Below, piece by piece: positions 1-64,000 of a stretch of 64,000 nucleotides of DNA. The position numbers and the translations under genes are program-made. Under the pieces are notes generated by a model that was given only the letters and a program-made list of their open reading frames with translations, was not told where the DNA came from and ran no database searches. Source of the DNA: Halomonadaceae bacterium T82-2. GTDB taxonomy: Bacteria; Pseudomonadota; Gammaproteobacteria; Pseudomonadales; Halomonadaceae. Location: contig LSBP01000005.1 of the NCBI GenBank assembly GCA_001577635.1, positions 1 through 64,000 of the forward strand, read 5' to 3'. Positions within the stretch are counted from its first letter, which is position 1. Every line of letters starts with the position of its first letter.

Positions 1-283
1 TCTGCCCTTCCGCTGGATCACAGCATCGGGGCATGTAGCGCTCTTCAGTGCGGGCCGACCTTCTGCGGGTCGTGTCTCCGTGTCCTTCGCGGTGTAATGG
101 AATTACAGACACGTATGCGAAAGTGACAGATTCAGCGTTCGAAGATACCGCAAACACTGCAATCTGCCAATTATGCTTAATCTGGAAATATTTTCCAAAC
201 AAGCCGTTGTGTTGCAATATTAGCCACTTGCAGACTTCGCGCCACGGCCACGTCTGCCTTGTGTAGCACGACTACCGGGAAGC
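1..283. other. Intergenic region, no gene seen
   Basis: This stretch is clearly more AT-rich than the rest of the window, especially about 120-240, and carries no frame with a convincing ribosome site or recognisable protein. A 72-codon frame at 48-266 has no family resemblance. The region lies downstream of ampD and probably holds the promoter or leader of a gene to the left of the window. Confidence 0.5.
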
Positions 284-844
284 TTACCGCGCCACCGCCA
301 GGCATTGACGGAAATAGGCCCAGTCGAACGCCGGGCCGGGGTCGCTCTTGCGCAGCGGCGCGATGCGCGCATGAGAGGTAATGCGCGTGTCGTCGAGCGC
401 CGGATAGGCCGCCACCAACGACCGGGTCACCTCGGCGAGCCGGCGGTACTGACGCTCCCGATAGGGGGTGATTTCATCGCCCTCCAGCTCGATGCCGATG
501 CTGAAGTCGTTGAGCTCGACGCGTTCGCGCGTGCCGTCGAACCAGCGCGAGCGTCCCGCATGCCAGGCACGCTGCTCGAACGGCACGAACTGCACGCACT
601 CACCATCGCGACGGATCAGCAGATGCGCCGACACCCGCAACGCGGCGATATCACGGAAGGCCGGATGCGCCTCGGGCGCGAGGCGGTTGGTGAACAGCCG
701 CTCGATGGCATCGCCGCCAAACTCGCCGGGTGGCAGGCTGATGGAATGCAGCACCAGCGCCGAGATTTCCCCATCCGGTCGCGCGTTGGCGTTGGGCGAA
801 ACCACCCGCCGCACCGTTGCCAGCCAGCCAGCCTCGATTCTCAC
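284..844 (-). CDS. ampD: 1,6-anhydro-N-acetylmuramyl-L-alanine amidase AmpD
   Basis: Cytoplasmic zinc amidase of peptidoglycan recycling. It splits the lactyl-amide bond of 1,6-anhydroMurNAc-peptides and so also lowers the inducers of AmpR-type regulation. The 186-residue product matches AmpD along its length: the zinc ligands correspond to His33, His158 and Asp168 (SDPGPAFDW block), with the acid of SIGIELEG and Lys166 in the active site. I chose the GTG at 844 because a GGGGAGG sequence lies 4-5 bases before it and the protein then begins like E. coli AmpD; an ATG 30 bases further upstream has no support. It is divergent from nadC with a short shared control region (845-920). No membrane segment is present, as expected for the recycling enzyme rather than AmiD. 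Confidence 0.95.
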   Translation of the reverse strand: MRIEAGWLATVRRVVSPNANARPDGEISALVLHSISLPPGEFGGDAIERLFTNRLAPEAHPAFRDIAALRVSAHLLIRRDGECVQFVPFEQRAWHAGRSRWFDGTRERVELNDFSIGIELEGDEITPYRERQYRRLAEVTRSLVAAYPALDDTRITSHARIAPLRKSDPGPAFDWAYFRQCLAVAR

Positions 845-920
845 ACCGCCTCCCCTGCCGTAGTCCGGCCGCATTGCCTATAATGGCCGCATTGTCGCAC
901 ACCGGAGAGCCAGACCCGCC

Positions 921-1775
921 ATGCACTATCATGAGGCCCTCGCCGAGGAGATCCGCACCAGTACCGCACGCCTGCTTGCCGAGGACGTCGGACCGGGTGA
1001 TATCACGGCGCAATTGATTCCCGAACGCCAGTGGGCTCGCGCCCGGGTGATCACCCGCGAGGCGGCCGTGCTGTGCGGCGTGGCCTGGGTCGACGAGCTG
1101 TATCGCCGGCTCGACCCCCGAGTCAACCTCACCTGGCACGCCGCCGACGGCGACCGGCTCGAGCCCGACCAGGTGTTCGTCGAGCTGGAAGGCCCCGCCC
1201 GCAGCCTGATGACTGGCGAGCGCGCGGCACTCAACCTGCTGCAGACGCTGTCCGGCACCGCCACCCGCGCGCGGGCCTACGCCGACCGGGTCGCCGACAC
1301 CGGCGTGCGCCTACTGGACACGCGCAAAACCCTGCCGGGGCTGCGCCTGGCACAGAAGTACGCCGTCACCTGCGGCGGCTGCCACAATCATCGCATCGGG
1401 CTCTACGACGCCTTCCTGATCAAGGAGAACCACATCGCCGCCTGTGGCGGCATCGCCGCGGCGGTGCGCGAGGCGCGCAACATCGCCAGCGACCTGCCGG
1501 TGGAAGTGGAAGTGGAGAATCTAGAGGAGCTGGACCAGGCCCTGGCGGCCGGCGCCGATGTGGTGATGCTCGACAACTTCTCGCTCGACGACCTGCGCGA
1601 GGCGGTGGCGCGCACCGCCGGGAAGGCGACGCTGGAAGCCTCGGGCAACGTCAGCGACGCCACCCTCGAGGCGATCGCCGCCACCGGTGTCGACTGCATC
1701 TCGATTGGTGCGCTGACCAAGGACGTCAAGGCGATCGATCTGTCGATGCGCGTCGAGCACGTCGAGAGCCGCTAA
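921..1775 (+). CDS. nadC: Nicotinate-nucleotide pyrophosphorylase (carboxylating), quinolinate phosphoribosyltransferase
   Basis: Converts quinolinate and PRPP to nicotinate mononucleotide, CO2 and PPi in de novo NAD synthesis. The 284-residue protein has the normal family length. It contains the [12 protein letters not shown] motif (about 131-142), the GGCHNHR..L.D..LIKENH block (152-171), the EVEVEN acidic stretch near 203 and the C-terminal ISIGALT barrel segment, which together form the active site of the type II PRT fold. The ATG at 921 starts directly at the usual N-terminus. The stop overlaps the convergent acetyltransferase stop by 4 bases. nadA lies about 9 kb away in this window; nadB is not present. 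Confidence 0.97.
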
Positions 1776-2275
1776 CGCGGCTCGTCCGGCACCGCATCAA
1801 GTTCACGAACCATGCGCACCCGGGGCAAGGACTCCCCCTGGCGCTCGACCCATTCGTCACCCAGGCGCCGCCAGCCGCGGCGCACCAGGCCGTCGGCCAG
1901 CACCAGGCTGGCCTCGATGGTCACCCGGGTCAGGCCTCGCTCGCGCAGCAGCGCTTCGCCAAGCGCGAGCAGGCGTGCGCCGATGCCCCGGCGTGCCAGC
2001 GACGGCCAGACATAGAGCGTCACGATGCGCCCCTCCGCGACGTCGAGCTCGCAGAAACCCACGCAGCGCCCGTCGCACTCGGCGACCAGCGTGGCATGCA
2101 GCGCCTGCCGCGCCGACCAGGCGCTGGCCTCGCGGGGCAGCGCACTGACCCAGGCCTCGCGCTGGGCCAGCGTGTAACGACTGGCCGCGCCCTGCATCAC
2201 GGCATGATGGAAGACCTCGGCCTGGTCCGCCGCGTCGCGGGGCAAGGCCTCGCGAAAACGAATCCGTTCATCCAT
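1772..2275 (-). CDS. GNAT-family N-acetyltransferase
   Basis: A 167-residue protein with a single GNAT fold, expected to move an acetyl group from acetyl-CoA to an amine. The core is visible: strand beta-4 at CVGFCELD (about 71-78), the acetyl-CoA loop [14 protein letters not shown] (about 89-102, R-x-x-G-x-G/A type) and the alpha-4/beta-6 segment around [21 protein letters not shown] (split motif, about 114-135). It resembles the YafP-like branch, but the substrate cannot be read from sequence. It is convergent with nadC (4-base overlap) and divergent from trmO across a 94-base gap. No operon partner. Confidence 0.8.
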
Positions 2276-2369
2276 GGCTTGCTCCTCGCCGGCCGGCGCC
2301 GGCTGACTTCATCCCCCCGCAGGCCAAACACCGCTCGTCGACGGACGCAGCGGCGGGCATAATGACACC

Positions 2370-3119
2370 ATGCACGATCATCCCCCTGCCTCGTCCGACG
2401 CCTTCACGCTGACACCCATCGGCCGCATTGTCAGCGACTATCCCGACAAGTTCGGCATTCCCCGCCAGCCGGGGCTGGCGCCGGAGGCCCGCGGCCGGCT
2501 CGAACTGCTGCCGCCGTTCAACGACCCGCTGACGGTGCGCGGCCTGGAAGACGTCAGTCACCTGTGGCTGACTTTCGTCTTCCACCGCAGCCCCGAGCGC
2601 TGGACGCCGCTGGTGCGGCCGCCGCGGTTGGGCGGCAACGCTCGCATCGGCGTGTTCGCCACCCGCAGCACGCACCGCCCCAACCGGCTGGGGCTGTCGC
2701 TGGTCGAGCTCGCCGGCATCGACACCCGCGACGGCGTGACCCTGCACCTGCGCGGTCACGACCTGGTCGACGGCACCCCGGTGCTCGACATCAAGCCCTT
2801 TCTGCCCTGGGCCGAATCACCGTCCGAGGCACGCGCCGGGTTTGCCCCGGCCCCGCCCGCCCGGCTGCCGGTACGCTTCAGCAACCGTGCCGCCGGCCAA
2901 CTGGCCGGGCGCGTCGACGGCGACTCGCTGCACCGGCTGATCGCCCAGATACTTGCCCAGGACCCCCGCCCCGCCTACCGGCGCGGCGCCGAGGCACGGC
3001 GCTACGGCGTCCCGCTGCGCGACGTCGATGTGCGCTTCCGGGCCGTCGAAGACGGTGACGGCGGCGGCGTGACCCTCGAGGTGCTCGAGATCGTGCCGCT
3101 GGCCACGCCGCGCCCCTGA
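2370..3119 (+). CDS. trmO: tRNA (N6-threonylcarbamoyladenosine(37)-N6)-methyltransferase TrmO (TsaA family)
   Basis: SAM-dependent methylase that makes m6t6A37 in threonine tRNAs. It belongs to the UPF0066/TsaA beta-barrel family rather than the Rossmann methylases. Diagnostic segments are PIGRIVSDYPDKFGIPRQPG near the N-terminus, RGLEDVSHLWLTFVFH, the hallmark FATRSTHRPNRLGLSLVEL, and VDGTPVLDIKPFLPW. The length of 249 aa is close to the E. coli protein (235). The start at 2370 puts PIGRI at residue 14. It is convergent with purC with only about 10 bases between stops, so the two transcripts probably overlap. Confidence 0.93.
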   Translation: MHDHPPASSDAFTLTPIGRIVSDYPDKFGIPRQPGLAPEARGRLELLPPFNDPLTVRGLEDVSHLWLTFVFHRSPERWTPLVRPPRLGGNARIGVFATRSTHRPNRLGLSLVELAGIDTRDGVTLHLRGHDLVDGTPVLDIKPFLPWAESPSEARAGFAPAPPARLPVRFSNRAAGQLAGRVDGDSLHRLIAQILAQDPRPAYRRGAEARRYGVPLRDVDVRFRAVEDGDGGGVTLEVLEIVPLATPRP

Positions 3120-3129
3120 GGCGCCGGGG

Positions 3130-3843
3130 TCAGTCGAAGGCGATGCCCAGCCGGCGGCCGACTTCCTCGTAGGCCTCGATCACACCGCCCAGCCCCTGGC
3201 GGAAGCGATCCTTGTCCATCTTCTCGAGGGTCTCGGCGTCCCACAGGCGGCAGCCGTCGGGCGAGAACTCATCGCCCAGCACGATCTCGCCGTGGAACAG
3301 GCCGAACTCCAGCTTGTAGTCGACCAGCAGCATGCCGCCGTCGAGGAACAGCTGCTTGAGCACCTCGTTGACCTTGAAGGTCAGCTCCTTCATTCGCGTC
3401 AGCTGTGCCGCCGTGGCCCACCCGAAGGTAGTGGCCAGCGACTCGTTGATCATCGGGTCGTGCTGGGCATCGTTCTTGAGGAACAGCTCGAAGGTGGGCG
3501 GATCGAGCACCATGCCCTCCTCGACGCCGAGGCGGCGCACCAGGCTGCCGGCGGCGCGATTGCGCACCACGCACTCGACGGGAATCATGTCCAGCTTCTT
3601 GACCACGCACTCGGTGTCGGACACCAGGCCGTCGAAGTGGGTGGGCACCCCGGCCTCGGCCAGCTTGCCCATGATGAAGGCATTGAACTTGTTGTTGACC
3701 AGACCCTTGCGCGCCAGCGATTCCATACGCTCGCCGTCGAAGGCGCTGGTGTCATCGCGGAAATGCAGAATCAGGCGGTCGGGGTCGTCGGTCCGGTAGA
3801 CCGACTTGGCCTTGCCGGCGTAGAGCTCGTCGCGTTTTTCCAT
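3130..3843 (-). CDS. purC: Phosphoribosylaminoimidazole-succinocarboxamide synthase (SAICAR synthetase)
   Basis: ATP-dependent ligation of aspartate to CAIR, the eighth step of de novo purine synthesis. The 237-residue length equals the E. coli enzyme. It starts [16 protein letters not shown], the family N-terminal nucleotide-binding block, and carries [25 protein letters not shown] and LVDYKLEFG further on. The ATG at 3843 is preceded by GGAGGG at about 8 bases; a 16-codon upstream extension lacks support. It is the last gene of dapA-bamC-MBL-purC, following the MBL gene by about 109 bases. The dapA-bamC-purC linkage is conserved in gammaproteobacteria. Confidence 0.97.
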
Positions 3844-3952
3844 GGGGGAAGACCCTCCGAAGTGAGGCGAAAAACCAGGGCGGGGCGTCACTCGCGACGC
3901 CCCGCCGATCCGTTGGCAGCGTTACACGGCCCGGTCGCCCGAAGGATACCGT

Positions 3953-4756
3953 TCATGCCACGTCCCGCCAGTCGAAACCATGCGCCTGGGCGGCCACGGT
4001 CAGCCGCCCCGTGTCGCCGTCGAGCAGCGGCTCCAGCGCTTCCCGAGCCAGCTCGGGACGATTGTTCTGCTCCGACAGATGGGAGCAGACGATGTGCTGC
4101 AGCCGGTCCAGCCCCAGCCGCCCGAGCAGCCGGCTCGCCTGGGCGTTGGCCAGGTGCCCCCAGTCGCCGCCGACCCGCCGCTTGAGGCTCGGCGGATAGG
4201 GCCCGTCGGCGAGCAGGCGCGGGTCGTGGTTGCATTCCAGCACCAGCGCGTCACAGCCGCGAAAGCACTCGATCACGTGCTCGCTGGGATGCCCCAGGTC
4301 GGTGAGGATGCCCAGCGAGCGCCGATGAGCGTGAAAGCGGAACTGCACCGGCTCGCGCGCATCGTGGGGCACGGTCACCGGGTCGATCTCGAGGCCGGCG
4401 ATGGCGAAGCGCGCCTGGGGCGTGATCAGGGTGTGTCGCGGCACCTCGCCGAGCCGCCGCGACAGCCAGGTGCCGGCACTGAGATACACCGGCAGGTGGT
4501 GACGCCGCGCCAGCGGCCCCACCCCGCGGATATGGTCGCCGTGCTCGTGGGTGACCAGTACCGCCGCGAGCTGGCGCGGATGCAGCCCGAAGCGGGCCAG
4601 GCGCTGTTCGGTCTCGCGCAGGCCGAAACCGCAGTCGACCAGCACGTGCGTCTCGCCGTCGCTGACCAGGGTCGCATTGCCCTTGCTGCCGCTGCCCAGC
4701 GAGGCGAAGCGCAACCGGCGCCCGGCGAGCGGGGCCGGCGTGGTGTCCACCGTCAT
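3953..4756 (-). CDS. MBL-fold metallo-hydrolase (YycJ/WalJ-like)
   Basis: A 267-residue metallo-beta-lactamase-fold protein. The metal-binding signature HEHGDH is at 70-75, preceded by the family-typical ASLGSGSKGNATLV (18-31) and LVDCGFG (39-45). Further metal ligands fall in VPHDAREPV and DLGHPSEH, and the C-terminal VCSHLSEQNN provides the final His. YycJ-like members are thought to be 5'-3' nucleases; that role is inferred from the family only. Its ATG shares one base with the bamC stop (TGATG), so it is translationally coupled inside the dapA operon. The same insertion between bamC and purC is common in Pseudomonas-like genomes. Confidence 0.85.
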   Translation of the reverse strand: MTVDTTPAPLAGRRLRFASLGSGSKGNATLVSDGETHVLVDCGFGLRETEQRLARFGLHPRQLAAVLVTHEHGDHIRGVGPLARRHHLPVYLSAGTWLSRRLGEVPRHTLITPQARFAIAGLEIDPVTVPHDAREPVQFRFHAHRRSLGILTDLGHPSEHVIECFRGCDALVLECNHDPRLLADGPYPPSLKRRVGGDWGHLANAQASRLLGRLGLDRLQHIVCSHLSEQNNRPELAREALEPLLDGDTGRLTVAAQAHGFDWRDVA

Positions 4757-5703
4757 CAGCGCAGCGTGGCGGCCACGGCGTCGAGCACCTCGCGGGCCTC
4801 GCGCTCGCCCATCGTCTTGCCGTCGGCACGGGCGACCTTGACCACGGTGCGGCCGGCGCCGGCATCGCTCAGCGACAGGCGGTAGCGTTGCGGCTGGTCA
4901 CTGCTGAACCAGTCGAACCAGCCGCCGTCCTCGGCGCTCGAGCGGTAGTCGATCAGCAGTTCGCCGGCGCTGCGGTTCTGGTCGACGAGACGCCGTCCGT
5001 CGCCGGTGAAGTTATTCTCGAGCTGGTACTGCAGCTCCGACCAGGCGCGGTCCTGCGGCAGAGCCAGCACCAACTGCCACTGGCCACCGGCGTTCTGCAG
5101 GCGTACCCGCTTCTCCTGGCCGATCTGCTGGGCGGCCAGCGAAACGCCCTGAGTATCGGCGCCGGTGGCATCCAGATAACCCTTGAGCGCGGTCAGGCAC
5201 TCACCGGCCTCGGACGCCGGGCCGTTGCAACGCACTTCACTGGTGGCCTCGCGCAGCCCCTGGCGCACACTCAGTTCGGCCTGGGGGGTGACGATCAGCC
5301 CCCGCGAGGCATCCTGGGTGGTGGCCGTCAACCCACGGGTCTGGACGAAGCGCTGCAGCTGCGGCCAGACGCCGCCCGGCGCCGCATTGACCAGCAGCCA
5401 GCGGTCGTTGCCCGCCTTGCGCAACTGAACGTAGGGGGCGTCGTCTTCCTCACCGCCGGCCAGCGGCTGCGGACGCGGCGCCTCGAACTCGCCGTCGGCG
5501 GCGAAGTCGTTGTTGACCTCGGGAACCGGCATGGCGTTCTGGTAGCGTCCCGCGGGCCGGCTGTCCGGCAGCTCTAGCGGGGGGGCCATCTCGGCGGCGC
5601 GATACTCGTCGTTGCGGTCGTAGTAGTAGCCGTCACCGCCGCATCCGCTGACGACCACGCCGACGGCAACGACCAGCGGCATCCATTTGAAGACGGGTTT
5701 CAT
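4756..5703 (-). CDS. bamC: Outer-membrane assembly lipoprotein BamC
   Basis: Lipoprotein subunit of the BAM complex, which folds beta-barrel proteins into the outer membrane. The 315-residue product starts with a lipoprotein signal: positively charged MKPVFK, a hydrophobic run, then VVSGC with the acylated Cys at about 21. An unstructured segment of about 80 residues follows (in E. coli it binds BamD), then two helix-grip domains, the second ending KTMGEREAREVLDAVAATL. The true start is the ATG at 5703; the same frame continues open upstream for nearly 300 codons antisense to dapA coding logic, but that part is not protein-like. It lies 35 bases after dapA and overlaps the MBL start by one base. 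Confidence 0.88.
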   Translation of the reverse strand: MKPVFKWMPLVVAVGVVVSGCGGDGYYYDRNDEYRAAEMAPPLELPDSRPAGRYQNAMPVPEVNNDFAADGEFEAPRPQPLAGGEEDDAPYVQLRKAGNDRWLLVNAAPGGVWPQLQRFVQTRGLTATTQDASRGLIVTPQAELSVRQGLREATSEVRCNGPASEAGECLTALKGYLDATGADTQGVSLAAQQIGQEKRVRLQNAGGQWQLVLALPQDRAWSELQYQLENNFTGDGRRLVDQNRSAGELLIDYRSSAEDGGWFDWFSSDQPQRYRLSLSDAGAGRTVVKVARADGKTMGEREAREVLDAVAATLR

Positions 5704-5738
5704 GCTTCTACCTTGTTTTGCGTGGGGCCGGGTGCGAC

Positions 5739-6623
5739 TCAATCTTCGAGAACGCCGGCGAGCTGCAGCGCCTCGCCCACGGTGGAATGGTACTTCTCGG
5801 ACAGCCAGGTCAGCGGCAGACGAATGCCCTTGTCGGCATACCCCATGCGGCTCAGCGACCACTTGACCGGGATAGGGTTGGCCTCGACGCCCAGCGCCGT
5901 GTGCAGCGGCATCAGGCGCGTGTTGATCTGGTGGGCCCGCTCGGTATCGCCGGAAACCGCCGCCTCGCACAGCTCGTGCATGGCATGCGGCGCGACATTG
6001 GCGGTCACCGAGATGTCGCCGTGGCCCCCCATCAGCATGAAGTCGCAGGCGGTGGGATCGTCGCCGGAATACAGCGCGAAGCCAGTGCCCTTGAGCCGCT
6101 CGATCAGCTCCTCGGCGCGCTCCAGGTTGCCGGTAGCGTCCTTGAGGCCGACGATGTTGTCCACCTCGGCCAGGCGGAAGACGGTCTCGTTGTAGAGATC
6201 GGAGCAGGTACGTCCCGGCACGTTGTAGAGGATGACCGGCAGGTCGCCGCCTTCGGCAACGGCCTTGAAGTGCTGGTAGAGCCCTTCCTGGGTGGGCTTG
6301 TTGTAGTAGGGGCAAACCGACAGGCAATAGTCGGCACCCACTTCCTTGGCGTAGCGCGCCAGCTCGACGGCTTCGGAGGTGGCGTTGGCACCGGTGCCGG
6401 CGATGACCGGAATGCGGCCGCGAACTTCCTCGACAACGGTGCGAATGACGTCGAAATGCTCGGCGAACGACATGGTGGTGGGCTCGCCGGTGGTGCCGGC
6501 GGCGACGATGGCATCGGTGCCATTGTCGAGATGGAAGCTCACCAGGCGACGCAGCGCCTCCCAATCGATCTCGCCGGACGCTTTCATGGGGGTCGCCAGC
6601 GCGACAATGCTGCCTGTGATCAT
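5739..6623 (-). CDS. dapA: 4-hydroxy-tetrahydrodipicolinate synthase
   Basis: Condenses pyruvate with aspartate semialdehyde, the first committed step of lysine and meso-diaminopimelate synthesis. The 294-residue TIM barrel has the pyruvate-binding GTTGEPTT loop (43-50), the Tyr of CPYYNKPT (106-107), YNVPGRT (133-139, catalytic Tyr133) and the Schiff-base Lys161 in GLKDATG. An AGGAG sequence precedes the ATG at about 9 bases. It leads the operon dapA-bamC-MBL-purC and is divergent from the peroxiredoxin gene with a 222-base intergenic region that should contain its promoter; I could not assign a clear -35/-10 there. Confidence 0.97.
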
Positions 6624-6846
6624 CCTGCAGTGCTCTCCTGTTGATCGGCCCGTCCGGTAGCGGCTACCGGGCCGGCGAAACCATCGTGATCGATACCCGG
6701 TCCAGAGGCCAAATGGTACTCAGGCGCTCGAGGCCTGTACAGGTCAAGCGCCACCGGCGTCAATCCACCGGGTGGCGGGGGCTTTACAGCCGAGCGCGGC
6801 TTGCGTGTAATCGCGGAGTCTCGTCCCGCCACCCGAGGAGTCCATC

Positions 6847-7323
6847 ATGAGCGTCAGTCCCGGCCAACCAGTTCCCGATTTCACCGCCCAGGCAACCAAC
6901 GACACCACCGTCACCCTGTCCGAGCTGCGCGGCAGGCAGGTGGTGATCTACTTCTATCCCAAGGACCACACCCCCGGCTGCACCACCGAAGGCGGTGACT
7001 TCCGCGACCACAAGGCCGACTTCGACGCCGCCAACACGGTGATCCTCGGCGTCTCCCGCGACGGCCTGCGCGCCCACGAGAACTTCAAGGCCAAGCAGGG
7101 CTTCAACTTCGAGCTGATTTCGGACAAGGACGAGTCCCTGTGCCGCCTGTTCGACGTCATCAAGCTCAAGAAGCTGTATGGCAAGGAACACCTGGGCATC
7201 GAGCGCAGCACCTTCCTGATCGACACCGACGGCAGGCTGGCCCGGGAGTGGCGCAAGGTCAAGGTACCGGGCCACGTCGCCGAGGTGCTCGACGCGGCCC
7301 GGGAGCTCCACGCTCAGTCCTGA
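6847..7323 (+). CDS. bcp: Thioredoxin-dependent peroxiredoxin, Bcp/PrxQ type
   Basis: Thiol peroxidase that reduces hydrogen peroxide and organic hydroperoxides in the cytoplasm. The 158-residue protein has the AhpC/TSA fold with the peroxidatic Cys45 in the DHTPGCTTEG loop. The E. coli resolving residue Cys50 is Gly here, while Cys99 (ESLCRLF) is kept. It is therefore either a 1-Cys enzyme or resolves through Cys99 or an external thiol. The gene begins after a CGAGGAG ribosome site and overlaps the convergent perM stop by about 10 bases. It is divergent from dapA, as in E. coli, where bcp and gcvR flank dapA. Confidence 0.93.
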   Translation: MSVSPGQPVPDFTAQATNDTTVTLSELRGRQVVIYFYPKDHTPGCTTEGGDFRDHKADFDAANTVILGVSRDGLRAHENFKAKQGFNFELISDKDESLCRLFDVIKLKKLYGKEHLGIERSTFLIDTDGRLAREWRKVKVPGHVAEVLDAARELHAQS

Positions 7324-8411
7324 AGGTCGACCTGGGGCAACGGCTGGTCCCGCTTCGCCACGCTGCGGGGCCAGGCCTGCACCAGCGCCTTGAGCAGGGT
7401 GGCCAGCGGAATCGCGAAGAACACGCCCCAGAAGCCCCAGATTCCGCCGAAGAACAGCACCGCCAGGATGATCGATACCGGGTGCAGGTTGACCGCCTCG
7501 GAGAACAGGATCGGCACCAGCACGTTGCCGTCCAGCGCCTGCAGCACGCCGTAGGCGACCACCACGTAGACAAACTGCTCGCCCAGCCCGAAGTGGAAGC
7601 CGGCCACCGCCGCCACCGGCACCGTGGCCACCGCCGCGCCGATGTAGGGCACCAGCACCGAGAGCCCGACGATCAGCCCCAGCAGTGCCGAATAGGGCAA
7701 CCCGAAGAACCAGAAGGTGACGAAGGCGGTGCCCCCGACGATGGCGATCTCGATCGCCTTGCCGCGGATGTAGTTGGCAATCTGGTCATCCATCTCGTAC
7801 CAGATACGGGTCATCAGGGTGCGCTTCTGCGGCAGCAGGGAGAGCGTGAAGCGAGTCAGCGACTCGCGATCCTTGAGCAGGAAGAATACCAGGATGGGCA
7901 CCAGTACCAGGTAGATGATCAGCCCCAGCACGTTGCCCAGCGAGGCCAGCGACAGCGTCAGGGCACGCTGGCCCAGCTGGGTCGCCTCGCGCCCCGCGGT
8001 GGCGACCCAGCTGTCGATCTGCGCCGGGGTGATGACCGTGGGATAGCGGGTCTGCATGTGCTCGAGCCAGGCCTGGACGCTGGTGAACATGCGCGGCGTC
8101 TCCTGTACCAGATCCACCATCTGGTTCCACACCAGCGGCATGACGATCAGCGCCAGGGCCAGCAGCATGCCGAGGAACACCAGGAACACCACCAGCACCG
8201 ACAGCAGTCGCGGCAGGCCGTGGCGCTCCAGCCAGCCGACCACGCCCTGCAGCATGAAGGCCAGGATCAGGGCCGTGAAGAACGGCGCCAGCATCTTGCC
8301 CAGCCAGATCACCGCCGCGAAGCCGAGCACCAGCACCAGCAGCAGGACGATCGCTTCCTCGTCGGAGAAGTAACGCTCGAACCAGGTCTTGAAGACCGCC
8401 TTCATGGTCAT
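7314..8411 (-). CDS. perM: AI-2E family transporter, PerM-like
   Basis: A 365-residue polytopic inner-membrane protein of the AI-2 exporter/PerM superfamily (UPF0118). About eight hydrophobic segments are visible: three in the first 95 residues, a long soluble or amphipathic part (about 100-150), a pair around LIIYLVLVPILVFFLLKDRE (about 180-200) and a C-terminal cluster containing SVLVPYIGAAVATVPVA and GNVLVPILFSEAVNLHP, the family signature. The true substrate is not known for PerM; AI-2 export is documented only for some members. The ATG at 8411 overlaps the tusA-like stop by 4 bases (ATGA), indicating coupling; a second ATG two codons on is possible. PerM next to bepA is a conserved arrangement. 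Confidence 0.9.
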   Translation of the reverse strand: MTMKAVFKTWFERYFSDEEAIVLLLVLVLGFAAVIWLGKMLAPFFTALILAFMLQGVVGWLERHGLPRLLSVLVVFLVFLGMLLALALIVMPLVWNQMVDLVQETPRMFTSVQAWLEHMQTRYPTVITPAQIDSWVATAGREATQLGQRALTLSLASLGNVLGLIIYLVLVPILVFFLLKDRESLTRFTLSLLPQKRTLMTRIWYEMDDQIANYIRGKAIEIAIVGGTAFVTFWFFGLPYSALLGLIVGLSVLVPYIGAAVATVPVAAVAGFHFGLGEQFVYVVVAYGVLQALDGNVLVPILFSEAVNLHPVSIILAVLFFGGIWGFWGVFFAIPLATLLKALVQAWPRSVAKRDQPLPQVDLQD

Positions 8412-8653
8412 GCCCCGCTACCGCCCTTGCGAATCCAGTAATGATACTCGTCGTCGCGCGTCTCGCGCGCCAGCAACTCGTGGGCCCCCTGGGCGGCGAA
8501 CGCCTCGAAGTCGCGCCAGGAGCCCGGGTCGGTCGCCACCACGTACAGCGTCTCGCCGGAAGCCAGGCGCGACAACGCCTGCTTGGCCTTCAGCAGGGGC
8601 AACGGGCAGCTCAGGCCTCGCGCGTCCAGCTCGTCATTCGGTTGCAGGCCCAT
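8408..8653 (-). CDS. TusA/SirA-family sulfur carrier protein
   Basis: An 81-residue two-layer alpha/beta protein with the CPxP signature (CPLP, Cys16) that carries persulfide in TusA relatives. The N-terminal DELDARGLSCPLPLLKAKQAL and the central LYVVATDPGSWRDFEAFA are typical. It precedes and overlaps perM. Members next to membrane permeases are often sulfur-relay or redox helper proteins rather than the tRNA-thiolation TusA itself, and no tus genes are nearby, so the partner is uncertain. It is divergent from bepA across about 100 bases. Confidence 0.87.
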   Translation of the reverse strand: MGLQPNDELDARGLSCPLPLLKAKQALSRLASGETLYVVATDPGSWRDFEAFAAQGAHELLARETRDDEYHYWIRKGGSGA

Positions 8654-8754
8654 GCCGCCTCCCGTGAGAATGGTCGAAAACGCCTCGATTTAACGGCACT
8701 TTGTACGGTGAATCAATGTCCGAGCCAGGGTGCCCATCAACGACGAGGAGCGCC

Positions 8755-10203
8755 ATGTTGCGGCTCTTGACGACCACCCTGCTGACGGCACTGCTGGCCT
8801 CGCCGCTGCCGGCCGCCGCGGCCACGCCCTCCGGCGATGCCGCCCTGCCGACGCTGGGCGACAGCGGTGGTGGGGTTTCCAGCGACGAACAGTACCGGCT
8901 GGGACGCGCCTGGCTGCGCCAGTTCCGCGCCCAGACCCGGACCTGGCAGGACCCGATAACCCGCACCTACGTGGCCTCGCTGGTCGCCCGCCTGCTGCCC
9001 TACAGCCACGTCGGCGATCTCGACTGGACCGTCACCCTGGTGGACAGCCGCCTGCTCAACGCCTTCGCCGTGCCCGGCGGGGTGATCGGCGTCAACCAGG
9101 GGCTGTTCGCCTTCGCCGACAGCGAGGATGCCTTCGCCTCGGTGCTCGCCCACGAACTCGGCCACCTGGGGCAGGATCACTACGCTCGGCGCAAAGAGCG
9201 CGCGGAGGAAACCCAGCTGCCGACCATGGCGGCGATGCTGGCCGGCATGGTGCTGGCCGCCGGTGGTGCCGGCAACGCCGGCATGGCTGCCATGGCCGGC
9301 TCCCAGGCGGCCTTTATCCAGGATCAGCTGGCCTACTCGCGGCGCTTCGAGCAGGAAGCCGACCGCGTCGGCCTGCAGGCCATGGCCGATGCCGGCTTCG
9401 ACCCGCAGGCCATGCCCGCCATGTTCCGCGCCATGCAGCGTCTGACCAGCCTGCAGGGCGGCAATCCGCCGGAGTTTCTGCTCACCCACCCGGTGACCCA
9501 GTCACGGATCAGCGATACCCAGGCCCGGGCCGACCAGCTGCCCAGCCCGCCGGAAACCGGCGACGACCCGCGCTATGCGATGATCCGCGCCCGTGCCCTG
9601 CTGGCGCTGTATGCCGACGATCCGGAACAGGCCATGGCCCGGCTTCGCGAGGGCAAGGCGCCGCCCGACGCGCAGCACTACCTGCAGGCACTGACCGCCG
9701 CTGCTGACCACCGGACCACCCAGGCACTCAATCAGCTCGATGCGCTGGCCGAGCGCTGGCCGGATCTAGCCCTGCTCCCGGCGACCGCCGCCGACGTCGC
9801 CCTCGACGCCGGGGACCGCGCCGCCGCGGCGAAGCGAGCCGACCGCCTGCTGCAGCTCATGCCAGACTACTATCCGGCGCAACTCGTGAAGGCTCGGGTG
9901 CAACTACAGGACGCTCCCGCCGCCGCCTTCGAGCGGCTGCGCGACATGAGCCGACAGTATCCCGAGAATCCGCGGGTCTTCGATCTGCTGGCGGAAGCGG
10001 CGGGCCGCAGCGGTCATCCGCTGTGGGGCATGCTGGCACGTGCCGAGGAACTGCAGCTCACCGGCCACATCGACCGGGCGATCAAGCAGCTCGACATCGC
10101 CGAGGAGGACGCCCGGCGGGCCGGGGATTTCGCCATGGCCGGCCGCTTCAAGGCCCGTCGCCGGGACTACCTGGATTACCGCACCACCCTGCAGCAGTTC
10201 TAG
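8755..10203 (+). CDS. bepA: Periplasmic M48 metalloprotease/chaperone BepA (YfgC)
   Basis: A 482-residue secreted protein that assists or degrades stalled outer-membrane proteins such as LptD. The Sec signal peptide is MLRLLTTTLLTALLASPLPAAAA, split here only by its charged start and AAA cleavage site near 23. The zinc site HELGH lies at 133-137, with the third ligand in FEQEADRVG (about 200). The C-terminal third is a set of TPR-like helices (about 290-480). The ATG at 8755 follows GAGGAG at 5 bases; an upstream in-frame ATG would add 18 non-signal residues and is unlikely. The next gene, nadA, is convergent behind a hairpin. Confidence 0.92.
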   Translation: MLRLLTTTLLTALLASPLPAAAATPSGDAALPTLGDSGGGVSSDEQYRLGRAWLRQFRAQTRTWQDPITRTYVASLVARLLPYSHVGDLDWTVTLVDSRLLNAFAVPGGVIGVNQGLFAFADSEDAFASVLAHELGHLGQDHYARRKERAEETQLPTMAAMLAGMVLAAGGAGNAGMAAMAGSQAAFIQDQLAYSRRFEQEADRVGLQAMADAGFDPQAMPAMFRAMQRLTSLQGGNPPEFLLTHPVTQSRISDTQARADQLPSPPETGDDPRYAMIRARALLALYADDPEQAMARLREGKAPPDAQHYLQALTAAADHRTTQALNQLDALAERWPDLALLPATAADVALDAGDRAAAAKRADRLLQLMPDYYPAQLVKARVQLQDAPAAAFERLRDMSRQYPENPRVFDLLAEAAGRSGHPLWGMLARAEELQLTGHIDRAIKQLDIAEEDARRAGDFAMAGRFKARRRDYLDYRTTLQQF

Positions 10204-10224
10204 CGGGCGCTGTGGCAGCGATGA

Positions 10225-10261
10225 CGCCCGAGCCGGTATCGCGACAACACCGGCTCGGGCG
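10225..10261. terminator. Hairpin between bepA and nadA
   Basis: A perfect 13-bp inverted repeat, CGCCCGAGCCGGT / ACCGGCTCGGGCG, around an 11-base loop sits in the 72-base gap between two convergent stops. No long T-run follows on either strand, so it may be a bidirectional terminator of modest strength or an RNA-end stabiliser. Confidence 0.6.
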
Positions 10262-10275
10262 GGGTTCATCCGGGT

Positions 10276-11304
10276 TTAACGCTGGAAGTTGAGCATGCGC
10301 TCCAGCGGCTTGAGGGCGCGCTCGCGCAGCTCGGCATCGACGAATACCTCGCCGCTCAACTCGCGCAGCGAGCCGGCCAGGTTGTCCAGCGCGTTCATCG
10401 CCATCCACGGGCAATGCGCGCAGCTCTTGCAGGTCGCGCCGTTGCCGGCGGTGGGCGCCTCGAACAGCGTCTTGTCGGGCACCGCCTGCTGCATCTTGAA
10501 GAAGATGCCGCGGTCGGTGGCAACGATCAGCCGTTGCTGGGGCAGCTCCCGGGCGGCGTTGATCAGCTGCGAGGTGGAGCCCACCACATCGGCGATCTCG
10601 ACCACCGAGGCCGGCGACTCGGGATGCACCAGCACCGCGGCGTCCGGATGCAGCGCCTTGAGATCGGTGATGCCCCTGGCCTTGAATTCGTCGTGGACGA
10701 TGCAGGCACCGTCCCACAGCAGCATGTCGGCCCCGGTCTTGTCACGGATATAGCCGCCCAGGTGCTTGTCGGGGGCCCACAGGATCTTCTCGCCGCGGGC
10801 GTGCAGGTGCTCGATCACGTCCACCGCGATGGAGGAGGTCACCACCCAGTCGGCCCGGGCCTTCACCGCCGCCGAGGTGTTGGCGTAGACCACCACGGTG
10901 CGGTCGGGATGCTGGTCGCAGAAGGCGCTGAACGCGTCCGCCGGGCAGCCGATGTCCAGCGAGCAGGTCGCCTCCAGGGTGGGCATCAGCACGCGCTTCT
11001 CGGGCGAGAGGATCTTGGCCGTCTCGCCCATGAAGCGCACCCCGGCGACCACCAGCGTCGAGGCCGGATGACGGGCACCGAAGCGGGCCATCTCCAGCGA
11101 GTCGGCGACGCAGCCGCCGGTCTCCTCGGCAAGCTGCTGGATGGCGTCATCGGTGTAGTAATGGGCGACCAGCACGGCATCGCGCTGCTCGAGCAGCTGC
11201 TTGATCTCGTCGATGCGCGCCTCGTCCTCGGCGGCGATCCGCGTCGGGCAATAGGTGCGCGTCAGATGCTCTCGGACGAGAGCACGGGAAGTCATGGTTG
11301 TCAT
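10276..11304 (-). CDS. nadA: Quinolinate synthase A
   Basis: Joins iminoaspartate and dihydroxyacetone phosphate to quinolinate using an oxygen-sensitive [4Fe-4S] cluster. About 342 residues; the cluster ligands correspond to Cys114 (LEATCSLD), the Cys of LWDGAC and one Cys of [10 protein letters not shown] near the C-terminus. [19 protein letters not shown] and [12 protein letters not shown] are family blocks. The start is ambiguous: ATG at 11304, ATG at 11295 and GTG at 11316 are in frame and none has a good ribosome site; I use 11304. It works with nadC of this window, while nadB must be elsewhere. Confidence 0.95.
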
Positions 11305-11471
11305 CGTGTCTACCACTGCGACAGGCAGGGGCTCCCCCTGCGTTCACCGGAAGCGCCACGGACGATCAGGCTCGTCCGTCACGCACCTGAAACACTGATG
11401 GTACTGCGCCGCTCCGACATTGCCCAGCCCCGGAATCCTCCCTACCCCCTCCCGCAGATCCAGGCACACGC

Positions 11472-11507
11472 AAAAACGCCCCGACAGCAGGGCCGTCGGG
11501 GCGTTTT
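11472..11507 (-). terminator. Rho-independent terminator of the tRNA-Lys operon
   Basis: A nine-base-pair GC stem, CGCCCCGAC / GTCGGGGCG, is flanked by AAAAA on the left and TTTT on the right, so on the minus strand the stem is followed by five T residues. It lies 11 bases after the last tRNA-Lys gene and is the best terminator in the window. It could also work on the plus strand. Confidence 0.85.
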
Positions 11508-11517
11508 CGGGAAATTC

Positions 11518-11593
11518 TGGTGGGTCGTGTAGGATTCGAACCTACGACCAATTGGTTAAAAGCCAACTGCTCTACCAACTGAGCTAACGACCC
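11518..11593 (-). tRNA. tRNA-Lys(TTT), third of three tandem copies
   Basis: A 76-base tRNA with encoded CCA. Acceptor stem GGGTCGT/ACGACCC, D arm GCTCAGTTGGTAGAGC, anticodon arm with loop CTTTTAA (anticodon TTT) and T arm with TTCGAAT. It is identical to the two upstream copies and is followed directly by the terminator. Confidence 0.97.
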
Positions 11594-11624
11594 GAAGCGC
11601 CATAGGCGCCAGAATCGGCGGGAG

Positions 11625-11700
11625 TGGTGGGTCGTGTAGGATTCGAACCTACGACCAATTGGTTAAAAGCCAACTGCTCTACCAACTGAGCTAACGACCC
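11625..11700 (-). tRNA. tRNA-Lys(TTT), second of three tandem copies
   Basis: Same 76-base sequence, including the CCA end and anticodon TTT, as the neighbouring copies. It is separated by 31 bases from the distal copy and 40 bases from the proximal copy. The spacers are unrelated in sequence, so only the mature tRNA is duplicated exactly. Confidence 0.97.
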
Positions 11701-11740
11701 GCCGCCGGATCGTCGGAACCGCCACCGATACGGGAGCGGA

Positions 11741-11816
11741 TGGTGGGTCGTGTAGGATTCGAACCTACGACCAATTGGTTAAAAGCCAACTGCTCTACCA
11801 ACTGAGCTAACGACCC
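11741..11816 (-). tRNA. tRNA-Lys(TTT), first (promoter-proximal) of three tandem copies
   Basis: Identical 76-base tRNA-Lys with anticodon TTT and encoded CCA. It is the first gene of the cluster, beginning about 17 bases after a -10 element. Together with its two copies it supplies the only lysine tRNA seen here, reading AAA and AAG. Confidence 0.97.
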
Positions 11817-11832
11817 GTCCGACAGGGCGCAC

Positions 11833-11861
11833 ATAGTACTTTCCGTGCGCCGAACTGGCAA
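11833..11861 (-). promoter_or_regulatory. Promoter of the tRNA-Lys operon
   Basis: On the minus strand TTGCCA is followed by exactly 17 bases and TACTAT. The bases after the -10 (GTGCGCC) form a GC-rich discriminator of the type found at stringently controlled stable-RNA promoters. A GGCGCAC/GTGCGCC inverted repeat (11826-11832 and 11845-11851) straddles the -10 element and could be an operator or chance. Confidence 0.7.
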
Positions 11862-11886
11862 GCACTTTCTTGATCCGATTCAGCGC

Positions 11887-12747
11887 TTAACGCGAATGCG
11901 GCGCACCGCGCGGCTTGCGCATCGCCCGCACCGGGCGCCGCTTGTTCTTGTCGCGGCTCCAGCGATTCTGTTCCTCGGGCGTCAGGCTCGGCACCTTGCG
12001 TGGCTCGAGCCCCGCCATGGCCGACAGGTCATCGATCTCCTCCTGGGTCAGCTCGACCCACTCGCCGGCCTTGGCCCGCTTGTCGAGGAAGATGTTGCCG
12101 TAGCGCACGCGCTTGAGGCGGCTGACCGTCAGCCCCTGGGACTCCCACAGCCGGCGCACCTCGCGGTTGCGGCCTTCCATGATCACCACATGGAACCAGG
12201 TGTTGATGCCCTCGCCACCGAACTCCTGGATATCGGTGAAGCGCGCCGGCCCGTCCTCGAGCATCACGCCCTCGACCATCGCCACCACGTGCTCGCGCTG
12301 GACGTGGCCCATGACCCGCACCGCGTACTCGCGCTCGATCTGCGTCGAGGGGTGCATCAGGCGGTTGGCCAGCTCGCCGTCGGTGGTGAACAGCAGCAGG
12401 CCGCTGGTGTTGATGTCCAGCCGGCCGATGGCGATCCAGCGCTCGCCCTTGAGCCGCGGCAGCCGTTCGAAGACGGTACGCCGCCCTTCCGGGTCCTTGC
12501 GCGTGCACAGCTCGCCCTCGGGCTTGTTGTACATGATCACCCGGCGCGGCACTTCGGCGTCGGCGCGCAGGTTGACCGGATTGTCGTCGAGGCTCACGCG
12601 GTCGCGGATCTCGACCCGGTCGCCGAGCGTGGCGACCTGGCCATTGACCTTGACGCGGCCGTCGCTGATCGCCGCTTCCATCTCGCGGCGCGAGCCCAGC
12701 CCGGCACGCGCCAGGACCTTCTGGAGTTTCTCGGTGTTGCTGTTCAT
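11887..12747 (-). CDS. rluB: 23S rRNA pseudouridine(2605) synthase RluB
   Basis: Isomerises uridine in 23S rRNA helix 93 next to the peptidyl-transferase centre. The 286 residues comprise an N-terminal S4 RNA-binding domain (about 1-60, [18 protein letters not shown]) and an RsuA-type catalytic domain with Asp111 in [14 protein letters not shown]. The C-terminal tail is rich in Arg and Lys ([17 protein letters not shown]). Its ATG overlaps the scpB stop by 4 bases. The scpA-scpB-rluB order is widely conserved. It is convergent-to-tandem with the tRNA-Lys promoter region, which starts only some 25 bases after the stop. Confidence 0.93.
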
Positions 12748-13556
12748 GAATCGGATGACATCTCGTCTGATGAGTGATCCGCGCCGCCCGCGGCGCCATC
12801 ATCGGCGTCGCTGTCTGCTGGGCGGGCGCGTGCGGCCAGGCGTGCCTCGAGATCGGCGAAGCTCAGGCCCGTCCGCGCTGACGCCGTCCCGGCGTGTGTC
12901 GTTTCGTCGGCCGTCCCGGCCGTCGGGTCGTGCATTGTGCCGGTTTCCCCGGCGCCTGTCGCCGGCGCATCGCCCGGCGGCGTGTCCCCAGCCGCGCTGG
13001 ATTCAGCATAGCCCGATTCCTCGCCGAGCTCGACGTCCTGCAGCGCGTGCATCGGCGGCAGCGCATCCAGGGTCTTCAGGCCGAAATCGTCGAGGAACTG
13101 CCGGGTGGTGGCATAGACCGCCGGGCGCCCCGGCACGTCGCGGTGGCCGACCACGCGGATCCAGCCACGCTCGCTCAGGGTGCGCATGATCGAGCCGCTC
13201 ACCGAGACCCCGCGCACCTCCTCAATGTCGCCCCGGGTCACCGGCTGACGGTAGGCGATCAGCGCCAGGGTCTCGAGCAGCGCCCGCGAGTAGCGCTGGG
13301 GCCGCTCGTCCCACAGCCGCGCCACCCAGGGCGACAGGCGCCGCCGGATGCGCAGCTGATAGCCCGAGGCCGACTCGAGCAGTTCCAGCGCGCTCTCGGT
13401 CAGCCGCGTCTCGAGGTGCGCCAGGGCCTCGCGCAGCTCGCGGCGCGGCGGGCGCTCGTGATCGTCGAAGACCTCCGCCAGCCGCTCCAGCGACAGCGGC
13501 TCGCCGGCCGCCAGCAGCGTCGCCTCGAGAATCTCATCCAGCCGGGTTTCGCTCAT
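12744..13556 (-). CDS. scpB: Segregation and condensation protein B, ScpB
   Basis: Winged-helix partner of the SMC-ScpA condensin. The 270 residues begin with the two ScpB wHTH domains (about 1-165), containing [39 protein letters not shown] (here cited as separate parts: [14 protein letters not shown] and [11 protein letters not shown]) and [19 protein letters not shown] low-complexity acidic, Gly, Thr and Ala-rich C-terminal tail of about 90 residues is probably disordered and is longer than in model species. The ATG at 13556 lies inside the last 23 bases of scpA. It overlaps rluB by 4 bases. All three genes look like one transcript. Confidence 0.93.
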
Positions 13557-14508
13557 CGGGGCTCTCCTCGAAGGCACTCTCTGCAAAGGCACTCTCGCCG
13601 TGCTCGTCTTCCCAGTCCTCGTTCGCCGTGTCACCGGGCTCCCCGCCCTGCCGGGCACGCACGTGGATGGGTGACAACGGCGCGTTCTGGACGATCTCGA
13701 TCAGCGCCTCCTTGGCCAGCTCGAGAATCGCCATGAAGGTCACCACCACCCCGGCACGCCCCTCCTCGAGCGTGAACAAGGACTCGAAGGCCACGAAGCG
13801 GTCATGGTCCAGGGCCGCCATGATGCGCAGCATGCGCTCGCGGGTCGACAGCACCTCGCGGCTGACGGTGTGCGCCTGGGTCAGCTCGGCCCGCCGCAGG
13901 ATGCCGGCCAGCGCGCCGAGCAGCTCGTCGAGCTCCACCTCGGGGTGCACCACCCGGGTCTCGAGCGGCGGCAGCGCCGCCCTCGCCGGGAACCAGTCGC
14001 GCCCCTGACGCGGCAGTTCGTCGAGCGATTCGGCGGCGTTCTTGAGCCGTTCGTACTCCTGCAGGCGACGGATCAGCTCGGCACGCGGGTCCGCCTCGTC
14101 ATCCTCGGCGTCGCCCTTCGGTGGCCGCGGCAGCAGCGTGCGCGACTTGATCTCGGCGAGCATCGCCGCCATCAGCAGGTACTCGCCGGCCAGGTCGATC
14201 TCCAGCGCCTTCATCAGCTCCACATACTCGATATACTGGCGCGTGATCGCCGCCACGTCGATGGCGAGGATATCCAGGTTCTGGCGGCGGATCAGATAGA
14301 GCAGCAGGTCGAGCGGCCCCTCGAAGGTCTCGAGAAACACCCGCAGCGCCTCCGGCGGGATGTAGAGATCCTCCGGCAGCTCGCGCAGCGGCTCGCCGGC
14401 GACCAGCGCCAGCACCGTCTCGACGCCCTCGGCACCGGCGTCGCTCGCGGGCGGTTGCTGGCCCGCGGCATCCTGCAGGGCATCGTGAGAAGAGTCGCTG
14501 GCCGTCAT
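13534..14508 (-). CDS. scpA: Segregation and condensation protein A, ScpA
   Basis: Kleisin subunit that bridges SMC heads in the bacterial condensin complex. The 324 residues carry the N-terminal SMC-neck binding helices (FEGPLDLLLYLIRRQNLDI and EYLLMAAMLAEIKSRTLLP, about 65-130) and the C-terminal winged helix that binds the SMC cap (about 225-290, RMLRIMAALDHDRFVAFESL). Acidic extensions at both ends are probably disordered. I chose the ATG at 14508; a longer frame reaching 14691 is Arg-rich and not protein-like. It is the first gene of scpA-scpB-rluB; no smc gene is in the window. Confidence 0.93.
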   Translation of the reverse strand: MTASDSSHDALQDAAGQQPPASDAGAEGVETVLALVAGEPLRELPEDLYIPPEALRVFLETFEGPLDLLLYLIRRQNLDILAIDVAAITRQYIEYVELMKALEIDLAGEYLLMAAMLAEIKSRTLLPRPPKGDAEDDEADPRAELIRRLQEYERLKNAAESLDELPRQGRDWFPARAALPPLETRVVHPEVELDELLGALAGILRRAELTQAHTVSREVLSTRERMLRIMAALDHDRFVAFESLFTLEEGRAGVVVTFMAILELAKEALIEIVQNAPLSPIHVRARQGGEPGDTANEDWEDEHGESAFAESAFEESPDERNPAG

Positions 14509-14816
14509 GGGGGTCCTCGTTCGCCGAACCGGGCAGTCTACCAAGGCCGGGCCACGGAAACACCCTTGCCGAAGCCGTTCCCAGGGCAATCGCCGTTGGC
14601 TCTGGCGAGGGCGCCGGGAGCAGGTTGAAGAGGGGGTCCTACGCCATGGCCGGAAAGTGCTCCTTTCCATTCCGGCATTTCCGCCATCCATGGCGGTCAG
14701 ATGGCGTAGGTAGCGCCCATGGAGGGGTTCACAGCGCCCCCTCGCAGACCTGCCGACGGATCGGCCCGAGTCATGTTGCAGCTATTTGCAGTGGCCCTGG
14801 AGTCGTACCTCGCCCG
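14509..14816. other. 308-base gap between scpA and radD with a structured repeat
   Basis: No gene is supported here. It holds a perfect 10-bp inverted repeat, CCTACGCCAT at 14638-14647 and ATGGCGTAGG at 14701-14710. Nested between them are smaller complementary pieces (CCGGAA...TTCCGG, GCCATCCATGGC). It could be the radD transcript end, a dispersed element, or an operator for scpA. Both flanking genes run on the minus strand, so the region must contain the radD 3' end and the scpA promoter. Confidence 0.4.
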
Positions 14817-16628
14817 TCACGGACCAGTGCCGGCGGGGGCCGCCCTGCGGTAGCGGCCGGTGTAATCGAACAGCTTCTCGCGCACCTGCCAGTAGCGGCC
14901 GACGCGCCGCCCCACCACGAAGTCCGGCGCCTTGAGCCGCCGCTCGCCGTCGATCACCGCCTCGGGCGTCTCCGGTCGCCAGTCGCTGCCCGGGGCACGC
15001 AGGTGCGCACGCAGAAACGCCGCGGCGAAGGCCCGCCGCTGGGCCGGGGTCTCGAGCGCGAACCACTCGTCGAGGGTCGCGCCGTCCTCGTCGTGATAGG
15101 TCACCTTCAGGCGCGGCAACCCGCGGCCGTTGGTGACCGCGGCCAGCTGCATGCCCGAGACCCGCAGCACCCGAGCGTCCTTGAGCTTCAGCGCGTCGCG
15201 CAGCTTGTCGTCGGGGTCGACCAGCCGCGCCCCGCAGCCGTGACAGGCCCGCGCGGCGATGTCGTTCTCGGCACCGCACTGCTCGCAGGTCTTGAAGCGA
15301 AAGCGGAACGCGCACTGCTCCATCGCTGTCGGTCTTGACGTTGTGCTTTTAGCGCGGCTTCGGGCGCTATCAACCAGCCCCTGGCAGCGCCGACCGTAAT
15401 GCTCGATCACCAGATCGCCGTCGCGCTTGCCCCAGAACAGGTTGGCATGCCCGCACTCGGGACATTCGACCTGGACCGGCTCGGCGTCGGAGTCGGGCCG
15501 CGGTGCGCCGACTTCCGGTGCGTAGAGATCCCAGGGGTTGCCGGCGTAGTCGAGGATCAGGCAGTCCTGCTTGCCCGGCGCCAGGCGCAGGCCACGGCCG
15601 ACGATCTGCTGGTACAGGCTCACCGACTCGGTGGGCCGCAGGATGGCGATCAGATCGACATGGGGCGCGTCGAAGCCGGTGGTCAGCACCGCCACATTGA
15701 CCAGATACTTGAGCCGCTGCGCCTTGAAGGCTTCGATGAGCCGGGTACGCTCGTGCGAGGGCGTGGCACCGGTAAGCAGCGCCGCCTCGGCATCGGGCAG
15801 ATAGCCCAGGACCTCCTCGGCGTGGGCCACCGTGGCGGCGAAGATCATCACCCCGCGCCGCTCGCGGGCACGCTCGACGACCTCGGCGACGATCGTCGGC
15901 GTCGCCCGGTGACCGCTGACCACGCGATTGAGCTCCGCCTCGGCGAAGACGCCGCGCGAACCGGGGGTCAGTCGCGAGAAATCGTAGCGCTCGACAGCGG
16001 CGTCGATGCGCCGCGGCTCGGCCAGATAGCCCTGCTTGACCATCAGCCGCAGCGGCTGCTCGAAGACGCAGTCGCGAAAGAAGCAGTCCGCCTCGCCGCG
16101 CACCATGCCGTGATGATGGCGGTGGTAGATGAAGCCCTGGCCCAGGCGGTACGGCGTGGCGGTCAGGCCCAGCACCTTGAGGCGCGGGTTGGCGGCGCGG
16201 AAATGCGCGATCACCCGCCGATAGCCGGCGTCCTTGTCCGGCGAGACGCGATGGCACTCGTCGATCACCAGCAGGGTGAAATCCCCCACCGCGAAGGCCT
16301 CGAGGTTGCGCACCACCGACTGCACCGAGCCGAAAACCACCTGCCGCGCGGCCTCCTTGCGGCCCAGCCCGGCGCTGAAGATGTCGGCCTCGAGACCGTA
16401 GGCCCGGTACTTGGCGTGATTCTGCTCGACCAGCTCGCGCACATGGGCCAGCACCAGCACCCGGCCCCGTGCCAGGCGCGCCAGCTCGGCGATCACCAGC
16501 GACTTGCCGCTGCCGGTGGGCAGCACCACCACCGCCGGGTCGTCGCCGGCACGAAAGTGCTCGACCACGCGCGCCACGGCCTGGCGCTGGTAGGGGCGCA
16601 GCGTCGGCACGTCGGGGCGGTCACTCAT
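14817..16628 (-). CDS. radD: DNA repair helicase/ATPase RadD (YejH)
   Basis: Superfamily 2 ATPase that works with SSB and supports repair of double-strand breaks and RecA-dependent recombination. The 603 residues align along E. coli RadD (586): Walker A PTGSGKS at 37-43, DECHR at 123-127, LTATPYRLG, motif [14 protein letters not shown], motif [16 protein letters not shown]. The C-terminal part has zinc-type cysteines CPECGH and CEQC/CHGC, and the conserved ending [21 protein letters not shown]. Between RCQG and MEQCAFRF there is an insert about ten residues longer than in E. coli, Ser/Arg/Thr-rich and with lower GC. yejK lies elsewhere in this window, whereas the two are close in E. coli. Confidence 0.93.
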
Positions 16629-16797
16629 GCCGAGGCCTCCTCGCCGACAATGCCCTCCCGGCCTGCCGGAGAGGATTCCCCGGACACGAGAGTTGAAGAA
16701 ACGGACAACGACCCGACATACTTATGTACACCTCGGCGGCCGACAGGGACGTCGCCGGCCCTGTCTTCGCCCACATCGCAAGAGGAGATGGCCCACC

Positions 16798-17034
16798 ATG
16801 AAAGCACCCACCGGTCCCGAATGCCCCGTCTGCGGCAGTCGCGAAAAGCGCTTCCCGCCGGGGCGCGAGGGGCAGTATCACGTCTTCTGCGACAACTGCG
16901 ACCATGACTTCGGTCGCTACGACCAGTTGATCGGCCAGTTCCGCCACATCCTCGACGATCTCGAGCACCAGCTGGGCATCGACGACGCCTCGCCGCGCTC
17001 GACCCCCGAGTCGTCCGACGCCCCGCCGCGCTGA
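16798..17034 (+). CDS. Small zinc-ribbon protein of unknown function
   Basis: A 78-residue acidic protein with two Cys pairs, CPVC at 9-12 and CDNC at 31-34, spaced as in a zinc ribbon. A helix follows (about 42-62, YDQLIGQFRHILDDLEHQL) and then a Ser/Pro-rich tail. The ATG at 16798 has GAGGAG upstream. It is divergent from radD and followed by a strong hairpin shared with purL. I do not recognise a named family; a role in nucleic-acid or protein binding is only suggested by the ribbon. The start, ribosome site and terminator all support a real gene. Confidence 0.75.
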   Translation: MKAPTGPECPVCGSREKRFPPGREGQYHVFCDNCDHDFGRYDQLIGQFRHILDDLEHQLGIDDASPRSTPESSDAPPR

Positions 17035-17064
17035 CGACCGCGGCACCGCCGCCAGCACAACGTC

Positions 17065-17094
17065 AAGGCCGCAGCCCGGAGGCTGCGGCCTTTT
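17065..17094. terminator. Bidirectional terminator between zinc-ribbon gene and purL
   Basis: AAGGCCGCAGCC-CGGA-GGCTGCGGCCTTTT: a 10-bp GC stem with a four-base loop, TTTT on the plus side and AA on the other. It lies 31 bases after the plus-strand stop and 23 bases beyond the purL stop, so it most likely ends both transcripts. Confidence 0.8.
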
Positions 17095-17116
17095 CGTGGC
17101 TGACGCGGTCCGGGGA

Positions 17117-20100
17117 TCAGCCCACCCAGACCCGTGCGTTGCGGAACAGCCGCATCCAGGCGCCGTCGCGGGTCCACTCGCCCGGGCGCCAGGAGTTGGT
17201 GACCGCCCGCGCCACGCGCTCGGGGTGCGGCATCATGATGGTCACACGGCCATCGGGCGTGGTGAGACCGGTGACGCCGGACGGCGAGCCGTTGGGGTTG
17301 GCCGGGTAGTGGGTGGTCACCTGACCGTAGTTGTCGACATAGCGCAGGGCGACCTGACCGTTGCCCTGCATGGCCCGCAGGTGGCCGCTGTCGCGGAACT
17401 CGGCGCGCCCTTCGCCATGGGCCACGGCGATCGGCAGCCGTGAGCCTTCCATGCCGGCCAGCAGGATCGACGGACTCTGCTCGACCCGCACCATCGAGAC
17501 GCGTGCCTCGAACTGCTCGGACTCGTTGCGCACGAAGCGCGGCCAGCTCTCGGCCCCGGGGATCAGCTCCTTGAGCTGGGAGAGCATCTGGCAGCCGTTG
17601 CACACGCCCAGCGCGAAGCTGTCGTCGCGCGCGAAGAAGTCCGCGAACTGCGCCCGCGCCCGCTCGTTGAACCGCACCGACTTGGCCCAGCCGCCGCCGG
17701 CGCCCAGCACGTCACCGTAGGAGAAACCACCGCAGGCGACCAGCCCCTTCATGGTGGCCAGGTCGACGCGCCCGGCCAGGATGTCGCTCATGTGCACGTC
17801 GAACGTCTCGAAGCCGGCCCTGTCGAAGGCCGCGGCCATCTCGACATGGCCGTTGACGCCCTGCTCGCGAAGGATCGCCATGCGCGGGCGGGCGGTGTTG
17901 ACGAACGGCGCGGTCACGTCCTCGTCGACGGCGAAGGTCGGCTCCGCGCACAGGCCCGGATCGCGCAGGTCGAGCAGGTTGTCGAACTCGGCCTTGGCGC
18001 AGTCGGGATTGTCGCGCAGCGCCTGCAGCCGGTAGCTGGTCTCGGCCCAGGTCCGCTGCGCCAGCGCACGGGTGGTCTCGAGCAGCGGCTCCTCGAACAG
18101 CGTGACGCGGACCTGGTCGTCGTAGCGCGGCCGGGCGATGACCCCGCAGGTCTCGATGCCGGCGGCGGCGAACTGCGCCAGCACGAACTCGGTGTCCTGG
18201 CGGTTGACCTGAATGACCGCACCGAGCTCCTCGGCGAACAGTGCGCCGGGCGCCGCATAGGCGTCGTCGATCAGCCAGTCGAGCTTGATCTCCAGTCCGC
18301 CGCGCCCGGCGAAGGCCATCTCCAGCAGGGTCACCAGCAGGCCGCCGTCGCTGCGGTCGTGATAGGCCAGCAGCTTGCCGTCGGCGTTGAGTCCCTGGAT
18401 GACCGTGAAGAACGCCTTGAGATCCTCGGCGTCGTCGAGGTCCGGGCACTCGTCGCCCACCTGGCCGTAGACCTGGGCCAGCGCCGAGCCGCCCAGGCGA
18501 TTACGCCCGGCTCCCAGGTCGATCAGGATCAGGTCGCTCTCGTCCTGATCGAGGCGCAGCTGCGGCGTCAGCGTCTTCAGCGCATCGGTGACGGGGGCAA
18601 AGCCGGTGATGTTCAGCGTCAGCGGCGCGGTGACCATCTTGTCCTCGGCGGCGTCGCCCTCGCCTTCCTGCCAGGCGGTGCGCATCGACATCGAATCCTT
18701 GCCCACCGGCACGGCGATGCCCAGCGCCGGGCAGAGTTCCATGCCCACCGCATGGACGGCGTCATAGAGCGCCTGATTCTCGCCCGGGTGGTCGGCCGCG
18801 CTCATCCAGTTGGCGGAGAGCCGGACGTTGCCCAGCGCCGCGACCGGCGCCGCCGCCAGGTTGGTGATCGTCTCGGCCACCGCCAGGCGCGCGCTGGCCG
18901 CCGGGTCGATCAGCGCCACCGGCGGGCGCTCGCCCATCGCCATCGCCTCGCCGGCATGGGTGTCGAACGCGGCCGTGGTCACCGCGCAGTCGGCCACCGG
19001 CACCTGCCAGGGGCCGACCATCTGGTCGCGGGCCACCATGCCGGTGATCGAGCGGTCGCCGATGGTGATCAAAAAGCTCTTGGAGGCCACCGCCGGCAGG
19101 CGCAGCACGCGATCCAGCGCCTCGCGCAGGTCGAGGTTGTCGAAGTCGGCGCCGGGCATCGGCCGCGCCTCGCGCTCGAAGCCGCGCTGCATCTTGGGCG
19201 GCTTGCCGAACAGCACGCTCATCGGCAGATCCACCGGCAGGCTGTCGAAGTGGCCATCATGGACGCGCAGGTGATGGGCCTCGGTGGCCTCGCCGACCAC
19301 CGCGTAGGGGCAGCGCTCGCGTTGGCACAGCGCATCGAAGGTCTCGAGGTCCTCGGCCGCCACCGCCAGCACGTAGCGCTCCTGGGCCTCGTTGCACCAG
19401 ATCTCCAGCGGGCTCATGCCCGGCTCGGCGTTGGGCACGTCGCGCAGCTCGAAGCGCCCGCCGCGGCCGCCGTCCTTGACCAGCTCGGGCAGCGCATTGG
19501 ACAGCCCGCCGGCGCCGACGTCATGGATGAAGGCGATGGGGTTGCCCTCGCCCAGCGCCCAGCAGCGGTCGATGACTTCCTGGGCACGGCGCTCGATCTC
19601 GGGGTTGTCGCGCTGCACCGAGGCGAAGTCGAGATCCTCGCTGGAGCTGCCGGAGGCCATGGACGAGGCCGCGCCGCCGCCCAGACCGATCAGCATCGCC
19701 GGGCCGCCCATCACGATCAGCCGGGCGCCGACGGGGATCTCGCCCTTCTCGACGTGCGGCGCGCGGATGTTGCCGTAGCCACCGGCAAGCATGACCGGCT
19801 TGTGGTAGCCGCGCCGCTCGATGCCGTCGGCGCCCACCGCATCCTGCTCGTAGGTGCGGAAGTAGCCGTTGAGGTTGGGGCGGCCGAACTCGTTGTTGAA
19901 CGCCGCGCCGCCGATCGGTGCCTCGAGCATGATCGCCAGCGCCGACTGGATGCGCTCGGGCTTGCCGTAGTCGAAGGCTTCCCACGGCTGGACGAACTCG
20001 GGAATGCGCAGATTGGAGACCGCGAACCCGGTCAGGCCGGCCTTGGGCTTGCCGCCGCGGCCGGTGGCGCCCTCGTCGCGGATCTCGCCGCCCGAGCCGG

Positions 20101-21043
20101 TGGCTGCGCCGGGGTGCGGGGCGATCGCCGTGGGGTGGTTGTGGGTCTCCACCTTCATCAGGATATGGATCGGCTCGCGCGTCGCCGCATAGCGCGCCTC
20201 GCTGTCGCCCAGCCGCGGCTCGGCGAAGAAGCGACCCGCTTCGGAACCCTCGATCACCGCCGCGTTGTCGCTGTAGGCGGAGAGAATGCCCTCCGGCGCG
20301 TGCTGGTGCGTGTTGCGGATCATCTGGAACAGCGAGTGCGGCTGCACCTCGCCGTCGATGGTCCACTCGGCGTTGAAGATCTTGTGCCGGCAGTGCTCGG
20401 AGTTGGCCTGGGCGAACATCATCAGCTCGACGTCGCTGGGATTGCGCTCCAGATTCCGGAAGGCCTCCACCAGGTAGTCGATCTCGTCGTCGGCCAGCGC
20501 CAGACCCAGCGCACCGTTGGCCTCGACCAGTGCCGCACGGCCGCCGCCGAGAATATCCACCTGCCCCAGCGGCGCGGGTTCGTGATGCGCGAACAGCTTG
20601 ACGGCGTCCGTAGTGTTGGCCAGGACCGTTTCGGTCATGCGGTCGTGGAGCGTGTCGACGATCGCCGAGAAGGCCGACTCGCTGAGCACGCCGTCCAGCC
20701 GCACGCGATAGGCGATGCCGCGCTCGATGCGGCAGACCTTGTCCAGCCCGCAATTGCGAGCGATGTCGGTGGCCTTGGACGACCAGGGCGAAATGGTACC
20801 CAGGCGGGGCACGACCAGGAACAGGTGGCCGGTGCGCGGCGCCTCGGCATCGTCCCGGGCGCCGTAGGTCAGCAGGCTGTCGAGCACCTCGCGTTCGCGG
20901 GCGTCCAGCTCTCCGTCGAGGTCCGCGAAGTGGACGTACTCGGCGTGCAGCGAGTCGACCTCGGGGACCCGCTCGCGCAGGGTGCTGAGCAGCTTGGCAT
21001 GGCGGAAAGCGGAAAGGGCGGGCGCTCCTCGCAGTTCGAGCAT
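17117..21043 (-). CDS. purL: Phosphoribosylformylglycinamidine synthase
   Basis: Large single-chain FGAM synthase of purine synthesis: glutamine plus FGAR plus ATP give FGAM. The 1308 residues compare with 1295 in E. coli. In order it has the N-terminal PurS-like domain (1-150), linker, two AIRS-type synthase halves (about 200-1000; [19 protein letters not shown] in the second half, quoted as GDRSITGM and [10 protein letters not shown]) and a C-terminal class I glutaminase. Its nucleophile Cys is in [11 protein letters not shown] and the His in [11 protein letters not shown]. The start at 21043 has a weak AGAGG at about 12 bases. It is divergent from mltF, as in E. coli. No PurR-type palindrome was recognised upstream. 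Confidence 0.97.
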
Positions 21044-21219
21044 GTCGAAAGAAGCCTCTGAAGAAAGCCGAAAGATGGTGGCCGCGGCGGCGGCAATGAG
21101 CGCCCATGATACTGGAAAGGGAAGATATCGAGAAATCCGCGGCTGCGTGGAAAGGCTCGAGATGACAGTTTCCCGACCGCCGGGTATGGTGGGCCGTCCA
21201 CTGTAACCGACTGCAACAC

Positions 21220-22677
21220 ATGCTCCAGGCTTTCGCTCGCCACCGGCGTCGCACCGCGCTGACCGGGCTGGGTGCCATGCTGCTGAGCTGGCCGACCCGG
21301 CAGGCGCCGCCCGACGACGCCCTGCTCGCGGCGATTCGTGGCCGCGACTTCCTGCAGGTGGCCACCCGCAACACGCCGACCACCTATTACCAGGGGCGAC
21401 AGGGGCCGACCGGCTTCGAGTTCGAGCTGGCCCGACGCTTCGCGGATCGCCTGGGCGTGAGCCTGGCGCTGGACAGCGACGGCAACATCGACGACGTGCT
21501 CTCGGCGGTACGCGACGGCGACGCCGACCTGGGGGCGGCCGCCCTGCCGCTGGACCCGTCCCTGCCGGGCGTGAACTTCAGCCGCGCGATCATGACGCTG
21601 CAGCCACTGGTGGTATACCGGCGCGGCCTGCCGCCGATCGACACGCCCGAGGACCTGATCGGGCATTCCATCGGCGTGATCAAGGGCTCGGGGGCCGGTC
21701 TGGTGCTGCGCGAGCTGCAATCCCGGCTGACGAAACTGAGCTGGAAGGAATCGGCGGATCTCGAGGTGGCCGACCTGCTGAGCATGGTGGAAAACGGCGA
21801 ACTGGACGCGGCGGTGATCTATGAGCACCAGTTCAAGCTCAACCGCCTGTTCTTTCCCGGGGTGGAGAACGGCTTTTTGATCGGCGACCCGCTGAGCCTG
21901 GCCTGGGCCCTGCCCGCCAGCGGCGGCCTGGCCCTGCTGCGCCGGGTCAACGCCTTTCTTGACGCCATGCAGGGCAGTGGCACGCTGGACACCCTGATCA
22001 ACCGCTACTTCGGCCACGACGACTATCTGGAGTACGTCGGCGCACGCACCTTCATTCAGCAGGCCAACCAGCGCCTCGACGACTACAAGGACGACTTCAT
22101 CACCGCTGCCAAGGACACCGGCTTCGACTGGAAGTTGCTCGCCGCCCTGGGCTATCAGGAGTCCCACTGGAAGCCCCGCGCCACCTCGCCGACCGGCGTG
22201 CGCGGCCTGATGATGCTGACCGAACGCACCGCTCAGGAAGTGGGCGTCGACAACCGCCTGGATCCCGCCCAGAGCATCGAGGGCGGCGCCCGCTATCTGC
22301 GCGAGATGGAGCAGCGCCTGCAGCCCGAGATCCAGGGCCAGGACCGCCTGTGGATGGCGCTGGCCGCCTACAACGTCGGCCTGGGCCACCTCTACGACGC
22401 CCAGAAGATCGCCGACATGCGCGGTGACGACCCCTACGCCTGGCCCGATGTGCGCAAGGCCTTGCCCCTGCTGCAGAAGCGCGAGTGGTACAGCCAGGTC
22501 CGCCACGGTTACGCCCGGGGCGGCGAGCCGGTGATCTACGTGCGCAACATCCGCCGCTACTACGAGATCCTCAACTACATGGAGCGCAGCGAGCAGCAGT
22601 TCTTCCAGCTCAACCAGCGCGCCCCCGGCGAGGCGGACACTCAGCAGCTGTTCGACGTGGTGCCGCCGGTCCTGTAG
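21220..22677 (+). CDS. mltF: Membrane-bound lytic murein transglycosylase F
   Basis: Cleaves the MurNAc-GlcNAc bond of peptidoglycan with formation of 1,6-anhydromuropeptides, the substrates later trimmed by AmpD. The 485 residues contain an N-terminal membrane or signal segment (about 12-28), a family-3 periplasmic-binding-like domain (about 40-265, regulatory in P. aeruginosa MltF) and an SLT domain (about 285-430). The catalytic Glu is in GYQESHWKP (about residue 314), followed by [12 protein letters not shown] and AAYNVGLGH. No lipobox is evident. It is divergent from purL and convergent with tadA, the same trio as in E. coli. Confidence 0.94.
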
Positions 22678-22680
22678 CGC

Positions 22681-23190
<510 letters not shown>

Positions 23191-23211
23191 TTACACGCAG
23201 GGAGAACACGC

Positions 23212-24024
23212 ATGACACACGCACTCGACGGCCTGGTTTCACTGCTGGGTCTGGAGATGCTCGAGGAGAACCTGTTCCGGGGACGCAGTCAGGATCTCGG
23301 CTTCCCCCAGCTGTTCGGCGGCCAGGTCCTCGGTCAGGCGCTCTCCGCCGCCAGCCAGACCGTCGACCCGGCGCGGCGCGTGCACTCCCTGCACGGCTAC
23401 TTCCTGCTCGCCGGCGACGCTCACCATCCGGTGATCTATCAGGTGGACCGGGTGCGCGACGGCGGCAGTTTTTCCACGCGCCGGATCAGCGCCATCCAGC
23501 ACGGCCGCACGATCTTCTTCTGCAGCGCCTCGTTCCATGTCGACGAGCCCGGCTTCACCCACCAGGCGCGCCGGCCCGACGTCGCCGATCCCGACACCCT
23601 GATCGCCGAGGGCGCCGAACCACAGCGTTTCGACGGCCACCCCGTGGAATTCCTGCACCTGCCGGACGGCGAGCGCGACGGCATGCCCACCAAGCGGCTG
23701 TGGTTCCGCCTGGCCGGCGAACTGCCCGACGACGCCATCCTGCACCGCTATCTGCTGGCCTACAGTTCGGACTTCAATCTGCTGACCACCAGCCTGATCG
23801 GCCACGGCACCCGCTTCGGCGATCCGCGGCTGCGCATCGCCAGCCTCGACCATGCCCTGTGGTTCCACCGCGACGCGCCGATCAACGACTGGCTGCTCTA
23901 CGACATGGAAAGCCCCTGGGCCGGCGGCGCGCTCGGTTTCGCCCGCGGCAGCCTCTTCGACCGGGCCGGCCGGCTGGTCGCCTCGTCGGCGCAGGAGGGG
24001 CTGGTACGGCTCAAGGACGCCTGA
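23212..24024 (+). CDS. tesB: Acyl-CoA thioesterase II (TesB)
   Basis: Hydrolyses medium- and long-chain acyl-CoA to free fatty acid and CoA in the cytoplasm. The 270-residue double-hotdog protein shows RSQDLGFPQLFGGQVLGQAL in the first hotdog and the catalytic triad residues of the family in the second: the Asp of YSSDFNLL, the Thr/Ser in LTTSLIGHG and the Gln of SSAQEGLVR. I chose the ATG at 23212, which has AGGGAG upstream; a frame beginning at 23128 overlaps the tadA promoter and adds unrelated sequence. It is a single-gene unit followed by a GC hairpin. Confidence 0.94.
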   Translation: MTHALDGLVSLLGLEMLEENLFRGRSQDLGFPQLFGGQVLGQALSAASQTVDPARRVHSLHGYFLLAGDAHHPVIYQVDRVRDGGSFSTRRISAIQHGRTIFFCSASFHVDEPGFTHQARRPDVADPDTLIAEGAEPQRFDGHPVEFLHLPDGERDGMPTKRLWFRLAGELPDDAILHRYLLAYSSDFNLLTTSLIGHGTRFGDPRLRIASLDHALWFHRDAPINDWLLYDMESPWAGGALGFARGSLFDRAGRLVASSAQEGLVRLKDA

Positions 24025-24052
24025 TTCTCCCCGCGACCTCCGCCGAAACGCC

Positions 24053-24080
24053 AGCGGCCGACCCCGAAGGGTCGGCCGCT
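24053..24080. terminator. GC hairpin between tesB and the alcohol dehydrogenase
   Basis: AGCGGCCGACCC / GGGTCGGCCGCT forms a 12-bp perfect stem with a CGAA loop, a very stable tetraloop type. It sits between two convergent stops. There is no T tract, so it may stop RNA polymerase only partly. Confidence 0.55.
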
Positions 24081-24110
24081 GTGCGTGATCGCCGGTGAGA
24101 GGGTCGCGGT

Positions 24111-25172
24111 TCAGGCCGCGTCCTTCTTCAGCGAGGCCATGTCGATGACGAAGCGATAGCGCACGTCACCCTTCTGCATGCGATCCCAGGCTTCGTTGAT
24201 ATTCTGGATGTCGATCATCTCGACGTCGCAGGTGATGCCCTTCTCGGCGCAGAAATCGAGCACCTCCTGGGTCTCGGGGATACCGCCGATCAGCGAGCCG
24301 GCCAGCACGCGGCGCCGGAAGATCAGGTTGGCCCCTGCCACGCCGGGCTCGAGCGGCTGCATCTGGCCGACCAGGATGTGCGTGCCGTCGTAGGTCAGGG
24401 CCTGCAGGTACGGGTTCAGGTCATGCTCGTTGGGCACGGTATCGAGCATGAAGTCGAAGGTCTCGGCGACCGCCGCCATCTGCTCCTCGTCGGTGGAAAC
24501 CACCACGTGGTCGGCACCGTTGGACTTGGCCTCGGCCACCTTGCTCTCGGAGCGGGTGAAGATGGTCACCTCGGCGCCCAGCGCCTTGGCCAGCTTGACC
24601 CCCATGTGGCCCAGGCCGCCCATGCCGATCACGCCGACCTTGTGTCCCGGCTTGACGCCATAGTGCTTGAGCGGCGAGTAGGTGGTGATGCCGGCACACA
24701 GGATCGGCGCGGCTGACTTCAGGTCGATGCCTTCCGGCATGCGCAGCACGAAGCGCTCGCTGACCACGACCTTGTCGGAATAGCCGCCCTGGGTCAGGGT
24801 GCCGTCGTGCGGATCCTCGCTGCCGTAGGTCATGGTGAAGCCTGTAGCGCAGTACTGCTCCAGGCCGTCTTCACAGGCCTGGCAATGGCGGCAGGAATCG
24901 ACCATGCAGCCCACGCCGACCAGGTCGCCCTCCTTGAAGTTCTTGACGTCGCTGCCCACGGCGGTCACGCGGCCGACGATCTCGTGGCCCGGCACCACCG
25001 GGTAGGCCGCCATGCCCCAGTCGTCGCGGGCGAAGTGCAGGTCACTGTGGCAGACGCCGCAGTAGAGAATCTCGATCGAGACATCATCGGAGCGCGGCTC
25101 GCGACGATCGAAGGCATACGGTTCAAGCACCGACTCGGCGGAATGGGCAGCATAACCCTTGGCGTTGGCCAT
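24111..25172 (-). CDS. Zinc-dependent NAD(P) alcohol dehydrogenase, YahK/CAD type
   Basis: Medium-chain dehydrogenase that likely reduces aldehydes with NADPH. The 353 residues have the catalytic zinc residues Cys and His (CGVCHSDLHFARDDWG; GHEIVGRVTAVG), the four structural-zinc cysteines in a C-x6-C-x2-C... cluster (GCMVDSCRHCQACEDGLEQYC region, split here) and the nucleotide loop IGMGGLGHMGVKLAKALG followed by TRSESK, where Ser/Arg favour NADP. The ATG at 25172 has AGGGAG upstream; a longer frame to 25319 is not supported. It is divergent from an AraC-type regulator with 227 bases between starts, so that regulator probably controls it, as YqhC controls aldehyde reductases in E. coli. Confidence 0.9.
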   Translation of the reverse strand: MANAKGYAAHSAESVLEPYAFDRREPRSDDVSIEILYCGVCHSDLHFARDDWGMAAYPVVPGHEIVGRVTAVGSDVKNFKEGDLVGVGCMVDSCRHCQACEDGLEQYCATGFTMTYGSEDPHDGTLTQGGYSDKVVVSERFVLRMPEGIDLKSAAPILCAGITTYSPLKHYGVKPGHKVGVIGMGGLGHMGVKLAKALGAEVTIFTRSESKVAEAKSNGADHVVVSTDEEQMAAVAETFDFMLDTVPNEHDLNPYLQALTYDGTHILVGQMQPLEPGVAGANLIFRRRVLAGSLIGGIPETQEVLDFCAEKGITCDVEMIDIQNINEAWDRMQKGDVRYRFVIDMASLKKDAA

Positions 25173-25399
25173 GAAGTCACTCCCTGTTGGATCATGAAAC
25201 CCGCCGGCCACGGCGGCCGGCATACGGGACGAATAACGCCGCACAGTGTGGTTCATGGCCCCGCCAACGGCCATGCCGGATTCTGTGCGATTCATGCCCG
25301 ATACTCCACAGCCTCCCACCCATGCCCTGAAAAACCGCGGATTTTCTGCTCAGGAGTACGTTATCCTGAGACTTTCACGGCAAACCTACAGGCTCACCG

Positions 25400-26338
25400 A
25401 TGACCGCCATCACCGCCCCATCGCTGGCGACCGCGACGCCGACCCGTCTGCAGCGCATGGCCGCGCTGATCGCTCCGCTCGTCGACGGCGACGGTTTCCA
25501 GCCCACCGCACTGCCGGGCGTGCAGCTGATCGCCTCGCACTGCGGCCACGCGCGCACGCCGCTGATCTACGAACCCAGCCTGATCATCATCGTCCAGGGC
25601 GGCAAGATCGGCTACCTGAACGAGCGCGTGATTCACTACGGCGCCGGCCACTACCTGGTCCAGGCCCTGCCGCTGCCCTTCGAGTGCGAGACCCAGGCCA
25701 GCGACCGGGAGCCGCTGCTGGGTGTCTCGATCCGCCTGGACCGGCTGATGCTCGGCGAGCTGGCCCGCCCCTGGCTCAGGGCCGGGCAGGAGCGCCCCGC
25801 CGGTCCGCCGACGCCGATGGCGGCCGTACCCCTGGAGGGGCGCATGGCGGAAAACGTCACCCGCCTGCTCGACTGCCTGCACGACCCGCTGGTCGCCGAG
25901 ACACTCGGCGAGGCCCGCCTGCGCGAAGTGGTCTTCGAGGCCCTGCGCGGCCCCCAGGGCGAGTCGCTGCTGCAGCTGCTGGCCACCTCCGGCCAGTACG
26001 CGCGCATCGGCGAGGCGCTGGACTTCCTGCACCGCCACTACGCCCAGCCGCTGACGGTGGACCGCCTCGCCGAGCAGGTCAGCATGAGCGCCTCGCACTT
26101 TCACCACCACTTCAAGCGCACCACCCATCTGGCGCCCATGCAGTATCTCAAGCGGCTGCGCCTGCTCAAGGCGCGCTCGCTGCTCGACCAGCAGGGCTGG
26201 CAGGTCGGGCGTACCGCGACTGCGGTGGGCTACCAGAGCCCCTCGCAGTTCAGTCGCGACTACAAGCGCTACTTCGGCCTCAGTCCCGGCGCGGAGCGCC
26301 GCCACCCGCTCGACACTGCCGGCGTCACAGGGCCATGA
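25400..26338 (+). CDS. AraC-family transcriptional regulator (AraC_N type)
   Basis: A 312-residue regulator with an N-terminal AraC_N sensor domain (about 25-180; LPGVQLIASHCGHARTPLIY and IIVQGGKIGYLNERVIHYG quoted as two blocks) and a C-terminal double helix-turn-helix (about 205-300; DRLAEQVSMSASHFHHHFK and ATAVGYQSPSQFSRDYKRYFG). The domain pair matches YqhC-like regulators that respond to aldehydes. It is divergent from the YahK-like dehydrogenase, its likely target. The last 14 bases overlap the convergent TauE-like gene. The effector is inferred, not visible. Confidence 0.9.
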   Translation: MTAITAPSLATATPTRLQRMAALIAPLVDGDGFQPTALPGVQLIASHCGHARTPLIYEPSLIIIVQGGKIGYLNERVIHYGAGHYLVQALPLPFECETQASDREPLLGVSIRLDRLMLGELARPWLRAGQERPAGPPTPMAAVPLEGRMAENVTRLLDCLHDPLVAETLGEARLREVVFEALRGPQGESLLQLLATSGQYARIGEALDFLHRHYAQPLTVDRLAEQVSMSASHFHHHFKRTTHLAPMQYLKRLRLLKARSLLDQQGWQVGRTATAVGYQSPSQFSRDYKRYFGLSPGAERRHPLDTAGVTGP

Positions 26339-27059
26339 GCCCCTGAACCAGGTAGACCGCGCCCACGACCGTGACAATCCAGCGCGTCCAGTAGCGAAAG
26401 TGGGCATTGCTGAGCCGCCGCAGGACACCATTGCCCGCACGGGTACCGAGGAAGGCCACCGGCACGGCCAGCGCGATGGCCCCCCACTGGTCGGCGCTCA
26501 ACGCCAGGGCCGAACCGGCATAGAAGAGGATCTTGATGGCGTGGGCGATCACCTGTACGGCCGCCTTGGTGGCGACGATCTGGCGACGATCCATCCCGGT
26601 GCGAATGAAGAACAGGTCGATGGTCGGCCCGGAGACGCCGGCGGCGATGGTCAGGCCCCCGGCGATCACCCCGCACGCCAGCGCATGACCGGGCCGCGAG
26701 GCATCGAAGTGGAACCAGCGCCGGGGGATCCACACCAGCACCGGCATCACGCCGATCAACAGCGACACGATGGTGACATCCGGGTGATAGTCCAGCCAGG
26801 CCAGAGCCACGGCCGAGACGGCGCCGCCGGAGGCGATCAGGGCGACGATGCGCGGCGCGATGTACTGGCGCGACAGCCAGGCCCGCGAGCCATTGGAGGC
26901 CAGCTGGATGACGCCATGCACGACGATCGCCACACTGGCCGGCAGCGCCAGCAGCAGGCACCCCAGCAGGATCAGGCCGCCGGCCATGCCGAAGATGCCT
27001 GACAGCGCCGAGGTCAGGAAGACGACGGCGAAGAACGCAACGGTCAGGGGAAGCGTCAC
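26325..27059 (-). CDS. TauE/SafE-family membrane transporter (sulfite/sulfoacetate exporter-like)
   Basis: A 244-residue inner-membrane protein with about eight hydrophobic helices in two repeats, the first carrying SALSGIFGMAGGLILLG (family repeat motif) and the second GVIAGGLTIAAGVSGPTIDL. The family exports small sulfur-containing or organic anions, but the substrate here is unknown. I chose the GTG at 27059, preceded by GAGAGGAG at 9 bases. An ATG 72 bases upstream has no ribosome site and would put a hydrophilic leader before the first helix. It overlaps the convergent AraC gene by 14 bases. It has no sulfur-metabolism neighbour. Confidence 0.85.
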   Translation of the reverse strand: MTLPLTVAFFAVVFLTSALSGIFGMAGGLILLGCLLLALPASVAIVVHGVIQLASNGSRAWLSRQYIAPRIVALIASGGAVSAVALAWLDYHPDVTIVSLLIGVMPVLVWIPRRWFHFDASRPGHALACGVIAGGLTIAAGVSGPTIDLFFIRTGMDRRQIVATKAAVQVIAHAIKILFYAGSALALSADQWGAIALAVPVAFLGTRAGNGVLRRLSNAHFRYWTRWIVTVVGAVYLVQGLMAL

Positions 27060-27444
27060 GGCGTCAGGCTCCTCTCGACAGGCGATGAACGACGATGCCA
27101 CGTCGCCATCGGTATCGGCTAAAATAGCCATGTTACCATCGGCGGCCGGGGCTCGCAGCGCCCTGCCCCATGCTGGCGCGGTGCGTTGGCGCACCGCCCG
27201 TCGTGTCGAGGTATAATTCAACGCGCCGCGCTGACGGCTGCACCGCGTCACGTGCATCACCAGGCAAGCAGGGCGGAATCGGGCGAACACACGCCGATTA
27301 CGATGGCTGAGCGCGTATTCACGTGTGCCTTCCCGGCCCGATAATGATGCCCCCTGCGGGCCGGCCGAGGACAATCGCTAAGCTGTCGTTAAGAATTCGC
27401 GCCCACCCTGTCGCCACCCTCATCACGCCATCGCTGGAACTTCG
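27060..27444. other. 385-base divergent control region, TauE-like gene / ArnT-like gene
   Basis: No gene is supported. It holds a perfect TATAAT at 27212-27217, with the nearest TTG-type -35 (27186) 20 bases away, so this promoter is doubtful. A short palindrome GGCTAAAATAGCC lies at about 27118, and a YTAAG direct repeat at 27378-27393 is listed separately. Most of the region between 27220 and 27370 shows nothing recognisable. Confidence 0.4.
27378..27393 (+). promoter_or_regulatory. PmrA/QseB-like box upstream of the ArnT-like gene
   Basis: The plus strand reads GCTAAG-CTGTC-GTTAAG, a direct repeat with an 11-bp period, ending 51 bases before the start codon. Response regulators of the OmpR family such as PmrA bind YTTAAK-N5-YTTAAK repeats of this spacing. 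Two other units in this window have the same pattern in the same orientation. No convincing -10 follows. Confidence 0.5.
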
Positions 27445-29034
27445 ATGCTTCGATCCCTATCCACTCGCTTGTCGTCATGGCCCCGGATCCACACCTGGCA
27501 ATCGGGCCTGTTGCTGACCCTGGTCACCGCCGTCGCGGTCGCCGTGATCCGGGTCACCCACCTGCCGTTGATGCCCATCGACGAGACACGCTATCTCTCG
27601 GTGGCCTGGGAGATGTGGCAGCACCATAGTTTCCTGGTCCCGCTGCTCAACGGTGAGACCTACGCCCACAAACCGCCGCTGCTGTTCTGGGTGATCCAGG
27701 CTGCCTGGGCGCTGTTCGGCACCAGCGATATCGTGGCACGCCTGGCGGTCCCGACTGTCGGCCTGCTGGCCTTCCCGCTGCTGGTGGCCATCCAGCGCGA
27801 GTGGCCCGAGTCACAGGCACCGGGCATCCGCTGGGCACCGCCGGTGCTGCTGGCCATGACCATGTGGTTCGTCTACATGGCCCTGAGCATGTTCGACATC
27901 CTGCTGACCACCTGCTTCCTGGTCGCGGTGCTGGGCTGGGTGCGCTACGTACACCGCGATGATCGTCGCTGGGTATGGCTGGCCGGCTTCGGCCTGGGCC
28001 TGGCCCTGCTCGCCAAGGGGCCGGTGATCCTGATCTACTGGCTGCCGCTGACCCTGAGCATGCGCTTCTGGCGCCCCGAGGGCGTGACCATCGGCGCCCG
28101 CCACTACTGGGCGATCCTGCCGGCCACCCTGCTCGGTGCCGCCGTGGTACTGGCCTGGGCCATCCCCGCCGCGATCGATGGCGGCCCCGCCTACGCCGAG
28201 GCGATCTTCTGGGGGCAGTCCGCCGGTCGCGTGGCCAACGCCTTCGACCACGCCCGCCCCTGGTACTGGTACCTGCCGCTGCTGCCGCTTTTGACCCTGC
28301 CCTGGCCGACCGTCTGGCTATGGCGCCGTCCGCTGACGAGCGGTTCACTCGAGCGCTTCGCCCTGTGGGGCTGCCTGCCGCCGCTGGCGATCCTGAGCCT
28401 GGTCAGCGGCAAGCAGATTCACTACCTGATGCCGGCCCTGCCCTTCCTGGCGATCTGGGTGGCCGGACAGATCGAGCGTCATCCGCCGCGGCGTACCTGG
28501 CTCTACCGTGCTCTGCTGCTGGTACTCGCCGCCCTGATGGTGGCCTTGCCGGAGATCGCCCAGCGCTTCTACCCGCTGGCGCCCCTGTCCAATGCCGCGC
28601 GCCTGACGGCGCTGGTGCCGCTGGCGTTCATCGCCTGGCTGAGCCTGCATTCCCGGCGCGTGGTCATGACCCTGGCCTGGCCGCTGAGCCTGCTGGCCCT
28701 GCTGGTGGGGCTGTCGCCGGCGCTGACTCGCTACTATGACGTCACGCCGATCGCCCGCGAGATCGGCCATCAGCAACAGCAGGGCGTGCCGGTCGCCTAT
28801 ATCGGCGACTATGCCGACCAGTTCCGCTTCCTCGGCCGCCTCACCCACGACATGGCCGTGATCGACTCCGACGAGGTCGCCGCCTGGAGTGCCGACCACC
28901 CGCAGGGCGCGCTGATCGAGGTGCTCGACGAGGTCTCGCCCGCCCAGCGTGACGCGGCGCTGTTCACCCAGCCCTACCGCGGCAGCGTCCTGGTGCTGAT
29001 GCCCACCGCCCGCTACGGCCTGCTCGACCGCTGA
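27445..29034 (+). CDS. ArnT/PMT-like glycosyltransferase family 39 membrane protein
   Basis: A 529-residue polytopic protein with about twelve membrane helices. The first periplasmic loop has the family acid in LPLMPIDETRYLSVAWEM (the Asp-Glu pair near residue 46) followed by YAHKPPLLFWVIQAAW; later GLALLAKGPVILIYWLP and SGKQIHYLMPALPF are typical of ArnT. Family members move a sugar from undecaprenyl phosphate to lipid A or another envelope acceptor. There is no arnBCADEF here, so the donor is probably not the classical L-Ara4N made by neighbours. The ribosome site is weak. A PmrA-like repeat upstream fits control by envelope signals. Confidence 0.85.
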   Translation: MLRSLSTRLSSWPRIHTWQSGLLLTLVTAVAVAVIRVTHLPLMPIDETRYLSVAWEMWQHHSFLVPLLNGETYAHKPPLLFWVIQAAWALFGTSDIVARLAVPTVGLLAFPLLVAIQREWPESQAPGIRWAPPVLLAMTMWFVYMALSMFDILLTTCFLVAVLGWVRYVHRDDRRWVWLAGFGLGLALLAKGPVILIYWLPLTLSMRFWRPEGVTIGARHYWAILPATLLGAAVVLAWAIPAAIDGGPAYAEAIFWGQSAGRVANAFDHARPWYWYLPLLPLLTLPWPTVWLWRRPLTSGSLERFALWGCLPPLAILSLVSGKQIHYLMPALPFLAIWVAGQIERHPPRRTWLYRALLLVLAALMVALPEIAQRFYPLAPLSNAARLTALVPLAFIAWLSLHSRRVVMTLAWPLSLLALLVGLSPALTRYYDVTPIAREIGHQQQQGVPVAYIGDYADQFRFLGRLTHDMAVIDSDEVAAWSADHPQGALIEVLDEVSPAQRDAALFTQPYRGSVLVLMPTARYGLLDR

Positions 29035-29061
29035 GCCACCCCCTCCGCCCCCGAACACGAA

Positions 29062-29085
29062 AGGGCCCGGCATCCGCCGGGCCCT
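29062..29085. terminator. Terminator between ArnT-like and cytochrome b561 genes
   Basis: AGGGCCCGGC-ATCC-GCCGGGCCCT is a perfect 10-bp stem. On the minus strand it is followed by TTTC, so it best serves the cytochrome gene; on the plus strand it sits 27 bases after the glycosyltransferase stop. Confidence 0.7.
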
Positions 29086-29124
29086 GTCGTCAGGCACAAC
29101 TCGCGATTCGTTCACCGGGCAGCG

Positions 29125-29673
29125 TCAGGCGATATCATCCGGCCCCGGCGCCCGCTTGTGGCCGGTCACCATCGAGCGCGCCAGGTTCTCGCGATGCTGC
29201 CAGCTCGAGGCGATCACCCCGGCCACGTGCAGGCCGACCAGTGCCAGCAGGGCGTTGCCCAGGAACTGGTGAGTCTCCTGCACCCAGGCCACGCCCCAGA
29301 AGGCGTCGGTGGTCTGCAGCCAGCCGGTGAGCGCCTGCGCGGCCAGCCCCGCCAGCAGCACGGCGATCATCAGCCCCCCGGCCGGATTGTGACCGAGGTA
29401 GCGCGGTTCCCGGCGGCGTGCCATCGCCTTCAGATGACCCAGCGCCGCACCCGGCGAGGCGATGAAGTGGCGGAACCGCACGTGGTGCGGCCCCACCAGA
29501 CCCCACAGCAACCGCCAGGCGATCAGGGCGGCGACGCTGTAGCCCGCCCACTCGTGGACCGTCTGCCAGACGCCCGACGTCAGCCAGGCGGTGGCGAAGG
29601 CGGTCACCAGACTCCAGTGAAAGAGGCGCGTCCACAGGTCCCAGACCTTGATGGTGGCAGTCTCGTGGGTCAT
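29125..29673 (-). CDS. Cytochrome b561-domain membrane protein
   Basis: A 182-residue protein of the di-heme b561 / Ni-hydrogenase cytochrome-b type, with four predicted helices. Candidate heme ligands are His in LFHWSLV (19), TVHEWAGY (about 40), ETHQFLGN (about 134) and GLHVAGV (about 148). It probably passes electrons between the quinone pool and a periplasmic partner. The start is 3 bases after the stop of the PepSY gene, so the two are one unit. PepSY plus cytochrome b is a common pair in QseBC/PmrAB-linked loci of other proteobacteria; no two-component genes are present here. Confidence 0.88.
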   Translation of the reverse strand: MTHETATIKVWDLWTRLFHWSLVTAFATAWLTSGVWQTVHEWAGYSVAALIAWRLLWGLVGPHHVRFRHFIASPGAALGHLKAMARRREPRYLGHNPAGGLMIAVLLAGLAAQALTGWLQTTDAFWGVAWVQETHQFLGNALLALVGLHVAGVIASSWQHRENLARSMVTGHKRAPGPDDIA

Positions 29674-29676
29674 GGA

Positions 29677-29946
29677 TCAGTCGTCCTCGCCCCCGACCGG
29701 GGCCAGCGTCCTGGGATTGAAGTAGACTTCACGGCGATGGCCGTCGGCATCCAGCGCGTAGACCTCGTAGCAGCCCTCTTCCTGCTTGACTCGCTTGATG
29801 TCCCAGCCCTTCGCCGAGAGCTGCTGTTCCAGAGCGCTCTGGGGCTGCCACTGGTCCTTGGGCACCTGGCAGCGATCGCCGGCCAGGGCGCTGCCGGCCA
29901 GGGTCAGGGCGGCGAGGGCGGTTGCCGTCAGCACGGTCGTCTTCAT
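29677..29946 (-). CDS. Periplasmic PepSY-domain protein
   Basis: An 89-residue exported protein: Sec signal MKTTVLTATALAALTLAG with cleavage near ALA (22), then one PepSY unit containing LEQQLSAKGWDIKRVKQEEG, quoted across its two helices, and the strand YEVYALDADGHRREVYFNP. Two cysteines (about 26 and 59) could form a disulfide. Single PepSY proteins are thought to bind or modulate a sensor or redox partner; the co-transcribed cytochrome b561 is the obvious candidate. A PmrA-like direct repeat lies 66 bases upstream. Confidence 0.88.
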   Translation of the reverse strand: MKTTVLTATALAALTLAGSALAGDRCQVPKDQWQPQSALEQQLSAKGWDIKRVKQEEGCYEVYALDADGHRREVYFNPRTLAPVGGEDD

Positions 29947-30012
29947 GGAAATCTCCTCTCAGGGTGTTATTGGTGTCACGCGCGGTGACCGTGCCCACGC
30001 TAGAGCCCCAAG

Positions 30013-30029
30013 CTTAACGATGGCTTAAG
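30013..30029 (-). promoter_or_regulatory. PmrA/QseB-like box upstream of the PepSY-cytochrome b561 unit
   Basis: The minus strand reads CTTAAG-CCATC-GTTAAG, an 11-bp-period direct repeat that fits YTTAAK-N5-YTTAAK with one mismatch. It lies between the ZIP-like gene stop and the PepSY start. A TAGCGT hexamer 10 bases downstream could be a weak -10. Confidence 0.55.
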
Positions 30030-30098
30030 AGGAGAATGACGAAGCGATGACGGCGCGCGGTGCGGCCTGGCCGGGCCTGGCCTGGCCGAACCCGGGCA

Positions 30099-30809
30099 TC
30101 ACACCACCAGCACGTTGCCCAGCATACCGATCATGAAGCCCATCACCGCGCCCAGCGGCGGGGTCCAGTGATTGCGCATCCGCGACTGCGGTGCGATGTC
30201 CTGAAAGACCAGATAGAGGATCCCGCCCCCGGCGAAGGCCATGATCGCGGCGGTCAGTGCCGGCCGATCCTCCAGGAACAGGTAGCCCAGTCCTGCCGCC
30301 AGCGGCCCCAGCACGCTCACCGCCAGCAGCACCAGCAGGATCCGGCGGGAGGACAGCCCCAGCCGGCGCATGTCGCGGAAGGCGTTGAAGCCTTCCGGCA
30401 GGTTCTGCAGGCCGATGAAGGCCGCCAGCAGCGTGCCCAGCCGCCGGTCGTGGCCGAACACCGCCCCCAGCGAGATCGCCTCCGGCACGAAGTCCATGAG
30501 CAGCGCCATGAACTGTGCCCAGTTGCCGCCACGCCGCTCGAGGTAGGCATCGATCACGCAGAACAGCCCGCCCCCGACCAGAAAGGCCGCCGCCAGGCCG
30601 GCCGGCGGCAGCGCCACCATGCCCTCGGGGATCAGGGCGAAGGCCACCGCCGCCACCAGGATGCCGCCCCCGAAGGCCACGATGCCGTGCATCAGCTCCT
30701 GCTGGGTCGCCGTCCGGGCCCGCCCGCCGAGCCGGGCGCCCAGGCCGCCGGCAAAGGCGCACAGCCCGGACAGCCAGGCGACGGTGACGATGGTGGCAAG
30801 GATATCCAT
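30099..30809 (-). CDS. ZIP-family-like membrane protein with altered metal-binding motifs
   Basis: A 236-residue protein with about seven to eight helices and the ZIP topology. The two central motifs that bind metal in ZupT-type transporters (HNFPEG and HNIPEG) are MDFVPEAIS and LQNLPEGFNAF here, so both histidines are replaced (Asp-like and Gln) while the P-E core is kept. It may transport another cation or act with different affinity. The ATG at 30809 follows GGAGGGAG. Longer frames reach into the rhlE promoter. It is divergent from rhlE and tandem with the PepSY unit, from which it is separated by the PmrA-like box. Confidence 0.8.
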   Translation of the reverse strand: MDILATIVTVAWLSGLCAFAGGLGARLGGRARTATQQELMHGIVAFGGGILVAAVAFALIPEGMVALPPAGLAAAFLVGGGLFCVIDAYLERRGGNWAQFMALLMDFVPEAISLGAVFGHDRRLGTLLAAFIGLQNLPEGFNAFRDMRRLGLSSRRILLVLLAVSVLGPLAAGLGYLFLEDRPALTAAIMAFAGGGILYLVFQDIAPQSRMRNHWTPPLGAVMGFMIGMLGNVLVV

Positions 30810-30975
30810 GACGCGCGCTGCTCCCTCCGGCTCGAGATGAGGCCCGAGTATGCCACGAGCCCGTTGCCCACGACCTCCCTCGCTAGCCGCGGCGCGACTT
30901 ATCCGGTAAGCTGCAGGCCCGCTGCCCCGCCGGCACCTTCGCGCCGGCCCCATCCTGCAGCCACCGAGAGATTTC

Positions 30976-32286
<1,311 letters not shown>

Positions 32287-32306
32287 GCCGCGTTACCGAC
32301 CTGACG

Positions 32307-32351
32307 CCAGACGCACGACGGCGGGCCAATGGCCCGCCGTCGTGCGTCTGG
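32307..32351. terminator. Very long perfect hairpin between rhlE and the GntR gene
   Basis: A 21-bp uninterrupted inverted repeat with a three-base AAT loop (left arm 32307-32327, right arm 32331-32351; core GACGGCGGGCC / GGCCCGCCGTC). It sits between two convergent stops. No T tract follows, yet such length should block both transcripts or make a duplex RNA end; it is the longest perfect stem noticed in the window. Confidence 0.7.
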
Positions 32352-32360
32352 CCCATGCGT

Positions 32361-33026
32361 TCAGGGCGCCGCCGAGCAACACCCCCGCGCCACTTCGTGG
32401 GACAGCCGAATATGCGTGTCCAGCAGGGCCCGGGCTCCCTGGATGTCGCGGGCCAGCGCCAGCTCCACCAGCGCCGCGTGCTGCTCGTCCAGCGTGGTGC
32501 GGATTCCGGGGTTGGGCGGCGCCATGCGCCGATAGCGATCGAACTGGTCGTGCAGCTGGCCGATGAAGCGCAGCAACCAGGGCGACCCGCAGGCCCCCAG
32601 CAACGCCCGGTGAAAGCGCAGGTGCGCCTGTTCCCACTCCTCGATGCGCTCCGGCTGCTCGTCCGCCCGCCGCAGGCGATGCGCCGCTGCCAGCAGCTGC
32701 GACTCCCACTCGGAATCCCCGTTCTGGAACGCCTGGGTCAAGGCCATGCACTCCAGCTGCGTGCGCAGCCCGGCGATATCGTCGAGCTCCTCGAGACGCA
32801 TCGCCGGCACCCGAAAGCCCCGCTGGTTCTCCTGCTCGAGCAGGCCATAGGCCGCCAGCCGATTGAGCGCCTCGCGCAGCGGGCTCAACCCCACCCCGTA
32901 GTGCGTCTTCAGCGCGCTGATGGCGAGCTTCTCGCCGGCCGCGAAACGCCCGCGTATCAGGTCATGCTTGAGCGCCTCGAAGACCTGGCTGGACGCCGTG
33001 GTGCCGGCGGAGGGCGATGTGGTCAT
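32361..33026 (-). CDS. GntR-family transcriptional regulator, FCD subfamily
   Basis: A 221-residue regulator with an N-terminal winged helix (about 10-75; DLIRGRFAAGEKLAISALK and VGLSPLREALNRLAAYGLL) and an all-helical FCD ligand domain (about 85-210) containing the metal or acid-ligand pattern around HLRFHRALLGACGSPWLLR. FCD regulators usually sense carboxylates or amino acids and repress a divergent catabolic operon. It faces the GGT-CHR-TTT operon with 140 bases between starts, where two AATCGATT palindromes are likely operators. It ends against the long hairpin shared with rhlE. Confidence 0.92.
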   Translation of the reverse strand: MTTSPSAGTTASSQVFEALKHDLIRGRFAAGEKLAISALKTHYGVGLSPLREALNRLAAYGLLEQENQRGFRVPAMRLEELDDIAGLRTQLECMALTQAFQNGDSEWESQLLAAAHRLRRADEQPERIEEWEQAHLRFHRALLGACGSPWLLRFIGQLHDQFDRYRRMAPPNPGIRTTLDEQHAALVELALARDIQGARALLDTHIRLSHEVARGCCSAAP

Positions 33027-33071
33027 GGTGCCCCTCTCGTTGATCGATCGCGGTGACGAAAAAACAGGCTG

Positions 33072-33100
33072 TTGACGTTATCCCAGTCACGGGCCATAGT
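33072..33100 (+). promoter_or_regulatory. Predicted promoter of the GGT-CHR-TTT operon
   Basis: TTGACG at 33072-33077 and CATAGT at 33095-33100 are exactly 17 bases apart, inside an AT-rich stretch. Transcription would begin near 33107 and run through the AATCGATT palindromes before the start codon at 33167, so a bound regulator could block elongation. Confidence 0.5.
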
Positions 33101-33112
33101 CATTTCCCTAAA

Positions 33113-33157
33113 AATCGATTTTTTTATCAATAACGATTTATACCACAACAATCGATT
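33113..33157. promoter_or_regulatory. Candidate GntR operators: paired AATCGATT palindromes
   Basis: Two perfect 8-bp palindromes AATCGATT lie at 33113-33120 and 33150-33157, 37 bases apart, with a partial AACGATT copy between them. The segment is about 75 percent A+T in a high-GC genome and sits between a GntR gene and its presumed target, which is typical for an autoregulated divergent operator. Confidence 0.5.
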
Positions 33158-33166
33158 GGAGACGGC

Positions 33167-34801
33167 ATGCTGACGCCCTTTTCCCCCGCCACCCCGTATC
33201 CTTCGCAACGCAGTGCCACCTATGCCCGTCATGGCATGGTCGCCGCCTCCCAGCCCCAGGCCAGCCAGATCGGCCTCGACATGCTCGCGCGCGGCGGCAA
33301 CGCGGTGGATGCCGCCATCGCCACCGCCGCGGCCTTGACGGTCGTCGAGCCGACCGGCTGCGGCATCGGCGGCGATGCCTTCGCGCTGGTGTGGATCGCC
33401 GATGATAATCACGGCAAGGGCCGGCTCCACGGGCTCAATGCCAGCGGCCAGGCCCCCCAGGCCCTGACCCGCGAGGCGGTGATGGCGTCAGGCCACGGCG
33501 AAATGCCGCTCTACGGCTGGACGCCGGTCACGGTGCCGGGTACCCCCGCCGCCTGGGCCGAGCTGTCACGCCGTTTCGGCAAGCTGGATTTCGCCACCCT
33601 GCTGGAACCGGCGATCCGCCTGGCCCGCGACGGCTTTCCCGTGTCGCCGGTCATCGCCAGCCTCTGGCAGCGCGCCGAGTCCACTTTCCGCAAGCACCTG
33701 ACCGACCCCGCCACGGCCGCCTGGTTCGACACCTTCACGCCGGCGGGACGCGCCCCGCGGGCCGGCGAGTGGCACCGCTGCGAGGACCAGGCCCGCACCC
33801 TGGAGGCGATCGCCGAGACCCGCGCCGAGAGCTTCTATCGCGGCGAGCTCGCCGAACGCATCGACGTCTTCTCCCGCGAGACCGGCGGCTACCTGCGTGG
33901 CACGGACCTCGCCGCCTACGCGCCCGAGTGGGTCACGCCCATCGCCGCGCGCTACCGGGACGTGGATGTCTGGGAAATCCCCCCCAACGGACAGGGCCTG
34001 GTGGCGCTGATGGCCCTGCGCATCCTGGAAGGCTTCGATCCGGTCGGGCGCGACGACCCGGCCACCCTGCATCGCCAGCTCGAGGCCATGAAACTGGCGT
34101 TCATCGACGGCCAGACCCACATCACCGAACCCGCGCACATGACGCACGACGTCGCCGCCCTGCTGAGCGACGCCTACACCCGGGAGCGGCGCGCCCTGAT
34201 CGGCGAGCACGCCCTCGACCCGCGCCCCGGTCAGCCGCAGGCCGGCGGTACCGTCTACCTGGCCACCGCCGACGACGCCGGCAACATGGTGTCGTTCATC
34301 CAGAGCAACTATCACGGCTTCGGCTCCGGCGTGGTGGTACCGGGCACCGGCATCGCCATGCAGAACCGCGGCCACAACTTCAGCCTCGACCCCGGGCACG
34401 ACAACGTGCTGGCTCCGGGCAAGAAGACCTTCCACACCATCATTCCGGGCTTTCTGACCCGCGACGACGGCGTGCCGCTGGGCCCGTTCGGGGTGATGGG
34501 CGGCTTCATGCAGCCCCAGGGGCACGTCCAGGTGGTGACCAACCTGGTCGACTTCGGCCTGAACCCGCAGGCCGCGCTCGACGCGCCCCGCTGGCAATGG
34601 ATGGGCGGCAGGCGCATCGGCGTCGAGCATCATTTCCCCGCGCCCCTGGTGCGCGCCATGGCCGAGCGTGGCCATGACATGCGGGTCGAGCATGACAGTC
34701 GCGGCTTCGGACGCGGGCAGATGATCATTCGCGACCCCGACACCGGGGTCTACTGCGGCGGGACCGAACCGCGCACCGACGCCAGCATCGCGGTGCTGTG
34801 A
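33167..34801 (+). CDS. Gamma-glutamyltransferase-family hydrolase, cytosolic type
   Basis: A 544-residue Ntn-hydrolase of the GGT family. The early block AASQPQASQIGLDMLARGGNAVDAA is quoted as ASQPQASQIGLDML and GGNAVDAAIA, then GCGIGGDAFALVW. The likely autoprocessing nucleophile is Thr362 in QAGGTVYLATADDAGNMVS, where DAGN matches the family DxxGN. There is no signal peptide, unlike the periplasmic glutathione-degrading GGT, so substrates must be inside the cell; it resembles YwrD-like proteins. A GGAG site precedes the ATG. It leads the operon with two CHR proteins and a tripartite tricarboxylate transporter. The natural substrate is unknown. Confidence 0.88.
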   Translation: MLTPFSPATPYPSQRSATYARHGMVAASQPQASQIGLDMLARGGNAVDAAIATAAALTVVEPTGCGIGGDAFALVWIADDNHGKGRLHGLNASGQAPQALTREAVMASGHGEMPLYGWTPVTVPGTPAAWAELSRRFGKLDFATLLEPAIRLARDGFPVSPVIASLWQRAESTFRKHLTDPATAAWFDTFTPAGRAPRAGEWHRCEDQARTLEAIAETRAESFYRGELAERIDVFSRETGGYLRGTDLAAYAPEWVTPIAARYRDVDVWEIPPNGQGLVALMALRILEGFDPVGRDDPATLHRQLEAMKLAFIDGQTHITEPAHMTHDVAALLSDAYTRERRALIGEHALDPRPGQPQAGGTVYLATADDAGNMVSFIQSNYHGFGSGVVVPGTGIAMQNRGHNFSLDPGHDNVLAPGKKTFHTIIPGFLTRDDGVPLGPFGVMGGFMQPQGHVQVVTNLVDFGLNPQAALDAPRWQWMGGRRIGVEHHFPAPLVRAMAERGHDMRVEHDSRGFGRGQMIIRDPDTGVYCGGTEPRTDASIAVL

Positions 34802-34803
34802 CC

Positions 34804-35364
34804 ATGGCGTCGCAACGACAGCTGTTTCTCGCCTTCCTGCGCGTGGGCCTGTTCGGCTTCGGCGGCGGCCCGTCGATGATCCCGCTGGTGCACCAGGAGG
34901 TGGTCAAGCGCCATGCCTGGATGGACGACGAGGCCTTCGCCGACGTGCTGGCGATCGGCAACACCCTGCCCGGCCCCATCGCCACCAAGATGGCCGGCTA
35001 CATCGGCTATCGGGTCGGGGGTGCCCTGGGCGCCGTCAACGCGGTGATCGCCGTGGTCGCCCCGGTGGTGGTCGCCATGGTCGCGCTGCTCGGGCTCTAC
35101 GCCCGGCACGGTGACCAGGGCTGGGTCCAGGGCATGGGCCAGGGCGTGGTGCCGGTGGTGATGGTGATGATGGCCAGGCTGACGCTGGATTTCTTCAACA
35201 AGGCCCGGGCCGGCCTCGGCTGGGTGCTCACCCTGGCCCTGGGCGGCGCGGCGGGCGTGCTGATCTACGGGCTCGGCATCCACCCGGGGCTGGTGATCGG
35301 CGCCCTGCTCGTCGCCGCCCTGCTGCGCCCCGAACGGCGCGAGTCCACGAAGGAGGCCAACTGA
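34804..35364 (+). CDS. CHR-family (chromate transporter) N-type half protein
   Basis: A 186-residue single-domain member of the CHR superfamily with about five to six helices. It has the family motif VGLFGFGGGPSMIPLVHQEVV at the N-terminus (quoted as FGFGGGPSMIPL) and LPGPIATKMAGYIGYRVGG in the middle. Short CHR proteins work as pairs of opposite topology. It follows the GGT stop almost directly; GTG at 34798 is an alternative start that overlaps the stop by 4 bases. Its stop overlaps the next CHR gene by one base (TGATG). Association with GGT and TTT makes export of chromate unlikely as its main role. Confidence 0.85.
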   Translation: MASQRQLFLAFLRVGLFGFGGGPSMIPLVHQEVVKRHAWMDDEAFADVLAIGNTLPGPIATKMAGYIGYRVGGALGAVNAVIAVVAPVVVAMVALLGLYARHGDQGWVQGMGQGVVPVVMVMMARLTLDFFNKARAGLGWVLTLALGGAAGVLIYGLGIHPGLVIGALLVAALLRPERRESTKEAN

Positions 35365-35894
35365 TGCTCTACTGGCACCTCTTCATCGCCTTCTTCATCC
35401 CCAACATCGTCGGCTATGGCGGCGGCCCGGCGATCATCCCGCTGATCGAGAACGAGGTCGTGGGCCGCTACGGCTGGATGACCGCCCAGACCTTCGCCGA
35501 AACCCTGGCACTGGGCAACGCCCTGCCCAGCCCCATCGCCACCAAGATGGCCGGCTACATCGGCTACGACATCGGTGGCGTTCCCGGCGCGCTCGTCGCC
35601 CTGTTCGCCACCGTGGCCCCCTCGCTGCTGCTGATGCTACTGGCGCTGGGCACGCTGTATCGCTACCGCGACTCGATCAAGGTCAAGTCGATGAGCCAGT
35701 GGGTGCGCCCGGTGGTCATGGTGCTGATGGCATTTCTGACCTGGCGCTTTCTCGACGAGGGGCTGGCAAGTGCCGGCCTCCTGCACACGGCGATCATCGG
35801 CGGCGTGGCGGCGCTGCTGTTGGGCGCAACACGGATCCACCCCGCCGTCGCGGTGTGCTTCGGACTCGGTTATGGCGCGCTGCTGCTGGGCTAG
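35364..35894 (+). CDS. CHR-family (chromate transporter) C-type half protein
   Basis: A 176-residue partner of the preceding gene. It repeats the same motifs: YGGGPAIIPLIENEVV near the N-terminus and LPSPIATKMAGYIGYDIGG, nearly identical to the first protein (IATKMAGYIGY is shared exactly), showing an ancient duplication. About six helices. The two would form one heteromeric carrier, equivalent to a long two-domain ChrA. Translation is coupled through the shared A of TGATG. The next gene, tctC, begins 89 bases later, so a single polycistronic message is probable but an internal promoter is possible. Confidence 0.85.
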   Translation: MLYWHLFIAFFIPNIVGYGGGPAIIPLIENEVVGRYGWMTAQTFAETLALGNALPSPIATKMAGYIGYDIGGVPGALVALFATVAPSLLLMLLALGTLYRYRDSIKVKSMSQWVRPVVMVLMAFLTWRFLDEGLASAGLLHTAIIGGVAALLLGATRIHPAVAVCFGLGYGALLLG

Positions 35895-35983
35895 CGCGCC
35901 AATGAGCATCCAGGCGGCGCCGGGCGCCGTCCGGACCGGCCCGCTGGGGCCTTAACATTCCACAGCCAACAAGGACAAACAGC

Positions 35984-36982
35984 ATGGCTACCCTATCTCG
36001 GACTTTGCGTCACATTACCCAACAACCCTGGAAAGCCGCCGTCGGCGGGCTGCTCGCCGGCAGCCTGGCGCTGGCCGGGGGCAGTGCACTGGCCGCCGAA
36101 GGCGATTATCCCACCAAGCCGGTCGAGCTGATCGTTCCCTGGTCACCGGGCGGTGGCAGCGACACCCTGATGCGCGTGGTCTCGAATCATGCCGAGCCCT
36201 ACCTCGACCAGCCGATGCCGGTCATCAACATGCCCGGGGTCAGCGGCACCATCGGCCTCAAGGAGCTGTCCCAGCGCGATGCCGACGGCTACAGCGTGGG
36301 CCAGCTTCACGAGGGGCTGCTGGTGGCCAACCATACCGGCCTGACGCCGCTGAACTGGGACGACTTCGCCCCGGTCGCGGCGCTGACCGCCTCGCCCCAG
36401 TACCTCACCGTCAACGCCGACAGCCCCTGGCAGACCTTCGGCGAATTCATCGACTACGCCAAGCAGCATCCCGGGGAAATCCGGGTCGGCGTCACGCTCG
36501 GCGGCATTCCCCACCTGCATGCGGCGATGATCGAGGATGCCGAGGATCTTTCCTTCCGCTACGTCGGCTTCGAGGGCACCGGTGCCCGCATTCGGGCACT
36601 GGTCGGTGGACACATCGACGCGGCGATCGGCGACATCGCCTCCAGCGGCGAGTTCGTCAAGAACGGGGACCTGCGCTTCCTCGCGGTCGGCAGCCAGGAG
36701 CGCCAGGACGAGACGCCGGACGTCCCGACCTTCGCCGAGCTGGGCTATGACCAGCTGTCGCTGAACATCATCCGCGGCATCATCGCGCCCAAGGGCACGC
36801 CGCAGGCCCGCATCGATACCCTGGCCGAGGACCTCAAGGCCCTGTCCGAGGATTCCGACTTCGTCTCCGGTGTCGCCAACGCCGGCGCCAAGGTGCATTA
36901 CATGGGTCCCGAGGCCTACGCGGATTACCTCGAGACCACCGATGCCACCGTCGAGCGGCTGGCCGGGAAGCTTGCCAAATGA
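35984..36982 (+). CDS. Tripartite tricarboxylate transporter, periplasmic binding protein (TctC/Bug family)
   Basis: A 332-residue periplasmic solute receptor. A long Sec signal (basic start, hydrophobic LLAGSLALAGGSALA, cleavage AAEGDYPTK near 38) precedes the Bug fold: KPVELIVPWSPGGGSDTLMR with the carboxylate-binding beta loop, GLKELSQRDADGYSVG, and IASSGEFVKNGDLRFLAVGS. Such receptors usually bind dicarboxylates, aromatic acids or amino acids. Its stop overlaps the tctB start by 4 bases. Being downstream of GGT and CHR genes, its ligand may be the GGT substrate. Confidence 0.93.
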   Translation: MATLSRTLRHITQQPWKAAVGGLLAGSLALAGGSALAAEGDYPTKPVELIVPWSPGGGSDTLMRVVSNHAEPYLDQPMPVINMPGVSGTIGLKELSQRDADGYSVGQLHEGLLVANHTGLTPLNWDDFAPVAALTASPQYLTVNADSPWQTFGEFIDYAKQHPGEIRVGVTLGGIPHLHAAMIEDAEDLSFRYVGFEGTGARIRALVGGHIDAAIGDIASSGEFVKNGDLRFLAVGSQERQDETPDVPTFAELGYDQLSLNIIRGIIAPKGTPQARIDTLAEDLKALSEDSDFVSGVANAGAKVHYMGPEAYADYLETTDATVERLAGKLAK

Positions 36983-37530
36983 GCCGGGCCAGCATGACCC
37001 ACTCCCCCCGGCCGGCAGGCCGGGAGGGAGCCGTCGAGACCACCGCCAGCCAGGCGAATGCGCGCGCGCATATCGTGCTCAATGCCGCCCTGGCGATGCT
37101 GTTCGTCGGGCTGTTCGCCCAGTCGGCCTCCCTGCCGTCCTCGATGTGGGAGCCCCTGGGTGCCGGCAGCTTCCCGCAACTGGTTCTGGGTGCGCTGATC
37201 GTCATCAACCTGGCCATCATCGTGCAGGAGGCGAAACGCTATCCGCGGCTCGCCGCTCCACCGCACGGCCTGGTCCGCGACTGGCTGTGGCGTCACCGGC
37301 TGGCAATGGGCGTCCTGGGCCTGTTCGCGCTGTTCAGCCTGGCGGTCCCGGTGCTCGGCTTCCCGCTGTCCGCGCTCGCCTTCCTGCTGCTGGTGCAGAT
37401 CCTGCTGGGCGCACGGCGGCCACGCAGCCTGATTATCGCGCTGGTCATCGCCGGGGTCTTTTCGTTCGGCCTCGACTGGCTCTTCCGCGACGTATTCGTG
37501 ATCAGCCTGCCGCGCGGCCCGCTGGGCTGA
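36979..37530 (+). CDS. Tripartite tricarboxylate transporter, small membrane subunit (TctB family)
   Basis: A 183-residue inner-membrane protein with four helices: HIVLNAALAMLFVGLFAQSA (about 30-49), FPQLVLGALIVINLAIIVQ (about 65-83), the pair in LAMGVLGLFALFSLAVPVL and SALAFLLLVQILLG, and a last helix after PRSLIIALVIAG. This is the DUF1468/TctB architecture. It overlaps tctC by ATGA and is followed 34 bases later by tctA. The first 28 residues are hydrophilic and an internal ATG six codons on is also possible. Confidence 0.88.
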   Translation: MSRASMTHSPRPAGREGAVETTASQANARAHIVLNAALAMLFVGLFAQSASLPSSMWEPLGAGSFPQLVLGALIVINLAIIVQEAKRYPRLAAPPHGLVRDWLWRHRLAMGVLGLFALFSLAVPVLGFPLSALAFLLLVQILLGARRPRSLIIALVIAGVFSFGLDWLFRDVFVISLPRGPLG

Positions 37531-37564
37531 GCGCAGGCCTGCGATCCTTGAAAGGAGACTCGCC

Positions 37565-39064
37565 ATGATGGAAACGCTGCTTTCCGGCGTGGAACAGCTT
37601 TTCACCCTGGGGACGATGGTCAGCATGCTGCTCGGCGTGATCGCCGGCGTCATCGCCGCGGCCATTCCCGGTTTCACCATTACCATGGCCATCGTGCTGA
37701 CCCTGCCGCTGACCTTCACCATGGCGCCGCTGCAGGGCGTGGCGACCATGCTGGCGGTGTACATGGGCGGCTACTCGGGTGGCCTGATCAGCGCGGCGCT
37801 GCTGGGCATCCCCGGCACGCCTTCCGCGGTCGCCACCACCTTCGACGCCTTTCCCATGGCACGCAGCGGCCAGCCCGGGCGCGCCCTGGCACTGGGCATC
37901 TGGTCGTCCTTCTTCGGCGCACTGGTGAGTGCGGTCATCCTGATCATCGCCGCGCCGCCGCTGGCCATGGTGGCGGTCAAGCTCGGCGCCTGGGAATACT
38001 TCTCGCTGATCATCTTCGCCATGACCGTGGTCGCCAGCCTGGTCGGCAAGTCGATGCTCAAGGGGCTGATGACCGGGCTGCTGGGGCTGTTCATCGCCAC
38101 CGTCGGCGCCGACCCGATGATGGGCGTGGCCCGCTTCACCTTCGGCAGCGACCTGCTGGCCGACGGCTTTCCGTTCCTGGTGGTACTGATCGGCATGTTC
38201 GCGGTCAGCCAGCTGCTCCAGGAAGTGGAGGACGCCGAACAGATCAAGCAGGGCAAGCGCCTGATCAACGCCGACGTGTCCTTCAATCCGCTGACGGCGA
38301 TGCGCGAGACGCTGGCCTACCCGGTCAACCTGTTGCGTTCCTCGCTGGTCGGGGTGTTCATCGGCGCGGTGCCCGGGGCCGGCGGCAGCATCGCCAACCT
38401 GCTCGCCTACGACCAGGCCAGGCGGGCCTCGCCCACACCGGAGCGCTTCGGCACCGGTACCCCGGAGGGCGTGATCGCCTCGGAATCCGGCAACTCGGCC
38501 ACCTCGGGCGGCGGGCTGATTCCCATGATCGCGCTGGGCATTCCCGGCAGCGCCGTCGACGCGGTGCTCATGGCCTCGCTGATGGTGCACGGAATCGGCG
38601 TCGGGCCGCGTCTTATCCTCGACCACGGCGACCTGGTCTATGGCATGTTCACCGCCATGCTGGTGGCGGCGGCGATGGTGCTGGTGGTGTGCCTGTTCAG
38701 CATGCGCTTCTTCCTGCGCGTGACCGACATTCCACGCTCGATCATCGTGCCGGTGGTACTGGTGTGCTGCGTGATCGGCGCCTTCGCCCTGAACAACCGC
38801 GTGACGGACATCTACCTGCTGCTGGGTGTCGGCGTCATCGGCTACGTGCTGAGCAAGCTCGAGTACCCGCTGGCGCCGCTGGTGCTCGGGGTCATCCTCG
38901 GCCCCATAGCCGAGACCAACCTGCGCCGGGCGCTGATGACCGACGAGGACTGGACGCTGTTCTTCACGCGACCGATCTCGCTGATCCTGCTGGTACTGGC
39001 CGTGGTGTCCGTCGCCCTGGCCATCCGCCACCGCCTGCGTCAGCGGCATGCGCCGGCAACCTGA
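37565..39064 (+). CDS. Tripartite tricarboxylate transporter, large membrane subunit (TctA family)
   Basis: A 499-residue permease with about eleven to twelve helices, the usual TctA length. Family blocks are IAAAIPGFTITMAIVLTLPL, YMGGYSGGLISAALLGIPGTP, IGAVPGAGGSIANLLAYDQA and GNSATSGGGLIPMIALGIPG. The ATG at 37565 (or the next codon, also ATG) has AAAGGAG at the right distance. The full set tctC-tctB-tctA is present, so the transporter is probably functional. Uptake is driven by an ion gradient in known members. It ends the operon before a hairpin and a convergent dehydrogenase gene. Confidence 0.93.
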   Translation: MMETLLSGVEQLFTLGTMVSMLLGVIAGVIAAAIPGFTITMAIVLTLPLTFTMAPLQGVATMLAVYMGGYSGGLISAALLGIPGTPSAVATTFDAFPMARSGQPGRALALGIWSSFFGALVSAVILIIAAPPLAMVAVKLGAWEYFSLIIFAMTVVASLVGKSMLKGLMTGLLGLFIATVGADPMMGVARFTFGSDLLADGFPFLVVLIGMFAVSQLLQEVEDAEQIKQGKRLINADVSFNPLTAMRETLAYPVNLLRSSLVGVFIGAVPGAGGSIANLLAYDQARRASPTPERFGTGTPEGVIASESGNSATSGGGLIPMIALGIPGSAVDAVLMASLMVHGIGVGPRLILDHGDLVYGMFTAMLVAAAMVLVVCLFSMRFFLRVTDIPRSIIVPVVLVCCVIGAFALNNRVTDIYLLLGVGVIGYVLSKLEYPLAPLVLGVILGPIAETNLRRALMTDEDWTLFFTRPISLILLVLAVVSVALAIRHRLRQRHAPAT

Positions 39065-39112
39065 GCCTTCATGCGCCTGCCCGTGCCGCCACCCGCTTCC
39101 CGTCCATGAACG

Positions 39113-39139
39113 AAAACCGCCGGGCCAGGGCCCGGCGGT
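39113..39139 (-). terminator. Terminator behind the HIBADH-type dehydrogenase
   Basis: ACCGCCGGGC / GCCCGGCGGT is a 10-bp stem with a four-base loop, followed on the minus strand by TTTT. It stands between the tctA stop and the convergent dehydrogenase stop and may also stop the TTT operon. Confidence 0.7.
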
Positions 39140-39157
39140 AACAAGGGAAACAGCCCC

Positions 39158-40024
39158 TCACCCGTTGTCAAGGTGCTCGAAGATCGCCGCGAAGTCCTCG
39201 CGGCCGCGTCCGGCCTGCCTGGCGCCGGCATAAAGTTCCTTGGCGAGGTTGGCCAGGGTCATCGGCTGCTCGTGCTCGTAGGCGGTCAGTGCCAGCAGGT
39301 GCAGGTCCTTGTGCATCCATTCCAGCGGGAACTGGGGCTCATAGTCGCCACGCCGGATCAGTTCCGCCTTGCCGGTCAGAAATGGTGCCGATACCGGCAG
39401 CCCCGGCAGGGTGTCCATGAGGAACTCCCGCGAGAAGCCGAGCTTCTCGCCCAGCAAAGCGGTTTCCGAGAACACCGCCATCGACTGGGCGAGCTGGGCG
39501 TTGACCAGCATCTTGAAGCTGGTGCCCTGCCCGGTGTCGCCGACGTGCAGGATCTTCCCGCCCATGTGCGACAGCAGCGGCTCGATGGCCTCGAAGTCGG
39601 TCCGCTCACCGCCGACCAGGAAGGTCAGCGTCCCGTCCTCGGCCGGCTGACGGGTACCCGCCACCGGCGCATCGACGAAGCGTACCCCGTGCTCCCGGGC
39701 ACGTTCGGCCATGGCGCGGCTGAACGACGGATTGACGGTGGAACAGTCCACCCACAGGGCATCGTCACGCATCGCCGGCACGAAGCCGTCCTCGCCGAAG
39801 GCGACACTCTCGACCACCTCCGGCGAGGCCAGCATGGTGAAGACCACCTCGGCCTCCGCCACCGCCTCGCGCCAATTATCGGCCGTGGCGGCGCCAGCCT
39901 CCTTCAGGGCCGCGAGCGGCTCCGGCGAGCGGTTGGCCACGGTCAGCTCCAGCCCCTCGTGCGCCAGCAGGTTGCGGGCCATGCGCCGGCCCATGATCCC
40001 CAGTCCGATGAAACTTGCCTTCAT
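39158..40024 (-). CDS. NAD(P)-dependent 3-hydroxyisobutyrate/2-hydroxy-3-oxopropionate reductase family protein
   Basis: A 288-residue beta-hydroxyacid dehydrogenase. The Rossmann loop is FIGLGIMGRRMARNLL (5-20), with NRSP after the second strand. The substrate motif DAPVAGTRQPAEDGTLTFLVGG spans about 119-139 (quoted in halves: DAPVAGTRQP, GTLTFLVGG), and the catalytic Lys171 is in GTSFKMLVN. The exact substrate (tartronate semialdehyde, hydroxyisobutyrate, succinic semialdehyde) is not readable. It follows the MDR gene by about 31 bases with its own GGGAG ribosome site, so both are likely one unit. It may process a product imported by the adjacent TTT system. Confidence 0.88.
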   Translation of the reverse strand: MKASFIGLGIMGRRMARNLLAHEGLELTVANRSPEPLAALKEAGAATADNWREAVAEAEVVFTMLASPEVVESVAFGEDGFVPAMRDDALWVDCSTVNPSFSRAMAERAREHGVRFVDAPVAGTRQPAEDGTLTFLVGGERTDFEAIEPLLSHMGGKILHVGDTGQGTSFKMLVNAQLAQSMAVFSETALLGEKLGFSREFLMDTLPGLPVSAPFLTGKAELIRRGDYEPQFPLEWMHKDLHLLALTAYEHEQPMTLANLAKELYAGARQAGRGREDFAAIFEHLDNG

Positions 40025-40055
40025 GTGACACTCCCGGTTCGATGGATGGTCAGGC

Positions 40056-41063
40056 TCAGTATTCCAGACAGATCTTGCCGAAGTGCTTCTGGGATTCCTG
40101 ATGGCGGAAGGCGTCGGCGATCTCGTCGAGCGCGAAGGAGCGATCGATCACCGGGCGCAGGCCGCAGGCTTCGATGGCCCGGATCATCTCGACCTGGTCC
40201 CGGTGGCTGCCGACGATCAGCCCCTTGAGCGTGGCCTGCTTGGCCATCAGCTTGGCCGTGGGCACTTCGCCGCCGCGGCCGGTGAGCACGCCGATCAGCG
40301 CGATATGCCCGCCGATCCGCACCGCCTCGATCGACTGCGGCAGGGTACCCGGCCCACCGACCTCGATGACGTGATCCACGCCACGCCCGCCGGTGAGTTC
40401 CTTGACGCGCTTGCCCCACTCGGGCTCGGTCTTGTAGTTGATGGTGTGGTCGGCGCCCAATTCCTGCAGGCGTGCAATCTTCTCGTCCGATGACGAGGTG
40501 GCGATCACGGTGGCACCGAGCTGCTTGGCGAACTGCAGGGCGAAGATCGACACCCCGCCGGTGCCCAGCACCAGCACGCTGTCACCCGGCTTGATGTGGC
40601 CGTCCACCACCAGCGCCCGCCAGGCGGTGAGACCGGCGGTAGTCAGCGTTGCCGCTTCGGCATGGCTGTAGCCGGCCGGCGCGTGGGTGAACCAGCCGGC
40701 TGGACGCACGACCTGCTCGCGCGCATAGCCGTCGACCCCGTCGCCGGGCACCGTCGTGAAATCGCCCACCGGCGCCGGCCCGGTCTGCCAGGTGGGGAAG
40801 AACACCGATACCACGCGGTCACCGACGGCGAACGCCTCGACGCCCTCGCCGACCGCCTCGACCACACCGGCCCCGTCGGACATCGGAATCCGGCCATCCT
40901 CGGTGGGCATCGCCCCCGACACCACGCCATAGTCGTGGTAGTTGAGCGAGCTGGCATGAATCCGCACGCGAATCTCGCCCGGACCGGGCTGGCCGGCTTC
41001 CGGGCGTTCCTGCACTTCCAGATGATCCAGCCCGCCCGGGGCCTTCAGTGTCACCACCTTCAT
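40056..41063 (-). CDS. Zinc-independent-type medium-chain NAD(P) alcohol dehydrogenase/quinone reductase
   Basis: A 335-residue MDR protein. N-terminal GroES-like part with SSLNYHDYGVVSGAMP and SDGAGVVEAVGEGVEAF; the nucleotide loop is VLGTGGVSIFALQFAKQLGA (quoted 20 residues), with ATSSSDEK after the second strand favouring NADP. It lacks the four structural-zinc cysteines of classical alcohol dehydrogenases and resembles the YogA-like oxidoreductases. I chose the ATG at 41063 because AAGGAGG lies 5 bases before it; a GTG directly upstream is too close to it. First gene of a two-gene unit with the HIBADH-type gene. Confidence 0.87.
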   Translation of the reverse strand: MKVVTLKAPGGLDHLEVQERPEAGQPGPGEIRVRIHASSLNYHDYGVVSGAMPTEDGRIPMSDGAGVVEAVGEGVEAFAVGDRVVSVFFPTWQTGPAPVGDFTTVPGDGVDGYAREQVVRPAGWFTHAPAGYSHAEAATLTTAGLTAWRALVVDGHIKPGDSVLVLGTGGVSIFALQFAKQLGATVIATSSSDEKIARLQELGADHTINYKTEPEWGKRVKELTGGRGVDHVIEVGGPGTLPQSIEAVRIGGHIALIGVLTGRGGEVPTAKLMAKQATLKGLIVGSHRDQVEMIRAIEACGLRPVIDRSFALDEIADAFRHQESQKHFGKICLEY

Positions 41064-41326
41064 CACCGCCTCCTTCTCTCAGTTTGATAGCGTCCAAATC
41101 ATTCTTGGCATCGAGTGCCGGGAACTTCAAGGGATGCACCACGTCGAGTTGGCTAAACTGACGGGAACGCTCTAGGCTGGAGCCGCTCCGGCCCCGGCAC
41201 GGTGCACGCACCACCCCGAGCTGTGCAGGAGTACACATCGCGCCGGGAGGAATGCGCTCGGGCCAGGACAGGCCGCTACCAGCGCTCCGGCGGTTTCCAG
41301 GGAAGGCATTCAGGGAAGGACAGCCC

Positions 41327-42457
41327 ATGACCCCGTATAGACAGCGCGACGGCCAGGCGCAACCCGTTGGCTGGTCGCAGGCGGTGCCACGGTGGGCCGC
41401 CATCGGCATCTTTCTGTATCTCTCCGTGTTTGCGCTGGGCTTTGCCCAGCTGTTTCTCGTGCCCATCGTGCTGGCATTCCTGCTGTCGATGGTCTTCAGC
41501 CCGGTACGTCGCACCCTGCACCGGCGCGGCCTCTCGCAAGGTCTGGCAGCGATTCTCATCATGATCGCCCTGATGGTGGGGCTGGCCACGCTCGCCACCG
41601 CCCTGGCCGTACCGGTCAGCGGCTGGCTGAACAATGCCACGACCATCGAGCGCAAGATCGAGACGCGCCTCAACGAAGTCTCGGGCCCGTTCAGCGGCTT
41701 CTTCAGGGCCAAGGAGAAACTCGAGTCGATGACCGAGTCCGACGACAGCAATGTCCAGCAGGTCGAGATGCAGGACAGCACCCTCACCAAAAAGCTCGCC
41801 GGCCTCATACCCACCTTCGTCACCCAGTGCCTGTTCACGCTGGTACTGCTGCTGTTTCTGCTCGCCTCGGGCGACATGTTCTATGAAAAGATCGTGCACG
41901 TGTTGCCGACCCTGCGCGACAAGAAACGCGCGGTGCGCATCACCCAGGACATCGAGCGCAAGCTCTCCCGCTACCTGTTCACCATCACCCTGATCAACGC
42001 CGGCCTGGGCACCGCGGTCGGCATGGCCATGTGGCTGCTGGGCATGCCCAGCCCGCTGAGCTTCGGCATCATCGCCTTCCTGTTCAACTTCGTTCCCTAT
42101 CTCGGCGCCCTGGCCGGCATCCTCATCGCCTCGGTCGTGGCGCTGGTCTCGTTCGACTGGCTGGGCTGGCCGCTGATCGTCGCGGGGACCTATTTCTTCC
42201 TGACCACGCTGGAAGGCCAGATCATCACGCCCTACTTCGTCGGTCGCAGCCTGCGGCTCAACACCGTGGTGGTGTTCCTGACCATCTCCTTCTGGGCCTG
42301 GCTGTGGTCGGTGGTGGGCATGATCGTCGCCGTGCCGCTGCTGGTCGCGGTCAAGACACTCAGCGAGCATATCGACAGGCTGGAACCGCTCGGCCACTTC
42401 CTGGCCGAACGTCACGCCGAGCCACCGCGCCACGACATCGATTCGGCCAGCGACTAG
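41327..42457 (+). CDS. AI-2E family transporter (second paralogue)
   Basis: A 376-residue member of the same superfamily as the perM product in this window, but clearly a different branch. It has about eight helices: two near the N-terminus (FLYLSVFALGFAQLFLVP and AILIMIALMVGLATLATAL), a soluble charged part of about 70 residues with EMQDSTLTKK, then the C-terminal set with FLFNFVPYLGALAGILIAS and GQIITPYFVGRSLRLN, the conserved substrate-path motif. The ATG at 41327 follows GGGAAGGA. The upstream extension to 41252 is unsupported. Its role is unknown; the neighbouring DUF4010 gene follows in the same direction 84 bases later. Confidence 0.88.
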   Translation: MTPYRQRDGQAQPVGWSQAVPRWAAIGIFLYLSVFALGFAQLFLVPIVLAFLLSMVFSPVRRTLHRRGLSQGLAAILIMIALMVGLATLATALAVPVSGWLNNATTIERKIETRLNEVSGPFSGFFRAKEKLESMTESDDSNVQQVEMQDSTLTKKLAGLIPTFVTQCLFTLVLLLFLLASGDMFYEKIVHVLPTLRDKKRAVRITQDIERKLSRYLFTITLINAGLGTAVGMAMWLLGMPSPLSFGIIAFLFNFVPYLGALAGILIASVVALVSFDWLGWPLIVAGTYFFLTTLEGQIITPYFVGRSLRLNTVVVFLTISFWAWLWSVVGMIVAVPLLVAVKTLSEHIDRLEPLGHFLAERHAEPPRHDIDSASD

Positions 42458-42541
42458 CCCTGCCCGGGCGACGCCCCCGTTCTTCCGACCCATCTATGCT
42501 GAAGGCAGGGGCGTCGGATGCCGTACTGCAGGGGGCGGTTC

Positions 42542-43822
42542 ATGGATGAGGTCACCCGTCAGTTCATCGCCGGTCATCAGGTGCTGCTGCGCCTGACGGT
42601 GGCCCTGCTGCTGGGCACCCTGATCGGTCTGGAGCGCGGCTGGGAAGCCCGCCATCAGCAAGCCGGCCAGCGCATCGCCGGCATCCGTACCTTCGCCCTG
42701 GTCGGCCTGCTGGGCGGTGTCGCCGCGCTGCTCGCCGAGCGTCTGACCGTATGGGCCTTCCCCACCCTGTTCCTGGGCGTCATCGCCACCGGCCTGACCG
42801 CCTACCGGGCGCGGCTCGCCCAGGTACCCAACTACAGCATCACCGGCCTGGTGGGGCTGATGCTGACCTTCAGCTACGGCGCGATCGCCGTGGCCGTGGA
42901 GCCGGCCATAGCGACGGCGGCCGCGGTGATCACCGCGATCATCCTCGACAACAAGGCGGCGATCCACGGCCTGCTCAACCGGCTTCAGGCCCACGAACTC
43001 GACGCCGGGCTCAAGCTGCTGTTGATCTCGGTGGTGGTGCTGCCGCTGCTGCCCAACCGCAACCTGGGGCCCGGCGGGGCCATCAACCCCTACGCGATCT
43101 GGTGGATGGTGGTGCTGATCGCCACAATCTCCTTCACCGGCTACTTCGCGGTGCGGGTCGGCGGAACCCGCAAGGGGCTGCTGTTCACCAGCCTGTTCGC
43201 CGGCCTGAGCTCGTCGACCGCACTGACCCTGCACTTCTCGCGCCTGTCGCGTCGCTCACCGGCGCTCGACCCGGTGCTGGCCGCCGGCATCCTGATCGCC
43301 TGCGGCACCATGTTCCCGCGCATGCTGCTGCTGGGCACAATGCTGAATCCGACGCTGGCCGCCCGCCTGCTGCCGCCGATCGCGGTGATGGCACTGCTGC
43401 TCTATCTCCCGGCGCTATTGCTCTGGCGATCCAGCCGACGCAAGTCGCCGGTGGCGGGACCGGCGCTCGAGCAGAACCCGCTCGACCTCAAGTCCGCCCT
43501 CTACTTCGGCGGCCTGCTGACCGGCATCATGCTGCTCGGTGAGTGGTGCCGCGAATGGCTGGGCGATGCCGGCATCTACCTGCTGTCGGCCGCCTCCGGG
43601 ATCGCCGACGTGGATGCCATCACCCTGTCGCTGGCTCGCATGTCGCGCGCCGCACTCGACCCCGCGACCGCCGTGATCGGCATCGTCGTGGCGGCGGCCG
43701 TCAACAACCTCGTCAAGACGCTGATGGCCGCACTGATCGGTTCCGGCAAGCTGGCGATCCGTGTCGCCGGCCCCATGCTGCTCTCGCTGGCGGCAGGACT
43801 GGTCATCGCCTGGTGGTGGTGA
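42542..43822 (+). CDS. MgtC/SapB-type DUF4010 membrane protein
   Basis: A 426-residue inner-membrane protein with about eleven helices. The N-terminal 130 residues are MgtC-like (LLLGTLIGLERGWEARHQQ, GIRTFALVGLLGGVAALLA) and the C-terminal part is DUF4010 (GYFAVRVGGTRKGLLFTSLF, GLSSSTALTLHFSRLSRRSP, AAAVNNLVKTLMAALIGSG). No biochemical role is established for this fusion; magnesium or envelope functions are only suggested by MgtC. The ATG at 42542 has GGGGGCGG upstream. It runs in tandem with the AI-2E gene and is convergent with ybaK. Confidence 0.85.
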   Translation: MDEVTRQFIAGHQVLLRLTVALLLGTLIGLERGWEARHQQAGQRIAGIRTFALVGLLGGVAALLAERLTVWAFPTLFLGVIATGLTAYRARLAQVPNYSITGLVGLMLTFSYGAIAVAVEPAIATAAAVITAIILDNKAAIHGLLNRLQAHELDAGLKLLLISVVVLPLLPNRNLGPGGAINPYAIWWMVVLIATISFTGYFAVRVGGTRKGLLFTSLFAGLSSSTALTLHFSRLSRRSPALDPVLAAGILIACGTMFPRMLLLGTMLNPTLAARLLPPIAVMALLLYLPALLLWRSSRRKSPVAGPALEQNPLDLKSALYFGGLLTGIMLLGEWCREWLGDAGIYLLSAASGIADVDAITLSLARMSRAALDPATAVIGIVVAAAVNNLVKTLMAALIGSGKLAIRVAGPMLLSLAAGLVIAWWW

Positions 43823-43879
43823 CGACGCACTCGGCTTTTCCGCACCGGTCTCGCTGCCGACAAACGCTTCCGATCACGC

Positions 43880-44335
43880 CTACATGGCGATTTCGACCGG
43901 ATTCACCAACCGCGCGAAGATCTCGTAGGGCAGCTGCATGACCTCGGTGTGGCTGCAGGCATTGAAGGCAATCAGGTCGGCCTGGGTCAGGTGCGGCGAG
44001 ACGAAGACTTCCATCCCGAAGAGGTTGCCGAACGGCGGCATCGCGCCGACCTCGCAATCCGGCAGGCTGTCCTGGAAATCCGCCTCACTGGCCAGTTCGA
44101 CGCTCTCGGCACCCACCGATCGCGCCATGCGCTGCAGGTTGACATGGTCGCTCGCCGGCAGCACCGCCAGCGCCAGGCGGCCGTCGATCGATACCACCAC
44201 GCTCTTGGCGAAGTGGCGGCCGGAAACATGCACCGCCTCGGCGATCTCCTGGGCGGTAAAGGCCGGGGAGTGGTGCATGATGACGTACTTGACGCCCTGC
44301 TCATCCAGATATCGTGTCACGCGCTCCATGGCCAT
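43880..44335 (-). CDS. YbaK/EbsC-family aminoacyl-tRNA deacylase
   Basis: A 151-residue editing-domain protein that hydrolyses mischarged aminoacyl-tRNA in family members. The core has HHSPAFTAQEIAEAVHVSG, the conserved Lys in GRHFAKSVVVSIDG, LAVLPASDHVN and the GxxPPFG loop GAMPPFGNLFG. The last block is shared with ProRS editing domains, so Ala-tRNA(Pro) or a similar substrate is possible. The ATG at 44335 has GAGGG upstream; an ATG two codons later is an alternative. A free-standing gene, in tandem with the SPW protein gene. Confidence 0.88.
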   Translation of the reverse strand: MAMERVTRYLDEQGVKYVIMHHSPAFTAQEIAEAVHVSGRHFAKSVVVSIDGRLALAVLPASDHVNLQRMARSVGAESVELASEADFQDSLPDCEVGAMPPFGNLFGMEVFVSPHLTQADLIAFNACSHTEVMQLPYEIFARLVNPVEIAM

Positions 44336-44455
44336 GACGTTCACCCTCGCGTTGATGGGACAAGGCGCACCGTTGTGCGCCCACAGGGGCAGCAACGATG
44401 CGCGGGGACGCTGCCGCCCCGGTAAAGGGCGGCGTCACGCCCGTCGCCTTCGACA

Positions 44456-44827
44456 TCAGGCGGGCCTGCCGCCGTGCCCCCCGTGCCCGCGCATGTTGAT
44501 CAGCGACCAGATGGCATCGCCGCCGACCAGCACGCCCATGATGAAGCTGTTGATGGCCGCGTTGGTCAGTCCCAGGAAACCCAGGGCAAAGGGCGCCACC
44601 AGCAGCCAGACGCCCAGCGCCAGCAGTAGCCATTCTTCCCAGGCCTTCTGTTTCCAGATCGCCAGCGCGGACATGGCGATCAGCACCAGGCCGACCACCA
44701 GGGTGCTCCACATCGCCAGCGAGGCCGTCGTGGCAAAGCCGAGCACATAGGGGGATACCGCCAGCCAGGCGCCGAACAGCAGCATGATCCGGTCGCGCCA
44801 GCGGGAATGCAGTTGTGCCGTCTTCAT
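44456..44827 (-). CDS. SPW-repeat membrane protein
   Basis: A 123-residue protein with four membrane helices arranged as two SPW repeats: GAWLAVSPYVLGF (about 19-31) and GVWLLVAPFALGF (about 72-84), each preceded by a tryptophan-rich turn and followed by a second helix. The C-terminus ends in a Gly/His-rich tail that could bind metal weakly. The function of SPW proteins is unknown, though they are common in envelope-stress contexts. It has its own short upstream region and no clear partner. Confidence 0.85.
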   Translation of the reverse strand: MKTAQLHSRWRDRIMLLFGAWLAVSPYVLGFATTASLAMWSTLVVGLVLIAMSALAIWKQKAWEEWLLLALGVWLLVAPFALGFLGLTNAAINSFIMGVLVGGDAIWSLINMRGHGGHGGRPA

Positions 44828-45008
44828 GATGCACCTCCCGTCCCTCGGTTGATGGCGTTCACGGTGACGCCGTGTCGCCTCTTCTGGGTATAGGCGCTCC
44901 GTGCGAGGTTTCCATGCGCTGGGTCAACAGACGATACGCCCCTGTTCCGCCCGGCGCTTGTTGAGTAAGATGCCTGTCTTCGCTGATGACTGTGACGAGA
45001 CGAACGAC

Positions 45009-45734
45009 ATGGGCAGGGCCTTCCAGAACCGCAAGGAATCCATGGCCAAGACGGCCGCCGCCAAGACCAAGGTGTACAGCAAGTACGGTCGCGAAATTTA
45101 CGTCTGCGCCAAGGCCGGCGGGACCGACCCCAACGGCAACCTGGCGCTGCGCGGGTTGATCGAGCGCGCCAAGAAGGATCAGGTGCCCTCGCACGTGATC
45201 GACAAGGCCCTCGACAAGGCCTCGGGCGGCGGTGGCGAGGACTACTCGGCGGCGCGCTACGAGGGCTTCGGCCCCGGCAGCTGCATGGTGATCGTCGACT
45301 GCCTGACCGACAATCCCAACCGCACCTTCGGCGACGTGCGCGCCTGCTTCAACAAGGCCAAGAGCAAGCTCGGCACCCCGGGCAGCGTCAGCCACATGTT
45401 CGACCACTGCGCCATCCTCGCCTATGCCGGCGACGACGAGGAAGCCGCACTGGAAGCCCTGATGGAAGCCGACGTCGATGTCACCGACATCGAGAACGAG
45501 GACGGCCGCATCACCGTCTTCGCCCCGCATACCGAGTATGCCAAGGCCAAGCAGGCGCTGACCGACGCCTTCGGCGAGCTCGACTTCGAGGTCGACGAGA
45601 TCCAGTTCATCCCGCAGACCACCACCCCGGTCGAGGGCGACGACGTGGCGATGTTCGAGAAGCTGCTCGACACCCTCAACGACCTGGACGACGTGCAGCG
45701 CGTCTACCACAACGCCGACGTCGCCGACGCCTGA
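45009..45734 (+). CDS. YebC/PmpR-family protein, YeeN-like
   Basis: A 241-residue three-domain protein. The start [21 protein letters not shown] (quoted 20 residues at most: [12 protein letters not shown]), then [40 protein letters not shown] and the C-terminal [16 protein letters not shown]. The N-terminal spacing and the tail match E. coli YeeN more closely than YebC. YebC-family proteins have been called transcription regulators, and some were more recently linked to translation; which applies here cannot be told. The ATG at 45009 begins at the conserved MGR. A separate gene next to DUF3008. Confidence 0.9.
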
Positions 45735-45867
45735 ACCCCGCCGGAGCGCCGGGCCGCCGGATCGCCGAACCGCCGGACCGCTGCCCCCGGCGGCACGGCC
45801 GACACATCTTCGCTACGCTGATGGCCGGGGCACGAAGCCCCGGCCATTCGACGACAGGAGGTGTGTC

Positions 45868-46059
45868 ATGCCCGCCCATTCCAAAGCCCAGCAGAAGGCC
45901 GCCGGCGCCGCGCTCGCCGCCAGGCGTGGCGAGCAGAAGGTCAGTGACCTCGACGGGGCCGCCCGCTCGATGTACGACTCGATGGACGAATCCGAGCTAG
46001 AGGCGATGGCCGCCACCTCGCGCAAGGACAAGCCGAAGCACGACAACCACTCGTCCTGA
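45868..46059 (+). CDS. DUF3008 family small protein
   Basis: A 63-residue hydrophilic protein, MPAHSKAQQKAAGAALAA at its start, followed by SMYDSMDESELEAMAATSRK. The pattern is that of the DUF3008 family, common as an abundant small protein in halophilic and marine gammaproteobacteria. It is charged and Ala/Lys-rich, probably helical, with no signal peptide. A near-perfect AGGAGG ribosome site precedes the ATG, suggesting strong translation. A GC hairpin follows the stop. Function unknown. Confidence 0.85.
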   Translation: MPAHSKAQQKAAGAALAARRGEQKVSDLDGAARSMYDSMDESELEAMAATSRKDKPKHDNHSS

Positions 46060-46069
46060 TGCCCCTCCG

Positions 46070-46099
46070 CCTGCGGCCGCCGCGCCGAACGGCCGCAGG
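46070..46099 (+). terminator. Hairpin behind the DUF3008 gene
   Basis: CCTGCGGCC / GGCCGCAGG forms a 9-bp stem with a 12-base loop, beginning 10 bases after the stop. It lacks a T tract, so termination is probable but not certain. Confidence 0.5.
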
Positions 46100-46200
46100 A
46101 TCGAGCAAGAATCCGACAGGATCGCATTACCACCCCACGCCGAACGCTGACCATACTGCCGGGTGCAAGTTGTGTCTTTCGCCACGACAGGAGTCATTGC

Positions 46201-47247
46201 ATGCGTTATCGCCAGTTGGGCAATACCGGTCTGTTCGTTTCCGAGCTGTGCCTGGGCACCATGACCTTCGGCGGCCAGGGGGAACTGTGGAGCCAGATCG
46301 GCGACGTGCAGCAGAGCGACGCCGACCGTCTGGTCGGCCGCGCGCTGGAGGCCGGCATCAACTTCATCGACACTGCCGACGTCTACTCCGAGGGCCGCTC
46401 GGAGGTCATCACCGGCCAGGCCTTGAAGAATCTGGGCGTGCCGCGGGACGAGGTGGTGCTGGCCACCAAGGTGTTCGGCGAAACCGGCCCCGGCGTCAAC
46501 GCCCGCGGGCTGACCCGCTACCACATCATGGAAGGCGTCAAGGCCAGCCTGAAGCGCCTGCAGGTCGATCACATCGACCTCTATCAGGTGCACGGCTTCG
46601 ACCCGGCCACGCCCATCGAGGAGACCCTGCGCGCCCTGGACAACCTGGTCAGCCACGGCCATGTGCGCTACATCGGCGTCTCCAACTGGGCCGCCTGGCA
46701 GATCATGAAGGCCCTGGGCATCGCCGAGCGCCGCGGCCTGGCTCGCTTCGAGTCGCTGCAGGCCTACTACACCCTGGCCGGCCGCGACCTGGAGCGCGAA
46801 CTGGTCCCGATGCTCGACAGCGAGAAGCTCGGTCTGATGGTCTGGAGCCCGCTGGCGGGCGGCCTGCTCAGCGGCAAGTACGGCCGCGACAAGGACGCCG
46901 AGGCCGGCAGTCGTCGCACCCACTTCGACTTCCCGCCGGTCAATGTCGAACGGGCCTATGACTGCATCGACGCCATGCGCACCATTGCCGACGCGCACGG
47001 CGTCTCGGTGGCGCGCATCGCGCTGGCCTGGCTGCTGCATCGCCCGGCGGTGACCAGCGTGATCGTCGGCGCCAAGCGGCTCGAACAGCTCGATGACAAC
47101 ATCGCCGCCACCGAGATTCGCCTGAGCGACGACGAGCTGGAAACCCTCGACCGCGTCAGCGCCCTGCCACCCGAGTACCCGGGCTGGATGCTGGAACGCC
47201 AGGGCGAGGTCCGGCGCCAGCAGCTGGACGACTCGGCCAGGGAGTAA
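46201..47247 (+). CDS. Aldo/keto reductase
   Basis: A 348-residue NADPH-dependent (alpha/beta)8 reductase of the YajO/MocA-like branch. The catalytic tetrad is visible: Asp of FIDTADVYSEG with Tyr eight residues on, Lys in VLATKVFG, His in DLYQVHGFD. The cofactor region SVIVGAKRLEQLDDNIAATE is typical for the C-terminal NADP loop. The start MRYRQLGNTGLFVSELCLGT is complete (quoted 20). It likely detoxifies aldehydes or ketones. A single gene between DUF3008 and a methyltransferase gene. Confidence 0.93.
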   Translation: MRYRQLGNTGLFVSELCLGTMTFGGQGELWSQIGDVQQSDADRLVGRALEAGINFIDTADVYSEGRSEVITGQALKNLGVPRDEVVLATKVFGETGPGVNARGLTRYHIMEGVKASLKRLQVDHIDLYQVHGFDPATPIEETLRALDNLVSHGHVRYIGVSNWAAWQIMKALGIAERRGLARFESLQAYYTLAGRDLERELVPMLDSEKLGLMVWSPLAGGLLSGKYGRDKDAEAGSRRTHFDFPPVNVERAYDCIDAMRTIADAHGVSVARIALAWLLHRPAVTSVIVGAKRLEQLDDNIAATEIRLSDDELETLDRVSALPPEYPGWMLERQGEVRRQQLDDSARE

Positions 47248-47427
47248 AAGGACGACACGGCGGCCTACCGGGTCGCCGTGCCCCGAGCGCGCCTTTCAGT
47301 AAGCGATGCGGTGGTCTACCGTGAGATGAACAGCGTTGCCAAACGCTTTCGTTAACCAACGAGCCACCGCCCATGAAGCCTGCCGAGCCAGAACAACGTC
47401 CGCCCCCCCTCCGCCCGCCAACACCAG

Positions 47428-47976
47428 ATGGCACTATTCGCCCGCAACTTCTTCAAGCACCCGAAGATGCTGGGCTCGATTATCCCGAGCTCTCGCTTCC
47501 TCGTGCGGCGCATGCTGAATCACGTCGACTGGCAGCGCACCCGGGTGCTGGTCGAGTACGGACCGGGAGTCGGCACCTTTACCCGCGAGATCCTGAGGCA
47601 GATGCCTGCCGATGCGGTACTGATCGTGATCGAGACCAACGCGGACTTCGTCGACTACATCCAGCGCGTCTATCCCGACCCTCGCATGCAGGTCGTCCAT
47701 GGCTCGGCGGCCGACATAGAGCAGATCCTCGCTGAACGCGGCCTGGGCCAGGTCGATTACGTCATCGCCGGGATTCCCTTCAGCACGTTGCCCAGTTACG
47801 TCGGCGAAAGCATCCTCAATGCGACACATCAGGTAATCTCGCCCGCCGGAACCTTCCTGCTCTATCAATTCTCCCCCAGGCTCCTTCCCACGCTGCGCAA
47901 GACCTTCTCCAAGGTGACCCGCGAGTTCGAGCCGATCAACTTCCTGCCGGCGCACTTCTATCGCTGCAAGCCCTGA
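47428..47976 (+). CDS. SAM-dependent methyltransferase, phospholipid N-methyltransferase (PmtA)-like
   Basis: A 182-residue class I methyltransferase. The N-terminus FARNFFKHPKMLGSIIPSSR is the amphipathic membrane-contact segment seen in PmtA-type enzymes. The SAM site is VEYGPGVGTFTREIL, with VIETNADFVDYI as the acidic second strand. IAGIPFSTLPS replaces the N-P-P-Y type motif. It may methylate phosphatidylethanolamine or another lipid. There is no clear ribosome site, and the 180 bases upstream contain only a weak hairpin after the reductase, so expression level is uncertain. Confidence 0.83.
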   Translation: MALFARNFFKHPKMLGSIIPSSRFLVRRMLNHVDWQRTRVLVEYGPGVGTFTREILRQMPADAVLIVIETNADFVDYIQRVYPDPRMQVVHGSAADIEQILAERGLGQVDYVIAGIPFSTLPSYVGESILNATHQVISPAGTFLLYQFSPRLLPTLRKTFSKVTREFEPINFLPAHFYRCKP

Positions 47977-48002
47977 CCCCGGAGGCGACCGCACAACACG
48001 GA

Positions 48003-48077
48003 TCAGGGCGCCTTCGCTTCGACCGGCCGGATCACGTTGCCGACGTCGTCGGCCACCAGCAGCCTGCCGCGCCGGTG
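48003..48077 (-). pseudogene. Remnant of the C-terminus of a PQQ-type sugar/sorbosone dehydrogenase
   Basis: On the minus strand a short frame reads GRLLVADDVGNVIRPVEAKAP and stops (quoted 20 or fewer as RLLVADDVGNVIRPVEA). LLVADDVGN-V is the last beta-propeller strand in soluble PQQ-dependent and L-sorbosone dehydrogenases. The sequence before it is not propeller-like, so only the final 20 or so codons survive. The assignment rests on a short match. Confidence 0.35.
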
Positions 48078-48170
48078 TGGGCAACCTGGAAGGCGTCCTT
48101 CTTCCTCGCGCTTTCTTACCGCAGCAGGGGCCAGCAGCACGCCCCTGTCAAAACCGCCCGCTGAATGACA

Positions 48171-48202
48171 CCGGCCCGCCAACCGTGAGGTTGGCGGGCC
48201 GG
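48171..48202. terminator. Terminator behind catalase
   Basis: CCGGCCCGCCAACC-GTGA-GGTTGGCGGGCCGG is a perfect 14-bp stem with a GTGA tetraloop, 39 bases beyond the catalase stop. No T tract. It probably ends the catalase transcript and protects its 3' end. Confidence 0.65.
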
Positions 48203-48240
48203 GATTCAGGGCCCAGGCTCCGCGGGAGCCGGCGTGCCGA

Positions 48241-49701
48241 TCAGCCTGTCTTCGACTTCACGCCTTCCTCGATGCGCCGGCCGATCTCGGCGTCGATGTT
48301 CTTCCAGTATTCGAAGACCCGTGAGAGCACCGGCTCCTTCACCCCCCCCGCGACATGACCGACCACGTTGTTGACCAGCCGCTCGCGGGCCGCGTCGTCC
48401 ATCACCTGGTTGATCAGGGCGTTGGCCTGGCCGTAGTCGTCATCGTCCCGGCGTAGGGCGTAGGGCGCGCGCACCATCTGGCCGTGGGCCTCCCAGGTGG
48501 AATCGGTGGGATAACGTTCGCCGTCCGCCGCCGGGCCGCCCTTGGAGTTGGGCGCATAGACCGGATCGGAGACCTTGTTGATGCGCATCGCCCCGTCCTT
48601 GCTGTAGCTGTGGACCGGCGCCACCGGCGCGTTGACCGGAATGTGCTTGTAGTTGACGCCGAGCCGGGCCCGGTGCGCGTCGGCGTAGGAGAACACCCGG
48701 GCGACCAGCATCTTGTCCGGGCTGATGCCGATGCCGGGGACCAGGTTGTTGGGCTCGAAGGCCGCCTGCTCGATCTCGGCGTGATTGTCGGTCGGGTTGC
48801 GGTCGAGCGTCAGCTTGCCCACCTTGATCGGCGGATAGTCCTCGTGCGGCCAGACCTTGGTCAGGTCGAAGGGGTTGAAGCGATAGGTGTCCGCCTCGGC
48901 GAACGGCATGACCTGCACGTACAGCGTCCAGCTCGGGTGCTCGCCGCGCTCGATCGCCTCGAACAGATCGCGGGTATGGTAGTCGCTGTCCTCGCCGGCC
49001 AGCCGATCGGCTTCTTCCTGGGTCAGGCACTCGATGCCCTGGTCGGTCTTGAAGTGGTACTTGACCCAGAACTTCTCCCCTTGGGCATTCACCCACATGT
49101 AGGTGTGGCTGGAATAACCGTTCATGTGGCGCCAGGTCTTCGGGATGCCGCGGTCGCCCATCAGCCAGGTGACCTGATGCGCGGACTCCGGCGACAGGGT
49201 CCAGAAGTCCCACTGCATGTCGTGGTCGCGAAGGTTGTTGTCGGCGCGGCGCTTCTGCGAACGAATGAAGTGCTGGAACTTCAGCGGATCGCGCACGAAG
49301 AACACCGGCGTGTTGTTGCCGACCATGTCGTAGTTGCCTTCGCTGGTATAGAACTTCAGCGCGAAGCCGCGCGGGTCGCGCCAGGTGTCCGGGCTGCCGC
49401 GCTCGCCGGCCACCGTGGAGAAGCGGCTCAGTACTTCGGTCCGGGTGCCGGGCTGGAAGACCGCCGCCCGGGTGTACTGGCTGACATCCTCGGTGACCTC
49501 GAAATGCCCGAAGGCACCGCTGCCCTTGGCGTGGGGCTGACGCTCGGGAATGCGCTCGCGATTGAATTGGGCCATCTGCTCGATCAGGTAATGATCGTGC
49601 AGCACCAGCGGGCCATCCGGGCCGACGGACAGTGAGTGTTCGTCGCTGGCAACCGGGATGCCGGCATCGGTGGTCGTGGGCTTGCGATTGTCGGTCGTCA
49701 C
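48241..49701 (-). CDS. Monofunctional heme catalase
   Basis: Dismutates hydrogen peroxide. The 486 residues are a small-subunit (clade 3-like) catalase. Distal His57 is in [17 protein letters not shown], the distal Asn in [15 protein letters not shown] and the proximal heme Tyr in [20 protein letters not shown]-binding positions around [12 protein letters not shown] are kept. The GTG at 49701 is preceded by GGGGAG at 8 bases and gives the usual catalase start; a frame to 49743 has no ribosome site. A promoter-like TGGACA-N18-TATAAC lies about 190 bases upstream. A single-gene unit, probably induced by oxidative stress although no OxyR motif was recognised. Confidence 0.93.
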
Positions 49702-50238
49702 GATGATTACTCCCCTTTCTATAACCGTGGCCTGGGCAGCCACGCAGTGGTGTCTCGGCCGGCGGCCGTGCCTGCAGATCCCTGCAACCGCCCGGCGTCT
49801 CGCGGCCGGTGACGAACCGGCTGCACGCCCCGAGAGACGAAAAACGGTGATAGCCCGTCGGCCTCGACCGAACGGAACGCACGAAGGGAGTTATAGTTAG
49901 TCACGCGAGTGCCTGTCCAACGCCGCCGGCGGCGCCGGACCGGCAGAATCGGTCCGGTAGCCCACAAGTCCTGTTCCGATCCATTGCCCGCCCTCGTCGC
50001 CAGCCCGCACCACACGGCGGCTGGAGCACCAACCGACCGCGCGGGTAACGGCGCGCTTCATAGCGGCGTTCGATGCCGGCCATGGTTATTATTCATCGCC
50101 TTGTGCCATCGGAAGGGGCCGATTCATGCCCCCGCCCTGTGCACGGGAGCAAAAAACGGTAGGATGAAAGACGCAACAACGTCAGCAGGAGTCACGACAC
50201 ACGATCGATCATTGATTCAGCCGATACGGGAGGTTCTC
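49702..50238. other. 537-base intergenic region between catalase and a small conserved gene
   Basis: No gene is supported. It holds the presumed catalase promoter, a GC inverted repeat CCGGACC / GGTCCGG at 49935-49957 just upstream of it, and the leader of the plus-strand gene at 50239. Frames on either strand are Arg-rich and unlike proteins. The catalase leader would be nearly 190 bases, which leaves room for RNA-level control. Confidence 0.4.
49890..49919 (-). promoter_or_regulatory. Predicted catalase promoter
   Basis: The minus strand has TGGACA, an 18-base spacer and TATAAC in a small AT-rich island. It is the only promoter-like pair upstream of the catalase gene that I could find. The distance to the start codon is long (about 189 bases). 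Confidence 0.4.
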
Positions 50239-50535
50239 ATGGCAGTCTACAAGCCGGAGTGGCGGTGCCTGTTCAGCGTCAGCGACGAAGCCGAGGAATC
50301 ATCCACCTGGAAGGAGCGCCTCGCCTGGCGATTGCGGGCCTTCGCGGACCGCATCGACAGCAGCGGCCGAACCCTGAAGATCGATTACAACATTTCTCCC
50401 CACGTCAGCCGCGAGGACATCGACACCTGCCTTGGCAAGGGCTTTGAAGTCACCCAGGGTCTGCTCACGCAACTCGCCCACCAGGCCGCCTGCGAACACG
50501 TCATGCGCGACGCCAAGGCGGAACTCTACGACTGA
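50239..50535 (+). CDS. Conserved-looking hypothetical protein
   Basis: A 98-residue cytoplasmic protein I do not recognise. It has a charged N-terminal half with a helix (WKERLAWRLRAFADRIDSSG) and a C-terminal half with a second helix (TQGLLTQLAHQAACEHVMRD). GRTLKIDYNISPHVSREDID links them. The ATG at 50239 has a GGGAGG site at 6 bases; an in-frame ATG at 50164 would add 25 residues but has no such site. It lies about 95 bases before yejK in the same direction and could be co-transcribed. No signal peptide or membrane segment. Confidence 0.7.
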   Translation: MAVYKPEWRCLFSVSDEAEESSTWKERLAWRLRAFADRIDSSGRTLKIDYNISPHVSREDIDTCLGKGFEVTQGLLTQLAHQAACEHVMRDAKAELYD

Positions 50536-50630
50536 GACCCAGTTCCCGGAGTCGCCCGGCTCCGGGACGCCCCTACGGCCGCTCCCGGCGACGCGTTACC
50601 ATACCGACTCACTTCCTGCGAGCGCGCGCC

Positions 50631-51647
50631 ATGCCGATTCTCCACTGCATCGTTCACCGCATCGACAAGGCCGACGGCGACCAGCCTGCGGTGCTGACCG
50701 CCGCCGACACGCCCCTGGCCCCCTCGCCGCAGCTGGACGACCTGCTCGCCGAGCTGACCACGCGCTTCAATGCCAAGCGCAAGGGCTGGGGCTATTTCCG
50801 CGAGGACGCCGCCGGCCGTTCACTGGCCGCCCTGCTGCCCGCCTATCTCGACAGTGGCGAGGCCGAGCCCCGGACCGAGGCCTTCGCCACCCTGTCCCGC
50901 CAGGCGGCGGAAAGCCTGCGCGAGCTGGTCGAGCAGCAGCTGCCGACCGGCGGTTACCTGCTCATGGCCCACGTCCGCCAGGGGGAGACCGAGCACCTGA
51001 CCCTGGCCCTGTTGCACGCCCGGGCCGGCTTCGGCGTGGACGCGCAGCTCGCGGTCGTGCCGGCCGCCCCGCTCAACGTCAGCCAGCCCGCACTGGCCGC
51101 GCGCATCGACCTGACCCAGATGCGTGCCGGCCACTCGCGCCAGTATGTCGCCTTCACCCGCGACCGCGGTGGTCAGGCCCTGGCCGAGGCGTTCCGCGAC
51201 TGGCTGGGCTGCGAGGAGGGGGCGGATGCCCCCGAGGAAACCCGCACCCTGCTCAAGGCCTTCAGCGACTATGTGGAAAGCGAGGCCCTGCCCGAGGAGG
51301 CCGCCCGCGAGAAGACCGACGCCCTGCTCGACTACGCCAGCGATCAGGCCGGCCGCGGCGAGCCGCTGACGCTCGACGCCCTTTCCGAACTCGTCGACGA
51401 CCAGCAGCCCCGGGCCTTCTATGATTACATTCGCAATCAAGACTACGGACTGGCGCCGGAGATCCCGCCGGACAAGCGCACCCTGCAGCAGTTCAAGCGC
51501 TTCACCGGGCGCGCCGGCGGCGTCTCGATCAGCTTCGACTCGCACCTGCTGGGCAACAGCATCGAGTACGATGCCGATCGCGACCGGCTGATCATCAAGC
51601 AGGTGCCCGACGCCCTGAAGACACAGCTTCGGGAGCGCCACACCTGA
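50631..51647 (+). CDS. yejK: Nucleoid-associated protein YejK (NdpA)
   Basis: Nucleoid-associated protein of 338 residues (E. coli 335), binding DNA and linked to chromosome organisation. Typical blocks are HCIVHRIDKADGDQPAVL, FNAKRKGWGYFREDAAGRS, GYLLMAHVRQGETEHLTLAL, and the C-terminal KRFTGRAGGVSISFDSHLLG and DRLIIKQVPDALK. The start at 50631 gives the standard MPILHCIVHR beginning. It is followed 38 bases later by a curA-like gene. In E. coli it lies near radD (yejH), but here the two are 34 kb apart. Confidence 0.93.
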   Translation: MPILHCIVHRIDKADGDQPAVLTAADTPLAPSPQLDDLLAELTTRFNAKRKGWGYFREDAAGRSLAALLPAYLDSGEAEPRTEAFATLSRQAAESLRELVEQQLPTGGYLLMAHVRQGETEHLTLALLHARAGFGVDAQLAVVPAAPLNVSQPALAARIDLTQMRAGHSRQYVAFTRDRGGQALAEAFRDWLGCEEGADAPEETRTLLKAFSDYVESEALPEEAAREKTDALLDYASDQAGRGEPLTLDALSELVDDQQPRAFYDYIRNQDYGLAPEIPPDKRTLQQFKRFTGRAGGVSISFDSHLLGNSIEYDADRDRLIIKQVPDALKTQLRERHT

Positions 51648-51685
51648 ATCATTTCCCTGCCAACCGTCATCGGCCAGGAGGCCCC

Positions 51686-52690
51686 ATGCAGTCACGCTAC
51701 TTCACGCTCATCGACTATCCCGACGGCACCCCGGCGCGCGAGCTGTTCGACCTGCGTACCCGCGAGTTGCCCGAACTCGGCGACGGCGAGATCCGGGTGC
51801 GCAACACCTGGCTGTCGGTCGACCCCTACATGCGCGGCCGCATGAGCGGCGTGAAGACCTATGTCGACCCCTTCATCGCCGGCGAACCGCTGGATGGCGC
51901 CGCCGTGGGCGAGGTGATCGAATCCCGCGACGCCCGCCTGCCGGTGGGCACCCGGGTCAGCCACATGGCCGGCTGGCGCGACGTGGCCCAGCTGCCCGGT
52001 GACGCCGTTCATCCCCTGCCCGAGCTCGACGTGCCCGATTCCGCCTTCCTCGGCGTGCTGGGCATGCCCGGCATGACCGCCTGGACCGGCCTCAATCGCA
52101 TTGCAGACATGCGCGAGGGCGACAACGTGCTGGTCAGTGCTGCCGCCGGTGCCGTGGGGTCACTCGCCGTGCAACTGGCCAAGGCCCGGGGCGGCAAGGG
52201 CAAGGTGGTCGGCATCGCCGGCGCCCCGGAAAAGCTCGAGTGGCTGGCCTCGCTGGGCGTCGAGCCGGTGAGCTACCGTGGCAAGGACGCCGGCGAGCTC
52301 GCCGCCGATCTGCACAAGGCCTGCCCCGACGGCTTCGACGTGGTCTACGAGAACGTCGGCGGCGCCTGCCTGGAAGCCGCCCTCGACAACCTGCGCATCG
52401 GCGCCCGCATCGCCATATGCGGGCTGATCGACAGCTACAACGCCACGGCCCCCGCACCCGGCCCGAGCAATCTCGCCAAGCTGCTGTTCAACCGGGCGCG
52501 CATGGAAGGCTTCATCGTCACGGATCACTGGGACCACTACGCGCACTTCCTCACCACGGTCGGCCCGCTGGTGGCCAACGGCGAGATCACCTATCGCGAA
52601 ACCGTCGAGGAAGGGCTGGAAGCCACGCCCGACGCCTTCCTCAAGCTCTTCGACGGGAGCAATACCGGCAAGATGCTGGTCAGGCTGTAA
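51686..52690 (+). CDS. NADPH-dependent oxidoreductase, CurA/YncB-like MDR
   Basis: A 334-residue zinc-free medium-chain reductase of the leukotriene B4 dehydrogenase-like branch, expected to reduce alpha,beta-unsaturated ketones with NADPH (curcumin reductase is the named E. coli member). It has TWLSVDPYMRGRMSG, GMTAWTGLNRIADMREGDNVL and the cofactor loop SAAAGAVGSLAVQLAKARGG (each 20 or fewer), followed by FDVVYENVGG and ICGLIDSYNA. An AGGAGG site precedes the ATG. It follows yejK in tandem and is convergent with a periplasmic-protein gene. Confidence 0.92.
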   Translation: MQSRYFTLIDYPDGTPARELFDLRTRELPELGDGEIRVRNTWLSVDPYMRGRMSGVKTYVDPFIAGEPLDGAAVGEVIESRDARLPVGTRVSHMAGWRDVAQLPGDAVHPLPELDVPDSAFLGVLGMPGMTAWTGLNRIADMREGDNVLVSAAAGAVGSLAVQLAKARGGKGKVVGIAGAPEKLEWLASLGVEPVSYRGKDAGELAADLHKACPDGFDVVYENVGGACLEAALDNLRIGARIAICGLIDSYNATAPAPGPSNLAKLLFNRARMEGFIVTDHWDHYAHFLTTVGPLVANGEITYRETVEEGLEATPDAFLKLFDGSNTGKMLVRL

Positions 52691-52701
52691 AACCGGCCCG
52701 T

Positions 52702-53262
52702 CTATTCATCGCCACCGGCTGCCGGCCGAGTGCCCACGGGCACCATCAGGTGCTGGTAGTCGGTGCCCTTCCACATCACGTAGGGGCCGCCGTTGTCAGG
52801 GTCGGTGGGAAACGCCCCGAGCAGCGCCGCCGGGGCGATGATCATCAGGTGCGGCCCCTCGACGATCCACTGGTTGTCATCGGTTCGTTGCGCGGCGTAG
52901 GGGTCGACGTTGCTGGCCCCGGCATCGCCCTGCAGCATGTAGGCGATGCCCAGCCGGTCGGCGGTGAAGGGTTGCTTGTCCTGCCAGGCCTTGGCCCACG
53001 CCATCCAGGCTGCGTCGAGACACAACGGCGCCGTGCCCGACAGGCTCGGCGGCGTCGGCATGCAAGTATACCCGTTGCTGCCCTCCTGCAGGACATTGCC
53101 CTCCCAGTCGACCACGGTGGCCTCTTTCGCCATCCCCGGCCAGGCGGCGCTCAAGGCCTCCCGGAGCGTGTCCGATGCGGCCGACACGGGCCCCGCTACC
53201 ACCAGGCCACCGGCAACCAGGCTGGCGACACCGGCCCAGGCAACCGCAATACGTGCTTTCAT
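52702..53262 (-). CDS. Exported hypothetical protein
   Basis: A 186-residue protein with a clear Sec signal (MKARIAVAWAGVASLVAGGL, cleavage VSAAS near 28). The mature part has LREALSAAWPGMAKEATVVD, two cysteines in YTCMPTPP and APLCLDAAW that could form a disulfide, and PHLMIIAPAALLGAFPTDPD. I do not recognise a named family, although similar proteins of unknown role occur in proteobacteria. The ATG at 53262 follows GGGAGG. It is convergent with the curA-like gene (11 bases between stops). Probably periplasmic. Confidence 0.75.
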   Translation of the reverse strand: MKARIAVAWAGVASLVAGGLVVAGPVSAASDTLREALSAAWPGMAKEATVVDWEGNVLQEGSNGYTCMPTPPSLSGTAPLCLDAAWMAWAKAWQDKQPFTADRLGIAYMLQGDAGASNVDPYAAQRTDDNQWIVEGPHLMIIAPAALLGAFPTDPDNGGPYVMWKGTDYQHLMVPVGTRPAAGGDE

Positions 53263-53499
53263 CGTCCTGCCCTCCCTTGCCGGGCCCGCGCCTGCCGCCA
53301 TGGCCGGCGCGGGCCCCTCGCGTGACGCGCATGACCTGCAGCGACACGGTCGCTGCCCTTCCAGTCAAGGCAAGTTCAGGCGCATTCACCACAGGAAACC
53401 GCCCTCATCCGGCATGCTGCCTGTCGCGACGGCGGGAGCACGAGCCCCGCCATCCCGGGTGCGGGTTTCCGACCATCCCGCCCCGCCATACTCCGCTCG

Positions 53500-54759
53500 T
53501 CACCCTCCGGCCGGCTCGGATGCCGCGGCGACGGAGGCTGTCGAGTTCCGGCGTTCGCTGCGGGCGATGATCGACGTACCCACCAGATCGCCGGTGACGT
53601 TGAGCGCCGTGCAGCCCATGCCGACCAGCGCGTCGATGGAGGTCAGCAACGCGACCGTTTCGATCGGCAGCCCCACCTGAGTGAAGACGGTGGCGATCAT
53701 CACGATGCCGGCTCCCGGCACCCCGGCGGTGCCGATCGAGGTCAACGTGCCGATCACCACAATCTCGAGCATGCTGGTCAGATCCAGCGGCGCGCCGATC
53801 ACGTTGGCGGCGAACACCGCCGAGATGGCGATACGGATCGCCGCGCCATCCATGTTGATGGTCGCCCCCAGCGGCAGGCTGACGCCGTAGATGCTGCGCG
53901 GCAGTTGCAGGCGGCGGGCGGCATCGAGGGTCAGCGGCAGCGTGCCCGAACTGCTCTGGGTGGCGAAGGCGGTGGCCATCGGCGTGCGCGCCTCGCGGAA
54001 GAAACTCCCCAGCCGCACGCCGAACAGCCCCATCAGCACGGCATAGATGACCAGTTGCACCGCCAGGGCGATATAGAGCACCGCCACCATGTCGCCCAGC
54101 GAGAGGATCGTGTTCAGCCCTTGTCTGCCCACGGTCCCGGCGACAATCGCGAACACCCCGATGGGCACGTACTGCAGCACACCGCCCATCACCCGCAGCG
54201 TCACTTCGTTCAGGGCCTCGATGACCCGGTAGAGGCGCTCGCCCAGCTCGCCCTGGCGCTCCGAGGAGCGCAGCATCAGCAGCGCGATACCGAAGACGAT
54301 GGCGGTAAAGATGATGCCCAGCAGATTCACCTCGGCGAAGGCCGAGACGATGTTGTCGGGCACGATGCTCAGCAGCACATGCACGAAGCCCGGGTTTTCG
54401 GGCACATCGATCCGGGCGTTCTGGTCCAGCGTCATGCCGCTGCCCGGCTCGAACAGGGTGGCCACGGCCAGCCCCACGATGATCGCCAGCGCCGAGGTGA
54501 CGACGTAGTACGCCAGCAGCTTGCGCCCCGTGCGCCCCAAGCTGCCGCGTTCGCCCTGGTTGATGCCGACCATCAGCGTGAACAGCACGATCGGCACGAT
54601 CAGGAACTTCAGCAGCCGCAGCAGCAGATCACCGAATGGCGCCAGCCAGTCGGCGGCCGTCTGTCCGCCGACCAGGCCGACGATCACGCCCAGTACCAGC
54701 GCGATGCTGACCCGCAGGATCAGCGACGCATTCAGATAGCCTCGCCACAATGCCTTCAC
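53500..54759 (-). CDS. Dicarboxylate/amino acid:cation symporter (DAACS family)
   Basis: A 419-residue GltP/DctA-type carrier with eight helices and two re-entrant loops. Signature segments are QSSSGTLPLTLDAARR (serine-rich HP1), GATINMDGAAIRIAISAVF (TM7 NMDG motif), TSIGTAGVPGAGIVMIATVF (HP2) and GMGCTALNVTGDLVGTSI (TM8, Asp-rich substrate site). It imports glutamate, aspartate or C4-dicarboxylates with H+ or Na+. The GTG at 54759 has GAGGAGG at 7 bases; the frame continues 67 codons upstream without support. It is divergent from the nagD-like gene. Confidence 0.92.
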   Translation of the reverse strand: MKALWRGYLNASLILRVSIALVLGVIVGLVGGQTAADWLAPFGDLLLRLLKFLIVPIVLFTLMVGINQGERGSLGRTGRKLLAYYVVTSALAIIVGLAVATLFEPGSGMTLDQNARIDVPENPGFVHVLLSIVPDNIVSAFAEVNLLGIIFTAIVFGIALLMLRSSERQGELGERLYRVIEALNEVTLRVMGGVLQYVPIGVFAIVAGTVGRQGLNTILSLGDMVAVLYIALAVQLVIYAVLMGLFGVRLGSFFREARTPMATAFATQSSSGTLPLTLDAARRLQLPRSIYGVSLPLGATINMDGAAIRIAISAVFAANVIGAPLDLTSMLEIVVIGTLTSIGTAGVPGAGIVMIATVFTQVGLPIETVALLTSIDALVGMGCTALNVTGDLVGTSIIARSERRNSTASVAAASEPAGG

Positions 54760-54946
54760 AATAATGCCTCCTCTGCCGCGACCGATACCCGTCGCGGGTC
54801 GTGATGTCATGTCCCTTGTTCGCCGTGCCCCTGCGAGCAGCGTGGCGCCACTCGGCCCATCCAGTACAGCAGCGCACGTCGAAGGCTGCGTCCCGGTGCG
54901 ATTCTTCGTATGCTGGCAGCAGTCACGAGCACAAGGACCTTCGGCG

Positions 54947-55717
54947 ATGACGCAACGCACCCTGGACTGCTGGCTGACCGATATGGACGGCGTCCTGATC
55001 CACGAGGATCGCGCCCTGCCCGGCGCGGCCGAGCTGATCGACCACTGGCGCAGTCAGGGCACGCCCTTTCTGGTGCTTACCAACAACTCCATCTATACCC
55101 CGCGGGATTTGAGTGCCCGCCTGGCACGAATCGGCCTCGAGGTACCGGAAGAGCGCATCTGGACCTCGGCGCTGGCCACCGCCGCTTTCCTGCGTGACCA
55201 GTGCCCCGGCGGCTCGGCGTTCGTGATCGGCGAGGCCGGCCTGACCACGGCGATCCACGAGGCCGGCTTCGTGATGACCGACGTGGCCCCGGACTTCGTG
55301 GTGCTGGGCGAGACGCGCACCTACTCCTTCGAGGCGATCACCCGGGCGATCCGCCTGATCGAGGACGGCGCGCGCTTCATCGCCACCAATCCCGATGTCA
55401 CCGGTCCCAGCCCCGAAGGGCCGATGCCGGCCACCGGCTCGGTGGCGGCCCTCATCACCGCCGCCACCCAGCGCCAGCCCTACTACGTCGGCAAACCCAA
55501 CCCGATGATGTTCCGCTCGGCGCTCAACCGCCTCGGCGCCCACTCCGAACGCACCGGGATGATCGGCGATCGCATGGACACCGACGTGGTGGCGGGCATC
55601 GAGGCGGGGCTGCACACCGTGCTGGTGCTCAGCGGCATCGCCACCCGCGACGACGTGGAGCGCTACCCCTACCGCCCGCGGGAGATCCTCGACTCGGTGG
55701 CCGACCTGCTGCCCTGA
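54947..55717 (+). CDS. HAD-IIA family phosphatase, NagD-like
   Basis: A 256-residue HAD hydrolase. Motif I with the nucleophile is TDMDGVLI (Asp12, Asp14), motif II FLVLTNNSIY, the C2-type cap between, and motif III/IV in PYYVGKPNPMMF and GMIGDRMDTDVVAGIEAG. Length and order match E. coli NagD (250 aa), a nucleotide-monophosphate or sugar phosphatase; here there is no nag operon, so the substrate is open. The ATG at 54947 follows AAGGA. A hairpin shared with yghU lies beyond the stop. Confidence 0.92.
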   Translation: MTQRTLDCWLTDMDGVLIHEDRALPGAAELIDHWRSQGTPFLVLTNNSIYTPRDLSARLARIGLEVPEERIWTSALATAAFLRDQCPGGSAFVIGEAGLTTAIHEAGFVMTDVAPDFVVLGETRTYSFEAITRAIRLIEDGARFIATNPDVTGPSPEGPMPATGSVAALITAATQRQPYYVGKPNPMMFRSALNRLGAHSERTGMIGDRMDTDVVAGIEAGLHTVLVLSGIATRDDVERYPYRPREILDSVADLLP

Positions 55718-55729
55718 GCCCCAAGCACG

Positions 55730-55759
55730 GACGCCCGACCCCTTACGGGGCCGGGCGTC
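55730..55759. terminator. Hairpin between nagD-like gene and yghU
   Basis: GACGCCCG-A-CCCC-TTAC-GGGG-C-CGGGCGTC: two GC stems separated by one mismatch, with a four-base loop, between convergent stops. No T tract. Probably a bidirectional transcript end. Confidence 0.6.
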
Positions 55760-55780
55760 GCCGTCGGGCACGCGGCCCGT

Positions 55781-56650
55781 TCACGAGGACTGCAGCTTGT
55801 CCTGCGTGCGCGTCTCGAAGTCGCTGGCGTCGTGGCGCTCGTGGAGCTGGGTTTCCGGCTCGCCGAAGGTACGGTTGACCATGCGCCCGCGCTGCACCGC
55901 CGGGCGGGCATCGATCTCCTTCGCCCAGCGCACCACGTGGGTGTACTCCTGCACCTGCAGGAACTCCGCCGCATCGTAGAGCCGCCCCAGCGCCAGCTGG
56001 CCGTACCAGGCCCAGTTGGCGATATCGGCAATGGTGTAGTCATCGCCGGCCAGATAGCGGCTCTCGGCCAGGCGCCGGTCGAGCACGTCGAGCTGGCGCT
56101 TGGCCTCCATCGCATAGCGGTCAATGGGGTATTCGAGCTTCTCCGGGGCGTAGGCATAGAAGTGCCCGAAACCGCCGCCCAGGAAGGGCGCGCTGCCCAT
56201 CTGCCAGAACAGCCAGTTGAGCGCCTCGGTGCGCGCGCCGTGATCCGTGGGCAGCAGGGTGCCGAATTTCTCGGCCAGATACAGCAGGATCGAGCCGGAC
56301 TCGAACACCCGGGTCGGCGGCTGGGTGGTGTGGTCCATCAGCGCGGGGATCTTCGAGTTGGGATTGGCCGCGACGAAGCCGCTTCCGAACTGCTCGCCCT
56401 CGCCGATATCGATCAGCCAGGCGTCGTATTCGGCGTCATGACCGAGAGCCAGCAGCTCCTCGAACATCACCCCGGCCTTCACGCCGTTGGGCGTGGCCAG
56501 CGAATAGAGCTGGAACGGGTGTTCACCGACAGGCAGCTCCTTGTCGTGGGTCGGCCCCGCGACAGGGCGGTTGATGCTGGCGAACTTGCCGCCACTGGCC
56601 TTCTCCCACGTCCAGACCTTCGGCGGTGTGTACTCGGTGCCTTGGCTCAT
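55781..56650 (-). CDS. yghU: Glutathione S-transferase-like disulfide-bond oxidoreductase YghU
   Basis: A 289-residue Nu-class GST. N-terminal extension of about 45 residues (NRPVAGPTHDKELPVGEHPF) then the thioredoxin domain with QLYSLATPNGVKAGVMFEEL, where Thr/Asn replace the Cys or Ser catalytic residue as in YghU. NPNSKIPALMD and FESGSILLYLAEKFGTLLP are the glutathione site. The helical domain ends in AVQRGRMVNR. Nu-class enzymes bind two glutathione molecules and have disulfide reductase activity. It is convergent with the nagD-like gene and divergent from the chemoreceptor. Confidence 0.92.
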   Translation of the reverse strand: MSQGTEYTPPKVWTWEKASGGKFASINRPVAGPTHDKELPVGEHPFQLYSLATPNGVKAGVMFEELLALGHDAEYDAWLIDIGEGEQFGSGFVAANPNSKIPALMDHTTQPPTRVFESGSILLYLAEKFGTLLPTDHGARTEALNWLFWQMGSAPFLGGGFGHFYAYAPEKLEYPIDRYAMEAKRQLDVLDRRLAESRYLAGDDYTIADIANWAWYGQLALGRLYDAAEFLQVQEYTHVVRWAKEIDARPAVQRGRMVNRTFGEPETQLHERHDASDFETRTQDKLQSS

Positions 56651-56845
56651 GCGGCCTCCTGCGTCGATTGATGAACTCGGACCCTGGCGAACAGCCTGAT
56701 GGCCGCCGCCTGAAAAGGTAGTCTGTTAATCATTGGGGCGCGGCTCGGGGGCTTCAAGTCTTGCGTTGTCGGGGGCTCAGGGGATCGTGCTGCAACACCG
56801 CCAGCTTCCGAACGAGACCAGTCTGGAAATCAGGCCTCAATCCAC

Positions 56846-56872
56846 TTAATTTTCCCATAAGCTGGCCGATAA
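56846..56872 (+). promoter_or_regulatory. Sigma-28 (FliA) promoter of the chemoreceptor gene
   Basis: TTAATTTT, 11 bases, GCCGATAA. The -10 is an exact match to the sigma-28 consensus GCCGATAA, and the -35 matches TAAAGTTT at six of eight positions with the exact N11 spacing. The transcript would start near 56880, about 84 bases before the start codon. This places the chemoreceptor in the late flagellar regulon. It is the most important element in the 313-base gap after yghU. Confidence 0.8.
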
Positions 56873-56963
56873 TCGTTACCGGCAGACGACCATCCAACGA
56901 AAACAATGACACGCCTCTCCTGACTGCCCTACACGAACACGGATCATAAAGGGAAGCCCTCAC

Positions 56964-58952
56964 ATGAGGCATGTCATGCAGCACCTCTCGATGAAGCGCA
57001 AGTTTCTGCTCGTACTCGCGCTTCCCATACTAGCCATGCTCTACTTCGCCATCAGCGGTGCCATCGAGCGTCAGCAGGTCGCGGCGGGGATGTCCCGGCT
57101 TTATACCTTCACGTCGCTGGCAAAGCAGGCGGGTAATCTGGTTCATGAACTTCAGCGCGAACGGGGCATGACGGCCGGCTTTCTCGGCAGCCAGGGAAAA
57201 CGCTTCAAGGAGCGCCTGAGTGAACAGAGACAGTCGTCCGATCAACGCGTGTCGCGCTTGCTGAGTACGCTGGATACTATCGACGTACGGCAACTCGGCC
57301 AGGCGGCCGGCGCCAGCATCGCCAGGGCCAGGAAGGATCTGGGTAACATTCAGGCCGTGCGTCGTCAGGTGGATTCGCTGAGCCTGCCTCTCCATGACGC
57401 CCTGGCCTATTACACCGGGATCGACAACGCCCTGGTGACGCTCGCCGGTCAACTCAGCCACCGGACCGGCAATGCCGATATCGCACGGCGCCTGACCGCT
57501 TACCACGAGCTGCTGAAGGCCAAGGATCTGGCCGGCATTGAACGCGCCCTGCTGGCCAATACCTTCGCTGCCGATCAGATGACAGCGGACACATACCGTC
57601 GCTTCCTGCGCCTGCTGGGCACCGAAACCGCCGCCCTGGACAGTTTCAAGGTGCTGGCCGACCCCGGCCTTGTCGAACGCTACACGCAGGCCCTCTCCGG
57701 CCCCGAGATGGCACGCCTGGATGACCTGCGCAAGCTGGCCATCGAACGGGCCGATCAGGGCCACTTCGGCGTGGACCCACAACAGTGGTTCGACTGGCAG
57801 ACCACCAAGCTCGAGCGCCTGAAAGGCATCGAGGATGCCGCCGCCGACAGCATTCTGGACGAGGCCAGGAACCTGCGGCATTCGGCCAATACCGCCCTGT
57901 GGACCTATATTGCCGTGGCTCTGGGTGTTCTATTGCTGACTCTGGCACTGGCCCTGCTCATCGTGCGCAGCATTCTCCTGCCCCTGAATCGCAACCTGCA
58001 GGCCATCCAGACCCGCGGCGGCGACCTGACACAACGGCTCGACGCCGCAGGGAGCGATGAACTGGCCCGTCTTTACCAAGCCTTCAATCAGGCTACCGAA
58101 GATACCGAAACGCTGGTGGCACGGATTCGTCGCAATGCGCAATCCATCGACCTGGCCAGTGGCGAAATCGCTCAGGGTAACCAGGACCTGGCCCAGCGTA
58201 CCGAAGAACAGTCAGCCTCTCTGGTGGAAACGGCCTCCAGCATGGAGCAGATGACCTCGACTGTGCACAACACCGCCCAGCATGCCAGCCAGGCGCGCAC
58301 CCTGGCCCGGGACGTCAGTGAACAGGCACTTCAGGCACAAGGGGTGGCGGATCAGGCGCGTGACGCCATGCATAATATCGAGGCTGCCAACCAGGAGGTC
58401 ACCACCATCGTCGGCACCATCGACAGCATTGCGTTCCAGACCAACCTGCTGGCGCTCAATGCCTCGGTGGAGGCCGCCCGTGCCGGTGAGCACGGCAAGG
58501 GCTTCGCCGTGGTGGCCGAGGAAGTTCGCAAGCTGGCCAGTCGCAGTGCCGGCGAGGCCAGCCGAATCCGCGAGCACATCAACCGCAACGTCACCACCAT
58601 CGACCGGGGCAACACACTGGTCAGCGATACTCACGCGACCCTCGCCGAGATCGCCACACGCATCGAGCAGGTGTCGACGCTGGTCACGGACATTGCCAAC
58701 GCTTCCACAGAACAGTCGTCAGGAATCGAGCAGATCAATCAGGCCGTGGCCCAGCTCGACGAGGTGACCCAGCAGAACGCCGCGCTGGTCGAACAGGTTG
58801 CCGCCGCCAGCCGTTCACTCAACGAGCAGGCCAGTGACATGGTGTCCCGGGTCGAGCATCTCAGGGTCAGCGATCAGCCGGTTTCAACGCCCGCTTCGCT
58901 GACGCACACGCCCTCCCGGGAGTCCCGTCGTCGGGCAACCGAAATCGCCTGA
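56964..58952 (+). CDS. Methyl-accepting chemotaxis protein with NIT sensor domain
   Basis: A 662-residue chemoreceptor. Order: short N-terminus, first helix (about 12-32, [18 protein letters not shown]), periplasmic nitrate/nitrite-sensing NIT-type domain (about 50-300, beginning [18 protein letters not shown]), second helix (about 312-335, [19 protein letters not shown]), HAMP (about 336-390), and the signalling hairpin with its tip [20 protein letters not shown] and [20 protein letters not shown]. There is no C-terminal CheR pentapeptide. NIT domains respond to nitrate/nitrite in some proteins, but the ligand here is uncertain. ATG 56964 has AAGGGA upstream; ATGs at 56976 and 56991 are possible. 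Confidence 0.93.
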
Positions 58953-58963
58953 CGCCACCGGCC

Positions 58964-58988
58964 GGCCGGGAAGCCCGGCTTCCCGGCC
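58964..58988. terminator. Hairpin between chemoreceptor and tpm
   Basis: GGCCGGGAAGCC and GGCTTCCCGGCC form a 12-base inverted repeat around a single central base, folding as a nine-bp stem with a small loop. It lies between convergent stops, 11 bases after the chemoreceptor stop. Confidence 0.6.
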
Positions 58989-58993
58989 CCGAG

Positions 58994-59665
58994 TCACACC
59001 AGCGCCCGGACAGCCTCCCGCTCCAGCCGCCAGGCGATCTCCTCGAAGCGCGTCACCCCGGCTTCGCGAAAACGCGCCTGATGGGCGATCACGTCCTTGC
59101 GCGACAGTTCGGTGAGAGCGTGAGCGTCGCCATAGAGGCGTTGCAGTTCGTCCGGCAGCACCGGGAACGGCGGCCCCGGCATCTCCCGGTGGTCGTACTC
59201 GAAGGCGATCAGCAGCTGCGGCGCCTCGCCCGACAGGGTCAGCACCTGGGCCACGTAGGTCTTGCGCATCGCTTCCGGCAGCGCTACCAGCGCCGCCCGG
59301 TCGTAGACCAGGTCCACGCGCCCCAGCGCGCCGGCCGGCAGTGCAAAGATATCGCCCTGGAAGACGGTCAGCCCACCGTGGCGCCAGCGTCGGCCACCCT
59401 CCCAGTCATCGATCGTCGGCTCGACGCCCAGCTCCTCGAACAGCTGGCCGACCGCCAGCTCGCTGAGCTCCGCGCCCACTACCTCGTACCCTTGCGACAG
59501 CAGCCAGCCGATGTCCCGCGTCTTGCCGCACAGCGGCACGAAGACCCGCGCCCCGGCCGGCAGGCCGAAGCCGGGCAGGTAGCGCTCGAGAATCGGGTGG
59601 ACGAAGGGCAGGTGAAAGCCCAGCTGGGCGTTCTGCCAGCGGGATCGCCAGAAGTCGGCTTCCAT
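58994..59665 (-). CDS. tpm: Thiopurine S-methyltransferase
   Basis: SAM-dependent methyltransferase of 223 residues, the length of bacterial TPMT, which methylates thiopurines and also selenium or tellurium species. The start MEADFWRSRWQNAQLGFH, FVPLCGKTRDIGWLLSQGY (SAM motif), VVGAELSELAVGQLFEE and DLVYDRAALVALPEAMRK (acidic motif) are diagnostic, as is LIAFEYDHREMPGPPFPV. The ATG at 59665 gives the conserved N-terminus; the frame upstream to 59806 is not protein-like. It is followed convergently by the chemoreceptor hairpin. Confidence 0.95.
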   Translation of the reverse strand: MEADFWRSRWQNAQLGFHLPFVHPILERYLPGFGLPAGARVFVPLCGKTRDIGWLLSQGYEVVGAELSELAVGQLFEELGVEPTIDDWEGGRRWRHGGLTVFQGDIFALPAGALGRVDLVYDRAALVALPEAMRKTYVAQVLTLSGEAPQLLIAFEYDHREMPGPPFPVLPDELQRLYGDAHALTELSRKDVIAHQARFREAGVTRFEEIAWRLEREAVRALV

Positions 59666-59756
59666 CGGGATGCTCCGGTTGACGACAGGGGGTCCGAGTA
59701 TGCCGCATGTCCCCGGGGATGACACCCGCCGCCCCGGCGGGTGCGCCCCAGAGACG

Positions 59757-61463
59757 TCAACGATGCCGATCATCCGGCTCGGTCCGGGCCTCCCCACGCG
59801 CGACATCCTCGCGGCTGACGACCATCACCTCGCGCGGCCACCACTCCGGGTGATGGTCCCGTATGAAGGCCATCATGCGTTCCCGGATGTTCATCTCCGC
59901 CACCCAGCCGGCGAAGGGGTCCGAGGTCATCAGATAGCAGATGAACGTCTGCGCCATGTCGGTCTGCCCCGTCACGTAACAGCACAGCTTGTGATGCTCG
60001 ATGACGTTGTCCTCCTCCTGGGCGTACTCCATGAACTTCTCCCGCAGGCACTGGATATCCGCGCTCAGGTGCACGCTCATCTCCAGGCTGCGGTACTCCT
60101 TGGCGTTCTTGACCGAGAGGTTCTCGAAGGGCTTGGAGACGAAATAGGTGACCGGCACGATCACGCGGCGCTCGTTCCACGACCGCAGCCGGATGAAGGT
60201 ATAGAAGATGCCCTCCACATGGCACCACTGGCCCTCGAACATCACCAGATCGCCGATACGGATGGACTTCGCCAGCGACAGCTGAAACGACGACAGGATA
60301 TTGCCCAGCACGGCCTGGCCGGCGATACCTACCAGCACCGTCAGCACACTGGCGGAAGCGAGCAGCGACATGCCCAGCGTCTCGAAGAGCTGGATCTGGC
60401 TCAGCACGTAGACCGATACGGCGGTGACCGTGACCAGAATGATCAGCCGGCGCAGCGCGTAGAGCGTGGTCAGCAGCTTGCGGTCATCCTTGTGCTTGGT
60501 GTCGTCGATCTGCCCCATCAGGCGCCGCGTCATCCGCAGCATGACGGTATCGACGAGACGGATCGCGATGGTCCCCGCGCCCCAGGCCAGAATCGCGATC
60601 AGCAGCACCCGAAAGGACGTGGTGACCACCGCCGAGAAGGACACCACGTAGTCCAGCAGCGCTTGGGTCACCAGCGACATGACGATGAGCGCCACCGGCA
60701 TGCGGATCTGGCTGGCGAAGATGCTGGGCGCCCCGGCGGGCAGGAAACGCTTGATCAGGCCGACCAGCCGGTAGATCCACCAGCCCGTCAGGCCGACCGC
60801 CACCAGCACGAGGGGAATGGCGATCCACTCCCAGATCTTGAGCAGCCCGAACGACTTCTTCAGCGGTTGGGGGATATAGGATTCCAGAAACGACGGGCCG
60901 TATTTCTCGTAGAGCAGCGGCACCGACGAGACACTGTCCGGCATGACCAGCCATACCGGCTCCTGGTCGCCCACCCGGTACCGGCCCAGCCGGATGTCGT
61001 AGGCTTCCCCCTGGGCGGTGAGCGAGGCCAGCTTGATGTTGCGACGCGGCTTGCCCGCATGGGGGCGCTTGTCCGCCGGGTGCTCGTTGGCGGCATCCTG
61101 GCGACCGGGCAGGCTGGACACCTCGAGCCACTCGCCCCGCCTGAGCACCTCGGCCAATTGCATGGCGAGCGTGCCGCCGCGCTTGCGCTGCTCCGCCGGT
61201 TCCAGCTCGGAAAGGTTGAGGATATGCGCCGCCGCGCCGAAATCCTCCTGTTTCGTCAACTCCAGAAAACTCCGGATCGCTTCCCGCGGGGTCGACCGCT
61301 TGACCACCTTGGGCGCCTCGCCCAGGCCCGCATTCAGCGAATCGACGGAGAACCAGAGCTCCGACTTATCCTCCTCGTCCTGAGGTTGCGCCATGCACAG
61401 GCTGGAAAATACCAGCGCCACTGCAGCGACCAGCCACAGCCGCCACGAATCGTTTTTCGTCAT
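59757..61463 (-). CDS. MscS-family mechanosensitive channel with periplasmic N-terminal domain
   Basis: A 568-residue inner-membrane channel that likely releases solutes on hypo-osmotic shock, important for a salt-adapted cell. It has a Sec signal (SWRLWLVAAVALVFSSLCMA, cleavage about 25), a periplasmic domain (about 25-205), then five to six helices, the pore segment containing VGIAGQAVLGNILSSFQLS, and the MscS beta domain SIRIGDLVMFEGQWCHVEGI with VPVTYFVSKPFENLSVKN. The C-terminal soluble domain ends REVMVVSREDVARGEARTE. ATG 61463 follows TAAGGGA. It resembles the YbdG/YnaI-size class rather than the small MscS. A hairpin (about 59724-59742) follows its stop. Confidence 0.88.
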   Translation of the reverse strand: MTKNDSWRLWLVAAVALVFSSLCMAQPQDEEDKSELWFSVDSLNAGLGEAPKVVKRSTPREAIRSFLELTKQEDFGAAAHILNLSELEPAEQRKRGGTLAMQLAEVLRRGEWLEVSSLPGRQDAANEHPADKRPHAGKPRRNIKLASLTAQGEAYDIRLGRYRVGDQEPVWLVMPDSVSSVPLLYEKYGPSFLESYIPQPLKKSFGLLKIWEWIAIPLVLVAVGLTGWWIYRLVGLIKRFLPAGAPSIFASQIRMPVALIVMSLVTQALLDYVVSFSAVVTTSFRVLLIAILAWGAGTIAIRLVDTVMLRMTRRLMGQIDDTKHKDDRKLLTTLYALRRLIILVTVTAVSVYVLSQIQLFETLGMSLLASASVLTVLVGIAGQAVLGNILSSFQLSLAKSIRIGDLVMFEGQWCHVEGIFYTFIRLRSWNERRVIVPVTYFVSKPFENLSVKNAKEYRSLEMSVHLSADIQCLREKFMEYAQEEDNVIEHHKLCCYVTGQTDMAQTFICYLMTSDPFAGWVAEMNIRERMMAFIRDHHPEWWPREVMVVSREDVARGEARTEPDDRHR

Positions 61464-61677
61464 GCGTCCCTTACCGATATTCAGTGGGTCATCCGTGTCA
61501 TCCACCGCCCGCCGAGCCAATCCCGGTCCGGCGGGCCGCGCCTGCCGACCGGCCTTCCGGGCCGGTCACCGTTCAAGTACAGCCCACCGGCTGGCGGGGC
61601 GTCCACAACATGAGTCAGCAAATACTGACGATTGAGGTCAGGCTGAGTGACACCAGGTTCGTCATGCGGGCAGGCAC

Positions 61678-61707
61678 AAAAAAGCCCTCCGGCCAGAGGC
61701 GGAGGGC
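61678..61707 (-). terminator. Rho-independent terminator of the cytochrome b gene
   Basis: On the minus strand GCCCTCCG-N8-CGGAGGGC is followed by TTTTTT. It begins 41 bases after the cytochrome b stop. With the tRNA-Lys terminator it is one of only two with a proper U tract in the window. Confidence 0.85.
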
Positions 61708-61747
61708 AGCGAGGACATGTCGGACGGGACGCCGGCAGCAGCGCCTG

Positions 61748-62320
61748 TTACGGGCTGGGGAAACGTGAACGGAAGAAGATATGCAGGATGCCCATGGCCC
61801 CGTGGCCAATGATGTAGGCCTCGATCAGCCCGGTCAGCAGGGCATGGACCGATCCCGCCTGAGGCGCCCAGGGCAGGTGATAGCTCCAGGAAATGAACCA
61901 GGTGAAGCCCGAGAACACCACAAGCAGCAGCGCCCCCAGCCCCAGGCCGTGCATGATGGCCGCCAGCCCGCCGGGGCCCGGCTCCGGCATGCGCAGCCGC
62001 AGCAGCGTGCGCAGATCAGCCATCAACGGCGCGACATTGCCCACCAGCCAGGGAAAGTAGTAACGCAGGCCGCGATGCCGGATCACCGCGAACAGGAAGA
62101 TCAGCGAGATCGGCACCAGCAGCAGCCCCATGCCGATATGCAGCCAGGTGCCATAGCGCTCGGGGAGCTGGCTAGCCACCTCGCCCGTCCGGGTGAATCC
62201 CATGAAATTGCTGAGGATGATCTGGCCGATCACCATCGACAGCACGGTCAGGTGAAACGCCAGCACGAGCGGTGTCTGGCGCTCCCGGAAATACCCCATG
62301 GTGGTGCCCACTACGTTCAT
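61748..62320 (-). CDS. Cytochrome b/b6-domain membrane protein
   Basis: A 190-residue protein with four to five helices. Candidate heme ligands are His in LAFHLTVLSM (about 23), TWLHIGMGLL (about 61), IMHGLGLGALL (about 124) and AYIIGHGAMGILHIF (about 173 and 181). This is the Ni-hydrogenase cytochrome-b/b561-like layout. The redox partner is unknown. I chose the ATG at 62320, which has GGAAGGG upstream; a GTG five codons earlier is in that site. A PmrA-like direct repeat lies 110 bases upstream and a strong terminator follows. A broken copy of its C-terminal end occurs at 63486-63566. Confidence 0.85.
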   Translation of the reverse strand: MNVVGTTMGYFRERQTPLVLAFHLTVLSMVIGQIILSNFMGFTRTGEVASQLPERYGTWLHIGMGLLLVPISLIFLFAVIRHRGLRYYFPWLVGNVAPLMADLRTLLRLRMPEPGPGGLAAIMHGLGLGALLLVVFSGFTWFISWSYHLPWAPQAGSVHALLTGLIEAYIIGHGAMGILHIFFRSRFPSP

Positions 62321-62743
62321 TCGCCCTTCCCCCACGTTACGTATCGAGCCGACGACCCTGTTTCCGGGCCTGCCGGCGTGGCGCGCTCCGGCGATCCACG
62401 ACTCGCCGAATGTAGTGATACCACCGCTATCTTAGCTTTAGCTTAAGGGAATGGGGGAGACAGATCGGCTTGACCGTCGTTCCTCCATCCGCCCTCGCCC
62501 CCATCCCGAACGACTCACGCTGACCCGCGAAGAGCTAAAATTGTTATTTGCAAAATACCGACGCCTTCTACACTGGGGAGTGACCGCAAGGCTCTCCGGC
62601 AACATTCAACAAAAAGGAATCGATCGCAGAAACATCGTGGCCGTTGTCGGCAGCATGGTGTGGATGACAGGGGGCTTGGCTACCCGGTCCCACCCGAGGA
62701 CAACAGACTGAATCAAATACGGACGTTATCAAGGGGTGTTATT
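62321..62743. other. 423-base divergent control region, cytochrome b / outer-membrane protein
   Basis: No gene is supported; an 86-codon plus frame at 62451 has its ribosome site inside the regulatory repeat and no recognisable product. The region contains the direct repeat at 62431-62447 and a possible plus-strand promoter TTTGCA-N16-TACACT (62547-62574), which would give a leader of about 165 bases for the barrel protein. The part 62530-62640 is AT-rich. Confidence 0.4.
62431..62447 (-). promoter_or_regulatory. PmrA/QseB-like box upstream of cytochrome b
   Basis: The minus strand reads CTTAAG-CTAAA-GCTAAG, the same 11-bp-period repeat seen before the ArnT-like and PepSY genes. A TATCAC hexamer lies 10 bases downstream as a possible -10. 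The distance to the start codon is about 110 bases. Confidence 0.5.
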
Positions 62744-63295
62744 ATGAAAAAGTTTGTAAACGCTTCTCTGCCCGTGCTGGTTGGGGCTTCTCTTCTGTTT
62801 GCCTCCTCTGCCATGGCCCAAGGGATGGGCTCAACGGTAGGCCCGAAGACGGGTGACAGGGAATTCTCCATCTCCGGTACCGGTACCAGCAACAAGGACT
62901 TCGACAACGGCAGCTTTGGCGTTTCCGGTGACTACGGCTGGTACCTGTCCGGTCAGACGCTGGTGGGCGTTCGTCAGAGCGTGAACTTTGCCGACGTGCA
63001 AGGCGATAGCGACAACACCTGGAATGGCAGCACGCGGGGCTTTGCCGATTACCACTTCGGCCGCGGCGCAGCCCGTCCCTTCGTGGGCGCCTCGCTCGGC
63101 GGCATTTATGGCGACGGCGTGAAGGACACCGGCATCGCCGGCCTGGAAACCGGCCTCAAGTACTACATGCTGCCGAGTACCTTCATTCAGGGCAGGGCCG
63201 AGTACCAGTTCCTGTTCGACAGCAGCAACAGCGCCCAGGACAACATCGACGATGGCGCCTGGGCCTACACCATCGGCATGGGTATCAACTTCTGA
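62744..63295 (+). CDS. Outer-membrane beta-barrel protein
   Basis: A 183-residue exported protein: Sec signal MKKFVNASLPVLVGASLLFA with cleavage AMA-QG near 25, then about eight amphipathic strands with aromatic girdle residues (SFGVSGDYGWYLSGQTLVGV; GFADYHFGRGAARPFVGASL) and a C-terminal strand AYTIGMGINF ending in Phe, the BAM recognition signal. It resembles small OmpW/OmpX-like or opacity-type barrels. The ATG at 62744 follows AAGGGGTG. Codon use in the first 25 codons is AT-richer than elsewhere, typical of an efficiently translated envelope protein. A hairpin follows. Confidence 0.85.
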   Translation: MKKFVNASLPVLVGASLLFASSAMAQGMGSTVGPKTGDREFSISGTGTSNKDFDNGSFGVSGDYGWYLSGQTLVGVRQSVNFADVQGDSDNTWNGSTRGFADYHFGRGAARPFVGASLGGIYGDGVKDTGIAGLETGLKYYMLPSTFIQGRAEYQFLFDSSNSAQDNIDDGAWAYTIGMGINF

Positions 63296-63334
63296 TCGGA
63301 AACGAACCATGATCGTGAAGTGACCCGATTGGGA

Positions 63335-63364
63335 GCGAACACCCCAAACGACTGGGGTGTTCGC
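63335..63364 (+). terminator. Terminator behind the outer-membrane protein gene
   Basis: GCGAACACCCC / GGGGTGTTCGC is an 11-bp perfect stem with an eight-base loop, 40 bases after the stop. Weak T content follows (AATTTG). Probable terminator. Confidence 0.6.
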
Positions 63365-63485
63365 GCCCAATTTGCGCCCAAGAAAACTCGCCACGGTTTT
63401 CCGATGTATTCAAGGCGAATGCGACGAGCCTGTTGATCGCGACGCCGAGGTTGACCCCGCGATGACATTCGAGCGATTCGTGTTG

Positions 63486-63566
63486 CTACCAGGGGCTCGG
63501 GAAATGCGAACGACCGCAGATATGCAGGATGCCCATCGCGCCGTGACCGAGGGTATAGGCCTCGAT
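63486..63566 (-). pseudogene. C-terminal fragment of a second cytochrome b gene
   Basis: In one minus frame this codes for SIEAYTLGHGAMGILHICGR and then SHFPSPW before a stop. This closely matches the end of the cytochrome b protein at 61748 (IEAYIIGHGAMGILHIF, RSRFPSP). The DNA is roughly four-fifths identical over some 75 bases, so it is a diverged paralogue rather than a recent copy. Everything upstream of it has been replaced by a RhuM fragment. Confidence 0.8.
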
Positions 63567-63571
63567 CGACC

Positions 63572-63786
63572 TGACGTGAACCCTCCTGACGAACGACCCG
63601 GAATTTCCGGATAGTTGGTTCTCGCACCAGCTCACCTTCGTCGTAGACGTTCAGAACGTGCTCATTGATCGTCCGAATACCCTTGTCAAAAGGTTCGGAC
63701 ATCTGCCGCTGGATCAGCCATACCGTCTCGCGGCCTTCGTCCAGACGCACCTCGACCGCCTTCTCGGCATCCTCGTAGATCAGGAT
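63572..63786 (-). pseudogene. N-terminal fragment of a RhuM-family (virulence RhuM / Fic-associated) gene
   Basis: A minus frame reads ILIYEDAEKAVEVRLDEG, ETVWLIQRQMSEPFDKG, IRTINEHVLNVYDEGEL and TIRKFRVVRQEGSRQV. These are the consecutive blocks at the start of RhuM proteins (typically ETVWLTQ..MAELF, RTINEH..NIYDEGEL, RKFR.V..EGSR.V). Only about 72 of some 330 codons remain; the rest of the protein is missing and the frame runs into the cytochrome b remnant. RhuM genes are usually in genomic islands. Confidence 0.75.
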
Positions 63787-63893
63787 CGAGCCGTACTGGC
63801 TGCCACGGCCGGTGTGCACGTTTACCCCTTGGGGCAACTTCCGGTGCCACAAGGCCATCTGGAGGGCGTCACAGACCCGGTAATGCCGCCGCG
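63787..63893 (-). pseudogene. Fragment of an IS3-family transposase (OrfB)
   Basis: A minus frame reads YRVCDALQMALWHRKLPQG then VNVHTGRGSQYGS. This is the segment of IS3 OrfB around the second catalytic Asp, usually HSDRGSQY; here the Asp of that motif is Gly (HTGRGSQY), so the fragment would be inactive even if complete. It joins the RhuM fragment in frame directly after GSQYGS. Confidence 0.75.
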
Positions 63894-64000
63894 TGCAGGC
63901 CCAGGAACCCGTTACGGAAACAACGCCTTTCCACCGCCATTATCCTGGGAAAATACTCGGCACTATCCCCATAAAACAGGATTAACATATTAATTATCAG
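63894..64000. other. AT-rich end of window, no gene seen
   Basis: The last 100 bases drop sharply in GC, with stretches such as AACATATTAATTATCAG. No frame is supported. They may belong to the same degraded island as the three fragments before them; the continuation is outside the window. Confidence 0.4.

What the first reader, a model, noticed from the sequence alone, without database searches (positions are those of the whole stretch)
27378..62447. Shared NYTAAG-N5-GYTAAG direct repeat upstream of three envelope units
Three sites have the same architecture: GCTAAG-CTGTC-GTTAAG (27378, ArnT-like), CTTAAG-CCATC-GTTAAG (minus, 30013-30029, PepSY-cytochrome b561) and CTTAAG-CTAAA-GCTAAG (minus, 62431-62447, cytochrome b). 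All have an 11-bp period and the same orientation relative to the gene, and all control lipid A/membrane redox-type proteins. This is the format of PmrA/QseB boxes (YTTAAK-N5-YTTAAK). TTAAG words are rare in this GC-rich window, so three oriented pairs are unlikely by chance. Inference: a QseBC/PmrAB-like system elsewhere in the genome controls them, with ArnT and PepSY as classic targets.
Basis: partly seen in the sequence, partly recalled or inferred. Interest (0 to 1): 0.7.

Follow-up and report, generated by a model that had tools for sequence, protein, structure and literature searches.

The report
PmrA/QseB-type operator boxes in Halomonadaceae
Three short paired DNA words in this stretch look like docking sites for a sensor-driven gene switch found elsewhere in the same salt-loving bacterium, and they belong to a set of about eleven such sites, mostly in front of genes that remodel the cell envelope.

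Summary
In detail: three exact, oriented YTAAG-N6-YTAAG repeats; shuffles give none. The genome has 11 such places. Among TTAAG/YTAAG pairs, gap 6 occurs at 10 places against about 0.5 expected per gap. The other sites precede a regulator/kinase operon, GT2/LAB_N/ArnT-like genes, GT9, PAP2, YrbL, MgtE, DUF2231 and T_hemolysin genes. The regulator is PmrA/QseB-like (below both family cut-offs) and carries the box in its own promoter, as do 23 of 30 Halomonadaceae loci. A -10-like signal follows at a fixed distance; in 151 family genomes box plus -10 occurs 283 times, the shifted control 78. The box also equals the published BqsR box, so the site cannot settle the name. Against: genomes without a close orthologue also exceed control, and only 12 of 40 boxes examined in relatives precede fitting genes. 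Best reading: an autoregulated PmrA/QseB-class activator regulon, ordinary in kind; binding, direction and signal are unmeasured.

The parts
27377..27393 (+). Box 1: GCTAAG-CTGTC-GTTAAG
   Evidence: Exact match; same sequence before the orthologue in G002, GCTAAGACTCCCTTAAG in G011, one mismatch in G006
27404..27409 (+). Putative -10 hexamer CACCCT, 10 bp after box 1
   Evidence: Fixed-distance A/T signal; hexamer printed; inferred
27445..29034 (+). ArnT-like glycosyltransferase (PMT_2), 529 aa
   Evidence: PF13231 35.7 bits; NCBIfam ArnT model 53.6 bits against cut-off 567
30013..30029 (-). Box 2: CTTAAG-CCATC-GTTAAG
   Evidence: Exact match; in G002, G011, G009 and G008 the second half reads TTCAG, one mismatch, 75 to 98 bp before the protein match
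29997..30002 (-). Putative -10 hexamer TAGCGT, 10 bp after box 2
   Evidence: inferred
29677..29946 (-). PepSY_2 protein, 89 aa
   Evidence: PF13670 94.3 bits
29125..29673 (-). Cytochrome b561, second gene of the PepSY unit
   Evidence: PF01292 88.6 bits; 3 bp between the PepSY stop and its ATG
62431..62447 (-). Box 3: CTTAAG-CTAAA-GCTAAG
   Evidence: Exact match; CTTAAGCTGAAGCTAAG before the only orthologue found, in G002
62415..62420 (-). Putative -10 hexamer TATCAC, 10 bp after box 3; a partial fit (A at position 27, but C not T at 31)
   Evidence: inferred
61748..62317 (-). Cytochrome b (Ni_hydr_CYTB family), 189 aa
   Evidence: PF01292 40.2 bits; match in 2 of 38 genomes, the own one included

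Best explanation
The three repeats are operators of one autoregulated two-component system of the PmrA/QseB/BqsR class, encoded at G000:C23 (response regulator 6887-7549 minus, QseC/PmrB-like kinase 5451-6890 minus). When its kinase senses an envelope or cation signal (inferred, not identified), the phosphorylated regulator binds head to tail, one subunit per YTAAG half-site, in the place of the -35 element and 10 bp before the -10 hexamer, and recruits RNA polymerase (class II activation; inferred from geometry). It would switch on envelope glycosylation and lipid-carrier genes (two ArnT-like transferases, GT2, LAB_N, GT9, PAP2, a DedA/PAP2 fusion), a magnesium transporter (MgtE), YrbL and periplasmic redox units (PepSY with cytochrome b561, cytochrome b). 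Shown: sites, spacing, neighbours, conservation, regulator. Inferred: binding, direction of control, signal.
For: Gap-6 excess over 22 other gaps. Box within 350 bp before the regulator in 23 of 30 Halomonadaceae loci, either orientation counted, against 0 to 2 for each of 18 other gaps (at least one of the 30 is a duplicate, L042 = G005; in G009 the exact pair is only in reverse); 9 of 67 more distant loci at gap 6, 0 at any of the 18 others. Only 1 of 10 Trans_reg_C proteins of the genome has the helix VEVHIH. Of five residues that PMC3973317 names in its docked PmrA-DNA model, Asn188, His193 and His195 are identical, Lys153 is Arg and Thr187 is Ser (alignment, counted by hand). A at position 27 and T at 31 after box start: 8 and 8 of 11 own sites, 24 and 24 of 29 sites from relatives that I picked by their genes. 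In 151 family genomes box plus -10: 283 matches, shifted control 78, reversed control 68; 62 of 71 genomes with the regulator have one against 41 of 80 without. In the near relative G002, 10 of 11 sites lie before the same orthologues, four with changed spacers, and the eleventh has one mismatch. yrbL promoters carry PmrA sites in enterics (PMC3335776 and PMC2681069, passages).
Against: No binding or expression data. 41 of 80 genomes without a close orthologue also have box plus -10 (124 matches against 50 shifted), so more distant paralogues may read the same box and the pairing is not exclusive. 7 of 30 regulator loci lack an exact box: G006, G001, G016, G022, G020, L043, L044. In relatives the bare pattern is often rarer than its backwards control, and of 40 box places looked at outside G000 and G002 only 12 stand before envelope or regulator genes of the kinds seen here; 6 have no ORF within 320 bp. 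The -10 signal is absent at MgtE and YrbL and partial at DUF2231 and at window site 3. The genome tests are not corrected for kinship.
Confidence: 0.87

Rival explanations
1. The boxes are read mainly by another OmpR-type regulator of the genome (for example the paralogue at C4, recognition helix SNALNVHIYQLRRKL), or by two regulators with overlapping specificity.
For: Genomes without the close orthologue still show an excess of box plus -10 (124 against 50); relatives carry paralogues at about 45-58% identity; PepSY genes sit beside such paralogues in G003 and G013.
Against: Only the C23 regulator has VEVHIH; the box is kept in its own promoter; box-plus-10 counts are higher where its orthologue is present (rank test P = 7e-5, uncorrected for kinship).
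Confidence: 0.1
2. The regulator acts as a repressor at some sites, as reported for PmrA at yrbL and pmrD, so the regulon is mixed.
For: Passages on yrbL and pmrD repression by PmrA; 3 of 11 boxes are palindromic and give no direction; no -10 fit at YrbL.
Against: At 7 of 11 own sites both -10 positions fit at one fixed distance, with the box in the -35 place, as in class II PhoP promoters.
Confidence: 0.15
3. Chance matches in AT-richer intergenic DNA.
For: Low counts and comparable backwards-control counts in many relatives; 28 of 40 relatives' places without a fitting gene.
Against: Gap-6 specificity, conservation with changing spacers, the fixed -10 distance. Applies to single sites in relatives, hardly to the own set.
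Confidence: 0.02

Closest known systems
BqsR (CarR) operator of Pseudomonas aeruginosa, TTAAG(N)6TTAAG
   Same: Same half-sites and spacing; activator; in one promoter the most downstream pentamer overlaps -35 (PMC4682146 passages)
   Different: The receiver here scores higher with a BasS-partner (PmrA) chain than with CarR (112.6 against 94.7 bits); Fe(II) sensing not tested
PmrA (BasR) regulon of enteric bacteria
   Same: Box CTTAAG-N5-XTTAAT, head-to-tail binding (PMC3973317 passages); ArnT-like and YrbL neighbours; best structure and the 5 listed E. coli DNA matches are BasR
   Different: Second half ends in G here (required by my pattern); below the PmrA equivalog cut-off (231 against 330); MgtE, PepSY/cytochrome b561 and PAP2 units. 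ArnT as a classic PmrA target is recalled
QseB/QseC
   Same: Similar regulator and kinase scores (222 and 211 bits)
   Different: Below both cut-offs (345 and 475)
PhoP architecture I promoters of Salmonella
   Same: Single direct-repeat box 11-12 nt before -10, overlapping -35, class II (PMC3335776 passages)
   Different: Half-site is GTTTA there, YTAAG here

Membership tests
PmrA/QseB/BqsR class of OmpR-type regulons | Response regulator with receiver and Trans_reg_C domains, next to a histidine kinase | tested here: met
   Response_reg, Trans_reg_C, HisKA and HATPase_c found; the two ORFs overlap by 4 bp
PmrA/QseB/BqsR class of OmpR-type regulons | Tandem TTAAG-like half-sites with 11-bp period, also in the regulator's own promoter | tested here: met
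PmrA (BasR) orthologue | NCBIfam PmrA equivalog cut-off (330 bits) | tested here: not met
   231.2 bits
PmrA (BasR) orthologue | Residues Lys153, Thr187, Asn188, His193, His195 of the docked DNA model | tested here: inconclusive
   3 of 5 identical, Arg and Ser at the other two
PmrA (BasR) orthologue | Control of a full arn operon and eptA (recalled) | not tested
   presence of these genes was not searched
QseB orthologue | NCBIfam QseB equivalog cut-off (345 bits) | tested here: not met
   222.2 bits
BqsR (CarR) | Operator TTAAG(N)6TTAAG | tested here: met
   8 of 11 own sites are exactly this; 3 have one CTAAG half
BqsR (CarR) | Response to Fe(II) | not testable with these tools
   needs expression data
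PhoP | Box (T/G)GTTTA-N5-(T/G)GTTTA | tested here: not met
   The half-sites read YTAAG

The most novel reading that the evidence does not exclude
In Halomonadaceae one PmrA-class system ties envelope glycosylation and lipid-carrier recycling to periplasmic electron transfer (PepSY with cytochrome b561) and magnesium transport, so that lipid remodelling and metal or redox handling answer as one programme to a cation or metal signal.
Probability: 0.35. Interest if true: 0.5.

Novelty: new member of a known kind. Interest (0 to 1): 0.37.

Why it matters
It gives a concrete, testable regulon with a matched regulator for a family of halophiles; the searches (one open-licence library) listed no account of one. 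It extends a regulatory logic known from enteric bacteria and Pseudomonas, and names PepSY/cytochrome b561, MgtE, YrbL and T_hemolysin genes as candidate members, which gives these poorly understood proteins a functional context.

Tried and rejected
Chance origin of the own set was rejected by spacing, conservation and -10 geometry. A PhoP operator was rejected on sequence. Strict orthology to PmrA or QseB was rejected on cut-offs. Counting the bare pattern in relatives did not discriminate: the backwards control is often as high or higher. Of 40 box places in relatives other than G002 that one search printed, 12 fit (PAP2, metallophosphatase, BacA, PepSY, GT9, GT2, regulator, T_hemolysin), 28 do not; 8 of the 40 come from genomes without the close orthologue (G003, G004, G015, G019, G021) and none of these 8 fits. 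Two of the 12 (the G005 pair in L208) were judged by likeness to the scanned G007 proteins. Boxes before asd-like (G003, G005) and trpS-like (G007, G012) genes recur; G003 lacks the orthologue; unexplained. The kinase has HE(M/L)EE after its first membrane helix in 26 of 29 sequences read (one of 30 gave no kinase); I do not call it a metal site. A full arn operon or eptA was not searched, nor sites whose second half ends in T. Rows left out: one search took 17 promoter loci and 12 further sites, not all available; one search took 28 of 30 ArnT-like loci; one search skipped places with identical site and flank. In one search a genome counts as carrying the regulator only at E <= 1e-85. DedA, class II and TrpS/Asd labels rest on recalled knowledge of the Pfam domains.
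Full report
Observation. The three repeats are exact and correctly oriented; the first starts at 27377. Shuffles of the window give none. The window (67% GC) has 12 YTAAG words on both strands, 6 of which make up these three pairs.

Genome. The window is part of a 3.42 Mb genome (G000, contig 33). The closest named relatives of its regulator are Halomonas, Chromohalobacter, Vreelandella and Salinicola, so I place it in Halomonadaceae. YTAAG-N6-YTAAG occurs at 11 places there (14 strand matches, because 3 are palindromic; backwards control 7). Varying the gap from 0 to 22 for TTAAG/YTAAG pairs puts the excess at 6: 13 strand matches, against 12 at the other 22 gaps together.

Neighbours. The downstream genes (families) are: ArnT-like transferase (window 27445); PepSY_2 plus cytochrome b561 (window 29946 to 29125); cytochrome b (window 62317); response regulator plus kinase (C23); GT2, LAB_N and ArnT-like genes, divergent from the regulator (C23); GT9 followed by SirB (C20); PAP2, then a VTT(DedA)/PAP2 fusion (C20); YrbL (C37); MgtE (C41); DUF2231 (C13); T_hemolysin, followed by an AMP-binding enzyme (C54). 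I read all 11 places as intergenic, setting aside overlapping mechanical ORFs, and the 8 directional ones all point toward the gene.

Regulator. The C23 response regulator scores 231 bits with PmrA and 222 with QseB, below both cut-offs (330, 345), and its kinase 211 with QseC and 197 with PmrB, below cut-offs 475 and 314. The best solved structures are BasR, and the 5 E. coli DNA matches listed, of 5361 records, are basR. Among 10 Trans_reg_C proteins of the genome only this one has the helix VEVHIH. Of five residues named in a docked Klebsiella PmrA-DNA model (PMC3973317, passages) three are identical.

Conservation. Within 350 bp before the regulator, 23 of 30 Halomonadaceae loci have an exact pair at gap 6 (either orientation; at least one locus is a duplicate), against 0 to 2 at each of 18 other gaps; of 67 more distant loci 9 have gap 6 and none any other gap tested. 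For the ArnT-like gene, of 28 loci read (30 fetched) the own one, G002 and G011 are exact and G006 has one mismatch; no remote homologue has an exact box, three have one-mismatch matches (two reversed, one at -293). For PepSY, of 11 loci the own one is exact, four have one mismatch (TTCAG) at similar distance, and six remote ones lack it. Cytochrome b has one orthologue, with the box. In G002 ten of eleven sites precede the same orthologues (protein identity 77-100%), four with changed spacers; the PepSY site has one mismatch. Of 40 further places in other relatives 12 stand before fitting genes (PAP2, metallophosphatase, BacA, PepSY, GT2, GT9, T_hemolysin, regulator) and 28 do not. In G008 the regulator, a PepSY gene and an ArnT-like gene lie within about 9 kb.

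Promoter geometry. Outside the box the strongest columns in 11 own sites are an A at position 27 and a T at position 31, 8 of 11 each, both together in 7, which fits a -10 hexamer starting 10 bp after the box; MgtE and YrbL have neither, DUF2231 and window site 3 only one. In 29 sites from relatives, which I chose by their genes, each is 24 of 29. Without choosing, 151 family genomes have 283 matches to box plus A/T at these positions, 78 when A/T are moved by 3 bp, and 68 for the pattern read backwards. Of 71 genomes with a close regulator orthologue 62 have at least one match, of 80 without 41 (Fisher P = 2e-6; rank test P = 7e-5; neither corrected for kinship). The shifted control shows no such difference (P = 0.71). 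Genomes without the orthologue still exceed their control (124 against 50), so other regulators of this class may read the same box.

Known systems. BqsR of P. aeruginosa is an activator with the operator TTAAG(N)6TTAAG; in one dissected promoter the downstream pentamer overlaps -35 (PMC4682146, passages). Salmonella PmrA boxes are CTTAAG-N5-XTTAAT (PMC3973317). Salmonella PhoP promoters of architecture I have one box 11-12 nt before -10 and are predicted class II (PMC3335776, passages). yrbL promoters carry PmrA sites in enterics, there with repression. A Halomonas paper mentions a qseB gene next to tsdB; its passages show no regulon (PMC9237845). Searches listed no account of such a regulon in this family; the library lacks most subscription papers, and of those listings I opened only PMC9237845.

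Verdict. The system is best read as an autoregulated PmrA/QseB/BqsR-class regulon, a new member of a known kind; its exact name, signal and direction of control remain to be measured.

Noticed in passing
window 63492-63656 (-): A remnant with 45% identity to the last 55 residues of the cytochrome b at 61748, with one stop inside, in an ORF region without Pfam match (63265-63858); looks like a decayed paralogue.
   Followed up: no
window 30099-30977 (-): A ZIP metal transporter gene directly upstream of the PepSY/cytochrome b561 unit, which hints at a metal link.
   Followed up: partly
window 56845-56860 (-): A one-mismatch box TTATGGGAAAATTAAG; gene context not examined.
   Followed up: no
L017:7775-7799: Three TTAAG words in a row (gaps 3 and 6) between the regulator and the divergent GT2 gene.
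   Followed up: no
L196, L211 (asd-like); L198, L206 (trpS-like): Recurring boxes before asd-like genes in G003 and G005 and trpS-like genes in G007 and G012 that do not fit an envelope regulon (L196 and L198 scanned).
   Followed up: partly
L213 (G002:C1:307839): A box 104 bp before a 632-aa ORF in G002 with no counterpart among the own 11 sites.
   Followed up: no
NZ_CP130611.1 and NZ_CP011053.1: Regulator homologues at about 75% identity on plasmid records of Halomonas sp. HAL1 and KO116.
   Followed up: no
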